A stretch of DNA of 64,000 bases from Hydrogenophaga sp. (GTDB lineage Bacteria > Pseudomonadota > Gammaproteobacteria > Burkholderiales > Burkholderiaceae_C), in assembly GCA_030653975.1 (NCBI GenBank), contig JAURYH010000053.1, forward strand, positions 1-64,000. The letters are read 5' to 3'. Below, in pieces: positions 1-64,000 of this stretch (position 1 is the stretch's first letter; every line of letters starts with the position of its first letter). Made by a program: the position numbers and the translations under genes. Below the pieces are notes generated by a model. The model worked only from the letters and a program-made list of their open reading frames with translations, was not told the origin of the DNA and searched no databases.

Positions 1-111
1 CAATCTTTGAACGTTTGTCGATTGCCGTACGATTCTGGGCAGTGCCGGGGCCGAATGGGTGAGAAGAACAGTGGATTGGATCTGTGAAGCATGAAGTGAC
101 TGGAGGTTGGT

Positions 112-423
112 ATGTGGCTGCTCGTTGCGCGTGAACCCCGACCCAATGCACCGCACTGGACGGGTCGACGATCGCTCGCGGCCATCGATGCGGTGGCCTG
201 GCCGCTGTTCTGGGTGTTCCTGTTGGGCCAGATCGATACGCCCGTTGGAATCGTCGGCCCTATGGTCGTTGCGATTGCTCTCTTGATTTCAGCAGAGCGA
301 ATCCATCGCGCGGTGTGGGTCAATCACCGCTACTGGTTCACTACCTGGCGGTGGGGGCGGATTGCCGCCTCGCTGTTCGTGATCGGTACGGTGCTGAAGC
401 TCGCGACGGGACAGGGAGCTTGA
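112..423 (+). CDS. small hypothetical membrane protein
   Basis: 103 aa ORF with hydrophobic segments (AWPLFWVFLLGQI, GIVGPMVVAIALLI); no family recognised. Confidence 0.45.
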   Translation: MWLLVAREPRPNAPHWTGRRSLAAIDAVAWPLFWVFLLGQIDTPVGIVGPMVVAIALLISAERIHRAVWVNHRYWFTTWRWGRIAASLFVIGTVLKLATGQGA

Positions 424-740
424 CACTGATCGAGGCAGGTCAAATGTGTTGCTGATGTACCCGAGGAGCACAAAACTCGGTTGTCGGCATGAACCTGCAC
501 CTGCACCGCATACCGCACACTGGCCGGCGGCTTAAGGCTGAACTGAGTCGTCAGCTGCTGACCTCTTGTTCGCCAGCGGCGGCCGTCACCGGTCATTCGA
601 CTGTCGGCCCTGCGTGAGACCGCTTCAAGCTTAATAGCGGGTACTCGGCCATTGAACCGCCCCGGATTTGAACTGACTCCAGAGGTTGGATTTACTTCAA
701 AGGGGCGCTACGGCAAAACTCTTGGAGGCAGCGGAAAAGC

Positions 741-1403
741 TCACGCAGTAGACCCCGGCCACTTGATGATCCAGCCAGTTTCGCGGGCAAGATCATCAAC
801 ATGTTCGGGTGTGTCGAGGTCGCGCGTGTAGTGAGGGTTGTCCACCTCCCAACGCAGCGTCTCATTCGGGTGAACTGCAACCCACTGCCGCAGGCTGGTG
901 CCGGGCGCTGCAAGAAGATCGGCACGTACGGATGCATCGAACATTACAGGATGACCCGGCACCCCGCTCACCATGGGAATCAAGACACGGAAACGTGGCG
1001 GACAGCACTTAAACGCGGCACATACCGCGCCGATGTCGGTAGCCTCAATGAGCGGCTGATCGGCCAACAGCACCATCACGGCCTCCGTGTCGCTATCCAG
1101 TGCTTGCAAGCCGACTTGTAGCGAAGTGGCTGTGTCTTCTTCGGGCGATGGATTGACGACCTGTCCTGTCATCAACTTCGCAGGCCATTGAGCAACGTGG
1201 GCCTGGATATCGGCGGCATGATGACCAAGTACAAGCACGCACCTGTGGAATCCCACGCTACAAATTGAGTGCATCAGACGTTCCAGCAGAGTCTGGCCCT
1301 GCACCTCCAGCAGGCACTTGGCCCGCCTCCCCATACGCTGCCCCGCGCCAGCTGCCAGTATGAGAACACTGACGCGCTTGCAGTCCTTGGCTGGAGTATT
1401 CAC
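741..1403 (-). CDS. MobA/MocA-like nucleotidyltransferase (molybdenum cofactor cytidylyltransferase-like)
   Basis: N-terminal LILAAGAGQRMG..K nucleotidyltransferase signature; ATGA overlap with upstream xdhC. Confidence 0.85.
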   Translation of the reverse strand: MNTPAKDCKRVSVLILAAGAGQRMGRRAKCLLEVQGQTLLERLMHSICSVGFHRCVLVLGHHAADIQAHVAQWPAKLMTGQVVNPSPEEDTATSLQVGLQALDSDTEAVMVLLADQPLIEATDIGAVCAAFKCCPPRFRVLIPMVSGVPGHPVMFDASVRADLLAAPGTSLRQWVAVHPNETLRWEVDNPHYTRDLDTPEHVDDLARETGWIIKWPGSTA

Positions 1404-2488
1404 CGCGAATCGGAGAGAGATAAGCAGATCGAGCCAGGCTGCATGGATGCGCCATCTGCGAGTGTGTTCTTGGCGTGCGTCACGTCCATGTCGCGCGGCA
1501 GTGGAACGCCGTTCTTTACCGCCAACACCTCCGCCATGATGCTGACTGCGATTTCGGGTGGCGTCTTGCTGCCGATGTAGATGCCGATCGGCCCGCGCAG
1601 GCGCGCCAGGCGCTCGGCCGTTTGCTCGAAGTGTTCGATCATGCGGGCATGACGCGCCTCGTTGTTGCGCCGCGAGCCTATGGCGCCTACGTAGAAGGCC
1701 TCGGTGTCCAACGCTTCGAGCAGGGCAAGGTCGTCGAGCTTGGGGTCGTGCGTGAGCGCGATCACGCAGCTGCGCCGGTCAACTTTGTAATCGTGCACGA
1801 CGTCGTCGGGCATGCCGGTGAGCAGCGTCACACCGGGGACCGACCAAGACGCGCGGTACTCCTCGCGCGGATCGCACACGGTGACGGCAAAGCCACTGAA
1901 CACGGCCATGGTGGCCAGGTACTCGGTGAGCTGGCCGGCGCCGATCAGCAGCATGCGGTATTCGGGGCCGAAGGTGTTAGCCAGCACATTACCGTCGTCG
2001 ATCAGGGGTGAAGGCGCATTGACCTCGATCAGCTCAACCTGGCCGTCGGCGATCCCGGTGCGCCGCTGAACCATGTGGCCATCGGCGAGCGACTGCACCA
2101 GCGTGAGCAGCGAGGCCGCGTCGGGGTTGAATTCGAGCACCAGCTCCAGCGTGCCGCCACACGGTAGACCGAAGCGGTGGGCTTCGTCGGCGCTAACGCC
2201 ATACTTCACGCGCTGCGGCGTGCTGTCCGGAATGTCGTGTGTGATACCCGCCACGCGCGCTCCAGCGCTGGCCTGGTGGGAGCTGCTGTACCGATAGATC
2301 AAGTCGTCCTCGATGCAGCCGCCCGAGACCGAGCCGGCCACGGCGCCGCTCTCGCAGAGCGCCATGATCGAGCCCACTGGGCGCGGTGACGAGCCCCAGG
2401 TTCGCACCACGGTGGCTAGCATGGCGCGCTGCCCCTGGGCGCGCCAGCCGTGCAGCGTACGTAGGACGGTCAGGTCGAGATTTTCCAT
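1400..2488 (-). CDS. xdhC: XdhC family protein (molybdenum hydroxylase maturation)
   Basis: VVRTWGSSPRPVGSIMALCESGAVAGSVSGGCIEDDL and GAIGSRRNNEAR..RL motifs of XdhC/CoxI. Confidence 0.9.
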   Translation of the reverse strand: MENLDLTVLRTLHGWRAQGQRAMLATVVRTWGSSPRPVGSIMALCESGAVAGSVSGGCIEDDLIYRYSSSHQASAGARVAGITHDIPDSTPQRVKYGVSADEAHRFGLPCGGTLELVLEFNPDAASLLTLVQSLADGHMVQRRTGIADGQVELIEVNAPSPLIDDGNVLANTFGPEYRMLLIGAGQLTEYLATMAVFSGFAVTVCDPREEYRASWSVPGVTLLTGMPDDVVHDYKVDRRSCVIALTHDPKLDDLALLEALDTEAFYVGAIGSRRNNEARHARMIEHFEQTAERLARLRGPIGIYIGSKTPPEIAVSIMAEVLAVKNGVPLPRDMDVTHAKNTLADGASMQPGSICLSLSDSR

Positions 2489-2558
2489 GTGCGTTTCCGT
2501 CGCGGTTGCCCCCGTGCTCCGTTCTCACCCGATCGCGAACCGGGACCCCCGGTGCCTC

Positions 2559-3887
2559 TCAGGTCACCGCCAGTGCCATGGCAGGGAAGAGGGCGATCAG
2601 CAGCAAAACGACCAGCATCACGATCACGTAGGGCATGGTGCCGGCGAAGATGCTTTCCACCGACACCTTGGGATCGTTGAGCGTGGACTTGACCGTGAAC
2701 ACCGAGATGCCGAACGGCGGTGTGAGCAGGCCGATCTCCACAGCAATGACGGTGATGATGCCGAAGTGGATCAGGTTGAAGTCCAGGCCTGCCGCGATCG
2801 GCACGGCCACCGGCGTCATGATCAGCAGGATGGAGCTGGAGTCCAGGATCATGCCCAGCAGCAGCAGGATCACCACGTAGAGGAACAGGAAGCCGTAGGG
2901 GCCGAGACCTGCGTCCTGCACCAGGTCGCTGATGGCCATGGGCACACCGGCCACCGACAACATGCGGCTATAGAAGCCCGCCGCCACCAGCAGTATCAGG
3001 ATACCGACCGACACCGCACCGGTTTCGGTAAGCACGCGCCACAGGTTGCCGCCGCCGAGCTTGCGCCGCAGAACCGCGATGACGAAGGCGCCGAAAGCGC
3101 CCACGCCACCGGCTTCGGTGGGCGTGAAGAAACCCGAGTAGAGACCGCCCAGCACCAGCGCCACCAGCGCGGTGATGGGCACCAGCTTGCCGAGCATTTC
3201 GGTGGTGGTGAGCAGGCGGGCGGTGCTGCGTTCGGCCGCCAACTTGGTCTGGCGCTTCAGATCGAAAACCAGTCCGGGCGTGAACTTCGCCATCAGCATG
3301 ATCATTAAGGCGAAGGCAGCCGCCATCATGAAGCCGGGGATAATGCCGGCGATGAAAAGGGTGCCGATGGACTGCTCGGCCAGCACACCGTAAATGATGA
3401 GCAGCAGGCTGGGCGGGATCATCATGCCCAGCACCGAACTGCCGGCCACGGTGCCGGCGGCGAAGCTGGCACGGTAGCCGTGGTTCACCATCTCGGGCAC
3501 GGCCACGCGGGTGAACACCGCCGCAGAGGCGATGGACACACCGGTGACGGCGGCAAACACGGTGTTGGCCGCCACGGTGGCCACGCCCAGGCCGCCGCGC
3601 AGACGCCGCAGCAGGGTTTCGGCCACGTCGAAAGTGTCCTTGCCGACGTTCGATATCGAGACCAGCAGCCCCATCAGCACGAAGAGCGGGATGGTGGCGA
3701 AGATGTAGTCGGCCACGCCGTTGTAGGCCGAGAGGTACATGAGCCGCATGGCCATGTCCATGTCTTCGCGTATCAGCCAGATGCCGGCAAACCCCACCGC
3801 GGTCAGCGCCACCGCGATGTGCAGGCCGAACAACACCAGAAACACCAGGGCTCCGATTAGGAGCCCGCCCATGGCCAGTTCGCTCAT
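2559..3887 (-). CDS. TRAP transporter large permease (DctM-like)
   Basis: Multi-TM protein with typical TRAP large-subunit segments (FAAGTVAGSSVLGMMIPPSLLLIIYGVLAEQSIGTLFIAGIIPG). Confidence 0.93.
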   Translation of the reverse strand: MSELAMGGLLIGALVFLVLFGLHIAVALTAVGFAGIWLIREDMDMAMRLMYLSAYNGVADYIFATIPLFVLMGLLVSISNVGKDTFDVAETLLRRLRGGLGVATVAANTVFAAVTGVSIASAAVFTRVAVPEMVNHGYRASFAAGTVAGSSVLGMMIPPSLLLIIYGVLAEQSIGTLFIAGIIPGFMMAAAFALMIMLMAKFTPGLVFDLKRQTKLAAERSTARLLTTTEMLGKLVPITALVALVLGGLYSGFFTPTEAGGVGAFGAFVIAVLRRKLGGGNLWRVLTETGAVSVGILILLVAAGFYSRMLSVAGVPMAISDLVQDAGLGPYGFLFLYVVILLLLGMILDSSSILLIMTPVAVPIAAGLDFNLIHFGIITVIAVEIGLLTPPFGISVFTVKSTLNDPKVSVESIFAGTMPYVIVMLVVLLLIALFPAMALAVT

Positions 3888-4441
3888 GCGTGTGCTCCGT
3901 TGAAAGCGGGTTGGCGCAGCAGCGAAGGAATGCAGGCGAGGTAGGCCACGGCGGCCACCACCGAGCCGAGCACGATGAGGGCACGGAACGGCCAGGTGAC
4001 CACGGTGAAGACACCCTGCACGCCGAAGTACTCATTGATTTTCATGGCCTCGACCAGCTCGGGCCAGGCGATGAAAGCCAGCGCGAAGAACAGCAGGGCG
4101 CCGACGACGACGTTGAACACCTCCAGCACTTTGAAGGCCGCCGGCGAACGTTTGCCGATGATGCGCAGCAGGAAGTCGCTGCGCGTCATGCGGCCGGAGC
4201 AGACGGCCGCGGCCAGTTGCAGAAAGACGATGGAGGCCACCGAGCGGGCGGCGAATTCGGCCACACCGGTGATGGGCGCGTCAAAGAAGTTGCGGCCCAG
4301 CACGTCGGCCACGATCAGCAACATCATGAGGAAAATCCATACCGTGCCCACGGCGGCCAGCACGTTGGCCACACCTTGCAGCGGGTTGGTGAGGCCGGCA
4401 ACCGCGGGGGTTTCGCTGGCGAAGTCGGGTTCGTTGTGCAC
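3884..4441 (-). CDS. TRAP transporter small permease (DctQ-like)
   Basis: Four-TM small subunit overlapping dctM by 4 nt; VLGRNFFDAPITGVAEFAA. Confidence 0.9.
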   Translation of the reverse strand: MHNEPDFASETPAVAGLTNPLQGVANVLAAVGTVWIFLMMLLIVADVLGRNFFDAPITGVAEFAARSVASIVFLQLAAAVCSGRMTRSDFLLRIIGKRSPAAFKVLEVFNVVVGALLFFALAFIAWPELVEAMKINEYFGVQGVFTVVTWPFRALIVLGSVVAAVAYLACIPSLLRQPAFNGAHA

Positions 4442-4520
4442 AGGTCACCTGTGAAAGCTGGAAGGAACACCACCCGGCAGCGCTCAGCGCCACCGGGTGT
4501 ACAAGGTGGCGCAGGGCCGA

Positions 4521-5591
4521 TCAGCGGTTCTGCAGGTCCCAGTCGCGCAGGGGCTTCACGCCGCGGGCGCGCAGTTCGTCAAAGTAAGCCTTGAGCACCT
4601 GCTTGCCGGCGTCACCCGTGCCCTGCAGCCAGGGCGCCACGATGTTGGGCAGGCCGTTGACCCACTTGGCCTTTTCTGCCTGCGGCAGATTGGTGATCTG
4701 CAGGCCGGCGGCCTTCATGGTGTCCAGGGCCGCGTTGGCGGTCTTGGTCACGTGTTTGCCGTGCGCGAGCGATGTGGCCTTGCCGGCCTTGAGCATCGCG
4801 TCCTGCACTTCCTTGGGAAGGCCGTCGAACACCTTCTTGTTCACCGCCACGCTGCCGAAGTACATGGCGCCGATGTCGATGCGCGTGAGGTGCTTCGCCA
4901 CCTCGTAGACGCGGGCCGGGCCGATGCCGCTGGCGAACGACAGCGCGCCGTCCGTCACGCCGGTCTGGATGTTGGTGTAGTAGGTGGTCAGTGCGCCGTC
5001 CACCGGCGTGGCGCCGGTCTCGCGCAGCCAGTTGGCCGAGGTCCCGGGTGCGTTGATGCGCTTGTTCTTCAGGCTGGCCATGTCCTTCACCGGGAAGGTG
5101 GCGTAGATGTCGTAGCTGTCGGTGATCAGCGATGACAGCGGCACCATATTCTGCGCGGCCCAGCTGTCCCGCAGGGCGGGCACGGTGGCGTTGAGTTTGT
5201 CGAAAATCTCGATGAGCTGTTCGTGGTTGGTGGTGGCGAATGGGGTGAAGTAGGTCACGTTCTGCAGCGGCATGGCGGAGTTCTCCCACACCGTCCCAAC
5301 CATACCCACGTCCACGATACCGTCGCGTACGGCGGCGCGGGTGTCGGTGAACTTGTATAGCGTGCCGCCGTAGTTCTCGCGCCATCGCACCTCGTACTTG
5401 GCGCCGCCTTCTTTCAGCAAACGGTCCACTTCGGGCTGGAACACTTCTTTCATGGCGAAGGCCCAGATGTTGGTGGTGGGGTGGCTGGAGCCGATGTTGA
5501 CCGTGACGCGTTGCTGCGCCATGGCCGAACTGACAGCCAGTGTGGTGCCCATGGCGACCAGGGTTGCAAAGGCGATTTTCGTGAACTGCAT
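4521..5591 (-). CDS. TRAP transporter substrate-binding protein (DctP family)
   Basis: Signal peptide (AFATLVAMGTTLAVSSAMA); SBP in operon with DctQM. Confidence 0.9.
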   Translation of the reverse strand: MQFTKIAFATLVAMGTTLAVSSAMAQQRVTVNIGSSHPTTNIWAFAMKEVFQPEVDRLLKEGGAKYEVRWRENYGGTLYKFTDTRAAVRDGIVDVGMVGTVWENSAMPLQNVTYFTPFATTNHEQLIEIFDKLNATVPALRDSWAAQNMVPLSSLITDSYDIYATFPVKDMASLKNKRINAPGTSANWLRETGATPVDGALTTYYTNIQTGVTDGALSFASGIGPARVYEVAKHLTRIDIGAMYFGSVAVNKKVFDGLPKEVQDAMLKAGKATSLAHGKHVTKTANAALDTMKAAGLQITNLPQAEKAKWVNGLPNIVAPWLQGTGDAGKQVLKAYFDELRARGVKPLRDWDLQNR

Positions 5592-5680
5592 GTTGTCTCC
5601 TCGGTGGTTGTTAAGGCTGAGCGATCAGCCGGGTGGGAAAGGTGCCGGTGCCCCGCACTGGCTTCGTGAAAAAGGCTGAG

Positions 5681-6409
5681 TCATGGTGGGGCGGGGCGCT
5701 TGCGCGTGCTCCCGGTGGTGTCGCCAAAAAAGTCACGGCTGGCACTCAGGTAGGCACGCACTCGGTCTCGCACGAGGGTTTCGTCGTAGCCTTCGTGTGC
5801 GCTTTCGCTGTAGACGTCTTGCGCGTAGATCCAGCGGCGCATGGTGATGTAGAAGAAGCCGCCGTGCAGGCCCATGAGCAGTTCCATCTCGCGCTCGCTG
5901 GGTCTGGCCCGGCTGACCACACCGCGGTGGCGGCGCGTCTCGCGGATCAGACGCGGGAACAGACGCGCACGTAGCATGGCAAAGAAGCGGTCGGTGATGG
6001 TGTGGTCGGTCAGACCCGCGAACACCAGGATGCGCACGAATTCCTTCGAGAGCGTGATCGTCACGTATTCCCAGTAGAAGGCGGTGAGCTTGTCTTCCAC
6101 CGTCATGTCGGGGTTGTCGAGCAGGGCATCCCACTCGGCGCGCCAGCGGCCTTCGAACACTTCCAGGTAGACGCGGTCGACCAGTGCCTGCTTGGTGGGG
6201 AAGTAGTGATAGAGCAGCGCATGGGTCACGCCGATGCTCTTGGCCAGGTCTCGCAGCTGGCCATAGAAGCCGTGCACGGAGAAGAACTGGATCGCGCCAT
6301 CCAGGATCTGACGCTCGCGTTCCGCTACACCCAAGCGCCGGCGTGCCGGGGATTTCGGTACCGTCGCTTCGGCCTCGATCACCTTGTCAGGGTTTGTCTG
6401 GATGCTCAC
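5681..6409 (-). CDS. TetR/AcrR family regulator (probable GTG start; ORF track extends to 6469)
   Basis: HTH region RQILDGAIQFFSVHGFYGQLRDLAKSIGVTHALLYHYFPTKQALVDRV; the upstream extension would cover operator-like palindromes. Confidence 0.85.
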   Translation of the reverse strand: MSIQTNPDKVIEAEATVPKSPARRRLGVAERERQILDGAIQFFSVHGFYGQLRDLAKSIGVTHALLYHYFPTKQALVDRVYLEVFEGRWRAEWDALLDNPDMTVEDKLTAFYWEYVTITLSKEFVRILVFAGLTDHTITDRFFAMLRARLFPRLIRETRRHRGVVSRARPSEREMELLMGLHGGFFYITMRRWIYAQDVYSESAHEGYDETLVRDRVRAYLSASRDFFGDTTGSTRKRPAPP

Positions 6410-6416
6410 GCTATTT

Positions 6417-6457
6417 ACCGATCGGTCAATGATTCGTAACATTGTTAACCGACGGGT
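6417..6457. promoter_or_regulatory. two candidate TetR operators in a divergent promoter
   Basis: ACCGATCGGT (6417-6426, perfect palindrome) and ACCGACGGGT (6448-6457), centres 31 bp apart. Confidence 0.5.
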
Positions 6458-6494
6458 AAACAAAAACACCCGTGAAAACCCGAGGATTCAAGGC

Positions 6495-7136
6495 ATGGAA
6501 TTGACTGGAGACATCCTGATCGGCGCACCGCGCGAGAAGGTCTGGGCCGGGCTCAACGACCCTGAGATACTGACGCGCTGCATCCCCGGCTGCGAAGCCA
6601 TGGAAGCCACCAGCCCGACCGAACGCACCGCCCGCGTGGCCGTGAAGGTCGGCCCGGTGCGCGCCCGCTTCGTCGGCCACGTGCGCATGGAAGACATCCG
6701 CCCCAACGAAGGCTGTCTGTTGCGCTTTCAGGGCTCGGGTGGCGCGGCCGGCATGGCCAAGGGCCACTCCAACGTGGAACTCACCGACGAAGCCGGCGGC
6801 ACGCGCCTGCGGTACACCGCACAGGCCGCTATCGGCGGCAAGCTGGGCCAGGTCGGAGGTCGAATGATCGACGCCGCTTCCAAGCAGATGGCCGACCAGT
6901 TCTTCACTGCGTTCAACGAACAGATGGTTGGTGTGCCGCCGGTGGAGGTTCCTGAAGCAGCACCCGCGGAGGCAGCACCCACAACCAGCGCTGCGCCGCA
7001 GCCTGCCTTCGTGCCGCGCACCGTTCAAGCACCACAGCCCGCAGCCACTGGCGAAGGCGTGCGCGTGTTGTGGTTTGTGCTCGGTTCCCTGTCCACCGCC
7101 TTCGGCATGTGGATCGCTTCATTGTTGACTGCTTGA
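6495..7136 (+). CDS. CoxG-like SRPBCC family protein (carbon monoxide dehydrogenase subunit G family)
   Basis: MELTGDILIGAPREKVWAGLNDPEILTRCIPGCEAM start plus C-terminal TM segment; leads the Mo-hydroxylase operon. Confidence 0.88.
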   Translation: MELTGDILIGAPREKVWAGLNDPEILTRCIPGCEAMEATSPTERTARVAVKVGPVRARFVGHVRMEDIRPNEGCLLRFQGSGGAAGMAKGHSNVELTDEAGGTRLRYTAQAAIGGKLGQVGGRMIDAASKQMADQFFTAFNEQMVGVPPVEVPEAAPAEAAPTTSAAPQPAFVPRTVQAPQPAATGEGVRVLWFVLGSLSTAFGMWIASLLTA

Positions 7137-7146
7137 GGACCGCTCC

Positions 7147-8004
7147 ATGAAAGCTGCTGCCTTCGATTACGTCAAACCCGCTTCCATCGACCAGGTGGTC
7201 GCGCTGCTGCAGGAACACGGTGACGACGCCCGTCTGCTCGCCGGCGGCCAGACCCTCATGGCCACACTGAACATGCGCCTGTCTGAACCGCAGCTGGTGA
7301 TCGACATCACCGGCATTGAGGCCTTGCGCGGCATCAGCGTGCAGGGTCAGGTGCTGCGCATCGGCGCGCTGACCACGCACACCGACATCGAGTCCAGCCC
7401 GCTGGTGGCGCACCACGCGCCGCTGCTCAAGGCGGCTGCGCCCCACATCGCGCACCGCGCCATCCGCAACAGCGGCACCTGGGGCGGCTCCATCGCCTAC
7501 GCTGACCCCGCAGCTGAGTGGCCCACTTGCCTGCTGGCGCTGGGTGGCACCGTAGTAGCGCGTGGCCCTCAGGGAGAGCGCCGCATCGCGGCAGACGACT
7601 TCTTCACTGGCCTCTACAGCACCGCGCTGCAGCCCGACGAGCTGCTGGCGTCCTGCGAGATCCCGCTGGCCGGTGCCGACCACTGGTTCGGCTTCAGCGA
7701 GCTGGCCCGCCGCCATGGCGACTACGCCATCGTGGGTATGGCCGCTATCGCGCGGCGCGAAGGTGCGGCCCTGCGCGGCCTGCGCATCGTGCTCCTGGGT
7801 GTGGACGCCACACCGGTGCGCGCGCGTCAGACGGAGACACTGCTGGAAGGCCGCACCCTGGATCTCGCCACTGTGACCCAGGCCGTGGCCAGCCTGCGCA
7901 GCGAGATCGACCCGCTGCCGGACCTGACCAACACCCCTGACACCAAACGGCATCTCGCCGGTGTGCTGCTGCAGCGCCTGCTGCCTGTTGCTGCCACCGC
8001 CTGA
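7147..8004 (+). CDS. xanthine dehydrogenase family FAD-binding (medium) subunit
   Basis: AAFDYVKPASIDQVVALLQEHGDDARLLAGGQTLMATLNMRL and NSGTWGGSIAYADPAAEWP motifs. Confidence 0.95.
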   Translation: MKAAAFDYVKPASIDQVVALLQEHGDDARLLAGGQTLMATLNMRLSEPQLVIDITGIEALRGISVQGQVLRIGALTTHTDIESSPLVAHHAPLLKAAAPHIAHRAIRNSGTWGGSIAYADPAAEWPTCLLALGGTVVARGPQGERRIAADDFFTGLYSTALQPDELLASCEIPLAGADHWFGFSELARRHGDYAIVGMAAIARREGAALRGLRIVLLGVDATPVRARQTETLLEGRTLDLATVTQAVASLRSEIDPLPDLTNTPDTKRHLAGVLLQRLLPVAATA

Positions 8005-8021
8005 GCCCACGAGGAACAACC

Positions 8022-8507
8022 ATGGCAGACCTGTACCCGATCAAAGTCACCGTCAACGGCAAGCCACACCAGTGCAGCGTGCAACCGCGAACTCACCTGG
8101 TAGATTTTTTGCGCGAAGACCTTGGTCTTAAAGGCAGCCACCTCGGCTGCGAACACGGCGTGTGCGGCGCCTGCACCGTGGAGCTCAACGGACAGATCGT
8201 GCGCGGTTGCCTCACCCTGGCCGTGCAGGCCGATGGCGGCCAAGTGCAGACCATCGAAGGGGTGAGCCAGTCCGGCGTGATCCTCGACCTGCAAGAGGCC
8301 TTTGTGCGGCGCAACGCGCTGCAGTGTGGCTTTTGCACCTCGGGCATTTTGATGGCAGCCAAGGAGCTCGTGGAGCAGATGCCGGGTGCCAACCGCGCCG
8401 AGGTCCGCGAATGGATCTCGGGCAACTACTGCCGCTGCACCGGCTACCAGGCCATCGTGGACGCGATCTGCGACGTGCTGCAACAACGCAAGGAGGCCAC
8501 CGCATGA
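8022..8507 (+). CDS. (2Fe-2S)-binding small subunit of molybdenum hydroxylase
   Basis: CEHGVCGACTV, CGFCTSGILM and NYCRCTGY cysteine motifs. Confidence 0.96.
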   Translation: MADLYPIKVTVNGKPHQCSVQPRTHLVDFLREDLGLKGSHLGCEHGVCGACTVELNGQIVRGCLTLAVQADGGQVQTIEGVSQSGVILDLQEAFVRRNALQCGFCTSGILMAAKELVEQMPGANRAEVREWISGNYCRCTGYQAIVDAICDVLQQRKEATA

Positions 8508-10921
8508 AACGCGATACCGTCAACCTGGAACCTGGTGTGGACCTTAGCCGACCACTGAACCCGATCAACGACGACCAGCGCTACATTGGCGCCTCGGTGC
8601 CGCGCGGCGGCATCAAGCGCCTGACGCAGGGCCTGGGCCAGTACGTGGACGACATCGAGCTCCCGCGCATGGCGCACGTGGTCTATTGGCGCAGCCCGGT
8701 GGCCCACATGCGCATCAACTCGGTCAACGCCGACTTTGCCCGCGCCATGCCGGGCGTGCTGCTGGTGGCCGACGGCAAGGACCTGGCCAAGGTCTGCAAG
8801 CCCTGGGTGGCCACGCTGGGCCACCTGGCTGGCATGAAGTCGGCACCGCAATACGCGCTGGCGCTGGACCGCGCCTGCTGGCAAGGCGAGCCGGTGGTGG
8901 CCGTGGTGGCCGAGACCCGTGCCGAGGCAGAGGACGCGCTGGCCTACATCGAGGTGGACTGGGAAGAACTGCCCGCGGCCACCGACATGCTCACCGCGCT
9001 GGACCCGGCCACGCCGCTGATCCACCCCGAGCTGGGCGACAACCTGTGCTTCACCCGCACGCTGGACGTGGGCCAGGTCGACGAGACCTTCGCCAAGGCC
9101 GACGTGGTGGCCGACATTGAATTCGAGTTCGGTCGCCACACAGGCGTGACCCTGGAGCCGCGCGCGCAGATCGCGCACTGGAGTCCGGCCGACCGGCGCC
9201 TCACGGTGCACCACTCGTGCCAGGCGCCGCACATGATGCAGGACCTCTACGGCCGCCAGTTTGATCTGCCGGCCAACGCCATCCGCGTGGTCTGCAAGGA
9301 CGTGGGCGGCTCCTTCGGCATCAAGGTGCACGCGTACCCGGACGACTTCGCCACCGTGGCGCTGTCCATCATGCTCGGCCGCCCGGTCAAGTTCGTGGCC
9401 GACCGGCTGGAGAGCTTCACCAGCGACATCCACGCGCGCCACCACGCCATCAAGGCGCGCATCGCGGTGAACCGCGACGGCGAGATCCTCGGCTTCGACA
9501 TGGAAGACCTCACCGGCATCGGTCCGTACTCCATGTTCCCGCGCACCAGCGCGATCGAAGGCAACCAGGTGGTCAACCTGGTGGGTGGTCCCTACAAGCA
9601 CCAGCACTACCGCGCCAAGCTCAACGTGGTGTTCCAGAACAAGACGCCGACCTGCCAGTACCGCGGTGTGGGCCACCCCATCGCCTGTGCCGTCACCGAG
9701 GCGCTGGTGGACCTGGCCGCGCAGAAGATCGGCATGGACCCGCTGAAGATCCGCGAGCTCAACGTGATCCCCGACGACGCCTATCCCACGGCCGGCATCT
9801 CGGGCATCAAGCTGGAAATCCTCTCGCACGAGGCCAGCCTGAAGAAGCTGCGCGAGCTGATGAACTACGACGCTCTGCGCGCCGAGCAGGCGGCGCTGCG
9901 CAAACAAGGCATCCACCGCGGCATCGGCTTCGCCACCGTGATCGAGCTCACCAACCCCAGCGCTGCGTTCTACGGCGTGGGCGGTGCGCGCATCGCCTCA
10001 CAAGACGGCGCCACCGTGCGGCTGGACCCTGAAGGCCATATCACCGTGCTCATCGGCGTGGGCGAGCAGGGCCAGGGCACCGAAGGCATCTACCAGCAGA
10101 TCGCGGCCGACGCGGTGGGCGTGGACATCACCAAGGTGCGCGTGGTCACCGGCGACACCGACGCCACGCCTTACGGCGGCGGCACCTGGGCCTCGCGCGG
10201 CGCGGGCATCGGCGGTGAAGCCGTGCTGCTGGCGGGCCAGGCGCTGCGCGAGAACATCGTGAAGGTGGCCGCCATCATCCTCAAGCGCGAGGGCGCCACG
10301 CTCGCGGTGCGCCGCGACCGCATCGTGGACGCCAGCACCGGTGAAGAACTGCTGCCGCTGGCTGAGCTGGGACGCATTGCGTACTTCCGCTCCGACACGC
10401 TGCCGGCCGAGTTCACGCCCGAGCTCATGGTCACGCGGCACTACGCGCAACGCGAATTCCCGTTCATCTTCACCAACGGCGTGCAGGCGTCCTACGTGGA
10501 GGTGGACACCGACACCGGTTTCGTGAAGCTGCTCAAGCACTGGGCTGTGGAAGACTGCGGCCGTGTGCTCAACCCCATGCTGGTGGACGAGCAGATGCGC
10601 GGCGCCATCGTGCAGGGCATCGGCGGCGCGCTGCTGGAAGAGTGCCTCTTTGATGACAGTGGCTTGATGGTCAACGCCAGCATGGCGGACTACCTCGTGC
10701 CCATGTCGGCCGAGATGCCCGACATTGAAGTGGCCCACATCCAGACGCCCACCGCCACCTCCAAGCTGGGCGCCAAGGGCGCCGGTGAGGCCGGCACTGC
10801 GGGCGCGCCTGCGGCGGTCATGAACGCCGTCAACGACGCCATTGCGCCGTTCGATACCCATGTGTTCTCGCAGCCGATCACGCCGCAGAAGGTGTTGCGG
10901 TCGCTGGGCAAGGTGCGCTGA
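8504..10921 (+). CDS. xanthine dehydrogenase family molybdopterin-binding large subunit (ORF track start at 8162 is over-extended)
   Basis: ATG at 8504 overlaps the small-subunit stop; Mo-site GEAGT motif (GAKGAGEAGTAGAPAAV); YRGVGH at the selenium/cysteine-loop position. Confidence 0.95.
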   Translation: MKRDTVNLEPGVDLSRPLNPINDDQRYIGASVPRGGIKRLTQGLGQYVDDIELPRMAHVVYWRSPVAHMRINSVNADFARAMPGVLLVADGKDLAKVCKPWVATLGHLAGMKSAPQYALALDRACWQGEPVVAVVAETRAEAEDALAYIEVDWEELPAATDMLTALDPATPLIHPELGDNLCFTRTLDVGQVDETFAKADVVADIEFEFGRHTGVTLEPRAQIAHWSPADRRLTVHHSCQAPHMMQDLYGRQFDLPANAIRVVCKDVGGSFGIKVHAYPDDFATVALSIMLGRPVKFVADRLESFTSDIHARHHAIKARIAVNRDGEILGFDMEDLTGIGPYSMFPRTSAIEGNQVVNLVGGPYKHQHYRAKLNVVFQNKTPTCQYRGVGHPIACAVTEALVDLAAQKIGMDPLKIRELNVIPDDAYPTAGISGIKLEILSHEASLKKLRELMNYDALRAEQAALRKQGIHRGIGFATVIELTNPSAAFYGVGGARIASQDGATVRLDPEGHITVLIGVGEQGQGTEGIYQQIAADAVGVDITKVRVVTGDTDATPYGGGTWASRGAGIGGEAVLLAGQALRENIVKVAAIILKREGATLAVRRDRIVDASTGEELLPLAELGRIAYFRSDTLPAEFTPELMVTRHYAQREFPFIFTNGVQASYVEVDTDTGFVKLLKHWAVEDCGRVLNPMLVDEQMRGAIVQGIGGALLEECLFDDSGLMVNASMADYLVPMSAEMPDIEVAHIQTPTATSKLGAKGAGEAGTAGAPAAVMNAVNDAIAPFDTHVFSQPITPQKVLRSLGKVR

Positions 10922-11050
10922 AACGCCAGCAATTGATCGGACCCTAACGAGCTTGGATCAAGCTGCATAGCGAATCGGGGCATGCTCACACTCCCTGCGC
11001 TTGACCCAGCCACCCAGTCACTCACACAACGCATTCCATAAGGTATAGAC

Positions 11051-11344
11051 ATGCCCAAGGCATACTGGATAGCCACCTATCGATCCATTAATGACACCGC
11101 CGCACTCGCGGCATATGCAGCATTGGCCGGCCCCGCTATTCAGGCAGCTGGCGGGCGCTTCTTGGCGCGTGGCATGCCCGCGAAGGTGTATGAGGCTGCC
11201 GTCAACCAGCGCGCCGTGCTGATCGAGTTCGACAGCGTGGCGCATGCCACTGGGGCGCACGACAGTCCCCCCTATCAGGAAGCGCTGAGGGCATTGGGCG
11301 ATGGCGCTGAACGGGACATCCGTATCATCGAGGCGATCGAATAA
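11051..11344 (+). CDS. DUF1330 family protein
   Basis: AYWIATYRSINDTAALAAYAALAGPAIQAAGGRFLARG. Confidence 0.85.
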   Translation: MPKAYWIATYRSINDTAALAAYAALAGPAIQAAGGRFLARGMPAKVYEAAVNQRAVLIEFDSVAHATGAHDSPPYQEALRALGDGAERDIRIIEAIE

Positions 11345-11488
11345 GAAGCTGGCGCGTAGATTCGGGTTCAAGAGCGACTGAATGACCGCAGTACAGCGAT
11401 ACCACCAGTCCAAGCGATGGGGAAGCGGTCAGTGGCGCAGTGGCAGCCGTGTCGAGCTGGATGGCCGCAGCGGTTCGATCTCTGTCCT

Positions 11489-12355
11489 TCACCCCTGCCG
11501 GACCCGCACCCCCAGCGCCCCGCACACCGCGATCAGCGCCACGCCCACCACGGTCCACACATCGGGGGCGTAGCCGAACACGATCCAGCCCGCGAGCGTC
11601 GCGAAGCCGATCTGGGCGTACATGTAGGGCGTGAGACGCGAGGCCGGGGCGCGGTGGTAGGCCTGGATCATCACGTAGTGGCCGAGCGAGCCGAACACGC
11701 CCATGAGTGCCACCAGGGCCCAGAGCTGCCAGGTGGCCATGGGCGCCCACGACCAGGGCAGCCCCAGCGTGCCGAACACCAGGCCGGTGAGCCCGGTGTA
11801 GAAGTGCATGGTGCCGGGGTCTTCGGTCTTCACCATCTTGCTGGTGACGATCTGGTAGAGCGCGTTGATGAGCACCAGCGCCAGCGGCAGCAGCATGGCA
11901 CCCTGGAAATCGCTGCCCTTGGGCCGGATCACGATGAGCGCACCGGCGAAGCCGCCCGCGATGAGCCACCAGGTGAGCGCGGGCACGCGTTCGCGCAGCA
12001 GTGGCGCGGCGAGCACGGTGATGGCCAGCGGCACGAGCATGAGGATGGCGGTGAAGTCGCCCACCGGCACGAAGCGCAGGCTCATGTAGGCCACGGTGCC
12101 CGAGGTGACCATGAGCGCACCGCGCAGCAGTTGCCAGCCGGGCGCGGTGGTGTGGAACAGGGCCTTGCCCTGGCTGGGCCAGAGCAGCACCACGGTCATG
12201 CCGGTCTGCACCACAAAGCGCAGCCATATCGCCATGAGCACGGGCACGACGCCGCCCACGAACTGCGAGGTGGTGTCGAGCAGGGCGAAACAGAGCGTGG
12301 CGGCGATGGCCAGCGCGATGCCCAGGGCCGGGCGGGGGTAGCGGGGATCGGTCAA
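11489..12355 (-). CDS. EamA/DMT family transporter
   Basis: 10-TM EamA-like protein. Confidence 0.88.
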   Translation of the reverse strand: MTDPRYPRPALGIALAIAATLCFALLDTTSQFVGGVVPVLMAIWLRFVVQTGMTVVLLWPSQGKALFHTTAPGWQLLRGALMVTSGTVAYMSLRFVPVGDFTAILMLVPLAITVLAAPLLRERVPALTWWLIAGGFAGALIVIRPKGSDFQGAMLLPLALVLINALYQIVTSKMVKTEDPGTMHFYTGLTGLVFGTLGLPWSWAPMATWQLWALVALMGVFGSLGHYVMIQAYHRAPASRLTPYMYAQIGFATLAGWIVFGYAPDVWTVVGVALIAVCGALGVRVRQG

Positions 12356-12404
12356 GCGGATGGTCTTCGGGTCGGCGACGGTGCGGCCCGACAGGGCGGT
12401 GCGG

Positions 12405-13238
12405 TCAGTAACTCAGGCGGGCCACCGAGCGCAGCACCTCGGGTGTGGTGGTGGGGAAACCGAAGTATTCCAGATAGGCCGGAATCATTTCGAACAGCAT
12501 GTCGGAACCCACCTGCACCGGGCAGCCTCTGGCCTGGGCGGCGCTGAGGAAGCCGGTCATTTCGGTGCGCATCACGACCTCGCCGACGAAGGTGCGGGCG
12601 TCCAGGCGCGACACGTCCAGCGGCAGCTGGTCGCCTTCGTTCATGCCCATGGGCGTGGCGTTGACCACGAGGTCAAAGCCCGCGGGATCATTGCTGCCGG
12701 TCTTCACGTCGATCGCGGGGTAGTTGTCGCGGATGCGCTGGGCCAGGGCTTCGGCGGACGCGGTGTTCACGTCGTAGAGGCTGATGGCGGCGATGCCCTC
12801 GCCGGCGAGTGAAGCGGCGATGGCGCAGCCCACACCGCCGCTGCCCACCACCAGCACGCGCGCGCCGGTCAGGTTCAGGCCCTTGCGCATCACGCCGCGC
12901 ACGAAGCCGGCGCCGTCGAACTGGTCGCCCACCAGGCGGCCGTCGGGCAGGCGCTTGACGGCGTTGCAGGCACCAGCCACCTTCACGGTGGGCGTCACTT
13001 CGTCCAGCAGGCCGACCGTGACCACCTTGTGTGGCATGGTGATGAGCGCGCCGTGGATGTTGGTCAGCGTGAAGACGCTTTGGAGGAAGACCGGGTAGTC
13101 GGCCGGCTGGCAACCCATGGGCACCACGATGGCGTTCACGCCCACGTGTTCAAAGTAGGGGTTGTAGATCATCGACGACTTGAAGCTGTGCGTCGGGTAG
13201 CCGATGTGGGCGATGAGTTCGGTGTTGCCGTTGATCAT
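12405..13238 (-). CDS. shikimate dehydrogenase family protein (accessory AroE paralog 1, NAD-type motif)
   Basis: ITMPHK, GDQFDGAGF, VVGSGGVGCAIAASLAGEGIAAISLYDVN, VVNATPMGM. Confidence 0.9.
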   Translation of the reverse strand: MINGNTELIAHIGYPTHSFKSSMIYNPYFEHVGVNAIVVPMGCQPADYPVFLQSVFTLTNIHGALITMPHKVVTVGLLDEVTPTVKVAGACNAVKRLPDGRLVGDQFDGAGFVRGVMRKGLNLTGARVLVVGSGGVGCAIAASLAGEGIAAISLYDVNTASAEALAQRIRDNYPAIDVKTGSNDPAGFDLVVNATPMGMNEGDQLPLDVSRLDARTFVGEVVMRTEMTGFLSAAQARGCPVQVGSDMLFEMIPAYLEYFGFPTTTPEVLRSVARLSY

Positions 13239-13319
13239 GGTGGCGCGCGGTGGGGTGGAAGGCAGTGCGCCACTGTAGGTCGGGGGTGGTGATCGCGCAT
13301 CGGACGGGAAGCCTTCGAA

Positions 13320-13355
13320 GATCGATCAACGCGCACATTCGTGCGTTGATCGATC
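13320..13355. promoter_or_regulatory. inverted repeat upstream of aroE paralog 1
   Basis: GATCGATCAACGC (13320-13332) / GCGTTGATCGATC (13343-13355), perfect 13-bp arms, 10-nt spacer. Confidence 0.5.
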
Positions 13356-13382
13356 ATATTCCGGGTAAACCCGGAAGCTCCT

Positions 13383-13859
13383 TCAGGGTTTACCGCTGGC
13401 GGCCGAGTGCACGAACTTGCGCACCAGGCCGTCCATGGCGATCAGGTAGCCGTCGACGCCGAAGCCGATCACGATGCCGGCCGCCGCGGGCGATACCCAC
13501 GAGTGGTGGCGGAAGGCTTCGCGGGCGTGCACGTTGGAGATGTGGCACTCGATCACCGGCAGCGGGTCCACGCCCTTGATGGCGTCGTGCAGCGCGATCG
13601 AGGTGTGGGTGAGGGCGCCGGGATTGAACACCACGCCCAGTGCCTCGCCCGCCTTGAAAAGGCGGCCGTATTCGTGGATCTTGTCGACCAGCGCACCTTC
13701 CCAGTTGCTCTGCAGGCACTCCACCTCGTAGCCGATCTGCTCGCCATGGGCTTTGCAGAACGCCTCCACATCGGCCAGGGTGGTGTAGCCGTACTGCGCC
13801 GGCTCGCGGGTGCCGAGCAGGTTGAGGTTGGGGCCGTTGAGGATGAGGATCTTTTTCAT
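13383..13859 (-). CDS. aroQ: type II 3-dehydroquinate dehydratase
   Basis: ILILNGPNLNLLGTREPAQYG; NPGALTHTSIALHDAI; VIECHISNVHAREAFRHHS. Confidence 0.95.
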   Translation of the reverse strand: MKKILILNGPNLNLLGTREPAQYGYTTLADVEAFCKAHGEQIGYEVECLQSNWEGALVDKIHEYGRLFKAGEALGVVFNPGALTHTSIALHDAIKGVDPLPVIECHISNVHAREAFRHHSWVSPAAAGIVIGFGVDGYLIAMDGLVRKFVHSAASGKP

Positions 13860-13876
13860 GGTGGGGAGGTGTCCGT

Positions 13877-14539
13877 TCAGGGGCGCACGAAGCGCAGGAT
13901 GGTTTCGATGATGTTGGCGCGGCGCTGGGCGGCCACTTCCGGGTCGGTGAAGTCGCGCTTGAAGACCAGGCCGAAGGTGTGGCGGTTGGACACGTTGTAG
14001 AAGGTCAGCGCCGAAATCGAGGCATGCAGGTCGATGGGGTCCAGGCCCGGGCGAAAGACCCCGCTGGCCACACCGCGTTCACAGAGGCGGCGGATGGAGG
14101 TGATCGCCGGTACGTTGAGCTGCTGGATGCTGGTGCTTTGCGCCAGGTATTGGCCGCGCTGGATGTTTTCCGACATCACCAGCCGGATGTAGCTCTCGTG
14201 GCTGGCGTGGTGGTCGAAGGTGTACCCGATCAGCCGGCGCAACGCCGCCTCGGGCTCCAGATCGTCCAGCTGCAGTTGGCCTTCGATCTCGCGCATGCCC
14301 CGGTAGGCCTCTTCCAGGACCGCCAGGTACAGGCCTTCCTTGCTCCCGAAGTAGTAATAAATCATGCGCTTGCTGGTCTGCGTGGCGGCGGCGATCTCGT
14401 CGATGCGCGCGCCTGCCAGACCCTTTTCAGCGAATTCCGCAATGGCCACTTCGAGAATGTTGGCCATGGTTCGCGCCGGGTCGTTGGTGCGCCCGGTGGG
14501 GTTGGCGGTGGGAACGGCAGAAGGTACTGACTGGTTCAT
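13877..14539 (-). CDS. TetR/AcrR family regulator
   Basis: ILEVAIAEFAEKGLAGARIDEIAAATQTSKRMIYYYFGSKEGLYLAVLE; likely start MNQSVPS at 14539. Confidence 0.88.
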   Translation of the reverse strand: MNQSVPSAVPTANPTGRTNDPARTMANILEVAIAEFAEKGLAGARIDEIAAATQTSKRMIYYYFGSKEGLYLAVLEEAYRGMREIEGQLQLDDLEPEAALRRLIGYTFDHHASHESYIRLVMSENIQRGQYLAQSTSIQQLNVPAITSIRRLCERGVASGVFRPGLDPIDLHASISALTFYNVSNRHTFGLVFKRDFTDPEVAAQRRANIIETILRFVRP

Positions 14540-14655
14540 TTGGCCAGTATAGGGTGGCGTGCCCGGACCCTGCGCCTGGGTGGTCAAAGCGAACCTGCCA
14601 AAGACGTGTCTGCGGGCAGGCCTGGATGTCGAGACCATAGGTGAAAACCCGAAAA

Positions 14656-14677
14656 ATGTACGAAACGTTCCATACAT
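14656..14677. promoter_or_regulatory. 22-bp imperfect palindrome between tetR and porin genes
   Basis: ATGTACGAAACGTTCCATACAT, 18 of 22 positions symmetric. Confidence 0.45.
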
Positions 14678-14826
14678 GCGACATCTAGCAGTTATGCCTG
14701 AATTAACTTGTTCGTTCATTTGTTCCGTTCTCTAATTCGTGGGCCCCGAATCCCGGAGCGCCGCTTTGCGAGGCCGTGCGCAGGCATGACACGGACGGCG
14801 GTATTCACCCCTTTGTAGGAGACACC

Positions 14827-15765
14827 ATGAAATTCAAGCAACACTTCCTGGCCATGGCCGCCGTGATGGCCTGTGGCAGCGCGATGGCGCAATCGTCGGT
14901 GACCATGTACGGCATTCTCGACGTCAGCCTGGGCAAGACCACGGGTGGCTCGTTCGGCCTGAACGGCGGGAAGAGCGCCACCTCGCCGGCCCAGAGTTAC
15001 CACACGCCCACCCGCATCGGCTTCCGTGGCACGGAAGACCTCGGTGATGGCCTGAAGGCCCATTTCAACTTTGAAAGCGGTGGCCTGCGGCTGGGCGACG
15101 GCGGTCCCGGTCTGGATTTCTCGCGCGAAGCCTGGGCCGGCCTGTCGGGCAACTTCGGTTCCACCCGTTTTGGCCGCACCTCGTCGTTTGGCACGCAGGG
15201 CCACGCCCGCTTTGACCTGAACGGCATCTCCACCTCGTCCGCGATGGACAACGCCGGCATCAGTCCAGTGACCTGGTACGGCTCTTCTCGCCGCTCCAGC
15301 CAGCTGCAGTACGTCACGCCCAGCTTCTCGGGTTTTGACGCGGGCGTGGCGCTGGTGCTGGGTGGCAACAACGAAGGCCAGCGCAGCGTGCAGGTGCGCG
15401 CCAACTACGGCAACGGCCCGCTGGCCGTGGGCTACGTGGCCGAGACCAAGCGCGTCGCGGGCAACCGGACGGCCCAGGCCGTGGCCGGTTCCTACGATTT
15501 CGGCGTGGCCAAAGTCGTGGGCGGTTATGTGGTGCGTGAGACCGAAGCGGCCGGCAAGGGCGTCTACGTGGGCGCCGTTGCGCCCGTCGGTGCGGTGATC
15601 AAGGTGGGCGTGCAGCACGCCCGCAACACCGAGACCGACGTCAATGCGACCGAGCTGTTTGCCAACTACGCACTGTCCAAGCGCACCTCGCTGTACGTGG
15701 ACTACGTCAAGCGCAACGGCGACGATCGCACCTCTTACGCATTGGGCCTGCTGCACGCGTTCTGA
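14827..15765 (+). CDS. Gram-negative porin
   Basis: Signal peptide then SSVTMYGILDVSLGK; ARQGHARFDL..; C-terminal YALGLLHAF with terminal Phe. Confidence 0.93.
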   Translation: MKFKQHFLAMAAVMACGSAMAQSSVTMYGILDVSLGKTTGGSFGLNGGKSATSPAQSYHTPTRIGFRGTEDLGDGLKAHFNFESGGLRLGDGGPGLDFSREAWAGLSGNFGSTRFGRTSSFGTQGHARFDLNGISTSSAMDNAGISPVTWYGSSRRSSQLQYVTPSFSGFDAGVALVLGGNNEGQRSVQVRANYGNGPLAVGYVAETKRVAGNRTAQAVAGSYDFGVAKVVGGYVVRETEAAGKGVYVGAVAPVGAVIKVGVQHARNTETDVNATELFANYALSKRTSLYVDYVKRNGDDRTSYALGLLHAF

Positions 15766-15803
15766 TCGATCGGCCACGAAAGTGGCCTGTATTTCCAAGG
15801 TTT

Positions 15804-15837
15804 GAGCCGCCAGCGGTCCGCTGGTGGCTCTTTTTTT
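15804..15837 (+). terminator. Rho-independent terminator of porin gene
   Basis: GAGCCGCCAGCGG-T-CCGCTGGTGGCTC followed by TTTTTTT. Confidence 0.9.
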
Positions 15838-15956
15838 GGTGCAAAAACGGAGCGAGATGGTTCCGCGGGCCGTGCGCCAGCGTCGTCGGTCGGGTGTCGC
15901 TACCATCAGAGGCTTGTTTTCCCTCTTCTGTCCAGCCAGGACAAGCCCCAGACGCC

Positions 15957-17018
15957 ATGCAACAAGCCACCGCCCGCGACACCGCATCGGCCTTTCGTAA
16001 AAATCCGGTCGGATTCGCTCCCGTCGCCTGGAGCGGACGCATCAACACGGACGAGCTCTCGCGACCCGGCGGCCTGCTGATCGCCGCGCTCTCGCAATGT
16101 GCCGACGAACGCAACCTTTCGCTGAGCGAACTGGCCTCGACCCTGGGCGTGAGCTACTGGAGCCTGAGCCAGCTGCGCATCGGTTTCCGCCCCATCGAAT
16201 CGCTGGACGATGACGTGGTCGAGGCCTGCGCGGCGTTTCTCGATCTGCCGCGCCTGACCATCGAGATGCTCGCGGGGCTGCTGGACCCGGCCGACGCGCT
16301 GGCCTGCGACGACCTGACCGGTGAAGACCTGCTGCACGCCTGCCAGCTGCTGGCCACCGAACCCGCCGATCTGGAACTGCTGCCGCCGCCCAACCGCCAG
16401 CGCCCGCTGCAGGGCCTCGCGGTGGACGAGCTGGCGGCCCTGCACCGCGAACACGGGGCTCATACCGCGGTGTGCGGGGCCCTGCGGGCCGAGCTGCGGC
16501 AGCGGCCGATGTCGAAGACCGAACTGCTGCGTGCCGCGCTGGAGGCCAGCGTGGCAGAGGCCGAGGCGGAGGTGGACACCGGGCCGGCGCAGCGGCATGA
16601 CGCGGCGCCGCCACACGGCATCCTGCGCTGCACCTGCTGCCAGAAACGCCTGCGCGTTCCGCACCTGCCCGAACCCGGCGAAATCCGCTGCCCCGGTTGC
16701 CAGACGGAATACGCGGTGCACTGGCAGGACCGCATCTGCGTCGTGCAGCGGCTCGAGGTCGAAGCCGAAGACGAAACGGATGCCGACGCAGACGCCGAAA
16801 GGCCGGAGGCACCGGCTTCGGCGCCGATGGATCCATGGGCGGTGCTGGGTCTGGCCCGGAACAGCTCCTGGGACGCGGTGGAGCGGGCGCGCCGCTCGCT
16901 GCTGCAGCAGTACCACCCGGACCGGCTGGGCCATGTGTCACCGCTGGTGCACAAACTGGCCGAGGAGGCGTTCAAGCGCGTGGGCGATGCCTACGAGGCG
17001 TTGAAATCACAACGCTGA
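15957..17018 (+). CDS. HTH-like + zinc-ribbon + C-terminal J-domain protein
   Basis: SELASTLGVSYWSLSQLRIG; CTCCQKRL..IRCPGCQTEY; DPWAVLGLARNSSWDAVERARRSLLQQYHPDRLGH (HPD motif). Confidence 0.75.
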   Translation: MQQATARDTASAFRKNPVGFAPVAWSGRINTDELSRPGGLLIAALSQCADERNLSLSELASTLGVSYWSLSQLRIGFRPIESLDDDVVEACAAFLDLPRLTIEMLAGLLDPADALACDDLTGEDLLHACQLLATEPADLELLPPPNRQRPLQGLAVDELAALHREHGAHTAVCGALRAELRQRPMSKTELLRAALEASVAEAEAEVDTGPAQRHDAAPPHGILRCTCCQKRLRVPHLPEPGEIRCPGCQTEYAVHWQDRICVVQRLEVEAEDETDADADAERPEAPASAPMDPWAVLGLARNSSWDAVERARRSLLQQYHPDRLGHVSPLVHKLAEEAFKRVGDAYEALKSQR

Positions 17019-17020
17019 AA

Positions 17021-17114
17021 AAGAGCCCCCCTGCGCCGCTTCGCGTCACCCCCCAGGGGGCGACACCAGCCGTCCGGCGGAGCCGGCCCGGCGGTGTCCT
17101 GGATGGGGGCTCTT
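17021..17114. terminator. probable bidirectional terminator built on a GC-rich repeat element
   Basis: AAGAGCCCCC (17021-17030) / GGGGGCTCTT (17105-17114) perfect arms enclosing repeat family A, between convergent stops. Confidence 0.6.
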
Positions 17115-17116
17115 CG

Positions 17117-18703
17117 TCAAGTGGCTGTGAAATGCGCGCTGTCCATGACCTTCAGGTCCTGGGCCACCAGCGGCGCAAAGTCCATCTGGTCGAGGATGTC
17201 GCGCTGCAGATCGATGCCGGGTGCGATCTCGAACAGCTCGATGCCTTGCGGCGTGAGCCGGAAGCTGCCGCGCTCGGTGAGGTAGAGCACCTCCTGCCCT
17301 CGCACCAGACCCTGCGGCCCGCTGAAGGTGATCTGATCGACCTGCTTCACGAGCTTCTTCACAGCCCCTTGTTGCAGCACGCGCATCTGGCCGTCGCCGG
17401 TCTGCAGCTTCACGCCCTTGGCCGCCAGCGTGCCGCAGAACACCACCTTCTTCGCGTTCTGCGCGATGTCGATGAAGCCGCCGGGGCCGACGGTGATGCC
17501 GCCCAGGCGCGAGACGTTGACGCTGCCTTGTTCGTCGAACTCGCCGAAGCCCAGGCAGGCCACGTCCAGCCCGCCGCCACCGTAGAAGTCGAACTGCGTC
17601 GCCGCGTCGAGCATCGCGGTGGCGTTGCGCGCGTAGCCGAACAGCACGCCGTCCATCAGCGTGCCGCCGTAGGTGCCGTGTTCGATGGTCTGGTAGATGC
17701 GGTGCTGCTCGTTGCGCGCCGCGATCAGCTTGGCCACCGCGTCGGGCACGCCCACGCCGTAGTTGATGACCGGTCGCGCCTTGCCGGTGTTGAAGAGTTC
17801 CACGTGCGCGCGGCGCGCCACGGCCTGGCGTTCGCTGAAGGCCTCTTGTGAGGCGGCGAGTTCGCGTGCGTGGTCTTCCGCTTCGCTGGCTTGGCGCGCG
17901 GCGCCGGTGAGTTCGCCGCTGAAGGCCGGGTCGAACGGGATGTCATAGCTGGTCTGCTGGTCCGGGTCGACCACGATGGCGTCCACCCAGGCCGAGGGGA
18001 TGCGCACCTCGCGCGCCTTGAGTGCGCCTTTCGGCAGGCGCTCCTTGACCTGCACGATCACCGTGCCGCCGCTGCTGCGCGCGGCCAGCGCGAGCGACTG
18101 CGCATCGAGGTTGGCGGCTTCGTGTTCGAAGCTGATGTTGCCGTCTTCATCGGCCGCGCTGGCGCGCACGATGGCGACGTGGATGGGGAAGGGCTTGTAG
18201 CGCAGCCACTCGCGGCCGTCGATCTGGATGACTTCGGCGAGGTCGTCTGTGGCCGCTTCGTTCATGCGCCCACCGCCAAAGCGCGGGTCGCAGACCGTGC
18301 CCAGGCCCACGTGGCTGATCAAACCGGGCCGGCCGGCGCCAATCTCGCGCATGAGCTGGCTGCTCACGCCGCCGGGCAGGATGTAGGCCTGAATCTTGTT
18401 GTCCAGCGCAAGCTGCTGCATGGCCGGTGACCAGACCCAGTGGCCGCCAATGACCTTCCTCACCAGGCCTTCGTGCGCGAAGCAGTTCATGCCCTTGGTC
18501 TTCTTGTCGCCGATGCCCAAAGCGTGCATCAGCGTGAGGTGGCGTGGCGACTGTGTGGCGAGGTAACGCGCCTGCACCGCCTCGAACACGTGCGTGGCTT
18601 CCATCAGGCCGCCGCCGCCGCCCATCAGGCCCACGGTGTCGTTGTCTTTGATGAGGTTGGCTGCGTCGGCAGCGCTCATGAATTTGCTGTTCATCTTGTG
18701 CAC
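17117..18703 (-). CDS. acyl CoA:acetate/3-ketoacid CoA-transferase family protein
   Basis: Fused alpha/beta CoA-transferase; GLMGGGGGLMEATHVFEAV; ENGTYGG-like EHGTYGGTLMDGV. Confidence 0.88.
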   Translation of the reverse strand: MHKMNSKFMSAADAANLIKDNDTVGLMGGGGGLMEATHVFEAVQARYLATQSPRHLTLMHALGIGDKKTKGMNCFAHEGLVRKVIGGHWVWSPAMQQLALDNKIQAYILPGGVSSQLMREIGAGRPGLISHVGLGTVCDPRFGGGRMNEAATDDLAEVIQIDGREWLRYKPFPIHVAIVRASAADEDGNISFEHEAANLDAQSLALAARSSGGTVIVQVKERLPKGALKAREVRIPSAWVDAIVVDPDQQTSYDIPFDPAFSGELTGAARQASEAEDHARELAASQEAFSERQAVARRAHVELFNTGKARPVINYGVGVPDAVAKLIAARNEQHRIYQTIEHGTYGGTLMDGVLFGYARNATAMLDAATQFDFYGGGGLDVACLGFGEFDEQGSVNVSRLGGITVGPGGFIDIAQNAKKVVFCGTLAAKGVKLQTGDGQMRVLQQGAVKKLVKQVDQITFSGPQGLVRGQEVLYLTERGSFRLTPQGIELFEIAPGIDLQRDILDQMDFAPLVAQDLKVMDSAHFTAT

Positions 18704-18707
18704 CCGG

Positions 18708-19871
18708 TCAGCGGTTCACGTCGAACAGCACGGCGCCTTTTTTCAGCGCGCTCTTGGCGATCACGCTGCGGTGGATTTCGCTGGTGCCGTCGAAGATGCG
18801 GTAGATGCGCGCGTCGCGGTAGTAGCGCTCGATCGGCAGTTCCTTGCAGAAGCCCATGCCGCCGAACACCTGCACCGCGCGGTCCACCACGCGGCCCAGC
18901 GTTTCGGCGGCGAGCACCTTCACCATGGCGATCTGCTCGCGCGCGTCCAGGCCCTGGTCCAGCATCCAGGCGGCGTGGTAGACCATCCAGCGCGCGGCGT
19001 TGATCTCGATCACGCTGTCGGCCAGCATCTGCTGCACCATCTGGAAGTCGCCGATGCGGGTGTTGAACTGATGGCGGTCGTTCGCGTAGTTGAGCATCAG
19101 CTCGCAGACGTGCGTGGCCTTGCCCACGGCGCGCGCGCCCACCTGCGCCAGGCGCACCACGTTGAGCGCGCCCATCGCCAGCTTGAAGCCCTGGCCCTGC
19201 TCGCCCAGCAGGGTGGCGTCGTCCAGCACCACGTTGTCGAAGAACAGCTCCAGGTGCGGCGTGCCGCGGATGCCCATCATGGCCTGGTCCTTGCCCACGG
19301 TGAAGCCGGGCAGGCCCTTGTCCACCATGAACATGCTGATTTCCTTCTCGCCCGTCTTGGCCGAGACGAGGAAGAAGTCGGACCAGATGCCATCACTGAT
19401 GAAGTGCTTGCTGCCGTTGAGCACCCAGCGGCCCTCGGCGTTGCGTTTGGCGTTCGTCTTGATGCCGGCGGCGTCCGACCCGGCGCCCGATTCGGTGATG
19501 GTGATGGCGCAGGTGCGCGTGCCTTCCACCGCGGGTTTCAGCCAGCGTTCCACCTGCTCGCCCTTGCAGTGCAGCAGCGGTTCGTAGACGTTGCCGAAGG
19601 CGCGGCGGATCAGCATGTCGCTGGTGTGTCCGAACTGCTCTTCGCAGACGATCCGGTCCAGGTTCGACAGGCCGCCACCGCCGAGCTCGGCCGGCATGTT
19701 GAGCGCGTACAGGCCCAGATCCCTGGCTTTGGCGTGAATGCGGCGGGCGTCGGCATCGGGCAGCGCGCCGGTGTTTTCCAGCGCATCTTCCAGCGGCTGC
19801 AGTTCTTCGGCGATGAAGCGACGGATGGTGTCGATCATCATTTTCTGTTCGTCGTTGAGGGCGAAATCCAT
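18708..19871 (-). CDS. acyl-CoA dehydrogenase
   Basis: ITESGAGSDAAGIKTNA; ADSVIEINAARWMVYHAAWMLD; QVFGGMGFCKELPIERYYRDARIYRIFDGTSEIHR. Confidence 0.95.
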   Translation of the reverse strand: MDFALNDEQKMMIDTIRRFIAEELQPLEDALENTGALPDADARRIHAKARDLGLYALNMPAELGGGGLSNLDRIVCEEQFGHTSDMLIRRAFGNVYEPLLHCKGEQVERWLKPAVEGTRTCAITITESGAGSDAAGIKTNAKRNAEGRWVLNGSKHFISDGIWSDFFLVSAKTGEKEISMFMVDKGLPGFTVGKDQAMMGIRGTPHLELFFDNVVLDDATLLGEQGQGFKLAMGALNVVRLAQVGARAVGKATHVCELMLNYANDRHQFNTRIGDFQMVQQMLADSVIEINAARWMVYHAAWMLDQGLDAREQIAMVKVLAAETLGRVVDRAVQVFGGMGFCKELPIERYYRDARIYRIFDGTSEIHRSVIAKSALKKGAVLFDVNR

Positions 19872-19905
19872 GGGGTTCTTTCGGGATGGGTGAAGTTGGC
19901 TTAAC

Positions 19906-20074
19906 CGGGGACACCGCCGGGCCGGCTTTGCCGGACGGCTGGTGTCGCCCCCTTGAGGGGGCTGAGGGCTGCGGCTCTGAGCCTGCCTGCGCAGGCTCGG
20001 ACCGCCCGAAGAGGCTTCGGCTCTGACGAAGCCCCGGCCTGGAAGGCGCGCGAAGCGCCGCAGGGGTGGGCCAT
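19906..20074. repeat. repeat family A, long form with nested hairpins
   Basis: GACACCGCCGGGCCGGCTTTGCCGGACGGCTGGTGTCGCCCCCTTGAGGGGG plus internal GAGCCTGC-CTGC-GCAGGCTC hairpin. Confidence 0.65.
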
Positions 20075-20161
20075 TTCAAGCACTGCTGAACCAGCGGGCG
20101 CCGAAGAAAAACGGCAACCGCGAAATGTGGTCGAACGGAATCACCATGGATGTCTTTCAGG

Positions 20162-20980
20162 TCAGGCGCGGGGCTCGACGAACGGACGGCTCGCGGCCAT
20201 GCAGATGCCGGCCCATTCGCCGGGGTCGGCGGTCTTCTCGCGCTCCAGGTTCACCACCTCCACGCTCACCGGCAGGTCGGCGGGCAGGGCGTCGAACAGG
20301 CCTTGCACATCGATGCTGCCGTCGCCCGGCAGCAGGCGTTCGCAGCGCGCGGTGTGGATCATTTCTTCGGTCGTGAAGTGCGTGCCGGCTTGTGCATCGC
20401 AGATCTGCGCGTAGTGCAGCAGCTCGCGCGGGATGGCACGGATGTCGGCCAGCGTGGTGGTCGAGCGGCCAAAGTGCAGGGCATCGACCAGGATGCCGGC
20501 GTTGGCGGGCGTGCCGGCGTTCTGCACGATGCGCAGGGCGCTCTTCGCGTCTTTCACCGCCGTCCAGGGCATGAACTCCAGATCGGCGGTCAGGCCGTAG
20601 GGCGCCATCACCTCGCACAGGCGCGCGTAGTTCTGCGTCAGGCGCGACTCCATCGGGTCGTCACCGGCGACCAGGATGGCCTTCGCCTTCAGCGCCGCGC
20701 AGGCGTCGTAGAGCGGATCCCAGGTGTGCGGGTCGAAGCTCTCGCCGATGCGGATGATCTCCACATCGAAGATGCCCACGCCCGTGTCGGCCATCGCCGC
20801 CTGGGTGGCTTTGAGCACGTCGGGCCGGTCCAGCAGGAACTGCTGCGGTGCGCCCGGCGCGTTGGGCCAGAGGCGCAGGCCCACGTACTGGTAGCCGCTG
20901 GCGGCAGCGATGCGGATCGCTTCCGCTGGTGTGCAGCGGTGCGAGCTGAGATAAGCCAGTGAATAGACGCGCGCCATCAC
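20162..20980 (-). CDS. sugar phosphate isomerase/epimerase (TIM-barrel, AP endonuclease 2-like superfamily)
   Basis: YSLAYLSSHRCTPAEAIRIAAASGYQYVGLRL; metal-ligand-like segments LEFMPW, LVDALHF, SVEVVN. Confidence 0.82.
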   Translation of the reverse strand: MMARVYSLAYLSSHRCTPAEAIRIAAASGYQYVGLRLWPNAPGAPQQFLLDRPDVLKATQAAMADTGVGIFDVEIIRIGESFDPHTWDPLYDACAALKAKAILVAGDDPMESRLTQNYARLCEVMAPYGLTADLEFMPWTAVKDAKSALRIVQNAGTPANAGILVDALHFGRSTTTLADIRAIPRELLHYAQICDAQAGTHFTTEEMIHTARCERLLPGDGSIDVQGLFDALPADLPVSVEVVNLEREKTADPGEWAGICMAASRPFVEPRA

Positions 20981-20984
20981 AGCC

Positions 20985-21611
20985 TCACTTCAAGGGGGAC
21001 GCCGCCGTCGGCAGCGCAATCGTCGAAACCATGTTCGTGGTCAGGTGCGCCGGGCCACCCTTGGGCGGCCAGATGCCCTGGGCCACCGCGTCGGCGCGTG
21101 CCTTGGCGCGCGCGTCCAGCGAGGGGTAGGCCCAGATGTTGGTGAAGCGCAGGGGCCCGTCGAGCGCGACCATGGCGATCACGCAGGGCGAGAGCTGGTC
21201 GCGCGGCGGCACGTACTGTTCCCACAGGGCTATGGTGGGCTGGACGCCGCCGGGCTTGATGCCGTAGGTTCGGATCTCGTAGACCGGGCCGCTGATGCCG
21301 CTCTCGGCACTCGGGCGCACCGGTTTCATCCACGGGAAGCCCTGGTAGCTGTGCTGCTCCAGCGTCTGGAAGATCTCGCCGTTGCCGAACGGGCTGGCGC
21401 TGTGCTGCGTGCGCTCGCGCTCGGCCTGCAGGTCGGCGAGCGAAGCGAAACCGCGCAGCACGATCATCTGGTTGAGCTGGCCGATGTCGGTGAACCAGCA
21501 GGCGAGCAGTTCGCCTTGTGCTTCGGGTGCGCTGCAGTAGGCCTGCACGTTCTGGGCGGCCGTGGCGGCGGTGCCGAACGGCAGGGTCATGGTGGCGAGT
21601 TCGTAATACAT
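20985..21611 (-). CDS. NIPSNAP family protein
   Basis: YEIRTYGIKPGGVQPTIALWEQYV.. and PLRFTNIWAYPSLDARAKAR. Confidence 0.8.
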   Translation of the reverse strand: MYYELATMTLPFGTAATAAQNVQAYCSAPEAQGELLACWFTDIGQLNQMIVLRGFASLADLQAERERTQHSASPFGNGEIFQTLEQHSYQGFPWMKPVRPSAESGISGPVYEIRTYGIKPGGVQPTIALWEQYVPPRDQLSPCVIAMVALDGPLRFTNIWAYPSLDARAKARADAVAQGIWPPKGGPAHLTTNMVSTIALPTAASPLK

Positions 21612-21689
21612 GCGGGGTGTCCTTGGTTGGGTGGTGTTGTCGAGGGCAGTGTCTGGTCCCCTCCCATCGCGGGATGGTTTTGGAGTGGG

Positions 21690-23405
21690 TCAGGGTGAGG
21701 GCAGGCGTCCCGCCATGTGGTGCGCGGCGAGCCAGCCGAACGTCATCGCTGGCCCCAGCGTGATGCCACCGCTCGGGTAGTGACCGGCCATCAGGCTGTT
21801 CATGTCGTTGCCGCCGGCGTAGAGGCCTGCGATCGGCTGGCCCTGTGCGTCGAGCACCTGGGCATGGGCATTGGTCCTGAGCCCGGCAAAGGTGCCCAGG
21901 CTGCCGGCGACCACTTTCACGGCGTAGAACGGGCCGCGTTCCAGCGGCCCGGTGCAGGGGTTGGGCCAGCCTTGCTCGGCCGCAAAGGGCGCATCGCCCT
22001 GCATGTGGTTGTAGGCGGTTTCGCCTTTGGCGAAGTCTTCGTCCTGGCCGGCGAGCGCCTGCCGGTTGTAGCGCTGCACGGTCTGTTGGAGGGCATCACC
22101 ATCGATGCCGCAGGCCTTTGCCAGTTCGGACAATGTCTTGCCGCGTTGCACGTAACCGTTGGCGATCATCGGCCCCAGCGGCATGGGCGCGGGTTTGGCG
22201 GCGCCCAGGCCGTAGTGGCGCATGAAAGCGTGATCGCAGACCAGCCAGGCCTGTACCGGCTCGCCCGCGGGCAGGGCGGCCAGCAGGGCCTGCATGAAGT
22301 CGTGGTACGAGTCGGCTTCGTTGGTGAAGCGCTGGCCGCGGCGGGTGACGGCGATCAGGCCGGGCTTGCCGCGTTCGACCAGGTGCGGGAAGTGCGCGAA
22401 CGAGCCGTCGGCCTGCGGCACCAGCGACACCGGTGCCAGCGCCGCGGCCTGCACGCCATCGGTCGCGACCTGGCCGCCCGCCGTTTCACCGAGGCGAAGA
22501 CCGTCGCCGGTGTTGCCGCGCGAGGCGGCCGAGTGGTGTTCTTTCCCGGTCCGGGCGTGGGGCAACAAGGCGCGTTTGCGTTCATCGTCGTGCGGGAAGC
22601 CGCCGCAGGCCAGCACCACACCACAGCGGGCGTGGACTTCGACAACCCCTTCGGGCGTGGCGAGCACCGCGCCGGTCACGCGTTCGCCGTCGCGCAGCAG
22701 GCGCCGCGCCGGGCAGCTCGTTCGCACCTCGACACCCGCCTCGAAGGCCGAGGTCGCGAGTGCTGCGATCAATGCATTGCCGTTCACCAGCCGCATGCCA
22801 CGGCGGTGCAGCAGCAGGTCTTTCCCGTGCGCCAGCACGCGTTGGGTGACGTACCAGAGCGAGGCTGGTTTGCGCAGGGCGTTGAAGAAGTGGCGCAGTT
22901 CGGCGCCGGAGGCGATGCCCATGCCCCAGAGCGTGGTCTCGGGCAGCGGCGGCTTCAGGTCGGCGATGCGCGCGCCCAGGCGGCGGCCGTCGAAGGGCGC
23001 GGCGCACAGCGAGCGGCCGCCGAGCGAAGCGTGCGGCGCGCGACCGTGGAAGTCGGGAATCGCATTGCCGTCGATGAAGCGCAGCGCGGTCTTCGTGCGG
23101 AAGAATTCAACCATGCGCGGCGCAGCCTCCAGGAAGGCGCGGGCACGGGCTTCGTCAAAGCGCTCACCGAGTTCATGGCGCAGGTAGGCCAGCGGTTCGT
23201 CGATCGGTTCGACGATGCCGGCCTCGACCGCCAGCGGATTGCGCGGCAGCCACATCCAGCCGCCCGACCAGGCGGTGGTGCCGCCGAACTGCGCTTCCTT
23301 TTCCGCGACGATGACTTTCAGTCCCAGCTTCGCAGCCGTCACGGCCGCCGACAGGCCGCCCGCGCCGGAGCCGATGACGAGAAGGTCGCAGTCCAGTGGG
23401 CTCAT
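21690..23405 (-). CDS. FAD-dependent oxidoreductase (3-ketosteroid-Delta1-dehydrogenase/fumarate reductase-like), copy 1
   Basis: DLLVIGSGAGGLSAAVTAAKLGLKVIVAEKEAQFGGTTAWSGGWMW; GLYAGGNDMNSLMAGHYPSGGITLGPAMTFG. Confidence 0.92.
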   Translation of the reverse strand: MSPLDCDLLVIGSGAGGLSAAVTAAKLGLKVIVAEKEAQFGGTTAWSGGWMWLPRNPLAVEAGIVEPIDEPLAYLRHELGERFDEARARAFLEAAPRMVEFFRTKTALRFIDGNAIPDFHGRAPHASLGGRSLCAAPFDGRRLGARIADLKPPLPETTLWGMGIASGAELRHFFNALRKPASLWYVTQRVLAHGKDLLLHRRGMRLVNGNALIAALATSAFEAGVEVRTSCPARRLLRDGERVTGAVLATPEGVVEVHARCGVVLACGGFPHDDERKRALLPHARTGKEHHSAASRGNTGDGLRLGETAGGQVATDGVQAAALAPVSLVPQADGSFAHFPHLVERGKPGLIAVTRRGQRFTNEADSYHDFMQALLAALPAGEPVQAWLVCDHAFMRHYGLGAAKPAPMPLGPMIANGYVQRGKTLSELAKACGIDGDALQQTVQRYNRQALAGQDEDFAKGETAYNHMQGDAPFAAEQGWPNPCTGPLERGPFYAVKVVAGSLGTFAGLRTNAHAQVLDAQGQPIAGLYAGGNDMNSLMAGHYPSGGITLGPAMTFGWLAAHHMAGRLPSP

Positions 23406-23408
23406 GGG

Positions 23409-24242
23409 TCAGACGGCGTAGATCGGCTTGCGACCTTTGACGTCGCCCGAGGCGCCTGTCTCGGCCGTGAGCTGGAAGAAGGGCGAGGCCCCGCTGGCCG
23501 CGGCCAGCTGCGAGGCGATGGACAGCAGCTCGGGCGCCAGCGCTTCCATGCGTTCGACCGTGAAGCGCACCGTGGGCCCGGCGACGGTGATCACACCCAT
23601 GGCCGGCTGGCCGGCGAAACGCACCGGCGCCGACATGGCGGACAGGCCCAGGCTGTAGGTGTCCACCGTCAGGCTGTAGCCGCGTTCTCGCGTGGTGTGC
23701 ACGGCGTCCAGCACCGCCTGCAGCGTGGTGGGTGCGGCCGGACCGAACTGCTCGGGCAGGCCCAGGCCCTGTTTCGCGACCAGGGCCATGCCGGCGTTGT
23801 CGTCCAGCGTGGACAGCCAGGCCCAGCCGGACGACGAACACGAGAGTCGCGCGTCGCTGCCCATGTCGGGGTCGTAGCGCAGGCCCTGGCGCGCGCCCTG
23901 CGCGCGGGCCACCCAGGTGAGGCGTTCGCCGTCCACCACCGACAGGCGCACCAGCTCGCCCGACAGCTCGGCCAGGCGGTTGAGCAGCGGCTGCGCGATG
24001 TCCACGATGCCGCTGTTGCTCAGGTAGGAGAGGCCCATGCTCACCAGCTTGGTGGTGAGCAGGTAGTCGCCATGGCCGCGCGCCTGGCGCACATAGCCCA
24101 GCCGCACCAGATCGGCCAGCAGGCGGTGCACCGCGCTGCGCGGGATGTTGAGCTGGTCGGCCACGGCGGCCAGTTCCATACCTTCGCCGTGTTGCGAGAG
24201 CAGTTCGAGGATGCCGAGGGTTCGTTCGAGGACGCCGTTCAT
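23409..24242 (-). CDS. IclR family transcriptional regulator
   Basis: RTLGILELLSQHGEGMELAAVADQLNIPRSAVHRLLADLVRLGYV. Confidence 0.93.
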   Translation of the reverse strand: MNGVLERTLGILELLSQHGEGMELAAVADQLNIPRSAVHRLLADLVRLGYVRQARGHGDYLLTTKLVSMGLSYLSNSGIVDIAQPLLNRLAELSGELVRLSVVDGERLTWVARAQGARQGLRYDPDMGSDARLSCSSSGWAWLSTLDDNAGMALVAKQGLGLPEQFGPAAPTTLQAVLDAVHTTRERGYSLTVDTYSLGLSAMSAPVRFAGQPAMGVITVAGPTVRFTVERMEALAPELLSIASQLAAASGASPFFQLTAETGASGDVKGRKPIYAV

Positions 24243-24261
24243 GGTGTGGGTTCCGTGGGGT

Positions 24262-25410
24262 TCAGGTGGCCGAAACAGTACAGGAAACGGGTGCGCCGGC
24301 TGTTGCCGCTTCCAGCACGGCCAGCGTGGCCTGCAGGGTGTGCAGCCCGTCGAGCGCGCTGCACAGCGGGGTTTCTTCGCCGCGGGTCACGGCCGCAAAG
24401 TGTTGCAACTGGGCGGTGTAGGGGTCGGCCTTGAGGGCCACGGTCTGCTCGCGCGTGATCTCGGCGTGCCAGCTGCGTTCGCCACGGTAGTGCCAGAGCG
24501 AGAGGTCGGGCAGCGAGAGCGAGCCGTGCGTGCCGGCGATGAAGTGCGAGGGCACCGCCGGGCGCGGGTACTGGTCCTGTTCGCCGGCGCAGAAGTCCCA
24601 GCTCCAGGGCGCTGTGGCGGTGTCCGACAGCACCAGCGTGCCCAGCGCACCGTTTTCAAAGCGCAGCAGGACGGCGGCCGTGTCTTCCACCGCGAAGCCG
24701 CGCACCGCGTTGCTGCTGATCGCCTGCACCTGGGTGATCTCGCCGCAGATGAAGCGCAGCTGGTCGATCTCGTGGATCAGGTTGATCAGCACCGGGCCTC
24801 CGCCAGGCTGGCGGCGCCAGGCGGCTTCGAAGTAGGGCTCGGGCTTGTAGAAGGTGGCCATCACGTTGGCGGTGACCAGCCGGCCCAGGCGCCCGCTGGC
24901 CACGATCTCGCGCGCCCGGCGGTTGATCGGGTTGTGGCGGCGGTGGTGACCCACCAGCACCGGCACGCCGCTGTGCGCCTGTGCGTCCACCAGTTCCTGC
25001 GCCTCGGCTACCGTGTTGGCCACGGGCTTCTCCACCAGCGCGGCCACACCCCGCGCCAGGCAGTCCATGGCCACCGGCACGTGCGTGGCGTTGGGCGTGG
25101 CCACGATGGCGCCTTGTGGCTTCACGCGCTCCAGCAGCTCCCGGTGGCTGGCCGACCAGGGCACGCCCAGGCTCAGCGCCAGCGCGTGGCCGGCCTCGCT
25201 CGGGTCGGCGATGCCGGCCAGGGCCAGTTGCGGCGAACGGCCGATGCGGTCGATGTGGGTGCGGCCAATGGCGCCGGCACCCACGACGAGCAGGCTCGTG
25301 GCACCCCCCTTGCGCCGCTGCGCGGCTTCCCCCTGCAGGGGGACGACACCAGCCGTCTGGCGATGCCAGCCCGGTGGTGTCTCTGGGTTTGGGGTGCTCA
25401 ATGCGTGCAT
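24262..25410 (-). CDS. Gfo/Idh/MocA family oxidoreductase
   Basis: LLVVGAGAIGRTHIDRIGRSPQLALAGIADPS; EKPVANTVAEAQELVD; the first ~38 codons overlap repeat family A so the true start is uncertain. Confidence 0.9.
   Translation of the reverse strand: MHALSTPNPETPPGWHRQTAGVVPLQGEAAQRRKGGATSLLVVGAGAIGRTHIDRIGRSPQLALAGIADPSEAGHALALSLGVPWSASHRELLERVKPQGAIVATPNATHVPVAMDCLARGVAALVEKPVANTVAEAQELVDAQAHSGVPVLVGHHRRHNPINRRAREIVASGRLGRLVTANVMATFYKPEPYFEAAWRRQPGGGPVLINLIHEIDQLRFICGEITQVQAISSNAVRGFAVEDTAAVLLRFENGALGTLVLSDTATAPWSWDFCAGEQDQYPRPAVPSHFIAGTHGSLSLPDLSLWHYRGERSWHAEITREQTVALKADPYTAQLQHFAAVTRGEETPLCSALDGLHTLQATLAVLEAATAGAPVSCTVSAT
25297..25386. repeat. repeat family A copy overlapping the 5' end of the Gfo/Idh/MocA CDS
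   Basis: TTGCGCCGCTGCGCGGCTTCCCCCTGCAGGGGGACGACACCAGCCGTCTGGCGATGCCAGCCCGGTGGTGTCTCTGG. Confidence 0.65.
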
Positions 25411-25451
25411 TTGTTGTCTCCGGCCTGAAGTCTAGCGAAAAAAAGAATAAT

Positions 25452-25466
25452 GTTCAATAGTTGAAC
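25452..25466. promoter_or_regulatory. palindromic operator candidate in divergent promoter
   Basis: GTTCAA-TAG-TTGAAC perfect palindrome; IclR gene lies in the adjacent minus-strand operon. Confidence 0.55.
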
Positions 25467-25543
25467 GCAATTCCACTTTTGGATATGATCGGCGCCAACA
25501 GCCCGGCCAACGGGTGTGAACCGACCCGCAGGAGACAAGACCC

Positions 25544-26338
25544 ATGAATGAAACCCTCAGCGGCGCCAGCCGTGTCCACTTCATCGTCGGCGACCCGATC
25601 GCCCAGGTGAAATCCCCGGCCGGCGTGACGCAGGCCTTTGCCGACCACGGCCGCAACGCCATCTGCGTGCCGGCCCATGTGTCACCCGCCCACCTGGCGG
25701 ACTGGGTGCGCGGCGCCTCGCTGGCGCAGAACGTGGACGGCATCATCGTGACCGTGCCGCACAAGTTCGCCTGCACCGATCTCTGTGCCTCCACCTCCGA
25801 ACGCGCGGCCTTCCTGCACACCGTCAACACCATGCGCCGCAATACCGACGGCAGCTGGCACGGCGACATGTTCGACGGCCTGGGCTTCGTGACCGCCATG
25901 CAGGACAACGGCTGCCAGCCCGTAGGCCAGAAGGCCTTGCTGGTGGGCGCGGGCGGCGCCGGCTCGGCGATTGCGCACGCGCTGGTGATGGCGGGCGTGA
26001 GCACACTCGCCATCTTCGACCCGGACGAACAGCGCCGCACCGGCCTGGTGGACCGCCTGGCCGGCCTGAAGCGGTGCCCTGTGGCACACGGCAGCGCCGA
26101 CCCGACGGGCTTTGACATCGTGATCAACGCCACGCCGGTGGGCATGAAAGAGAGCGACCCGTACCCGCTGGACGTGAACCAGCTCCGCGCCGGCATGTTC
26201 TGCGGCTGCGTGATCACCGCGCCGGCCATCACGCCCTTCATTGCGGCGGCGCGGGCCAAGGGCTGCGCCACGATGACCGGCGCCCACATGTTTGCGCGGG
26301 TCCGGGACTTGATGGTCGATTTCCTCCTGGGCAACTGA
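25544..26338 (+). CDS. shikimate dehydrogenase family protein (accessory AroE paralog 2)
   Basis: IVTVPHK, GDMFDGLGF, LLVGAGGAGSAIAHALVMAGVSTLAIFDPD, VINATPVGM. Confidence 0.9.
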   Translation: MNETLSGASRVHFIVGDPIAQVKSPAGVTQAFADHGRNAICVPAHVSPAHLADWVRGASLAQNVDGIIVTVPHKFACTDLCASTSERAAFLHTVNTMRRNTDGSWHGDMFDGLGFVTAMQDNGCQPVGQKALLVGAGGAGSAIAHALVMAGVSTLAIFDPDEQRRTGLVDRLAGLKRCPVAHGSADPTGFDIVINATPVGMKESDPYPLDVNQLRAGMFCGCVITAPAITPFIAAARAKGCATMTGAHMFARVRDLMVDFLLGN

Positions 26339-26340
26339 AC

Positions 26341-28062
26341 ATGCAAGTCCTGAACTCGCTGAGCCAGATGCCTGCTGAAGGCGCCGCCTTCGACCTGGTC
26401 GTGATCGGTGCCGGTGGTGCCGGCATGGCGGCCGCGCTGTTTGCGGCCATCGACGGCAAAAAAGTGCTGCTGGTCGAGCGCACCGGGTTCGTGGGTGGCA
26501 CGACGGCCTGGTCGGCCGGCACCACCTGGGTCCCGGGCACGCACCACGCGGCCCAGGTGAACCCCGGCGACACACTGGCCGACGCGGCGCGCTACCTCAC
26601 CAACGCCATCGGCGAGCGCACGCCGGCCGAGCTGCGGCAGACCTTCCTGGACAACGGACCCGAAGCCATCCGCCACATCGAGACGCGCTCCGATGTGCAG
26701 TTCCGCCCCTACCCGAAACACCCGGACTACATCTCCGATCTGGGGGGCTCGACCCTGAGCGGTCGCGCACTGGAGCCGCTGCCGTTTGACGGTCGCCTGC
26801 TCGGGGATCTGTTCAAACTCGTGCGCCCACCGATCCCCGAGTTCACCGTGCTCGGCGGCATGATGGTCGACCGCACCGACATCAACCACCTGCTGGCGCT
26901 CACGACGTCGTTCGCTTCGTTCAAACACGCGCTCAGGATCATCGGGCGGCACGCGTCGGACCGTCTGAGCCACCCGCGCGGCACCCGCCTGGTGATGGGC
27001 AACGCGCTCGTGGCGCGCCTGCTGTATTCGTTGTCGAAGCAGGCCAACGTGACGCTCGCGCTCAACACCTCGGTCGATCAGTTCGGCCGCGGGGCCAGCG
27101 GTGTCGAATCGCTCGAACTGGCGCAAGGCAGCGAGCGCCGCACGGTGCGCGTGCGCGGCGGCGTGGTGCTGGCCAGCGGCGGCTTCAACCGCCACCCCGA
27201 TCTGCGCCAGGCGATGCTGCCCGGGGCCGACATCGGCTGGTGCCCGGCCGCGCCCGGCCACACCGGCGAGGCGCATGCGCTCGCACAGGGATTGGGCGCG
27301 GTCTATGGTCAGGGCGGCCTGTCCAACGCCTTCTGGGCGCCGGTGTCCTTGCGCCAGCGCGCCGACGGCAGCACGGCGGCGTTCCCGCACTTCGTGATGG
27401 ACCGCGCCAAGCCCGGCATGCTCACGGTCAACCAGGCGGGTGAACGCTTCGTCAACGAAAGCACCTCCTACCACCTGTTCGGCATGGCGATGTGGAGCGC
27501 CCGCAGCGTGCCGGCGTTCCTGGTCTGCGATACCGATGCGCTGCGGCGGTACGGCCTCGGCATGGTGCGGCCTGGCGCGAGCGCCAAAGACATGGCGCCG
27601 TTCCTGGCCGACGGTTACCTGACCCGGGGCGCCACCCTCGACGAACTGGCCCGCAAGCTCGGCATCAACGCCGCCGGACTCCAGGCCAGCGTGCAGAAGA
27701 TCAACCGCTACGCACAGACGGGGGTGGACCCGGACTTCCAGCGCGGCGTCACCGCCTACCAGCAGAACATCGGCGATGCCACCGCCAGCGGCAAGAACCC
27801 CAACCTGGGGCCGTTGCAGACAGCACCGTATTACGCCGTGAAACTGTATCCCGGCGATATCGGTGCGGTCACGGGTTTTGCGACCGATGTGCACGCCCGC
27901 GTGCTCGACGCCAGCGGCCAGCCGATTCCCGGCCTGTACGCCGTGGGGAACGACATGCATTCCATCATGGGCGGCGTGTACACGGCGCCCGGCATCACCA
28001 TCGGCCCGGGCCTGGTGTTTGCCCGCATCGCGACCCGTCACGCGGCGGCACGCGCGGCCTGA
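26341..28062 (+). CDS. FAD-dependent oxidoreductase (KstD/fumarate reductase-like), copy 2
   Basis: FDLVVIGAGGAGMAAALFAAIDGKKVLLVERTGFVGGTTAWSAGTTWVPG; GLYAVGNDMHSIMGGVYTAPGITIGPG. Confidence 0.92.
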   Translation: MQVLNSLSQMPAEGAAFDLVVIGAGGAGMAAALFAAIDGKKVLLVERTGFVGGTTAWSAGTTWVPGTHHAAQVNPGDTLADAARYLTNAIGERTPAELRQTFLDNGPEAIRHIETRSDVQFRPYPKHPDYISDLGGSTLSGRALEPLPFDGRLLGDLFKLVRPPIPEFTVLGGMMVDRTDINHLLALTTSFASFKHALRIIGRHASDRLSHPRGTRLVMGNALVARLLYSLSKQANVTLALNTSVDQFGRGASGVESLELAQGSERRTVRVRGGVVLASGGFNRHPDLRQAMLPGADIGWCPAAPGHTGEAHALAQGLGAVYGQGGLSNAFWAPVSLRQRADGSTAAFPHFVMDRAKPGMLTVNQAGERFVNESTSYHLFGMAMWSARSVPAFLVCDTDALRRYGLGMVRPGASAKDMAPFLADGYLTRGATLDELARKLGINAAGLQASVQKINRYAQTGVDPDFQRGVTAYQQNIGDATASGKNPNLGPLQTAPYYAVKLYPGDIGAVTGFATDVHARVLDASGQPIPGLYAVGNDMHSIMGGVYTAPGITIGPGLVFARIATRHAAARAA

Positions 28063-28247
28063 GCCGGGTGAAAAAAGATGCATGAAAAGCTCAGTCAGGT
28101 GCAGGATTCGTCTGGTTTTTTCCCTGTCGCGCTCGGCAGAATGGGCGACCGTCCGACGGCGTTCGCCGGGGTGCCGTGGAGCCCGTTCCCGGATCGGTGG
28201 AAGCCGCCCGGTGCGGGTCATCGTTTATCAGGACAAACCCTGAAGTC

Positions 28248-28283
28248 GTTCGATGATCGATCATTGCTGGTTGTTCATCGAAC
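28248..28283. promoter_or_regulatory. nested palindromes upstream of tctC
   Basis: ATGATCGATCAT (28253-28264) inside 9-bp arms GTTCGATGA / TCATCGAAC. Confidence 0.5.
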
Positions 28284-28461
28284 AGGGTCTGCCCCAAATT
28301 CGTGGACCGGCGTGGCGGCCGGTCCTACATTGAAGACCTTCGATGCGCCGGCCGCAGCCCGCCTGTGGACACCGTCGGGGGTTATTCAGACAGCGTGTGT
28401 GTAACCCATGAGTCCGGGTCCCAGGGCTTGATTTTTTTCCCCAACAGAAGGAGACAGTGAG

Positions 28462-29475
28462 ATGAACCCAACCAAACGCCACTTCCTGGGTGCTGCCGTG
28501 GCAGCCCTGGCCACCGTGGGCTTCACCGGCCTGGCACAGGCCCAGAACTACCCCGAGCGCGACGTCACCGCCGTGATCCAGTGGGGCGCCGGCGGCGGCA
28601 CCGACGTGGCCATGCGTGGCTACGCCCCGTATGCCGAAGAAGCGCTGGGCAAGAAAATCATCCTGCAGAACAAGCCCGGTGCCTCCGGTGCCATCGGCGC
28701 CAACTTCGTGCTGCAGCAGCCGTCCGATGGCTACACCATCCTCATGGGCGCCGAGCCGCAGGCCCTGTTCCGCGTGATGAAGATGGCCGAGTTCGACTAC
28801 GACCAGTTCTACCCCATCAACATCGCCGCCATCGCCAACTCCATCCTGCTCGTGGCCAGGCCCGATGCGCCGTGGAACACCATGCAGGACGTGCTGAGCC
28901 ATGTGCAGGCCAACCCCAGGAAGGTCAAGCAGTACATCGCCGGTCAGGGCACCGTGCCCTACACCGTCAACACCATGGTGAGCAGCCTGACCAAGTTCGA
29001 AACCATCCTGGTGCCGTTTGACGGCGACGGCCCGGCCATCGCCGCGCTGCAGGGCGGCCACCTGGACATCGGTTTCATCGCTTCGGGCGCCGCCATCGAG
29101 CACATCAAGGCCGGCCGCCTCAAGGCGCTGGGCGTGCTGGACAACAAGCCCTTCCAGGGCATTGCACCCATGACCGATGCACCGTCGCTCAAGGCGCTGC
29201 CGAAGTACCTGCCCTGGGGCTCGTGGTATGGCGTCTTCGTGAAGAAAGACACCCCTGAACCGGTCAAGGCCAAGCTGGTGGCCGCCTTCAAGAAGGCCGG
29301 TGACAACCCGCAGTACCGCAAGCTGATGGAAGACCGCGGCACCACCATGCTGAACATCAGCGGCGTCGAAGCCGAGAAGTTCATCAAGAAGTGGCAGTCC
29401 ACCACCGCCTGGCTGTACCAGGACTCGGGCACCGCCAAGGTCGATCCGGCCACGCTCGGCATCGCAAAGCCCTGA
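28462..29475 (+). CDS. tripartite tricarboxylate transporter substrate-binding protein (Bug/TctC)
   Basis: Signal peptide; YPERDVTAVIQWGAGGGTDVAMRGYAPYAEEALGKKIILQNKPGASGAIGANFV. Confidence 0.93.
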   Translation: MNPTKRHFLGAAVAALATVGFTGLAQAQNYPERDVTAVIQWGAGGGTDVAMRGYAPYAEEALGKKIILQNKPGASGAIGANFVLQQPSDGYTILMGAEPQALFRVMKMAEFDYDQFYPINIAAIANSILLVARPDAPWNTMQDVLSHVQANPRKVKQYIAGQGTVPYTVNTMVSSLTKFETILVPFDGDGPAIAALQGGHLDIGFIASGAAIEHIKAGRLKALGVLDNKPFQGIAPMTDAPSLKALPKYLPWGSWYGVFVKKDTPEPVKAKLVAAFKKAGDNPQYRKLMEDRGTTMLNISGVEAEKFIKKWQSTTAWLYQDSGTAKVDPATLGIAKP

Positions 29476-29560
29476 CCCCTGCCGCGCTGCTCGCGACCCC
29501 CCAGGGGGCGGCACTGGCCGTCCGGCAAAGCCGGCCCGGCGGTGCCCTGGGGGTGAGAGA
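29475..29560. repeat. repeat family A copy between tctC and tctB
   Basis: GACCCCCCAGGGGGCGGCACTGGCCGTCCGGCAAAGCCGGCCCGGCGGTGCCCTGG. Confidence 0.65.
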
Positions 29561-29563
29561 AGC

Positions 29564-29586
29564 GCCCCTTCCTCCGGGAAGGGGGC
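29564..29586 (+). terminator. intra-operon hairpin (possible attenuator) between tctC and tctB
   Basis: GCCCCTTCC-TCCG-GGAAGGGGGC followed by ATCTGCTTTTT. Confidence 0.45.
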
Positions 29587-29617
29587 ATCTGCTTTTTCCA
29601 ACTTTAGGAGACCCTCC

Positions 29618-30127
29618 ATGCACACCAGTCATCCGCGGCTGGCCGGCGAGCTGACCTTCATGGTGCTGCTGGTCCTGGTCAGTGTTTTCCTGCTGTGGAC
29701 GTCTTACGAGATATCCAGTTTCGACTCGCTGGCCGCGCCGGGCAGCTTTCCCATGGTCTGCGCGGCCGCCATGCTGGTCACCGGCCTGATCAACGCCGTC
29801 AAGACCGCGCGCGCCAAGCTCAACCTGGAGAACGGTGAGACCTGGCTGCAGCAGTTCGGGCGCAAGGTCACGCCGGTGCAGCTGATCGCTTTCAGTGTGC
29901 TGATCTTCCTGTACATGATGGGCATGGAAGTCATCGGTTTCCTGCTGGCTTCCTACATCTTTCTGGCGCTCTCCATGTACCTGCTGGGCAGCCGCCGCGT
30001 GGGGCTCAACCTGCTGATCAGCCTGCTGGTGCTGGCGGCCATCTTCATCGTTTTCCGCGCCGCCTTTTCGGTGGTGCTGCCCGCCGGCAGCCTGGTCGGC
30101 CCCTACCTGCCGGAGTTCCTGAAATGA
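29618..30127 (+). CDS. tripartite tricarboxylate transporter TctB family protein
   Basis: Small 4-TM protein overlapping tctA by 4 nt. Confidence 0.9.
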   Translation: MHTSHPRLAGELTFMVLLVLVSVFLLWTSYEISSFDSLAAPGSFPMVCAAAMLVTGLINAVKTARAKLNLENGETWLQQFGRKVTPVQLIAFSVLIFLYMMGMEVIGFLLASYIFLALSMYLLGSRRVGLNLLISLLVLAAIFIVFRAAFSVVLPAGSLVGPYLPEFLK

Positions 30128-31632
30128 CCGAAGCACTGGGCTATTTCCTGTCGTCCTGGCTGGACTGGCAGATGCTGCTGCTGACCGCAGCGGGCACCCT
30201 GGCCGGCATCTACATCGGTGCCATTCCCGGCCTGTCGGTGACGATGGCCGTGTCCATCCTGATCTCGTTCACCTTCAAGTGGGACGTGCACCACGCGCTG
30301 GCCCTCATCTCGGGCATCTACCTCGGCGGTGTGTACGGTGGCTCGCGCAGCGCCATCCTGCTCAACATTCCCGGCGCACCGGCGGCCATTGCCACGGCGC
30401 TCGACGGCTATCCGCTGGCCAAACGCGGTGAGGCCGGACAGGCCATCGGCCTGACCACCGTGGTCTCGGTGTACGGCGGCTTCATCGGCATCCTGGTGCT
30501 GGCCCTGGCGGCGCCCGCGGTGTCCACCCTGGCGCTGAAGTTCGGCCCGCGCGAGTACCTGCTGCTGGCGATCTGGGGCATCCTGCTGGTGGGCAGCCTC
30601 TCGGGCGAATCGCTCTCCAAGGGCATCTTTGCCGGCGCCCTGGGCGCGCTGATTTCCTGTGTCGGCCTCGACCCGATGACGGGTGAGCAGCGCCTCACCT
30701 TCGGCAGCCTGCAGATGTCGGCCGGCATTTCCTACATCGCCGCCATGATCGGTTTCTTCGGCGTGGCCGAGGTCATCGCGCAGCTGCACGAGCTCAAGAT
30801 CAAGGCGGTCAAACAGAACGTGAGCAAGATCATCCCGTCGTGGGCGCTGGTGCGCAAACACCTGCCGCTGGCCACGCGAACCTCCGCCATCGGTGTGGTG
30901 GTGGGCGCTTTGCCTGGCGCGGGCGGTGACATCGCTTCGCTCATGGCCTACGACCACGCCAAACGTTCGGTGAAGAACCCGTCGCGCCCGTTCGGCACCG
31001 GTGCCTACGAAGGCCTGGTGGCGCCCGAGTCGGCCAACAACGCCTCGGTGGGCGGGGCTTACGTGCCCATGCTCACGCTGGGCATTCCCGGTGACGCGGT
31101 CACCGCCGTGATCATCGGTGCGCTCTACATCCACGGCCTCAAGCCTGGCCCGATGCTGATGACCGAAACGCCCGACCTGTTCTGGTTCATCGTCGGCTCG
31201 CTCACGCTGGCCAACTGTTTCCTGCTGTTCTTCGGCCTGACCGGTATCAAGATCTTCGCCAAGCTGGTCGAGACGCCCAAGCCGGTGCTGCTGCCGCTGA
31301 TCCTGGTGCTTTCCGCCGTGGGTGCGTACTCGATCAACAACAACCCGGTGGACGTGTACTGGATGCTGGGCTTCGGCCTGCTGGGCTACTTCCTCAAGAT
31401 GTACGGCTTCCAGGTCGGACCTGTGATCCTGGGCATGATCCTCGGGCCGCTGATGGACCGCAGCTACCGCCAGGCGATGTTGTCCACCGGCGAAGACGTG
31501 GGCCTGTTCTTCACCGAGTTTTTCACCACGCCGCTGTCGGCCATCATCCTGGCGGCGCTGGCCTTCACCATCATCAGCCAGACCGGGCCTTACCAGCGCT
31601 GGAGAAACAAGGGCACTGCCAAGGCGGCCTGA
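30124..31632 (+). CDS. tripartite tricarboxylate transporter permease TctA
   Basis: GAIPGLSVTMAVSILISFTF; GALPGAGGDIASLMAYDHAKR; GAYEGLVAPESANNASVGGAYVPMLTLGIPGDAVTAVI. Confidence 0.95.
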   Translation: MTEALGYFLSSWLDWQMLLLTAAGTLAGIYIGAIPGLSVTMAVSILISFTFKWDVHHALALISGIYLGGVYGGSRSAILLNIPGAPAAIATALDGYPLAKRGEAGQAIGLTTVVSVYGGFIGILVLALAAPAVSTLALKFGPREYLLLAIWGILLVGSLSGESLSKGIFAGALGALISCVGLDPMTGEQRLTFGSLQMSAGISYIAAMIGFFGVAEVIAQLHELKIKAVKQNVSKIIPSWALVRKHLPLATRTSAIGVVVGALPGAGGDIASLMAYDHAKRSVKNPSRPFGTGAYEGLVAPESANNASVGGAYVPMLTLGIPGDAVTAVIIGALYIHGLKPGPMLMTETPDLFWFIVGSLTLANCFLLFFGLTGIKIFAKLVETPKPVLLPLILVLSAVGAYSINNNPVDVYWMLGFGLLGYFLKMYGFQVGPVILGMILGPLMDRSYRQAMLSTGEDVGLFFTEFFTTPLSAIILAALAFTIISQTGPYQRWRNKGTAKAA

Positions 31633-31667
31633 ACACGCTGCCTCTCCGCGTCTGCCCAGGTGGGTGT

Positions 31668-32585
31668 TCAGTTCGGCGACGGCGCTCCGGCCAGCTGCGC
31701 CAGCGCCTGCGACCGGAACTCGCGCGGGCTCAGGCCGGTGTGGCGCTTGAAGAAGCGGCTGAAGTACGCGTCGTCTTCGAAGCCCAGCTCGCTTGCCAGC
31801 AGCTTCACGCTGCTCGAGGTGTAGACGAGGTCGCGTTGCGCCTCGTGCAGCAGCCGCGCGTTGATCACGTCCAGGCTCGACATGCCCAGCACCTCGCGGC
31901 AGATGCGCGAGAGCTGGCCAGCCGTGAGACCCATGGCGCCGGCGTAGTCCTGCACCGGCCAGTGGCGGCGGAAATGCTGGTCGAGCAGGGCCTTGAACTG
32001 CTCGATCTGCCGGTTCTTGCGCGAGCCCGGCGCGGGTTCGGCGCGTGTGCCGGCATCGGGTGCCCCGGCGATGCGCGCCACCTGCACCAGCAGCGCCGTC
32101 AGCAGCGACATGCCGGCGGCCGTCTGCCCGCTGGCGTGGATGCGCGATTCGCGCTCCAGCGCCAGGAACAGCGGCATCAGCGAATCCACGTGGCGGCTGT
32201 CGGCGGGCAGCGGAATCACGCGCGGCGTGCGGATCACCGCCAGCAGCTCGGGCATGAGCAGCGTGGCCATCGACTCCAGCACCTTCTGCGTGGCCGTGAC
32301 CACCGGCCCGTCCACCAGGGGCGAGAAACTGAAACCGTGCGCCGCCCCGGCCGGGATCACGATGAGGCAGGGCGCGTCGGCATGCATGCGGGCGTTGTTG
32401 ACCGTGACCTCGGCAAACCCCGCGCTCAGGTAGAGCAGCTGCACGAAGGCGTCGTGACGGTGCACCTGGATTTCCCACTGGTAGGGTTTGGAGCGCTGGG
32501 GTATCCATTCGAAATCGAAGGAGTTCGACCAGGCAGGCGAGGCCTGATCGCCGTACAGGTCGTAGTTCGGTATGGTTCTGGCCAT
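31668..32585 (-). CDS. AraC family transcriptional regulator
   Basis: C-terminal double HTH: LLASELGFEDDAYFSRFFKRHTGLSPREFRSQ. Confidence 0.93.
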   Translation of the reverse strand: MARTIPNYDLYGDQASPAWSNSFDFEWIPQRSKPYQWEIQVHRHDAFVQLLYLSAGFAEVTVNNARMHADAPCLIVIPAGAAHGFSFSPLVDGPVVTATQKVLESMATLLMPELLAVIRTPRVIPLPADSRHVDSLMPLFLALERESRIHASGQTAAGMSLLTALLVQVARIAGAPDAGTRAEPAPGSRKNRQIEQFKALLDQHFRRHWPVQDYAGAMGLTAGQLSRICREVLGMSSLDVINARLLHEAQRDLVYTSSSVKLLASELGFEDDAYFSRFFKRHTGLSPREFRSQALAQLAGAPSPN

Positions 32586-32696
32586 GGGCCTTGTCTCCGG
32601 TGTTGTGCACGAATTGTCCTGTTACTGGCTGGAATCGTCAAACCCGCGCGCACCTCGGGCGGGAACAATGCAAGACCTCAGAACAAGGAGACAGAC

Positions 32697-33518
32697 ATGC
32701 CGGCATCTTCTTCCCCCGCCATGGGCCACTGGCTTGGCCTTGAAGGCCGGGTTTGCGCCGTCACCGGAGCGGCCAGCGGCATCGGCGCCTCGGTGGCGCG
32801 CCAGCTCGCCGCGGCTGGTGCCCGGGTGGCCCTGCTCGACCGCGACCTCGCTGGTGCCGAGCAACTGGTCACCGAACTCACCGCGTTGGGCGCACGCGCC
32901 CTGGCCGTGGGCTGCGACATTGCGAGCGAAGCGCAGACCCTCGCCGCTGCCGCACAGGTGCAGGCCGGGCTGGGCGACTGCGCCGCGCTGATCAACAACG
33001 CCGGCCTGCTGCGCCCGGGCAGTCTGGACAGCGTGAGCCTCGACGACTGGAACGCTGTGCTCGGCGTCAACCTCACCGGCTACCTGCTGTGCTCGCGTGC
33101 CTTCAAACCGCAACTGGCGCGCACGCGCGGCGCGCTGGTGCACGTGGCCTCCATCTCGGCCAACTTCCCGCAGAGCCACAGCGGTGCCTACAGCGCGGGC
33201 AAGGCCGGCGTGTTGCTGATGTCGCGCCAGATGGCGGTCGAGTGGGGCCCGCTGGGCATCCGCAGCAACGCGATCTGCCCCGGGATGATCCGCACCGCCT
33301 TGTCCGCCAGGTTCTACGAAGAGCCGGGTTTTGAAGAAAAGCGCGCCCAGGTCACCGCCAGCCGCCGCATCGGCGAGCCGCAGGACATCGCCGACGTGGC
33401 GCTGTTCCTCGCGAGCCCGCGCTCGGGTTACATGAATGGTGCCGAGCTGGCCGTCGATGGCGGCATGTCGTCCATGTTGATGGACATGGTGCCGCGCCCT
33501 GGCTACAACAAAACATGA
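32697..33518 (+). CDS. SDR family oxidoreductase
   Basis: AVTGAASGIGASVARQLAAAGARVALLDRD; NNAG; YSAGKAG; ELAVDGGMSS; start MPASSSPAMG at 32697. Confidence 0.93.
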   Translation: MPASSSPAMGHWLGLEGRVCAVTGAASGIGASVARQLAAAGARVALLDRDLAGAEQLVTELTALGARALAVGCDIASEAQTLAAAAQVQAGLGDCAALINNAGLLRPGSLDSVSLDDWNAVLGVNLTGYLLCSRAFKPQLARTRGALVHVASISANFPQSHSGAYSAGKAGVLLMSRQMAVEWGPLGIRSNAICPGMIRTALSARFYEEPGFEEKRAQVTASRRIGEPQDIADVALFLASPRSGYMNGAELAVDGGMSSMLMDMVPRPGYNKT

Positions 33519-33587
33519 CCACCACGCTGGTCCCGGCGTGCGCTGCGCTGCGGCCCAACTTCCGCAACGAATGATTTGGAGACACGA

Positions 33588-35276
33588 ATGAAAAACGAAT
33601 ACGACCTGATCGTCATCGGCTCAGGCGCGGCCGGCCTGGCCACCGCCATCACCGCCAGGAAGCGCGGGCTCGACGTGGTGGTGCTGGAAAAAGAACCCGT
33701 GTTCGGCGGCACCACCGCGCTCTCGGGCGGTGTGCTCTGGATTCCGCTCGGCCCCCATGGGCGCCAGCAGAACCCGGCCGACACGCGCGAAGCCGTGCGC
33801 CGCTACATGGTGGAAGAAACCGGTTCGTTCTTTGACGAAGCCGCGGTCGACGCCTTCCTCGACAACGGCCCGAAGATGGTTGAGTTCTTCGAGCGCGAAA
33901 CACAGATGAAATTCGTGCCCACGCTCTACCCGGACTACCACCCCGACGTGCCCGGCGGCGTGGACATCGGCCGCTCCATCCTGGCCGCACCGTACGACAT
34001 CCGCGGTCTCGGCGCGGACATGGCGCGCCTGAAGCCGCCGCTGAAAACCATCACCTTCATCGGCATGATGTTCAACTCGTCGAACGCCGACCTGAAGCAC
34101 TTCTTCCAGGCCACCAAGTCGCTCACCTCGTTCATCTACGTGGCCAGGCGCCTGGCCACGCACCTCAAGGAACTCGCGCTCTACCGCCGCGGCATCGCGG
34201 TCACCAGCGGCAACGCGCTGGCCGCGCGGCTGGCGAAGTCGGCGCTGGACCTGGGCATTCCCATCCTCACCAGCACCCCTGCGCAGGGCATTCAGATGGA
34301 CGGGGAACGCGCCGTGGGCGTGCGCACCGCGCAGGGTGTAGTCCGTGCGCGCCACGGCGTGGTGCTGGCCTGCGGCGGTTTCCCGCACGACGTGAAACGC
34401 CTGGCCCAGGCCTACCCGCACGTGCAGCGCGGCCACCAGCACCTTTCGCCCACACCGGTCAGCAACACCGGCGACGGCGTGAACATGGCCGAGCAGCTCG
34501 GCGCCGTGGTGGACATCCGTTTCAAGGATGCGGCGGCGTGGATGCCGGTCTCGCGCGTGGACTACGGCCAGGGCGAGATCGGTGTCTTCCCGCACCTGCT
34601 GGACCGTTACAAGCCCGGCATCATCGGCGTGCTGGCCAACGGCAAACGCTTCACCAACGAATCGAACTCGTACCACGACGTCGGTGCGGCCATGGTGCGC
34701 GCCTGCGAAGGCCAGCAAGAGACGGCGATGTGGCTGGTCTGTGACAAGGCCACGCTGGGCAAGTACGGCATCGGCTTCGTCAAGCCCGCGCCCATGCCCA
34801 TTGGCAAGTTCCTGCGCAACGGCTACCTCATCAAAGGCAACACGCTCGCCGAACTCGCGAAGAACGCCGGCATCGATCCGGCCGGCCTGGAGCAGACCGT
34901 GCGCGAGTACAACGTCGGCGCCATCAAAGGCGAAGACCCGGCCTTCGGCCGCGGCCGCACCAGCTTCAACCGCTACCTGGCCGACCCGGCCCACCAGCCC
35001 AACCCCTGCGTGGCGCCGGTGCAGACCGGGCCGTTCTTCGCGGTCAAGCTCATCATGGGCGACCTCGGCACGTTTGACGGCATCCAGACCAGCGTGGTTG
35101 GCGAGGTGCTCCGGCGCGACGGCAGGCCAATAGCCGGCCTCTACGCCGTGGGCAACGACCGCGCCAGCATCATGGGCGGCAACTACCCCGGCGCCGGCAT
35201 CACGCACGGCCCGAACATGACCTTCGGCTACGTCACCGGCAACCACATCGCCGACCGTGCCGGAGCCACCGCATGA
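33588..35276 (+). CDS. FAD-dependent oxidoreductase (KstD/fumarate reductase-like), copy 3
   Basis: YDLIVIGSGAAGLATAITARKRGLDVVVLEKEPVFGGTTALSGGVLWIP; GLYAVGNDRASIMGGNYPGAGITHGPNMTFG. Confidence 0.93.
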   Translation: MKNEYDLIVIGSGAAGLATAITARKRGLDVVVLEKEPVFGGTTALSGGVLWIPLGPHGRQQNPADTREAVRRYMVEETGSFFDEAAVDAFLDNGPKMVEFFERETQMKFVPTLYPDYHPDVPGGVDIGRSILAAPYDIRGLGADMARLKPPLKTITFIGMMFNSSNADLKHFFQATKSLTSFIYVARRLATHLKELALYRRGIAVTSGNALAARLAKSALDLGIPILTSTPAQGIQMDGERAVGVRTAQGVVRARHGVVLACGGFPHDVKRLAQAYPHVQRGHQHLSPTPVSNTGDGVNMAEQLGAVVDIRFKDAAAWMPVSRVDYGQGEIGVFPHLLDRYKPGIIGVLANGKRFTNESNSYHDVGAAMVRACEGQQETAMWLVCDKATLGKYGIGFVKPAPMPIGKFLRNGYLIKGNTLAELAKNAGIDPAGLEQTVREYNVGAIKGEDPAFGRGRTSFNRYLADPAHQPNPCVAPVQTGPFFAVKLIMGDLGTFDGIQTSVVGEVLRRDGRPIAGLYAVGNDRASIMGGNYPGAGITHGPNMTFGYVTGNHIADRAGATA

Positions 35277-35710
35277 ACACGAAACACGTTGGTTTGGACA
35301 AGCCCGTTTCGCCGCCGGGCCGCCCCAAGGCGAAACAGCCCCCCCGGGGGGCAGCGACCCACATGCAATGGGGGAGCGTGGGGGCGAAAAACCTTGTGGA
35401 CCACCGCATCTACACCATCGCACTGCGCAAGATGCCCGAGTTCCTGGAAGTCTTCAACCGCCTGGCCATGCCCCTCCTGATGCAGACGCTGGGCCATCCG
35501 GTCGGGTTCTACACCAGCCTGGTGGGGCAACAGAACCAGTTCGTGCACCTCTGGGCCTACGACAGCCTGGCCGATTACGAGCGCCGATGCCTGGCGCGCG
35601 ACACGCACCCGGATTTCCCGACCTACCTGCAGGCCTCGGCCCACCTGATCACGGCGCAGGAAACGCGCCTGATCCGCGCCGTGCCCATGCCGGGCTGGGC
35701 GCAGCCCTGA
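35273..35710 (+). CDS. NIPSNAP family protein (N-terminus derived from a repeat, or true start at 35363)
   Basis: VDHRIYTIALRKMPEFLEVFNRLAMPLLMQTLGHPVGFYTS.. VHLWAYDSLADYERR. Confidence 0.8.
   Translation: MNTKHVGLDKPVSPPGRPKAKQPPRGAATHMQWGSVGAKNLVDHRIYTIALRKMPEFLEVFNRLAMPLLMQTLGHPVGFYTSLVGQQNQFVHLWAYDSLADYERRCLARDTHPDFPTYLQASAHLITAQETRLIRAVPMPGWAQP
35313..35392. repeat. repeat family B copy within the 5' end of the NIPSNAP CDS
   Basis: GCCGGGCCGCCCCAAGGCGAAACAGCCCCCCCGGGGGGCAGCGACCC..GGGGGAGCGTGGGGGC; matches the 42296-42372 copy. Confidence 0.7.
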
Positions 35711-35830
35711 GCCCACCCGAGGCCGCCCTCGGCTGACCTGACCTGACCGGTCCGGTGGCGGCGGGTCGGGTTCACCGCATCGACAAGCGCGCCGAGGTCT
35801 CCCGAAGTTGCATCACCACGGAGTTTGAAC

Positions 35831-36172
35831 ATGCCCGACACCCCATCCACCCCCACCCAGCACGCCCTCGTCACCGGCGCCACCGGCGGCATCGGGCGCG
35901 GCATCTGCTTCGCCCTGATCGAGCAGGCCCGCAAGGACGGTGTGCGCCTGCACATCAGCGCCGCCGCCTCGCGGCACGGTGACAAGCTCGAAGCCCTGGT
36001 GCACGAACTGCGCGCGAAAGGCGTGGGCGCTTCCGGCGTGGCCGGCGACATCATCGACCCCACCCAGTGCGCCGCGCTGGTGGCCGGGGCCCAGGCCAGT
36101 GGCGGCGACCTCACTGCGCTGGTCTGCAACGCCGGTGCGTCCGGCCCGGGCAAGCCGCCCGTGACCGACTGA
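35831..36172 (+). pseudogene. truncated SDR (N-terminal Rossmann half only)
   Basis: ALVTGATGGIGRGICFALIEQ.. ending just after ALVCNAGASGPGK; no YxxxK region; stop lies 10 bp from the next gene. Confidence 0.7.
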
Positions 36173-36181
36173 TCGCCCGGC

Positions 36182-37072
36182 TCAGGGAATCGGGTCTTCC
36201 ACCCCGCTGCGGCGCAGCGGGTTGAAACCGGTCACCAGCGCGGTCGCCAGCAACACCAGCGCACCGCCCGCGAAGATGCCGGAAGACACCACCTCGCCCA
36301 GCACCAGGTGGCCCCAGGTGACGCCGAAGACCGGGATCAGGAACACCGGGCTCATCGCCGCCACCGGCGACACGTGGCGAATGATGCGCAGATGCGCCCA
36401 GTAGGCCAGGCCCGAGGTGATCACGCCCAGCACCAGCAACACGCCCAGCGCGGCGGGCGTGAACCGCGCCTGTGGCCAGGCCAGCGCGGCACCCGGCAGC
36501 ACGAGCACGAGCGAGATCACGTGGATGCCCGCCGCGATGGCCAGCGGCTGCATGTGCGTCGTGGCGCGTTTCATGAGCGGGGTGGACAGGCCGTAGCAGG
36601 CTGCGGCGGCGATGCAGGCCAGGGCCGCCAGCAGGGTGGGGGCATCGGGCTGCACCGGCCCGAGCCGCACGATCAGGCCCACACCCACGAAACCGCAGAC
36701 GCAGCCGAGCAGCTTGCGCGCGGTGAGCGTGTCTTCCTTGAACCAGGCCGACGACAGCGTGCCGAAGAGCACCGCGGTGGTGTTGAGCAGGGCGCTGTAG
36801 CCGGCGGGCAGGCGCAGCGCGGCCCAGGCGTAGAGCAGGAACGGCACCACCACCGAGAGCACGCCCAGCACCAGCAGCTCGCGCCAATGTTGCCAGGGCC
36901 AGCGGTGGTTGAGCACGCGCATGATCACCGAAAGCGTCAGCGCCGCGAGCGCCACGCGGCCGCCCGCCAGCACCAGCGGCCCGAGCAGCGGGCTGGCGAT
37001 GCGCAGGAACAGAAAGGAGGCGCCCCAGAGCGCAGAGAGCCCGACGAGCTGGGCGAAGTGGTGGGTTTTCAC
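36182..37072 (-). CDS. EamA/DMT family transporter
   Basis: 10-TM EamA-like; LSALWGASFLFLRIASPLLGPLVLAGGRVALA. Confidence 0.92.
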   Translation of the reverse strand: MKTHHFAQLVGLSALWGASFLFLRIASPLLGPLVLAGGRVALAALTLSVIMRVLNHRWPWQHWRELLVLGVLSVVVPFLLYAWAALRLPAGYSALLNTTAVLFGTLSSAWFKEDTLTARKLLGCVCGFVGVGLIVRLGPVQPDAPTLLAALACIAAAACYGLSTPLMKRATTHMQPLAIAAGIHVISLVLVLPGAALAWPQARFTPAALGVLLVLGVITSGLAYWAHLRIIRHVSPVAAMSPVFLIPVFGVTWGHLVLGEVVSSGIFAGGALVLLATALVTGFNPLRRSGVEDPIP

Positions 37073-37219
37073 CGGGCCATTGTCGTGGTGAAGTGGTGTG
37101 GGCGCTGTCCGAGGGCTGACAGCCTGCTCGCGGCGCTGGTCAGCTTGCCGGGTGGCCAGAGGGTCCTGTAGAGTTCAACGCCTGCCTGCTGCCAGCGGTT
37201 TGAATCCAGAGGTTCCACC

Positions 37220-37879
37220 ATGTCGCTCGCGCTCTACGGACACCCCTTTTCCTCGTACACCCAGAAAGCGCTCATCGCGCTCTACGAGAACGGCACCCCC
37301 TTCGAATTCCGCTGCATCGGCCCGGACACGCCGGAGCATGCGGCCGAGTGGCTGCGGCGCTGGCCCATCGCCCGGTTCCCGCTGCTGCTCGACGGCGAAC
37401 GCCAGATCGTCGAGACCAGCCTCATCATCGAATATTTGCAGCTCGCCCACCCCGGCCCCGTGCGCCTGCTGCCCGCCGACCCGATGGCCGCGCTGGACGT
37501 GCGCTTTCTCGACCGCTACTTCGATCTGTACGTGATGAGCGCGATGCAGCTGGCGGTGGACACCGCGCTCAAGCGCTATCCGATGACGGTCGAAAAAGGA
37601 CGGGCCATCGCCAGCGAGCGGCTGGAGCGCGCCTACGTCTGGCTCGAAGGGCACCTGGCCGGCAAGACCTGGGCCGCGGGTGCGGACTTCACGCTGGCCG
37701 ACTGCGCGGCCGCGCCCTCGCTGTTCTACGCCGACTGGGTGCACCCGATCGCCGAGGCGCATCCGCTGCTGCGCGCCTACCGCGCGCGCCTGCTGGCCCG
37801 GCCGTCGTTTGCCCGGGCGGTGGAAGAAGCGCGGCCGTTTCGCTCGTACTTTCCTTTGGGCGCGCCGGACCGCGACTGA
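37220..37879 (+). CDS. glutathione S-transferase family protein
   Basis: LALYGHPFSSYTQKALIALYENGTPFEFR; FPLLLDGERQIVETSLIIEYL. Confidence 0.93.
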   Translation: MSLALYGHPFSSYTQKALIALYENGTPFEFRCIGPDTPEHAAEWLRRWPIARFPLLLDGERQIVETSLIIEYLQLAHPGPVRLLPADPMAALDVRFLDRYFDLYVMSAMQLAVDTALKRYPMTVEKGRAIASERLERAYVWLEGHLAGKTWAAGADFTLADCAAAPSLFYADWVHPIAEAHPLLRAYRARLLARPSFARAVEEARPFRSYFPLGAPDRD

Positions 37880-38020
37880 AGCGCGGGGCGCCTTCACTCC
37901 GGTCAGCTGATCGGGGAGCTCATGCGCGCCCAGGTCGAGCGATTTCCGCATGAACGTGACGGAGGTTCTGTTGCGCCCTTGTTGAACAGGGAGAACGCGC
38001 CCGGTGCCGCGCGAACTGCC

Positions 38021-38830
38021 TCATGCGAGTGCGGGCTCAGCGAGCCGGATCGCCTGCTCGAAAGCCTGCTGGTCAGGGCCGACGAAGGGCGTACGCTCGC
38101 GCGCAGAATCGAGGCTTGAGTAGAGCAGTTCCTCGAGCTCTTCGGCTGGGGGCAGGTGGCTGCTGAGCACACGCTGCGGCCGAAGGTCGCGCCACGGCAA
38201 ACATGTGGCCGCCAGCGTTTTTCGGTCGAGTTGTGCGAGCCAGGGCGCGTCGATGGTCGCCCACAGCGCGAGCCCCTCGCGCAGTTCGGCCGCAGTGACT
38301 TCTGCCGCCGACTCGGCCGCCTTCGCCAACACCGCGCCGAAGCAGTCCGAGCTGAAGAGGTGGCGGGTGTGGGTATCGAACAAGGCCATCGTCTCTGGCG
38401 CGTCGTAGACCGGCGGACGCAGTGCGAGCAGACGGCGGTTGCCCACGTCCAGCGCCTGACCTGGATTGAGCAGCCAGGTGCGCTCCAGCGGCAACTGGTG
38501 CAGTCCCAGCTTGCCCACACCCAGGTAGTTGGTGACGATGCGGGCCTGCGGCGCTACCTCCATGACGGCGCGCAGCGCGCCCATGTGGTCCGCGTCAGCG
38601 TGGGTGAGCCAGATCCAGCGCAGATCAGCCGGGTCCATCCGCGCCGCCAGTGACGCCACGAAGTCATCGCGCAATGCGCCGATGCCGGTGTCCACCAGCA
38701 CCGGCTCGAGGGCGTGGATCAGATACGCATTGACCGGCAGTACGCCCAGGCCGGGCAACGGCACGTGAGTGCAGAACAGGTCGGTGTCGGGGCCGATGCG
38801 GCGTGCCGGCAGCAAGGTGGGTTGGTCCAT
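38021..38830 (-). CDS. MBL-fold metallo-hydrolase (ORF track start at 38875)
   Basis: VNAYLIHALEPVLVDTGIGAL; IWLTHADADHMGAL; LFSSDCFGA. Confidence 0.85.
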   Translation of the reverse strand: MDQPTLLPARRIGPDTDLFCTHVPLPGLGVLPVNAYLIHALEPVLVDTGIGALRDDFVASLAARMDPADLRWIWLTHADADHMGALRAVMEVAPQARIVTNYLGVGKLGLHQLPLERTWLLNPGQALDVGNRRLLALRPPVYDAPETMALFDTHTRHLFSSDCFGAVLAKAAESAAEVTAAELREGLALWATIDAPWLAQLDRKTLAATCLPWRDLRPQRVLSSHLPPAEELEELLYSSLDSARERTPFVGPDQQAFEQAIRLAEPALA

Positions 38831-38878
38831 GGTCAGGGTACCTTTCAAACAATCTGGAAGTGGGCTTATGGACATGCG

Positions 38879-39412
38879 TCAGCCGGGGAACTTCACGACA
38901 GGTCCCGCGGGAGCTTGTCCGGGTGGCACATAGGCCGGTGCAGGTGTGCCAGCCGGACCCAGGTGTCGGATGTAGTGGTACAGCGCGCGCAGGTCGCGCT
39001 CGTCCATTGCGTGCACGTTGAACCACGGCATCGGCGGCCGCGGCTTGAAGCTGCGTGCGGTGCGCAGCCACGAAGCCTCGCTGTGGTCGCGCATGTAAAG
39101 ACGCAGGTTGGTCGCGTAGGTGGTTCCCCAGGGTCCGCTCCAGCCGAGCGGATCGCCGGTGAGCCACAGCGCTTCGGGAACGCGGCCCTCGGCCGCTGCG
39201 TAGCCAGGCGTGTGGCAGTCGTTGCAGCCGGCGGTCTGAGCCAGGTAGCGGCCGCGCGCGACGAGCACGCGGTCTCCGTCCAGTGCGGCGGCCGGGCCAG
39301 GGGCCGCGAGCGCGATGAGCGTGCAGGTCGCGGCAGCGAGAGAAAGCTTGATGGGCATTGCTGTGGTCCTTTCAGGGATTTGTGGAGGTCCGGAAAGTTT
39401 GATTGCCACCAC
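38879..39412 (-). CDS. c-type cytochrome
   Basis: Signal peptide; RGRYLAQTAGCNDCHTPG haem motif; PMPWFNVHAMDERDLRALYHYIRHLGPAG. Confidence 0.92.
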   Translation of the reverse strand: MVAIKLSGPPQIPERTTAMPIKLSLAAATCTLIALAAPGPAAALDGDRVLVARGRYLAQTAGCNDCHTPGYAAAEGRVPEALWLTGDPLGWSGPWGTTYATNLRLYMRDHSEASWLRTARSFKPRPPMPWFNVHAMDERDLRALYHYIRHLGPAGTPAPAYVPPGQAPAGPVVKFPG

Positions 39413-39431
39413 CTGGCCGCGATATGAAGTG

Positions 39432-39461
39432 TTTGCTAAGCAAATGCTAAAAATTTGCTAA
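39432..39461. promoter_or_regulatory. three phased TGCTAA repeats
   Basis: TGCTAA at 39434, 39445 and 39456, exactly 11 bp apart; also TTTGC-TAA-GCAAA palindrome. Confidence 0.6.
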
Positions 39462-39494
39462 AACAAACCACTCTTGCGCAATCTATCCTGTTAA

Positions 39495-39508
39495 GAGACA
39501 ATCGTCTC
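39495..39508. promoter_or_regulatory. palindromic operator candidate upstream of tetR
   Basis: GAGAC-AATC-GTCTC. Confidence 0.55.
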
Positions 39509-39536
39509 ATTAAAAACAGGCAAGAGAAAAATTCGA

Positions 39537-39650
39537 ATGGGAATGTCCCGCGCACAGGTGGATCGCGCGCTCGACGAGCACTTCCGCCATGAGGCCAACG
39601 ACGACGTCGAGGCCATCCTCGAACAGTGGCCACAGCAGGAGGCGGCATGA
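39537..39650 (+). CDS. short 37-aa ORF resembling a SnoaL/NTF2-like N-terminus, coupled to tetR
   Basis: MGMSRAQVDRALDEHFRHEANDDVEAILEQWPQQEAA*; ATGA overlap with tetR; below the ORF track size cut-off. Confidence 0.4.
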   Translation: MGMSRAQVDRALDEHFRHEANDDVEAILEQWPQQEAA

Positions 39651-40264
39651 AGAACGAATCCGGGGCGCGCGCGAATCAGTTGCGCCGCACACGCAAAGAT
39701 CTGCTGCAGGCCGCTGCACGGCTCACGCGCCAGGGCCAGAATCCCAGTCTCGAGGAAGTGGCCGAGGAGGCGATGGTCTCGCGCGCCACCGCCTACCGTC
39801 ACTTTCCTGATGTCAACGCGCTGATCGTCGAGGCATCCCTGGACCTCGATACGCCACAGCCCGAGCAGTTGTTCCTCGACGGGCCACCCGAGGACCCGGT
39901 GGCGCGCATGGAGCGAGTGGACTCGGCGCTTGAGGCGATGATCCGGGACAACGAGGTTGCCCTGCGCCTGATGATGAAGCACGCGCTCGATCGCAGTGTG
40001 CGACGAACCGATGACTCGACCATGCCGATGCGCCAGAACCGCCGCACGCCGCTGATCGAGGCAGCGCTGGAGCCGGCGCGTCGCCAGTTCCGTCCTGCCG
40101 CGCTGAAAACGCTCACGCGCGCGCTGGCGATGGTGGTCGGCACCGAGTCCATGCTTGCGCTCAAGGATGTTCTGCAACTCGACGACGCCGAAGCGCGGCG
40201 CGTGCGGCGCTGGGCGATTCGCGCGCTCGTTGATGCCGCTCGCAAGCCCATCCCTGCCACCTGA
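39647..40264 (+). CDS. TetR/AcrR family regulator
   Basis: TRKDLLQAAARLTRQGQNPSLEEVAEEAMVSRATAYRHFPDVNALIVEA. Confidence 0.88.
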   Translation: MKNESGARANQLRRTRKDLLQAAARLTRQGQNPSLEEVAEEAMVSRATAYRHFPDVNALIVEASLDLDTPQPEQLFLDGPPEDPVARMERVDSALEAMIRDNEVALRLMMKHALDRSVRRTDDSTMPMRQNRRTPLIEAALEPARRQFRPAALKTLTRALAMVVGTESMLALKDVLQLDDAEARRVRRWAIRALVDAARKPIPAT

Positions 40265-40280
40265 GGGAGCTGCTGCGGTG

Positions 40281-40607
40281 ATGCCGATTCGGCAAACTGA
40301 ACCTGTCGATGTGCGCTACTACCCGTGCGATGGCAGCGTGTTCCTGGACGCGCACCACCTGATCAAGGGCGTGGCTGGATCGCTGTTCTGGAAGCTCGCG
40401 CGCGAGCATGTGCGCCATCAGCGCTGCGAGTACTGCACGCGCGAGCTTCGCCTGCCTGGCCACCAGCCTGTCCTTGACAAGCCAGGCGGGTGGCACTGTG
40501 TACATTGCAGGCTCAACCAAGGAGGACACAGCCATGCGGGTTTTTCTGATCGATGCGGACAACCTTTCTTCGCCCACCTGGGTGGACGAAGCTCTCAAGG
40601 CACTTGA
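40281..40607 (+). pseudogene. fragment resembling a conserved regulator C-terminal module
   Basis: VRYYPCDGSVFLDAHHLIKGVAGSLFWKLAREHVRHQRCEYCTRELRL; tail overlaps the NYN gene in another frame. Confidence 0.35.
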
Positions 40608-41376
40608 AACCGCCGAGGGCAGTTTCGCGGTGCGGCGGGCCTACGGCAGTGCCGAAAACCTCAAGGGCCTGGCCGACACCTTGCGCACCTGGGCCATCCG
40701 GCCCTTCGTGAACCTGTCGCTGAGCAAGAACACGACCGACATCGCGCTGGCGGCCGACGCCATGGCGTTCGCCTGCCAGCTGCCGGCGCCGGCCATGATC
40801 GTCATCGGCTCGGGCGATGCGGATTTTGTGCCGCTGGTGGTGCGCCTGCGGGAACGCGGCATTCAGGTGGTCTGCGTGTCCGAGGCGGGCAAGATGGCAC
40901 CGGAGGCGGTGTCGGCCTACGACCGCGTGGTGTATGTGGGCCATGCGACATCTGCGCGAAAGGCAGCGCCATCCCCTGTGGCCGCCGCTGCGCCCGAGAA
41001 ACCACGGAAGCCCGCTCCCGCAGCAGCGCCTGCATCCACCGTCGCCGCCAAGAAGGCACCAGCGAAAAAGGCGGTGGCCAAGAAGGCGGGGCCTGTGGCG
41101 CCACCAGCGCAGAAGGTGGCATCCAAGAAAGCAGCAGACCAGCCGGTTGCACCCGCAGACACGGTGACGGTACCGCGCATTCTGGCGGTGGTGCCCGCCC
41201 TGGAAACGGGCGCATGGCAGCCGCTGGGTGAAGTCTCGAAGGCCCTGCACGACGGCAAACTGCTGGGCAAGAACGCGCAGACGACCAAGCTCCTCAAGAA
41301 ATTCCCGCAGCACTTCGAGCTGGCCCCCGGGAAGCAGCCCAACCGGGTCCGTTTCGTGTCGGCCACCTCGCATTGA
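40534..41376 (+). CDS. NYN-domain (LabA/PIN-like) protein with Lys/Ala-rich linker and C-terminal OST-HTH-like region
   Basis: MRVFLIDADNLSSPTWVDEALKAL; TDIALAADAMAFA; IVIGSGDADFVPLVVRLRERGIQVVCV; AAKKAPAKKAVAKKA. Confidence 0.85.
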   Translation: MRVFLIDADNLSSPTWVDEALKALETAEGSFAVRRAYGSAENLKGLADTLRTWAIRPFVNLSLSKNTTDIALAADAMAFACQLPAPAMIVIGSGDADFVPLVVRLRERGIQVVCVSEAGKMAPEAVSAYDRVVYVGHATSARKAAPSPVAAAAPEKPRKPAPAAAPASTVAAKKAPAKKAVAKKAGPVAPPAQKVASKKAADQPVAPADTVTVPRILAVVPALETGAWQPLGEVSKALHDGKLLGKNAQTTKLLKKFPQHFELAPGKQPNRVRFVSATSH

Positions 41377-41388
41377 GGTGGCCTCGCT

Positions 41389-42285
41389 TCACATCACGAT
41401 TTCGTCGGCCGCCTGGCGCGGTGGCTCGTGCCCGGCGGTCACCGAGCTGCCCGCCGCTGCGAGCATGGTGCAGGCGATGGCCAGCCACTGCAGGCCGGTG
41501 AGGTGTTCGCCCAGGAGCATCAGCCCCATGAGCGCCGCCACCGCGGGCTCCAGGCTGGTCATGATGCCGAAGGCCTCTTGCGGCAGGCGCTTCAAGGCCA
41601 CCATCTCCAGCGAGATCGGGATCGCGCTGGAGACCGCGGCCACACCCAGACCGAACAGCAGGATCTGCGGGTCCAGCAGGGCGCTGCCGGCGTGCCAGAT
41701 GCCGAAAGGCACGACGGTGAGCGCGGCCACGCTCAGACCCAGCGCCACCGAATGGCCGGCGTGCAGATGGCCGACGCGTTTGCCGAACACGATGTAGGCG
41801 GCCCAGCAGGCGGCGGCGCCCAGGGCAAAACCCACGCCGGTGGGGTCGAGACTGGCCACGTCGTGCCCCAGTGGCAGCAGCAGGCCCAGGCCAAGCACGG
41901 CCAGTGCCAGCCAGATGAAGTCGACCGGCTTGCGCGACGAGAACATGGCCACCGCGAGCGGCCCGCTGAACTCGATGGCCACGGCCACGCCGAACGGAAT
42001 GCTCTGCAGCGACTGGTAGAACATCAGGTTCATGCAGCCCAGCGCCACACCGTAGCGCAGCAGGCTTCTGGCGTCGGCGCGGCTGAGAGGCCAGCGCCAG
42101 GGCCGCCAGATCAGCAACAGCAGCAGCGCCGAGAAGCCCACGCGCAGGGCGGTGGTGCCGAGCGAGCCGACCTGCGGAAACAGCTGTTTGGCGAACGAGG
42201 TGCCGATGCCCAGTGCGACCACGGAGCCGAGCACGGCCAGCAGGGGCACGGCCTGTGCCCAGCGAGCGGAAGATGTCATGTGCAA
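41389..42285 (-). CDS. EamA/DMT transporter (RhtA-like)
   Basis: 10-TM; SSAIPISLEMVALKRLPQEAFGIMTSLEPAVAALMGLMLLGEHLTGLQWLAIACT. Confidence 0.92.
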   Translation of the reverse strand: MHMTSSARWAQAVPLLAVLGSVVALGIGTSFAKQLFPQVGSLGTTALRVGFSALLLLLIWRPWRWPLSRADARSLLRYGVALGCMNLMFYQSLQSIPFGVAVAIEFSGPLAVAMFSSRKPVDFIWLALAVLGLGLLLPLGHDVASLDPTGVGFALGAAACWAAYIVFGKRVGHLHAGHSVALGLSVAALTVVPFGIWHAGSALLDPQILLFGLGVAAVSSAIPISLEMVALKRLPQEAFGIMTSLEPAVAALMGLMLLGEHLTGLQWLAIACTMLAAAGSSVTAGHEPPRQAADEIVM

Positions 42286-42295
42286 CCCAAAACGA

Positions 42296-42372
42296 CCCGG
42301 CGCCGGGCCGCCCCAAGGCGGGTCAGCCCCCTCGGGGGGCAGCGACCCGCGCAGCGGCGGAGCGTGGGGGCC
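42296..42372. repeat. repeat family B copy between aroE and an EamA gene
   Basis: CCCGGCGCCGGGCCGCCCCAAGGCGGGTCAGCCCCCTCGGGGGGCAGCGACCCGCGCAGCGGCGGAGCGTGGGGGC. Confidence 0.7.
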
Positions 42373-42379
42373 TCATGTG

Positions 42380-43201
42380 TCAGACCAGCGGCATGGTGAA
42401 GCGCGCGATCACCGGCCGGGTGTCCGGCCTCACGCCGCGCCACCACTCGAAGGCTTCGGCCGCCTGCTCGACCAGCATGCCGACGCCATCGGCCAACTGG
42501 GTCACGCCTGCGGCGCGTGCCTGCTTCAGGAAGGGTGTGAGACCCTTGCCATAGACCAGTTCGTAGGCGAGCGCGCCGGGCGCAAACACGCCCGCCGGAA
42601 GCGGCAGATCGGCCTGCGAGAGGCCGGTGGAGGTGGCGTTGAGGACCACGTCGAAACGTTCGCCGGCCAGTTCGTCGTAGCCGCTGGTCTGCAGCGTGGC
42701 GTGGGCCGCGAAGTCGGCCTTCAGGCCATGCGCCTTGTCGGCGCTGCGGTTGGCAATGGCGATCAGCGCAGGCTTCTGCGCGGCGATGGGCAGGATGGCG
42801 CCGCGCGTGGCGCCGCCCGCGCCGCAGATCAGCACACGCTTGCCCGCGAGCGACACACCCAGGTTGCGCTGGATGTCGTTCACCAGGCCCAGGCCGTCGA
42901 AGTTCTGCGCAAGGATGCGGTCGCCCTCGAACTTGAGCGCGTTCACCGCGCCGGCCAGGCGGGCGGATTCCATCGGGTCGGTGGCGATCTCGAAGGCCTG
43001 CAGCTTGAACGGAATGGTCACGTTCATGCCGCGGCCACCGGCGGCGATGAAGGCTTGCACGGTGGTCTTGAAGCCATCCAGCGGGCCTTCGATGGTGGTG
43101 TATTCCATGTCCTGGCCCGTGGCCTGCGCGAAGGCACCGTGGATCAGGGGGGACTTGCTGTGGCCAATGGGGTTGCCGATGACGGCGTAGCGGTCGGTCA
43201 T
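42380..43201 (-). CDS. aroE: shikimate dehydrogenase (canonical AroE)
   Basis: YAVIGNPIGHSKSPLIHGAFA; NVTIPFK; GAGGATRGAI..IANRSADKA; DGVGMLVEQAAEAFEWW; ORF track start over-extended. Confidence 0.95.
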   Translation of the reverse strand: MTDRYAVIGNPIGHSKSPLIHGAFAQATGQDMEYTTIEGPLDGFKTTVQAFIAAGGRGMNVTIPFKLQAFEIATDPMESARLAGAVNALKFEGDRILAQNFDGLGLVNDIQRNLGVSLAGKRVLICGAGGATRGAILPIAAQKPALIAIANRSADKAHGLKADFAAHATLQTSGYDELAGERFDVVLNATSTGLSQADLPLPAGVFAPGALAYELVYGKGLTPFLKQARAAGVTQLADGVGMLVEQAAEAFEWWRGVRPDTRPVIARFTMPLV

Positions 43202-43304
43202 GGTGCGTGGAGGCAGAAGGAAGGCGGTTGAAAGGCGAGAAGTCGATTGTCGCGCAAGCCCACGAGCATGCGCGGAGCTTGCATCGGCCGTACCATCCTG
43301 ACTC

Positions 43305-43964
43305 ATGAGCACACACCTGAAAATCGATTTTGTGTCCGACGTGTCCTGCCCCTGGTGCGCGATCGGTCTCTCGGCGCTGGAACAGGCGCTGTCCGCCGTG
43401 CAGGGCGACATCAGCGCCGAGATGCACTTCCAGCCCTTCGAGCTGAACCCGCAGATGGGCCCCGAAGGCCAGGACATCACCGAACACCTGACACAGAAAT
43501 ACGGCAGCACGGCCGAGCAGCAGGCGCAGATCCGCGCCACCATCCGCCAGCGCGGGGCCGAGGCCGGCTTCGCCTTCAAGCCCGAGGGCCGGGGTCGGAT
43601 CTGGAACACCTTTGACGCGCACCGCCTGCTCGCCTGGGCCGACGGGGAGGGCGCGCCCGGCCAGCAGCACGCGCTCAAGAAAGCGCTGCTGACCGCCTAC
43701 CACGGCCGCGCCGAGAGCCCGGCCGATCGCGCCGTGCTGCTTGCTGCGGTGGTCGAGGCCGGTCTGGACGAAACCCGCGCCCGCGAAGTGCTGGCCAGCG
43801 ATGCCTTCGCGCAGGACGTGCGCGAGCGCGAACAGTTCTACAACAGCCAAGGCATCCGCTCGGTGCCCGCGGTCATCGTCAACGACCGGCACCTGATCTC
43901 GGGCGGCCAGCCGACCGAGGTGTTTGAGCAGGCGCTGCGTCAGATCGCTGCGGGCGTGGCCTGA
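43305..43964 (+). CDS. DsbA family oxidoreductase (FrnE-like)
   Basis: KIDFVSDVSCPWCAIGLSALEQAL; GIRSVPAVIVNDRHLISGGQPTEVFEQALR. Confidence 0.93.
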   Translation: MSTHLKIDFVSDVSCPWCAIGLSALEQALSAVQGDISAEMHFQPFELNPQMGPEGQDITEHLTQKYGSTAEQQAQIRATIRQRGAEAGFAFKPEGRGRIWNTFDAHRLLAWADGEGAPGQQHALKKALLTAYHGRAESPADRAVLLAAVVEAGLDETRAREVLASDAFAQDVREREQFYNSQGIRSVPAVIVNDRHLISGGQPTEVFEQALRQIAAGVA

Positions 43965-44018
43965 CATGGGCCGCACCCGGGATGCCATGAAGCCGGCGTC
44001 AGCCACGGTGCCGGGCGG

Positions 44019-46076
44019 ATGCTGACCACCGACGACTCGCCGGAACCCCGCGGCGGGTGGTGGCGCCAGGCCTGGGCGTCGCTGCTGGAGCGCGCGTCCT
44101 TCTCCGGCGCCCATGGCCACCTGGTGAGTGTGCTGGTGGCGCTCTGCACGGCGTGGGCCAGCATCGGGCTGGCCAGCCTGATCGAGGGCGATGCGGGGTT
44201 GGCGGCGGTGGGGCTGGCCATCGATCCGCAGGGGGTCATGGACATCCAGACGGTGTCGGCGCTGCCGCCCACCGCGTTTGAACCCGTTGCCCCGGTGATG
44301 GCGCTGGGTCATTCCAGCGCGGCGCGCTGGTTTGAGGTGCAGGCCTCCGCGGCGACGCCGGGGGGTGTCGCCGTGGTGGTGGTGCAGCCCAGCTACCTCG
44401 ACGACGTGCGCATCTACGTCCCGGACCGCAGCACCGCGTCTGGCTGGCAGGTCCACCAGCAAGGCGACCGCATCGCCTTCGACCAGCGCATGCGCAAAGA
44501 CCTGGCCTTCAGCGCCGACATGCGGCTGGACCAGGGGCAGCGGGCGTTCGTGCGGGTGGTCACGCGCAACGCGCTCAACATCCGCGTTCGCCTGCTCAGC
44601 CCGCAGGCGGCGGACCGGGACAACGCGTTCACGCTCACGGGCGTGGGCCTGTACTGCGGCGCGGTGCTGGTCCTGGCCCTGGCTTCGGTGCTGTCTTCGG
44701 TACTCTACCGCGACCGGTTCTGGGCCGCCAATGCCCTGTTTCAGTTCGCCACGCTGGCGACCGTGGTCTTCTACTTCGGGCTGGGCAACCAGTTCCTGTT
44801 CCCTGGCCAGCCCCGGGCCGCCGACCTGGCGTCGGTGCTGAGTGGCTTCGTGCTGTTTTTCTGCGGCGCCCTGCTGTACCGGCTGCTGTACCAGCAGTAC
44901 GGAGCGCCCGCCTGGCTGCTGCGCCTGTGGTGGCTCACGTTGGCGGCGCTGCCGGTGCAACTGGTCCTGATCGCGCTGGACCGGGTCGATCTGGCCCTGC
45001 AGCTGAACAACGTTGTCATGCCGGCTTCCCTCGTGCTGGGCGTGTGCATGGTGCTGGCGCTGAAGTACCACGACGTTTTCCTGCTCAACCTCCTGCGGGT
45101 CAACATGGTGATCACCCTGGTGTTCCTGGTGCTGCTGTACGCCACCCACCTGGGCTGGCTGGACTCGGGAATCATGCAGCTCTACCCGGGGGTGTTCATC
45201 AACCTGCCGACCGCCGTGATCCTCCATCTGGTGCTGCTGCGCCGCGACGTCCTGCTGCGCCGCCAGCAACAGCTCGATCAGCGTGAGCTCGCGCTGATCC
45301 AGCAGCAGATACACATCGAGCGCCAGCGGCGCGAGGAAGACGAGTGCTTCCTGAGCATGTTGCTGCACGAAATCCGTTCACCCCTGTCCGTTGTGGCACT
45401 GTCCCGGGCGGCACTGGAGCGCAAGCTGCCCCAGGTCGACCACGCCACGCGCGACGCGGCGTTGCGCGATCTGCAGCGCATCGAGGTCTCGGTACAGCAG
45501 ATGCGCGAGGTGTTGCAGCAGGTGCAGGCCACGAGCGAGCTGGAGCACCGGATGAGCGCCGACGAGGGGTTTTCGACCAAGGCGGCGCTGGAAACCTGCG
45601 AGATGTCCATTCTGCTGGACCGTCTGGTGGCGGAGCACATCCGGCATGTGCGTGTGGATACCCTGCGCCTGTCCACGCTGGCGCAGGGCGACAGGTGGCT
45701 CGTGGCTGGCGGGCTGGAGCGGGTGCTGATGATGGTTCGAAACCTGGTGAACAACGCGATCAAGTATTCCGCGCCAGGATCCGTGGTCGTGCTGGATGTG
45801 GCGGTGCGAACGATGGCCTCAACGGGCAGGTCCCAGTGTGCTTTGTCGGTGGTCAATCAGGTGGGTGCGGTCGGCGCGCCGGACCTGCAGCGGCTGTTCA
45901 AAAAATACTACCGGGCGCCCAGTGCCCACCAGTATTCGGGTTCGGGGCTCGGGCTGTACTGGGTTCGGGGCATCGCCCAGATGCTGGGTGGCGACGTGAG
46001 CTGCAGCATGCAGGACAAGGAAGTGACCTTCACGCTGGAGCTGCCCATCGTGGCGGTCAAACCGGTGCGGCGCTGA
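44019..46076 (+). CDS. sensor histidine kinase with 7TM-DISM-like sensor
   Basis: Extracellular domain plus 7-TM block; H-box FLSMLLHEIRSPLSVVALSR; NLVNNAIKYS; SGSGLGLYWVRGIAQMLGG. Confidence 0.9.
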   Translation: MLTTDDSPEPRGGWWRQAWASLLERASFSGAHGHLVSVLVALCTAWASIGLASLIEGDAGLAAVGLAIDPQGVMDIQTVSALPPTAFEPVAPVMALGHSSAARWFEVQASAATPGGVAVVVVQPSYLDDVRIYVPDRSTASGWQVHQQGDRIAFDQRMRKDLAFSADMRLDQGQRAFVRVVTRNALNIRVRLLSPQAADRDNAFTLTGVGLYCGAVLVLALASVLSSVLYRDRFWAANALFQFATLATVVFYFGLGNQFLFPGQPRAADLASVLSGFVLFFCGALLYRLLYQQYGAPAWLLRLWWLTLAALPVQLVLIALDRVDLALQLNNVVMPASLVLGVCMVLALKYHDVFLLNLLRVNMVITLVFLVLLYATHLGWLDSGIMQLYPGVFINLPTAVILHLVLLRRDVLLRRQQQLDQRELALIQQQIHIERQRREEDECFLSMLLHEIRSPLSVVALSRAALERKLPQVDHATRDAALRDLQRIEVSVQQMREVLQQVQATSELEHRMSADEGFSTKAALETCEMSILLDRLVAEHIRHVRVDTLRLSTLAQGDRWLVAGGLERVLMMVRNLVNNAIKYSAPGSVVVLDVAVRTMASTGRSQCALSVVNQVGAVGAPDLQRLFKKYYRAPSAHQYSGSGLGLYWVRGIAQMLGGDVSCSMQDKEVTFTLELPIVAVKPVRR

Positions 46077-46137
46077 CTGGGCCGCCCGGCATCGGTGTTC
46101 GATTTTTCCGCCGCCAGGCGGGGACAAGGTGTGATGG

Positions 46138-46842
46138 ATGTGGGATGTACTGGTTTGTGAAGACTTCACCGATTTGCGCGAAGCCCTGGTGGACTTCCTC
46201 CACGACAGCGGCCACTGGCGGGTTCGCGCGGTGAGCGATGGGCAGGGCGTGCGCCTGGCCTTGGCCGAGCACGTGCCCGACGTGATGTTGCTTGACGTCG
46301 GGCTGCCCCAGGAAAGCGGCACCGAGGTGGCGCGCTGGGTCAAGGCGGCCCACCCGGGGCTGGGCATCGTCATGCTGTCCGGACGCAGTTCGCCGGCCGA
46401 TCGCCTGGCAGGCTGGCGCTGCGGGGCCGATGTGTACCTGCTCAAGCCCGCCGAGATGGAAGAGGTGGAACTGGCGCTGACGGCCCTGGTGAAGCGCGGC
46501 CAGCCGCTGGCCGCCGGGTCTGTGTCCGCCGCTCCCCTGCCGGTGCTGCAGGTCGCCAGGGGCCAGCTGGTCTGCCCCGGTGGCGAGCCCTGCCAACTGA
46601 CCGCCCGCGAAGCCATGCTGCTGCACGCGCTGGCCTTGTCGCACGGCACCGTGGTGGAAAGCGAGACCCTCAGGCGTCTGCTGTGGTCCGATCTGGAAGA
46701 AGACATTGACCACAACAACGCCCTGTTTTCGCTGGTCCGGCGCCTGCGCCGAAAGCTCGATGGCATGGGTTTTCCCGCGGATGCGCTCAACGCCGTGCGG
46801 GGCCGGGGCTATCGGCTGGCCTGCCCGCTGCGGTTCGAATAA
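46138..46842 (+). CDS. response regulator (OmpR-like, receiver + winged helix)
   Basis: DVLVCEDFTDLREALVDFL; PDVMLLDVGLPQESG; C-terminal FSLVRRLRRKLDGMGFPADALNAVRGRGYRLACPL. Confidence 0.92.
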   Translation: MWDVLVCEDFTDLREALVDFLHDSGHWRVRAVSDGQGVRLALAEHVPDVMLLDVGLPQESGTEVARWVKAAHPGLGIVMLSGRSSPADRLAGWRCGADVYLLKPAEMEEVELALTALVKRGQPLAAGSVSAAPLPVLQVARGQLVCPGGEPCQLTAREAMLLHALALSHGTVVESETLRRLLWSDLEEDIDHNNALFSLVRRLRRKLDGMGFPADALNAVRGRGYRLACPLRFE

Positions 46843-46893
46843 CCACACCGGCGCCCGCCCGGCACCGGACCCTGCTCGGGTCGCCGTGCCACA

Positions 46894-46919
46894 CACGCCG
46901 TGCACCGCAGCACGGCGTG
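46894..46919. terminator. perfect 10-bp stem hairpin after response regulator gene
   Basis: CACGCCGTGC-ACCGCA-GCACGGCGTG; no clear U tract. Confidence 0.5.
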
Positions 46920-46980
46920 CAATACATCACGCCTGAAACGACTTTGACCGGGCTGCAGGACCTTTATCAAGGTATTCCAG

Positions 46981-47010
46981 GGTTGTGACAGGTTGTGACA
47001 GGTTGTGACA
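46981..47010. promoter_or_regulatory. three perfect tandem 10-bp repeats upstream of pilus operon
   Basis: GGTTGTGACA x3 followed by degenerate GATTGGGCAA. Confidence 0.75.
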
Positions 47011-47071
47011 GATTGGGCAAAAACGCAGTCCATAGACTTGTGGTGGTTACAAAAATCACTGGAGAGTCTTC

Positions 47072-47887
47072 ATGAAGCGTGAATTTGAGCGATTCGGTGG
47101 TGTTGCTGGAAAGCAACGCCAAGGCGGTTTCACCCTGGTGGAGCTGTCGGTGGTGCTGGCCGTCATCGGCCTGATCATTGGCGCCATGGCCATCGGCAAG
47201 GATGTGCAGCGCAATGCGGAGTTCACCAAGGTCAAGAACAAGTTCATTGACCAGTGGGAGCAGTCCTACAACCAGTATTACCAGCGCACCGGCGTGGTCG
47301 TGGGCGACGACCAGGTGGCGCCGCGCCTGATGGTCAACGGCGCCGCCTATGTGGCTGGCGGTGTTCTTCCGATCTCGGGAGGCAACATGACCGCGGTCGT
47401 GGCCCCGCCCCGGGTGTGCGACAAGGCCGACAACGCGGCCATGACCGTACGCACCGCCGCCGCGGCCGTTACCTTGCGCACACAGATGACGCAGGCCGGC
47501 ATCCGCATGCCGCCCGGCCGTGCCGAGGGTTTTGAAGACCGTTACGTCTACCTCGACAGCAACGGCAACCCGCAGGAGGTGCAGGTCTGCTTCCAGTGGA
47601 ACAACCCCAGCGCCCCCGAGGGCGCGGGCAACGTGATGATCGTCTCGGGCCTCACGCCCGAGCTGGCGCGCATGCTCGACCAGATGGTCGACGGCAAGCC
47701 CGATGCCCAGGAGGGCCGATTCCGCCTGCAGGGCGTGGCCAACGGCACGCCGAACGCGCCCGGCGTGCAGTGGAACCGCACCAACGACGACACGGTGGCC
47801 AGCGGCGCCGGTGCCGCGGGCGACAACCTTCAGCGCGACGAAAGCCAGGTGGTGACCGTGGTCGCTGTCTACAAGATGAACCAGTGA
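47072..47887 (+). CDS. prepilin-type protein, major-pilin-like paralog 1
   Basis: RQGG^FTLVELSVVLAVIGLIIGAMAIG; tandem paralog of the next gene. Confidence 0.88.
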   Translation: MKREFERFGGVAGKQRQGGFTLVELSVVLAVIGLIIGAMAIGKDVQRNAEFTKVKNKFIDQWEQSYNQYYQRTGVVVGDDQVAPRLMVNGAAYVAGGVLPISGGNMTAVVAPPRVCDKADNAAMTVRTAAAAVTLRTQMTQAGIRMPPGRAEGFEDRYVYLDSNGNPQEVQVCFQWNNPSAPEGAGNVMIVSGLTPELARMLDQMVDGKPDAQEGRFRLQGVANGTPNAPGVQWNRTNDDTVASGAGAAGDNLQRDESQVVTVVAVYKMNQ

Positions 47888-47925
47888 CCCCCAGCCCTCA
47901 CTCCTCACTCTTCGGGAACAACGCC

Positions 47926-48822
47926 ATGACCCCTTCTTCCAAAACCCGCCGGAGCGCCCAGTCGGGCTTCACATTGATCGAGCTGACCCTGGTGTTGGCG
48001 GTGATCGGTCTGATCATCGGTGCCATCGCCATCGGCAAGGACGTGCAGCGCAACGCCGAATACACCAAGGTCTCCAACAAATTCCTGGAGCAGTGGAAGA
48101 TGGCGTACGACCAGTACTACCAGCGCACCGGCACCGTGGTCGGTGACTGCCAGCAGGCACCCACCTACATGATCAACGGCGCCGAAACCACGATTGGTAA
48201 CGCGGGTGCGTGCCAGCGCAACGGTGGCCAGGCCGTCGCCGGCATTCCCGAGAACTTCTCCGGCACCGGCGCCAAGATCTGCGAAGGCCAGGGTTACGCC
48301 GTGAACCAGACCGGCGCGGGCGACACCGCGCTGGCCGTGCAGACGCTGCGTACGCTCATGACCCGCCACGGCGTGCGTCTGCCGCCGGGCCGCGGCGAGG
48401 GGCATGAAGACCGCTACGTCTACCAGGACACCAACGGCAACTCCACCGAAGTGCAGGTGTGCTTCCAGTGGAACCCGGCGGGCACCGCCAGCGGTGCCGG
48501 CAACGTCATGGTGGTGCGGGGGCTCACGCCCGACCTGGCCCGCTACATGGACCAGCTGGTCGACGGCAAGCCCGACTCGCGCGAAGGCCGCTTCCGCATC
48601 CAGGACCGTGCGGCCCACACCCAGACCACCGACGCCAATGCCCCGGGCACGTCCTGGGAGGCCAACAACACCATCGCCAGCAACATCGACGGCAACAACC
48701 AGAGTGGCAACGACCCCACAGCCGTGGGGCCGAACAACCCCAACGCGGCGACTGCCACCGGTCGGCAGTACGACGAAGACCGCGTCACGCTGCTGACCGC
48801 CCACTGGATGATGGATCAGTAA
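47926..48822 (+). CDS. prepilin-type protein, major-pilin-like paralog 2
   Basis: AQSG^FTLIELTLVLAVIGLIIGAIAIGKDVQRNAEYTKVSNKF. Confidence 0.88.
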   Translation: MTPSSKTRRSAQSGFTLIELTLVLAVIGLIIGAIAIGKDVQRNAEYTKVSNKFLEQWKMAYDQYYQRTGTVVGDCQQAPTYMINGAETTIGNAGACQRNGGQAVAGIPENFSGTGAKICEGQGYAVNQTGAGDTALAVQTLRTLMTRHGVRLPPGRGEGHEDRYVYQDTNGNSTEVQVCFQWNPAGTASGAGNVMVVRGLTPDLARYMDQLVDGKPDSREGRFRIQDRAAHTQTTDANAPGTSWEANNTIASNIDGNNQSGNDPTAVGPNNPNAATATGRQYDEDRVTLLTAHWMMDQ

Positions 48823-49302
48823 ATGGCCACGTCTCGTCATCGACGTCTGGTCGTCCTCGGCGCTGTGACCGTCGCCCTGGCGGTGGCGGCGTGGCTGGCC
48901 ATGAGCCAGGTTTCGCAGCTGAACCAGGCCCGCGCACAGGTGGCCGCCACCCGGGCCGAGCTGGGCCAACTGCGGGGCCTGATGCCCGTGGTGGAGCAGC
49001 GCGAGCGTTACGCGCGCCAGGACGCCGAGATCCGCGTGCTGGCCGAGCGCGAGGGCTTCGATCCTGCCCGCTGGAGCAGCCGTCGTGTCCAGCGTGCGCC
49101 TTCAGCGGTGCCGCGCCTGGAGGCCGAACGCCTGCTGAGCCAGCAGCTCGGCGGTAGCGCCCTCCAGTGGTTTGTCGCCGATCGTTTCGACGTGTCGGTG
49201 GTCAGCCCCACGGCGGGCCTGTTCACGCCAGCATTGCCCGATGACCGGGGGTTCAGTCTGGAACTCTCCGGTGTTGTCTATTTTCCGTTGGGTGCCCAAT
49301 GA
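48823..49302 (+). CDS. small inner-membrane assembly protein (PilO/GspM/MshJ-like position)
   Basis: One N-terminal TM plus coiled coil; synteny. Confidence 0.55.
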   Translation: MATSRHRRLVVLGAVTVALAVAAWLAMSQVSQLNQARAQVAATRAELGQLRGLMPVVEQRERYARQDAEIRVLAEREGFDPARWSSRRVQRAPSAVPRLEAERLLSQQLGGSALQWFVADRFDVSVVSPTAGLFTPALPDDRGFSLELSGVVYFPLGAQ

Positions 49303-50588
49303 AACCTGACCAGATCATTCTTGTCTGCGCGCAGGGTTGGTTCCAGCTCGCGCAGGGCCGGTGCCGTGAGCTGCAGCCCTGGACCGACGTCAAGGGCTCG
49401 GCGCTCGTCGTGGTGGAGTTCGCCCAGTCGCAGATCGGTGTGCAGGCCTGCAAGGGCAAGGCCGAATACGCCGCGGCCATCATCGAAAAATCGGTGCGCG
49501 CCGAAGGCGCCGTGGACGGCCCGCTGCAGGTGTTCGTGCACCGGCAGATCCGCCACACCGACAGCAGCTCGGTGCTGTACACCGCCATTCCGCTGGAGCT
49601 GTGGCAACAGTTCCAGACCTGGTCGAAGCAGCAGCCCGACCATTGCCTGATCGTGCCGCTGGCGGGCCTGTTCCTGGGCCAGGCCGCGGACGAGCAGTTG
49701 CAGGTGCTGCACCTGGGCTCTCAGCTGCACGCGTTCAGCGCGGCCGGTGGCAAGATGCATTACGCTGGCGCGACGGCCATCGGCAGCGAGCCCGCCGACC
49801 TGCACGCCCCCTTGCGCACCGTGGTGACGCAGCTCAAGGCCAGTGGCTGGACCGGCGCGCCCAAGGGCGCGTGCTGGGGTGGTGTGCTGTCCGACGATCT
49901 GGATGTGGAGCGTGGTCTGCTCGGCCGGCTGGCCGAAGCGGGCCTGAACGACGTGCGCCTGATGCCGCACGAGTCGTTCCTCAACGGCGACGCCACCTGC
50001 GCCACCGTGCTGCCGCACCTGCTCGACGCGATGGATTCGAAAGCGATCCAGGCGCCCTGGCTGGGCCGCATGGCCTGGCTCAGCGAAAGCTATGTGATGC
50101 CGCTGGCCGCATTGATCGCGGTGATGACGCTGGGGCTGGGTGCCTTTGCCCTTTTCTCGAACCACCTGATGGCACAGGAGCAGACCACCCTGCAGGCCCT
50201 GCAGGGCGAAACGGAGCAGCTGCGCCAGCGCGTGAGCCAGGTCGGCCAGGCCAGTGCCTCGGCCCTCGGTCCCGAGGCGGCCACCTTTGTGCGCCAGCTC
50301 GGCTTCGCCGCGGTCCACGACCCGATCCAGATGCTCGCCACGGTGCGCCAGGCGGCGCGCCCCGGCGTTCGGGTGCAGCGTGTCCAGTTGGTCAGGACCG
50401 ACAGCCAGGCCAGGCCCCGCTTCCGTGTGGACGGTGTGGTGGACGGCCCGGCCAACCGGGAATTGCGCCGCTTTCTGGCCGAGTTGCTGGCCCAGGGCTG
50501 GCAGGCCGAATCGGTGTCTCCCAACGACGGCTCGCCGGGGGCGTTCGCCTACCTGTTGAAACCGGCCGCGCCGGGCAAGAGCATCTGA
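49299..50588 (+). CDS. PilM/PilN (GspL/MshI)-like assembly protein
   Basis: Cytoplasmic domain, one TM (YVMPLAALIAVMTLGLGAFALFS), coiled coil and periplasmic domain; synteny. Confidence 0.6.
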   Translation: MKPDQIILVCAQGWFQLAQGRCRELQPWTDVKGSALVVVEFAQSQIGVQACKGKAEYAAAIIEKSVRAEGAVDGPLQVFVHRQIRHTDSSSVLYTAIPLELWQQFQTWSKQQPDHCLIVPLAGLFLGQAADEQLQVLHLGSQLHAFSAAGGKMHYAGATAIGSEPADLHAPLRTVVTQLKASGWTGAPKGACWGGVLSDDLDVERGLLGRLAEAGLNDVRLMPHESFLNGDATCATVLPHLLDAMDSKAIQAPWLGRMAWLSESYVMPLAALIAVMTLGLGAFALFSNHLMAQEQTTLQALQGETEQLRQRVSQVGQASASALGPEAATFVRQLGFAAVHDPIQMLATVRQAARPGVRVQRVQLVRTDSQARPRFRVDGVVDGPANRELRRFLAELLAQGWQAESVSPNDGSPGAFAYLLKPAAPGKSI

Positions 50589-50687
50589 GCGCCCGAGTCG
50601 ACCCCGGCCCGTGAGTGGAAGGCCCGTCGGTTGACGGCTCCCTGGTCCGGTGGCTTTTTCCGAGTACAGCATCCAGCGATACAGCCC

Positions 50688-51287
50688 ATGAAATACGTAG
50701 CCCTGACTCTCACCACCGCCGCCACGGCGCTGCTGGTACTGGCGATGGCGGGCATTGCCCAGCAGATCGGCGGCAACAGCCGGCCGATGCCGCCCCTGCA
50801 GGTCTCGCTCAGCCCCCTGAGCGAGCAGCAGATGCGCGAGCAGGACGAGGTCAAAAACGCCCTGGTGGCCTTGCGCGGAGCGGCCGCGGGCCGTCCGTAC
50901 GGGCTGGCCCAGATCGGCCGGACGCCGGCCGCTCCGGTGGACCAGGGTGTGCAGGCGCAGGCGGACTACGGCAGCATCTTTGCCCTGCCGCTGGAGGTGG
51001 CCGCAGCCAGACCGGTGAAAGCGAGCCCGAGGCCAGAGCGGGTCGCGCTCTCGGCCGTGCCCCTGCCGCGTGTGAGCGTGGTGCTTCGTGACGGCAGCGA
51101 AGGCAAGGCCGTGGTTGATGGGTATCTGGTGGGCGTGGGCGACCAGGTGGCGGGCGGTCTCGTGGTCAAGTCCATCCGCATCGAGTCGGTCACGTTCTCC
51201 GCCCGTGGCGAAGAGATCGATGTCGCCGTCCCGCTGGAGCGCCTGCGCGTGCTGGGCGCCTTTCCTTCGCGGTCCAAAGGCAATTGA
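50688..51287 (+). CDS. PilP/MshK-like pilus assembly protein
   Basis: N-terminal TM; HR-like RVSVVLRDGSEGKAVVDGYLVGVGDQVAGGLVVKSIRIESVTFSARGEEIDVAV. Confidence 0.6.
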   Translation: MKYVALTLTTAATALLVLAMAGIAQQIGGNSRPMPPLQVSLSPLSEQQMREQDEVKNALVALRGAAAGRPYGLAQIGRTPAAPVDQGVQAQADYGSIFALPLEVAAARPVKASPRPERVALSAVPLPRVSVVLRDGSEGKAVVDGYLVGVGDQVAGGLVVKSIRIESVTFSARGEEIDVAVPLERLRVLGAFPSRSKGN

Positions 51288-51958
51288 TGAACAAGGGCGT
51301 GCTCGTCGGAGGTGGGCTGGGCTTGCTGCTGCTGGCCTTTCTGGCCGGTGTCTGGCTGTCCAGGCCGGCCTCGGAACCTGGTCTGGGTGTGGCGCGGCCT
51401 GGCGCGCCTCAGATCCGCTTGCCGGCCGGCGGCGCGCTGGACGCGCCCGCGGGCCCGCCAGGTTCGTCTGCCGATGCACCGACGCCGTCCACCAGCGCCG
51501 CGCCGCCCGGGCCTGGGCTGGGCGCTGAAGGCAGCGCCGCACCCTGGACCGTGGCCCCCCCGGCACAGGCCCAGGCCAGTGGCCCGGCCCTGACGCGCGA
51601 GCAGCGCCGCCAGATCCGGGCCCGGATTCGCGTGAAGGTCAACGAGCTGCTGAGCAAAGGGCCCCAGCTGTCGCTGGCCGAGACGCAGGGGTTGCTTGAC
51701 GAGATCGAGACGCTGGGGCAGGGCCAGTTCGATCCGCGGTACTTCCAGGTCATGCGGCAGATGATCCAGCACAGCGTGACGACCCAGCGGCTGAGCGAGG
51801 AACTGGGCCGCATCGCCCAGAGCACCGCGCCCAAGGACGTGGCGCGCCGCCAGGCCATCCTGGGCGAGTTGCGCGACATCAGCGACCGCATGGCCAACGA
51901 CGCGAAGACCATGCAGTCGTACTCGCGCGACCTGCTGGCCGGTCAGCAGAAACCCTGA
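51287..51958 (+). CDS. hypothetical membrane-anchored protein in pilus operon
   Basis: N-terminal TM (VLVGGGLGLLLLAFLAGVWLS), Pro/Ala linker, helical C-terminus; TGATG overlap. Confidence 0.65.
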   Translation: MNKGVLVGGGLGLLLLAFLAGVWLSRPASEPGLGVARPGAPQIRLPAGGALDAPAGPPGSSADAPTPSTSAAPPGPGLGAEGSAAPWTVAPPAQAQASGPALTREQRRQIRARIRVKVNELLSKGPQLSLAETQGLLDEIETLGQGQFDPRYFQVMRQMIQHSVTTQRLSEELGRIAQSTAPKDVARRQAILGELRDISDRMANDAKTMQSYSRDLLAGQQKP

Positions 51959-51970
51959 GCGAGTACCGCC

Positions 51971-52738
51971 ATGCACGCCGCCCGCTCCCGCCGACCCGCA
52001 CAGACAGGCTTCACCTTCTTGGAGATGGCTGTGGTGCTGGTCGTGGGCGGCTTGCTGAGCTGGGCCGCTTTTTCCGCCTACGACACGGTGCTCGATGCCA
52101 AGGACCGCCGGCAGGCTCAGGACATGGCCCGGCAGGTGCAGTCGCAGCTGCGCGCCTTCGCCTTGCGGCACGGCCGACTGCCATGCCCCGACGCCAGCGT
52201 CGCGGGCACGGGCCTGGAGAGCCTGGTCGGCGGTGTCTGCGGCAACGGCAACCGGATCGGTTGGTTCCCCTATGTCAGCGTGGGCGCTGGCCTGCCCGTG
52301 GCCGAATACCGCGCCCGTTACGCCGTGTACCGCGCGCCCAACGCCAGCGCGGCGGCCGACGCGGACCTGGCGCTTGCCCTGGAGCGCACCGGCGACGCGA
52401 TCGGCCATGTGAACCACAGCGACGCGGGCGACCTGATCGTGGCGCTGAACAACGTGGCTGGCCTGGCGCTGGCGAGCGACCAACCCTACCTGAGCGGCGA
52501 CGGTGGCGTGGCCGGCGCGGTGGACTGCACCGCCAACCGGCTGATGTCGGTCGCCTACTGGATCGTGGTGCCGCTCAAGGACCGCAGCGGTGACGGTGAG
52601 CGGCTGGACCCACCGCATGCCAGCACCGGTCCGTGTGTGTTCAGCCCGGGCACCCCCGTCAGTGCCACCAACGACGACGTCGTTCTTTCCGAGTCGCCAG
52701 CGCAGCTGGCCGGTTGGCTGCGCCAGAGCCTGCCCTGA
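51971..52738 (+). CDS. prepilin-type minor pseudopilin with RLPCPD motif
   Basis: AQTG^FTFLEMAVVLVVGGLL; FALRHGRLPCPDASVAGTGLE. Confidence 0.8.
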   Translation: MHAARSRRPAQTGFTFLEMAVVLVVGGLLSWAAFSAYDTVLDAKDRRQAQDMARQVQSQLRAFALRHGRLPCPDASVAGTGLESLVGGVCGNGNRIGWFPYVSVGAGLPVAEYRARYAVYRAPNASAAADADLALALERTGDAIGHVNHSDAGDLIVALNNVAGLALASDQPYLSGDGGVAGAVDCTANRLMSVAYWIVVPLKDRSGDGERLDPPHASTGPCVFSPGTPVSATNDDVVLSESPAQLAGWLRQSLP

Positions 52739-52783
52739 GCCACCGCCCTTTCCTTCACCGTTTTCTCTGCTTCAAAGACCGCC

Positions 52784-54496
52784 ATGCACCACTTCAAGAT
52801 CTCCATGTTCAAACCCGGAATGGCCACCACCACCGCGATTGTTTCGGCAGCCTTGCTGGGGGCCTGCGTGGCACCGCCTCCCCAGAGCGCCAAAAACCTC
52901 AGCGACCCCGACGTCGATTCCTTGAAGCGCATGCAGGAGGTGTCGCGCGCCGAGTCGGCCAAGCTGCTGGCCCAGCAGGAGCAGATCCTGCGGGAGATGC
53001 GCCGCACCGCGGCAGCCAAGCCGTTGGAGCCCGCGGCCCCCACCTACGACCCGCTGGAAGGCAAGACCATCAGCGTGGCCGTGTCCAACGGCAACATCAG
53101 CCAGATCCTCACCGCGTTTGCCGACGCGGCCAAGGTCAACCTGATCGTCGAGCCGGCGGTGGTGCAGCAGGGCGCGCTGACCGACATGTTCCTCAAGGAC
53201 GTGTCGCTGCGCGAGGCCTTCAACGAGTTGCTGCGCAGCTACGACGTGGCCGGGGAAATCCGCAACCAGACCCTGCGCGTGAAGCTGCACGAAGAGAAGT
53301 TCTTCGCGATGGACTTCCTCAACATCAACACCCAGATGTCGCTGAACTCGGGCGGCAACGTGTTCGGTTCGAACTCCACCGGCGCCAACTCCGCGATTTC
53401 GGGCAGCCTGTCCATGAGTGCCTCGGCCGGTAGCCGCGCCGACCCCTACACCGAGATCGAGAACAACCTCAAGACCATCCTGGGCGAGGCCCGCTCGCCC
53501 GCGGTGGACCCGGCTGCCGCGGCCCGGGGCAACCAGGACCCGACCCAGGTGGTGCAGCCCAACCAGCAACACGGCTTCACGCTGAACCGCACCTCGGGCA
53601 CCCTGTTCGTCAAGGCCCGTCCGTCACAGATGCGCTCGGTGGAAAAGCTCATCAAGAACACCCAGGACATGCTGACCAAGCAGGTCTACATCGAGGCCCA
53701 GCTCATCGACGTGACGCTCAACGACGGCTACGAGTTCGGCATCGACTGGACCCAGCTGCGCAGCCGCCTGGCACTGAACTTCGGATCCAGCGCGCTGGAA
53801 CTGGCCGGTGGCGTGGCCAGCCTGCCGAACTCATCGCGCACACGCAATTTCCCCGCGAGCAGCCTGACCATTCCGTCCCGGCTGGTCGGGCCGGGCACGG
53901 GCCAGACCGGCGGCGGCCTGGCCTACCAGGACAGCAGCGGATCGACCGTGATCAACGCCCTGCGTTCGTTCGGCAATCTGCGCATCCTCTCCAATCCGAA
54001 CATTCAGGTGCGCAACGGCACCCCTGCGATGCTGTCGGTGGGCACCAGCCAGCGCTACGTGTCCAAGTCGAGCTCGGCGGAGAACAACATCGGCGGGGGC
54101 GCGACCACCACCTCGTCCGAGGTGCAGACCGACGCGGTGTTCTCGGGCGTGATGGTCGGCGTGCTGCCCATGATTCGCGAGGACGGGCGCATCGAACTGC
54201 TGATCAACCCGGTGCAGAGCGACGTGGACCCCTCCAGCCTGGCCCTGGTCGAGGTGAACGACTCCAACCGCGTGAGCCTGCCCCAGGTGGCCTACAAGGG
54301 CCTCACCACCACCCTGAACGTGAACGATGGCGACGTGGTCGTGGTCGGCGGCCTGATCGACCAGAAGAGCGGCAACAACAATGGCGGACTGCCGTTCCTG
54401 GCGGACGTGCCCTTCTTCGGAAAACTGGTTACCAAGGAAAGAACCAGCCAGTCCGCCCGCGAGCTCATCGTCGTGCTGCGTGTGCGCCTCCTATGA
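52784..54496 (+). CDS. secretin, MshL/PilQ/GspD-like, predicted lipoprotein
   Basis: Lipobox LLGAC; VYIEAQLIDVTLNDGYEFGIDW; LRILSNPNIQVRNGTPAMLSVG; VVVVGGLIDQKSGNNNGGLPFLADVPFFGKL. Confidence 0.92.
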   Translation: MHHFKISMFKPGMATTTAIVSAALLGACVAPPPQSAKNLSDPDVDSLKRMQEVSRAESAKLLAQQEQILREMRRTAAAKPLEPAAPTYDPLEGKTISVAVSNGNISQILTAFADAAKVNLIVEPAVVQQGALTDMFLKDVSLREAFNELLRSYDVAGEIRNQTLRVKLHEEKFFAMDFLNINTQMSLNSGGNVFGSNSTGANSAISGSLSMSASAGSRADPYTEIENNLKTILGEARSPAVDPAAAARGNQDPTQVVQPNQQHGFTLNRTSGTLFVKARPSQMRSVEKLIKNTQDMLTKQVYIEAQLIDVTLNDGYEFGIDWTQLRSRLALNFGSSALELAGGVASLPNSSRTRNFPASSLTIPSRLVGPGTGQTGGGLAYQDSSGSTVINALRSFGNLRILSNPNIQVRNGTPAMLSVGTSQRYVSKSSSAENNIGGGATTTSSEVQTDAVFSGVMVGVLPMIREDGRIELLINPVQSDVDPSSLALVEVNDSNRVSLPQVAYKGLTTTLNVNDGDVVVVGGLIDQKSGNNNGGLPFLADVPFFGKLVTKERTSQSARELIVVLRVRLL

Positions 54497-55437
54497 GCCT
54501 CATCTACCAGGCTCTCAAACAAACCGAACAGCAGGCGGCGCCGTCACAGCAGTCTGGCCGCCGGTGGACCGGCGTGGCCACGCCCGCGCCGGCCCGGCGT
54601 GGCTGGAACCCCGTGCCAACGTTGTGGGGCCTGGTGATCGCGGCCGGGGCGGTGCTGGCGGGTTGGGTGGTGAGTCTGGCACTGGCGGCCCCGCGCGGGC
54701 CATCCGCGCCGCCCGCCCCAGCGCCCGTGGTGCCGGCGGCGCAGGACAGTGTTGGCGCGCTGCTGCCCGCACCCGTTGCCCCGGCCCCGGTGAGCGCTGC
54801 CCGTGCGGACCCGTCTGAATGGGCCCTGCCCAAGGCGGACCGGCCGCTGCCCACCGCGCCGCCTGGGCTGGCGCTCTCGCGTGCCTTGTCGGTGCCGGCC
54901 GGCGCGGCCAAGGCTTCGGCCCCACCCGTGGCCGCACCGGCTCAGAAGGCGCAGAACACGCCGAACGTTCAGGACCCGCGTCCACCCGCCGAGCCAGTCA
55001 CCGGGAAGAAGGAGGCCGCCGAAAGCCCGCGTGCGGCAGAGAGCGCGCCTGTGTCCCAGCCCGCGCCCGACGAACTACCGGCCCTGTTCGATGCGCTGAA
55101 CCACGCGCTGGCCGGCCACGATGTGGACACGGCCCGCCAGCAGTTGCAGGCGATCCAGGCGAAGCTGCCGGCGTCGTCGGTGGCCCGCTTGCGCGCCGAG
55201 GCCTGGTTTGCCCACCAGACCGACGATCTGGACGGGGCGCAGCGCCTGTACCGGCGCCTGCTGGACAAGCTCTCGGGCGATGAACACGCCAGCCTCAATC
55301 TGGCGGCCATCGAGCGCAAGCGCCAGCGTTTTGACCAGGCCAAGGACGTGCTGACCAAGTCCCTGCGTCAGAACCCGAATTCGGCCGTGTTGCGCACGGC
55401 GGTGGACCAGCTGGCCCGCAGCGAGACCACCCCATGA
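54493..55437 (+). CDS. MshN-like TPR-containing pilus protein
   Basis: MSLIYQALKQ start, one TM, C-terminal TPR-like helices; overlaps secretin by 4 nt. Confidence 0.65.
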   Translation: MSLIYQALKQTEQQAAPSQQSGRRWTGVATPAPARRGWNPVPTLWGLVIAAGAVLAGWVVSLALAAPRGPSAPPAPAPVVPAAQDSVGALLPAPVAPAPVSAARADPSEWALPKADRPLPTAPPGLALSRALSVPAGAAKASAPPVAAPAQKAQNTPNVQDPRPPAEPVTGKKEAAESPRAAESAPVSQPAPDELPALFDALNHALAGHDVDTARQQLQAIQAKLPASSVARLRAEAWFAHQTDDLDGAQRLYRRLLDKLSGDEHASLNLAAIERKRQRFDQAKDVLTKSLRQNPNSAVLRTAVDQLARSETTP

Positions 55438-56972
55438 ACGCCCGCAACAGCCACCTGGTCGCCCTGGGCCTGGTGCGCAACCCCTTTCCCTACACACCCG
55501 ACGCGGGCTGCTATTTCTCGACGCCGCATCTGGACGAGCAACTGGTCGAGCTGCAGCACTGCGTGTTGTCGCGCAAGGGCTTCTCGCTGCTCACGGCCGA
55601 GGTCGGCATGGGCAAGAGCACGCTGGTGCGGCGGCTGATGACCGACCTGACGGCGAAGAACGTGGTCTCGGCGCTGGTGTTCAACACCTTCCTGCAGGGG
55701 CCGGAGCTGCTGGCCGCCGTGCTGCAGGACTTTGGCCTGAAAGGCACCGGAACGCTGTCGTCCGACATTTCCGCGCTCAACACCTTCCTGCTCGCCAACC
55801 ACCGCGAGGGCAAGACCTGCCTGCTGATCATCGACGACGCGCAGAACCTCTCGGCCAGCTCGCTGGAGCTGATCCGGTTGTTGTGCAACCTGGAGACCGA
55901 CCAGGAAAAGCTGCTGCAGATCCTGCTGGCCGGCCAGCCCGAACTGGAAGAGATGCTGTCGCAGCACAGCCTGCGGCAGCTGCGTAGCCGCCTGGTGAAA
56001 CATTCGCGGCTGTACGGCTTGACCAGCACCGAGATCGCCGACTACGTGCGGTTCCGTTTCGAGTCGTCCGGCAGCGACGGCTCCCTCGTGTTGCAGACCG
56101 ATGCCTGCCAACTGCTGTTGCGTGAAACGCAGGGCGTGCCCCGGCAGATCCACCTGATCATGGACCGCTGCCTGTACGGGCTGGCGGCCCGCAACGGCAA
56201 CGTCATCGACTCGAACCTGATGAAAGAGGCCATCAACGACAGCCGGGTCAATCTGGTGGGCGCCCCCACGGCGGATGCCGTGGGTGTGGTGCCACCTGCC
56301 CGTGCCCGGCAGCCGTGGCTGGTCGCCGCCGCCTTCGCCGGCCTGGTCGCCACCGGGGCGGCGCTGGGGTCGCGCTTTGGCGGGGTGGATGCTGGCCGCG
56401 GGCAGGACCATGGCGCGGTGGCCGAGGCCATCGCCCTGGCCGCGCCATCGCCCGGGCCTGAGCTGGCCAGCGCACCGCAGGCCACGGTGCCAGCACCGGT
56501 GGCACAGACCGTCGCGGCGGTGTCCGATGCGTCGGGCGGGGCCGCCACCCCGGGCGCGCCGGTGATGGCGCCTCAGGGTCTCTTTGGCACCGGGTGCGAG
56601 CCCGCCACCGAGCAGCCCGCCGGGCGCATCGTGGTGAGCCAGCCCCTGGCGGAACGAACCCATCAGCTGCTGGGCGCGCGCCTGGCCCGGCTGGCCGACG
56701 TCTGCATGGACACCCGCCAGGGCCAGCCCTGGCTGACCTGGAGCACGCCCCAGGCCGGCCACGACCTGAACAAGCGGCTGACCGCGGCCCGCTTCCAGAT
56801 CGCGCTGACCGAATACGGCAGCCTGCTGCCCCGGGAAGTGGACGGCCTCTGGGGCGAGCGCAGCCGGCGCGCCCTGCAGCAATTCCAGAACGAACTGGGC
56901 CTGAGTCCCTCGGGTGAGGTGGACCCCCTGAGCGGCCTGCTATTGGAGAAGTTCTATGTACAAGAACAGTGA
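55434..56972 (+). CDS. ExeA/MshM-like AAA ATPase with C-terminal peptidoglycan-binding-like domain
   Basis: LTAEVGMGKSTLVRRLM; TCLLIIDDAQNLSASSLELIRLLCNLET; C-terminal VDGLWGERSRRALQQFQNELGLSPSGEVDPLS. Confidence 0.88.
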   Translation: MNARNSHLVALGLVRNPFPYTPDAGCYFSTPHLDEQLVELQHCVLSRKGFSLLTAEVGMGKSTLVRRLMTDLTAKNVVSALVFNTFLQGPELLAAVLQDFGLKGTGTLSSDISALNTFLLANHREGKTCLLIIDDAQNLSASSLELIRLLCNLETDQEKLLQILLAGQPELEEMLSQHSLRQLRSRLVKHSRLYGLTSTEIADYVRFRFESSGSDGSLVLQTDACQLLLRETQGVPRQIHLIMDRCLYGLAARNGNVIDSNLMKEAINDSRVNLVGAPTADAVGVVPPARARQPWLVAAAFAGLVATGAALGSRFGGVDAGRGQDHGAVAEAIALAAPSPGPELASAPQATVPAPVAQTVAAVSDASGGAATPGAPVMAPQGLFGTGCEPATEQPAGRIVVSQPLAERTHQLLGARLARLADVCMDTRQGQPWLTWSTPQAGHDLNKRLTAARFQIALTEYGSLLPREVDGLWGERSRRALQQFQNELGLSPSGEVDPLSGLLLEKFYVQEQ

Positions 56973-56979
56973 TACCGGG

Positions 56980-58626
56980 ATGGAACCCATGAAAGAAACC
57001 CGTCTCAGCTTCAGCCAGATGCTGGTGTCCAACGGTCTGGTCAGCCAGATCGTGATCGACTACGTGCGCCAGAAGCAGGCGGTCGAAGGGCACAAGCTCG
57101 GGCGCATGCTGGTGGAGCTGGGCTTCATCAGCGCCAAGGACCTGGCGCGCCAACTGGCGATCCAGCGCGGCATCGAATTCCGGGCGGTGCCCGCGGTCGA
57201 CCCGGAAGTGGCCGCGGCCTTCAACCGCAGCCTGTGCCTGACGCACAACTTCCTGCCGGTGGGCCGCGAGGGCGACAAGTTGCGGGTGCTGCTGGGCGAC
57301 GCCGAGCCCTCGGCCGTGGCGACGCTGATCCAGCGCCGCGTCGGCCAGGAGGTGGTGTTCTGGCAGGGCGAGTTCTTCGCCGTCATCGACGCCATCCACC
57401 AGCACTATTACTTCCAGGAAAACCCGGTCGAGCGGCTGATCGAGGCCGAGATCCGCAAGCTCGCTGACGACCGCGACCACGCCTACAGCCCCGACCGGCT
57501 CATGGAGCTGATCCTGCACACCGCCGTGCGCGAGCGCGCCACGGACGTGCACCTCGCACCCACCGCCCGCAGCCGCGGGGTGCTGATGCGCATCGACGGT
57601 GTGTTGCGGCCGATGTTCGCGATGCCGCCGTCGCTGGACCGCCTGGTGTCCTTCATCAAGCTCAAGGCCGACATGGACGCCAGCGAGCAGCGCCTGCCGC
57701 AGGACGGCAGCTTCACCATCAACCTGATGGACGCCACCTACACGATCCGGGTCTCGACCATGATTTCGGAGTTCGGCGAGCGTGTGGCCATGCGCCTGCT
57801 GGCCGAGCGCAGCGACCTCGACCGCCTGCAGGACCTGGGCTTCCTGGAAGAAGACGTGGCCGAGATGGAAAAGGCCTTTGCGCGCCCGCACGGCCTGATC
57901 CTGATCACCGGCCCCACCGGCTCGGGCAAGAGCACCACCCTGCACGCGGCCCTTCGGGTGCAGCCGCTGGTGGAGCGCAACGTGCTGACGGTGGAAGATC
58001 CGGTGGAGTACCGGGTGCCGGTGGCCTGCCAGACCGAGGTGAACCGGCGCGCCGGCTACGACTTCGCCAGCGCCATGCGGCACTTCCTGCGCCACGACCC
58101 GGACATCATCCTGGTGGGCGAGGTGCGCGATGCCGAGACGGCGCGGGCCGCGCTCGACGCTTCGTCCACCGGTCACCTGGTGCTCTCCACCCTGCACGTG
58201 GGTGGCATCTTCGGTGTGGTGCCCCGCTTGCGGCTGCTCGGGGTGGACGCCGAGACCGTGGCGGAGAACCTGGTGGCGGTCATCAACCAGCGCCTGGTGC
58301 GCAGCATCTGCCCCTACTGCAAGACCCTGCGCGCCGCGACCGAAGACGAAAAGGCCTGGCTCGGGCCGGATGTCTCGATGGTGCACCACGGCGGCGGCTG
58401 CAGCCACTGCCGCGGCACCGGCTACCGCGGCCGGCTGCCGGTCTATGAAATCCTCACGGTCAAGCGCGAGCTGGCCGACGCCATCGTGGGCGAGGCGCCC
58501 CGGGCGCGCATCCGCGAGCTGGCCGAGGCCAGCGGGTTAAAACCCATGGTGCACCTGGCGCGCTACAGGGTCTTGCAGGGCGAGACCACGGTGGACGAGG
58601 TGCGCCGCGCCATTGGACTGGAGTAA
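56980..58626 (+). CDS. type II secretion/type IV pilus assembly ATPase (GspE/PilB/MshE)
   Basis: LILITGPTGSGKSTTLHAALR; VEDPVEYRV; FLRHDPDIILVGEVRDAETARAALDASSTGHLVLSTLH; CPYC..CSHCRGTGYRGR. Confidence 0.97.
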   Translation: MEPMKETRLSFSQMLVSNGLVSQIVIDYVRQKQAVEGHKLGRMLVELGFISAKDLARQLAIQRGIEFRAVPAVDPEVAAAFNRSLCLTHNFLPVGREGDKLRVLLGDAEPSAVATLIQRRVGQEVVFWQGEFFAVIDAIHQHYYFQENPVERLIEAEIRKLADDRDHAYSPDRLMELILHTAVRERATDVHLAPTARSRGVLMRIDGVLRPMFAMPPSLDRLVSFIKLKADMDASEQRLPQDGSFTINLMDATYTIRVSTMISEFGERVAMRLLAERSDLDRLQDLGFLEEDVAEMEKAFARPHGLILITGPTGSGKSTTLHAALRVQPLVERNVLTVEDPVEYRVPVACQTEVNRRAGYDFASAMRHFLRHDPDIILVGEVRDAETARAALDASSTGHLVLSTLHVGGIFGVVPRLRLLGVDAETVAENLVAVINQRLVRSICPYCKTLRAATEDEKAWLGPDVSMVHHGGGCSHCRGTGYRGRLPVYEILTVKRELADAIVGEAPRARIRELAEASGLKPMVHLARYRVLQGETTVDEVRRAIGLE

Positions 58627-58629
58627 GCC

Positions 58630-59904
58630 ATGAGCACCGCCGCCGGTCTGCGTACCTACTACTACCGCGTGCTGCTGCCCCATGGCAAGGTCAAGAGCGG
58701 CTTTCTGCGCCTGCTGGTCGAACGCGACCACTCGGTGCGCCTGCGCCTGGAACAGACCACCGAGGGTGCCGTGCTCAGCCTGGTGCGCCTGCCGGGTTGG
58801 GTCACGGCCCTCAACGACCTGCGGTTGCGGCTGTTTCGCCGCCACGTGCGCCAGCAGGACCTGGCCGGTTTCCTGCGCGACATGGGCATCATGCTGGACG
58901 CGGGTGTCCCGATGATGGAGGCGCTCAAGACGCTGGTGGAAGACGAGTCCGGCGACGACGGCGTGGCCGAACTCGCAAAGCGCGTTCACATCGATCTGGG
59001 TTCGGGCATGCGCATGCCGCAGTCGTTCGCACGGCACCCCGACGTGTTCCCGGAGACCGTGCGCAACCTGGCGGAGATCGGCGACCAGTCGGGTGAGCTG
59101 CCCCGCATGCTGGTGGAGTCGGCCTCGCACATCGAGCGGCTGATCGACATCCGCCGCGACATCCGCACGGCGCTGATCTACCCGGTGCTGGTGTTCATCA
59201 CGATCCTGGGCGTGGGCTTCTTCTGGCTCTACTACGTGGTGCCCAACCTGGCCCAGCTGTTCAAGCAGCTCCAGGCCAAGCTGCCGCCGCTCACGCAGTG
59301 GCTGATCGCGGTGTCGGACGCGCTGGTCCATTACCTGGTGCTGTTTGCGGTCGGCGTGGTGCTGTTGATCCTGCTGCTGATGTGGCTGTACCGCTCGATC
59401 CCCGGTTTCAAGCTCGCCTGCCACGAGCTGCTGCACCGCCTGCCGATCGCACGCACCCTGTCCACTTCCTCGGGCATGGCCTTCATCAGCGAACACCTGG
59501 CCCTGCTGGTGCGCGCCGGTCTGGATTTCATGGTCAGCCTGGACGTGTTGTCCCGCGCCACCACCGACCAGTACTACCGCGAGCGCCTGCTGCGGGTGCG
59601 CGACGGCGTGGCGCGCGGCGAGGGCATCGGCGCTTCGATGCGCCGCGTGGGCGGGTTTCCGGCCATGGCGGTGCGCATGATCGCCGTGGGCGAAGAGTCG
59701 GGGTCGCTGGACAAACAGCTCGACCGTCTGGCCACCGAATACCGCAAGCGGCTGGACGTGGTGGTCAAGTCGCTGGGCGAGATCATCAAGCCCGCGCTCA
59801 TCCTGCTGGCCGGTGCGCTGTTCATCTTCCTGATCGTGGCGCTGCTGCTGCCGATCTACGACCTGGTGCGCCAGTCGGTCAATCACTCGCTGGGAGGGAG
59901 CTGA
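58630..59904 (+). CDS. type II secretion system F family protein (GspF/PilC/MshG)
   Basis: QQDLAGFLRDMGIMLDAGVPMMEALKTL; MIAVGEESGSLDKQLDRLATEYRKRLD. Confidence 0.96.
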   Translation: MSTAAGLRTYYYRVLLPHGKVKSGFLRLLVERDHSVRLRLEQTTEGAVLSLVRLPGWVTALNDLRLRLFRRHVRQQDLAGFLRDMGIMLDAGVPMMEALKTLVEDESGDDGVAELAKRVHIDLGSGMRMPQSFARHPDVFPETVRNLAEIGDQSGELPRMLVESASHIERLIDIRRDIRTALIYPVLVFITILGVGFFWLYYVVPNLAQLFKQLQAKLPPLTQWLIAVSDALVHYLVLFAVGVVLLILLLMWLYRSIPGFKLACHELLHRLPIARTLSTSSGMAFISEHLALLVRAGLDFMVSLDVLSRATTDQYYRERLLRVRDGVARGEGIGASMRRVGGFPAMAVRMIAVGEESGSLDKQLDRLATEYRKRLDVVVKSLGEIIKPALILLAGALFIFLIVALLLPIYDLVRQSVNHSLGGS

Positions 59905-62138
59905 TGCGTGTGGCACCCGGGGCCGGCGTGCCCACCCTGAAAACCCGGCGCCGCCAGCGTGGCTTGGGCCTGCTGGAGGTGCTGCTGTTCATCGCGATCG
60001 TGGGCGGGCTGGCCACGGTCGGCTACCTGGAATGGCGCGACCGCTCCGCGTTGCAGAGCTCGCGCCAGGAACGCGCGTCGCTGTCCCAGGCGGACACGGC
60101 GGTGATCACCTTTGCCACGGTGATGCGCCGCCTGCCATGCCCGGACACCGACCGCGACGGGCTGGAGGACTGCGGCTCTGGGGCCCAGAAAGGCTGGCTG
60201 CCCTCGGTGTCACTCAAGCTGGCGGGGGCCGATGCCGGCGTGGGTGTGGCGCAACTGCGCTACCTGGTGCAGCGAGGCGCCAGCGCCTACGACCTGACGG
60301 TGCTGGGCGACGACTGGCGCCCGCTGGAATACGACGCGGACGCGAACACCTTTGCGGCCATGCGCGAGACCACGGCCAGCGGTGGCAGCTACCAGGCCAA
60401 CATTCTTACCTTGCCCGACCTGTGCCAGCGGGTGGGGGAGGGCGCCGCCGCCACCTTCGGTACCGGCATGGCCCACGTGACCTCGTCCCCCTTGCGCCCG
60501 GTGGCCTATGCGCTGGTGCACCCGGGCCTGGAAGACACCGACGGTGACGGCTCGCTGTTCGACGGCGTCAACGCCTCGGCGGGCAACACGGTGGAAGACC
60601 CCGACCGCTCGCCGCTGCTCAGCAACTACGACGACGTGGTGCGCGAACGCTCGTTTGCCAGCCTGCAGTCGGCCTTTCACTGCCAGCCGCTGGCGCAGTC
60701 GATCAATACCGTGGCGCTGGGGCTGGATGTGGTGAATCAGGTCGACGAAATGCGCGAGGGCAACATCGACGCCGCCGAGCGGGCGGTGATCTTCGCCGCC
60801 CTGGGCGCGGCGATCACGGCGGTGGAACTGACCGCTTCGGTGGTGGAGGCCGCTTCGGACACGGGCAACGCGGTGGCCGAGGCCACCCTGTGCGGTGCCA
60901 CGCTGGGCCTGGCGGTGAACGCCTGCGCCGCCTTCCCGCAGCACATCGCCTCGGCCGTGCTCGCCGGGGTGTCCACCGTGGCCAACATCGCCACCATCGC
61001 CCTGAACGTCACGGCCGCGATCATGGCGGGCAATGCGCTGGTGCTGGCCGACAACAGCCGGCCGCCGGAATCGGTGTCCTGCCCCGTGCCCGACGTCAGC
61101 GCGGCGCTGGCCGCGTCGCTGACCGAGTGGAACAAGGCCAAGGCCGAGGTGATCCGCCTGGAGGGCGAGGTGGCGGCCAAGCAGACCGAACTGACCAACG
61201 CGAACACCGCGAAGACCAACGCGATCAATACCCTGTATTACTGGGTGCGGTACGGCGGCTCGTCGTCCGACCTCGACGGCACCGTGAACCAGCTGATCAA
61301 CGGGGCGAACACCTGGAACCAGGAGGCGCTGGACTACGCCACTGCCCAGGCCACCCGGACCCTCTACCAGACCGAATACGACAGCTGGAGCGACATCGTC
61401 GTGCGCTACAACGACATGTTGACCAACCGCACCACGCTGATACCCCAGGTGGAAGCGGAGATCGCCGCGCTGGACATCCTGATCGCCGCCGAGACGGACC
61501 CGACCGCCAAGGAAGCCCTGCAGCTCCAGCGCAGCAACAAACTGGGTGAGCTGGCGCTGCTCAACGACGTCACCACGCTCACCTCGGAGCGCGACAACGC
61601 CATCGTCAAGCGGGACCAGGCTTACGTGAATCTGCAGGCCGCCATCACCGCCGAAGCCACCGCGCTGGCTGTGCTCAACAGCGCGCGCGGCAGCTACCAG
61701 ACGGCCTACGGCAACCTCGCCAATGGCAGCCTGGGCCCCTACAACTTCTATTACCCACCCTTGACCTTCGTTGCCTGCACCACGCAGCCGCTCCCGGCAC
61801 CGGCCTGCCCCGCGAGCAGCTATTCGACCAGCCCGAACGTTCTGGCGGCGATGCAGGACCTGTTCGGCTCGGGCGGCGACACCGGATCGACACAACCCCA
61901 CGCAGACAGCAAATACATGAGGCCTCTGACGATACAGCGCCAGCTCGACGGCCTGAACGCGCAGCTCACCGCCGCGCGGGAGATGGAAGTCGATACCAAG
62001 AAGCGCTACGACGATCTGAAAGCCCAGGCCGACAACCCGCCGGCCTGCAACCTCACCGGCACCGGCGTCACGCCCTGGTCGCCCACGACAGCCGCCGATC
62101 TGCTCATCAACGTCGACGTGAAGGGGGGCACGCGATGA
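59904..62138 (+). CDS. very large (about 744 aa) prepilin-type minor pseudopilin with RLPCPD motif
   Basis: RQRG^LGLLEVLLFIAIVGGLATVGYLEW; VMRRLPCPDTDRDGLEDC; ATG at 59904 overlaps gspF stop; ORF track start 59298 is over-extended. Confidence 0.82.
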   Translation: MRVAPGAGVPTLKTRRRQRGLGLLEVLLFIAIVGGLATVGYLEWRDRSALQSSRQERASLSQADTAVITFATVMRRLPCPDTDRDGLEDCGSGAQKGWLPSVSLKLAGADAGVGVAQLRYLVQRGASAYDLTVLGDDWRPLEYDADANTFAAMRETTASGGSYQANILTLPDLCQRVGEGAAATFGTGMAHVTSSPLRPVAYALVHPGLEDTDGDGSLFDGVNASAGNTVEDPDRSPLLSNYDDVVRERSFASLQSAFHCQPLAQSINTVALGLDVVNQVDEMREGNIDAAERAVIFAALGAAITAVELTASVVEAASDTGNAVAEATLCGATLGLAVNACAAFPQHIASAVLAGVSTVANIATIALNVTAAIMAGNALVLADNSRPPESVSCPVPDVSAALAASLTEWNKAKAEVIRLEGEVAAKQTELTNANTAKTNAINTLYYWVRYGGSSSDLDGTVNQLINGANTWNQEALDYATAQATRTLYQTEYDSWSDIVVRYNDMLTNRTTLIPQVEAEIAALDILIAAETDPTAKEALQLQRSNKLGELALLNDVTTLTSERDNAIVKRDQAYVNLQAAITAEATALAVLNSARGSYQTAYGNLANGSLGPYNFYYPPLTFVACTTQPLPAPACPASSYSTSPNVLAAMQDLFGSGGDTGSTQPHADSKYMRPLTIQRQLDGLNAQLTAAREMEVDTKKRYDDLKAQADNPPACNLTGTGVTPWSPTTAADLLINVDVKGGTR

Positions 62139-63352
62139 ACCGCTTCGTCATCCGCCGTCGGCAGCGCGGTTTCTCGCTGATCGAGCTGGGCGTGTCGCTG
62201 GTGATCGTCGGCGTGATCGGGCTGATGCTCTGGCGCTGGATCGCCGCCACGCAACAACCCGTCTCGGCGCAGGACATGCGGCGCCAGCTGGGCGAGGCGC
62301 AATCGGCGGTCGAGGGCTTCGTGCTCACGCGCCACCGGCTCCCGTGCTCCGCGGCCGACACCGGTGGGGTGGAGGCCTGCGGCACCGCCGATGCCGTTTT
62401 CCTGCCCTGGAAAACGCTGGGCCTGAGCAGCGACATGAGCGTGCTGCACTACGGCGTCAACCGCGGCGGGGGCGCCGATCTGGCCGCCACCGGGGCGGCC
62501 TGGATATCGCCCGACCTGAACATCGACTTCACCGGCGTGCCGGTGCTGCCGGTGGCCACGGCCGACGCCCCGGCTGCTGCCACCGCGGCCACGCAGGTGA
62601 CCGGCCTCATCACGGCGGCGGCGGCCCGGCGCACGGCGGTCAACGGGCTGGACTGGTGCCGCGTGCTGCGCGGTTTCGCGGCCAACCCCACGGCGGCCGG
62701 TGTGTTGAGCGCCGGCAACATCACGGCCAGCTTGCCGGTGGCCTACACGCTGGTGCACCCGGGGCTGAACGGCCAGTTCGACGGCAACAACCGGGTCGGT
62801 GCGGGCGGCTCGTGGCGGTTTGATCTGCCGGGCCGCGTGCAGGACGACGGCTTCGACGACATTGGCCTGGCCGTGGGGCCGGCCGATCTGTCCGCTCGCC
62901 TGGGCTGCGTGGCACGGCTGAGCGCCGCCCAGGGGTCGGCCCAGGCGGCCTTCGCCCAGTACGACACCACCCGGGTGATGCAGGAGTACTGGTCGCTGCG
63001 CGAGTTCGACGTGACCACGGCCGAAGACGGCGTGAGCGGTGCCGAGACCGGTGTGGCCATGGCCGCCATGGGTCTGGCCATTTCGACCACCAGCACCCTG
63101 GTGGGGCTGGCATCGGCCGCCAACACCGAGGGCCTGACCGTCTACGCCGTGGCCATCGCGGCCGTCAACATGGCGGTGGCCATTACCGAAGTCGGGCTGG
63201 CCGCGCAGGACCTGGTGGACGCCCAGCAGGCGCTGGTGGACTCCAAGGCCAAGCTCGTCGCCGCCAGCACCTACGCGGCCGTGGTCTACACCGCGCTGGC
63301 CGATGTGCTGAGCCAGTCCATTGCACTCGACACGAAAGGACTCAACCCATGA
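62135..63352 (+). CDS. prepilin-type minor pseudopilin with RLPC motif and C-terminal hydrophobic segments
   Basis: RQRG^FSLIELGVSLVIVGVIGLMLW; TRHRLPCSAADTGGVEAC. Confidence 0.85.
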   Translation: MNRFVIRRRQRGFSLIELGVSLVIVGVIGLMLWRWIAATQQPVSAQDMRRQLGEAQSAVEGFVLTRHRLPCSAADTGGVEACGTADAVFLPWKTLGLSSDMSVLHYGVNRGGGADLAATGAAWISPDLNIDFTGVPVLPVATADAPAAATAATQVTGLITAAAARRTAVNGLDWCRVLRGFAANPTAAGVLSAGNITASLPVAYTLVHPGLNGQFDGNNRVGAGGSWRFDLPGRVQDDGFDDIGLAVGPADLSARLGCVARLSAAQGSAQAAFAQYDTTRVMQEYWSLREFDVTTAEDGVSGAETGVAMAAMGLAISTTSTLVGLASAANTEGLTVYAVAIAAVNMAVAITEVGLAAQDLVDAQQALVDSKAKLVAASTYAAVVYTALADVLSQSIALDTKGLNP

Positions 63353-64000
63353 GACAGCGGATGAAGGGGTTCACGCTGGTGGAAATTTCGGTGGCGCTGC
63401 TGGCGCTGGGCCTCATCGTGTGGGGGGCGGTGGCGTTCTGGCAGCAGTCGGCGGGCCAGCGGGTGTCGGCCGTGCAGCTGGACGCGCAGCAGCAAGCCCG
63501 CCAGTCGGTGCTGGGTTTTCTGTACGCCCGGTACCGCCTGCCTTGCCCGGCGGCCGACGCCAACGGCGTGGAGTCCTGCTCGCTCGCGGGCGGGGGCCTG
63601 CGCCAGGTCGGCTACGTGCCCTGGCAGACGCTGGCACTGCCCCGCCCCGAGGCCGGCCGGCTGCGCTACGGCGTATCCCGCGAGGCTTCGGTCACGGCCC
63701 ACCTGGACCGCGACCTCGCGGTGGCGCAGGACCGTATGAACCCCTTGCGCGTGCGCACGCCCGATCCCCGCCCGCAGAATGGCAACGCCCCCAACGGCGA
63801 CGCGCCACCCCTGCCCGTGGCCACCGCGGGGCTGCTGGGCGCCACCCAGTCAGGTGACGTGGCGGCCCCGCTCAACAGCGCGTGCAACCCGGCCAACGCG
63901 CCTCCTTGCAGCCTGGGTGGCGCGGCCTCGGTCAACCTGGTGGACGTGTGCCTGGCGTTGAACACCGCCTCGGACGCCGCCACCGCGCCCGCCGGGTCAC
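63349..64000 (+). CDS. prepilin-type minor pseudopilin, truncated by window edge (absent from ORF track)
   Basis: MRQRMKG^FTLVEISVALLALGLIVWGAVAFWQQ; ARYRLPCPAADANGVESC; ATGA overlap with previous gene; open to the window end. Confidence 0.85.
   Translation, partial: MRQRMKGFTLVEISVALLALGLIVWGAVAFWQQSAGQRVSAVQLDAQQQARQSVLGFLYARYRLPCPAADANGVESCSLAGGGLRQVGYVPWQTLALPRPEAGRLRYGVSREASVTAHLDRDLAVAQDRMNPLRVRTPDPRPQNGNAPNGDAPPLPVATAGLLGATQSGDVAAPLNSACNPANAPPCSLGGAASVNLVDVCLALNTASDAATAPAGS

Follow-up and report, generated by a model that had tools for sequence, protein, structure and literature searches.

A divergent MSHA-like type IV filament locus in Hydrogenophaga sp. with its own pilins

Results

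Gene content of the locus

The 64,000-nucleotide window analyzed here lies within a contig of 79,855 bases (C5) in the 4.09-Mb genome of a Hydrogenophaga sp. Translation and searches against Pfam and NCBIfam revealed a collinear type IV filament locus downstream of the genes of a two-component system (TCS; 44019-46842). An earlier note, made from the sequence alone, had placed a 7TM-DISM-type kinase and an OmpR-like regulator ahead of the pilus genes, and the Pfam matches bear this out (for the kinase, PF07696 at 1e-15, PF07695 at 29.1 bits against a cut-off of 29, and HATPase_c). The locus comprises 16 genes, encoding three major-type pilins, four minor prepilins, K, L, N, M, E and G, together with O, I and X (Table 1). 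The note had counted about 14 collinear genes and two major-pilin-like paralogs. The genes are indeed collinear, mostly with short overlaps or small gaps, but 15 are present in the window and a sixteenth, encoding a third major-type pilin (PilA3), lies beyond its end, so that the locus extends to 65420. It is closed there by a convergent gene, named as radical-SAM-like by sequence inspection. Three of the four minor prepilins are unusually large, with 405-744 residues. No match was obtained in an Rfam search of the window or in a PHROGs search.

Table 1. Features of the filament locus and of the region upstream of it.
Feature	Position	Strand	Description	Evidence
Kinase	44019-46076	+	7TMR-DISM sensor histidine kinase	PF07696, PF07695, PF02518
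Regulator	46138-46842	+	OmpR/PhoB-family response regulator	PF00072, PF00486
Repeats	46982-47011	+	Three 10-bp direct repeats GTTGTGACAG; probable operator for the response regulator	
PilA1	47072-47887	+	Major-type prepilin; ancient paralog	N_methyl PF07963; pilin tree
PilA2	47926-48822	+	Major-type prepilin; separate ortholog group across classes	N_methyl; 100/99
O	48823-49302	+	One TM, coiled coil; MshI2/PilO position	hhalign to MshI2 only 56%
I	49299-50588	+	N-terminal part of ~260 aa, TM, short C-terminal part; GspL-like layout	
K	50685-51287	+	MshK/GspB-like	hhalign to MshK 95%; weak PF16537 (T2SSB), below cut-off
X	51287-51958	+	One-TM protein	Position conserved
minH	51971-52738	+	Minor prepilin with RLPCPD motif	N_methyl; ortholog clade 100/99
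L	52784-54496	+	MshL-type lipoprotein secretin	TIGR02519, 285.1 against 250.2 bits; tree
N	54493-55437	+	MshN-like TPR protein	Pfam TPR; hhalign to MshN 98%
M	55434-56972	+	ExeA/MshM-like AAA ATPase, C-terminal peptidoglycan-binding domain	PF13401, PF01471; hhalign to MshM 100%
E	56956-58626	+	Assembly ATPase with MshEN domain	PF00437, PF05157; tree
G	58630-59904	+	Inner-membrane platform	PF00482; hhalign to MshG 100%
big1	59904-62138	+	Minor prepilin, 744 aa, coiled-coil extension	Weak N_methyl
big2	62135-63352	+	Minor prepilin, 405 aa, C-terminal helical part	N_methyl
big3	63349-64000 in window, on to 64662	+	Minor prepilin, 437 aa	
PilA3	64692-65420, beyond window		Third major-type pilin, after big3	

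Occurrence in other bacteria

Comparison of synteny across Burkholderiales and beyond showed the same gene set and order in 14 genomes from several families. Using tblastn and profile searches, the full set was found in the same order in eight further loci of Hydrogenophaga and Polaromonas. It is also present in two genomes of the same family (G511, G544), two of another family of the order (G446, G553) and one from elsewhere in the class (G319). Strict profile matching did not pick up K in the last three or X in G446 and G553, although genes of similar size occupy these places. A genome from another class (G878) has almost the same order (pilA1, pilA2, O, I, K, an X-size gene, minH, L, N, M, E, G, big1-3, pilA3). 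The E protein shares 97% identity with that of H. taeniospiralis, 84% with those of H. pseudoflava and H. flava, and 80% with that of a Polaromonas MAG, where the locus is also present. The occurrence is patchy: the secretin profile matched in 5 of 300 genomes of the order, while a broad ATPase threshold, which admits more distant loci, returned 32 of 399 genomes of the phylum. A plasmid search with the secretin gave no match.

The order L-N-M-E-G is found here and in all of the 14 loci (clade A), confirming the swap of M and N relative to Vibrio MSHA that the note had pointed out. In five more distant loci of the outer clade (G641, G676, G644, G699, G647), M is enlarged to roughly 740-1080 residues, and that of G641 (L172, 6803-9883) contains AAA, peptidoglycan-binding and SPOR domains.

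Major-type and minor pilins

In the pilin tree, PilA2 and PilA3 formed separate ortholog groups (each 100/99) reaching across classes, and PilA1 fell outside both. At least three of the pilins are therefore ancient, and the two groups indicate that distinct pilins were kept. Similarity to MSH pilins by hhalign was confined to the N-terminal helix region. The match to MshA in the PDB had E = 0.03 over 22 residues, and none of the pilins could be assigned as an MshA-type major pilin; the PDB sequence search returned only N-terminal helices of interest, the heads having no recognisable relative. Nearly all PilA1, PilA2 and PilA3 proteins (47072-48822; L002, 4692-5417) have an acidic DxNGNxxE loop in the same position, which resembles a calcium-binding loop.

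Among the minor prepilins, minH formed an ortholog group (100/99), and big1-3 were less well resolved. The latter have in common an RLPCP pilin part followed by an Ala/Gly/Val-rich helical C-terminal part, and many members contain DxDxDG-type loops. The AlphaFold model of big1 is helical over residues 393-713 (pLDDT mostly over 70), and is good only in the coiled coil; the AlphaFold (AF2) model of big2 contains helices at 258-328 and 335-403 and is poor (mean pLDDT 46). Foldseek searches returned generic coiled coils, none at E ≤ 0.001, and the structure models are too poor for a fold claim.

The charge-poor C-terminal helices, present in all three large pilins across classes, and the hairpin predicted in big2 would fit a filament for contact-dependent delivery or penetration, in which hydrophobic helical hairpins insert into the membrane of a partner. 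We regard such a filament as very improbable. A simplified estimate of insertion energy gave marginal or unfavourable values, all above zero, hydropathy was marginal, charge-free runs were not longer than composition predicts (shuffle control, P about 0.24), and the models, themselves poor, gave no structural match. A membrane-inserting role of big1-3 is not supported beyond this resemblance.

Envelope and motor components

The secretin L carries a lipobox (LLGAC) and passed the cut-off of the NCBIfam MshL equivalog, in agreement with the lipoprotein secretin that the note had recognised. It failed those of GspD (126.3 against 351 bits) and PilQ (101 against 284 bits), and E likewise failed those of GspE (391 against 630 bits) and PilB (362.9 against 675.7 bits). 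Against reference families derived from canonical MSH loci, hhalign matched K, N, M and G to their MSH counterparts at 95% or above (Table 1). Relatives of MshE, MshG and MshM, which are mandatory in the published MSH model (PMC6668835), are thus all present, the first by its two Pfam domains. MshF and GspK were not recognised in the locus, and GspC and GspG gave no match there above cut-off.

Of the inner-membrane proteins that the note had labelled by analogy, the PilP-like one is backed by the match of K to MshK. The labels PilO-like (O) and PilM/N-like (I) reflect position and architecture only: neither protein gave a confident match in the profile comparison, O had no significant Pfam match, and I had no family match, with nothing relevant in the PDB sequence search. 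I is kept in all 14 loci. X matched no family in the Pfam, profile and PHROGs searches.

Phylogeny of the ATPase and secretin

In the ATPase tree, clade A, including the window, and 10 outer loci formed a 100/100 group, with separate groups for canonical MSH (100/100), MSH-like loci of Burkholderiales (100/100) and T2SS (98/92). The secretin tree agreed, giving a fully supported clade of its own (100/100) outside canonical MSH, the MSH-like group of Burkholderiales and T2SS. The three MSH-like groups joined at 91/86 in the ATPase tree and at 99/96 in the secretin tree, apart from T2SS. The MSH affinity of the clade depends on a reference set that was small, and the program warned of long branches, so its sister relations are less sure than its separateness. 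Neither E nor L grouped within any characterised clade of MSHA or T2SS that shares this pilin set, and the note's view of a divergent MSHA-like locus with its own pilins is upheld.

The second MSH-like type in Burkholderiales, with the order M-L-N-E-G and RLPCP prepilins, was seen in the same genus (L062, G042) and in two further genomes (L064, G099; L125, G198). In G198 it is located directly beside a canonical MSH locus.

The cut-off passed by L and the profile matches to MshK, MshM, MshN and MshG could also point to a divergent canonical MSH pilus locus of Burkholderiales. This is quite unlikely, as the canonical loci have their own 100/100 clade, which excludes this locus; the MSH-like group of Burkholderiales is different and also separate; and both the order L-N-M and the pilin heads, which are unlike those of MshA/B/C/D/O, depart from it.

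A T2SS-like secretion machine deserves more weight, and is still rather unlikely. Here PilA1-3 would form a short pseudopilus, and a tip of minH and big1-3 would push folded proteins through the MshL-type secretin. Several observations fit this and tell against a surface pilus, namely the absence of a GspD-type T2SS secretin from the genome, the GspL-like layout of I and the weak T2SSB match of K. The number of minor pilins (four, as in GspH-I-J-K), the DxDxDG-type loops in many of them, the DxNG loop in the PilA proteins and the ExeA-like peptidoglycan-binding domain on M also fit. However, neither E nor L belongs to the T2SS clade, and both fall far short of the GspE and GspD cut-offs; GspC and GspG are unmatched at cut-off, and there are three major-type pilins. 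We favor a surface pilus rather than secretion on three grounds: the envelope and motor components are of MSH type, three major-type pilins were kept, and no T2SS-defining part was recognised.

Processing and retraction

As the note had remarked, the window contains no prepilin peptidase or PilT-like gene, and no PilD or PilT gene is present in the locus even past the window end. However, one prepilin peptidase, PilD, is encoded elsewhere in the genome, together with PilB, PilT and PilU. The genome additionally encodes a TfpB-type pilus ATPase (L005, G000:C42; NF053534, 871.6 against 850 bits). All MSH loci of the published survey are without a prepilin peptidase (PMC6668835), and in Vibrio both the retraction and the extension of the MSHA pilus require PilT (PMC9815625). 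Given these precedents and the genes available in trans, the missing PilD and PilT are no sign of a non-retractile fibre, and we reject the note's suggestion of one as unsupported.

Two-component system and upstream repeats

Three perfect 10-bp direct repeats precede pilA1 (Table 1). With a two-repeat pattern allowing up to three mismatches, theirs was the only site in the genome, and none of 1000 shuffles of the region reached the observed repeat. The sequence TTGTGACAGnTTGTGACAGA is conserved upstream of pilA1 in TCS-bearing genomes and decayed in G024, which lacks the TCS. Pairs of the TTGTGACAG type occur at the same distance in the window genome, H. taeniospiralis, G039, G040, H. pseudoflava and H. 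flava, are partly kept in G059, and are decayed in G024.

The TCS adjoins the locus in seven of the eight Hydrogenophaga loci with a readable upstream region, and not in other relatives, so the note's description of it as the locus's own holds within the genus only in the main and not outside it. In G024 the locus is present, and no such kinase was found anywhere in the genome at E ≤ 1e-40; the 7TMR-DISM kinase was likewise not found in five Hydrogenophaga genomes without the locus. The repeats are a probable operator of the adjacent regulator. Their uniqueness, their position upstream of the first pilin and their decay in a relative without the kinase suggest that the TCS controls the pilus operon; retention of the locus in G024 without it speaks against the proposal of a regulated pilus. 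Other clade loci have other neighbours: BTAD regulators flank the locus in G446 (L114) and G553 (L115), where the TCS is missing, and that of G446 also has AAA and guanylate-cyclase matches.

c-di-GMP sites of E

The MshEN domain binds c-di-GMP via two RLG-type 24-residue motifs (PMC5013675). In E, motif II has the intact form seen in canonical MshE (KLG...L...L..Q), and motif I is degenerate (SFS..I..R..Q), with Arg replacing the second Leu. E thus does not have the two intact half-sites of MshE, and scored 36.2 bits against the NF053729 cut-off of 38. G059 and G024 retain an intact half-site I, and G319 has both half-sites intact. The erosion of motif I here and its retention in relatives suggest that c-di-GMP control of the motor is ancestral and was probably weakened in this species.

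Discussion

We propose, with a probability of roughly 0.6, that the locus specifies a complete envelope machine that builds a regulated, adhesive type IV pilus on the cell surface, and that this pilus belongs to a lineage adjacent to the MSHA pili yet distinct from them. The prepilins would be processed in trans by the single PilD. The four minor prepilins would form the initiating tip complex, and the MshE-like E and MshG-like G would polymerise PilA1-3 into a filament, possibly a mixed one. M, N, K and L would place the secretin channel in the cell wall and outer membrane, and PilT and PilU may retract the filament. The 7TM-DISM kinase and its regulator would activate the operon via the repeats upstream of pilA1, with ancestral c-di-GMP control of the motor probably weakened. 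By analogy, the pilus would probably attach the cell to a surface or partner, the large minor pilins lying at its tip.

In a bolder reading, which we consider doubtful, the clade would be a separate type IV filament type with the same rank as MSH and T2SS, distributed over several classes of Pseudomonadota. Its filament would be a heteropolymer of the three ancient pilins, and the three giant pilins would make up a tip that contacts or inserts into a partner surface.

MSH is said to have been described only in Gammaproteobacteria, to which a survey adds Chrysiogenetes and Epsilonproteobacteria (PMC6668835). A literature search, whose coverage took in a minority of subscription journals, found no paper describing the locus, which is apparently an undescribed, separate MSHA-like branch. 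The branch adds a further MSH-like lineage, whose gene set is fixed and which has three ancient major-type pilins along with three oversized minor ones. It can serve as a test case for the acquisition of new pilin sets by filament machines, and for a possible transfer of control from c-di-GMP to a dedicated TCS.

Comparison with known systems shows that the locus shares with the MSHA (MSH) type IVa pilus of Vibrio and Shewanella an MshL-type secretin, an MshE-type ATPase with MshEN, relatives of MshG, MshM, MshN and MshK, and the organization as a single locus without PilD. It differs in forming its own clade in the E and L trees, in the order L-N-M rather than L-M-N, in pilin heads unlike those of MshA/B/C/D/O, in its three major-type and four minor prepilins, and in the ExeA-like peptidoglycan-binding extension of M. 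The MSH-like loci of Burkholderiales (L062, L064, G198 locus 1) have the MSH-type core in common with it, as well as minor prepilins of the RLPCP type and a pilin whose N-terminal part is PilA3-like, whereas their E is only about 31-34% identical, their order is M-L-N-E-G, and they form a separate 100/100 clade. With T2SS the locus shares the general architecture, an ExeA-like protein and the GspL-like layout of I, but its E and L neither fall in the T2SS clade nor reach the GspE and GspD cut-offs.
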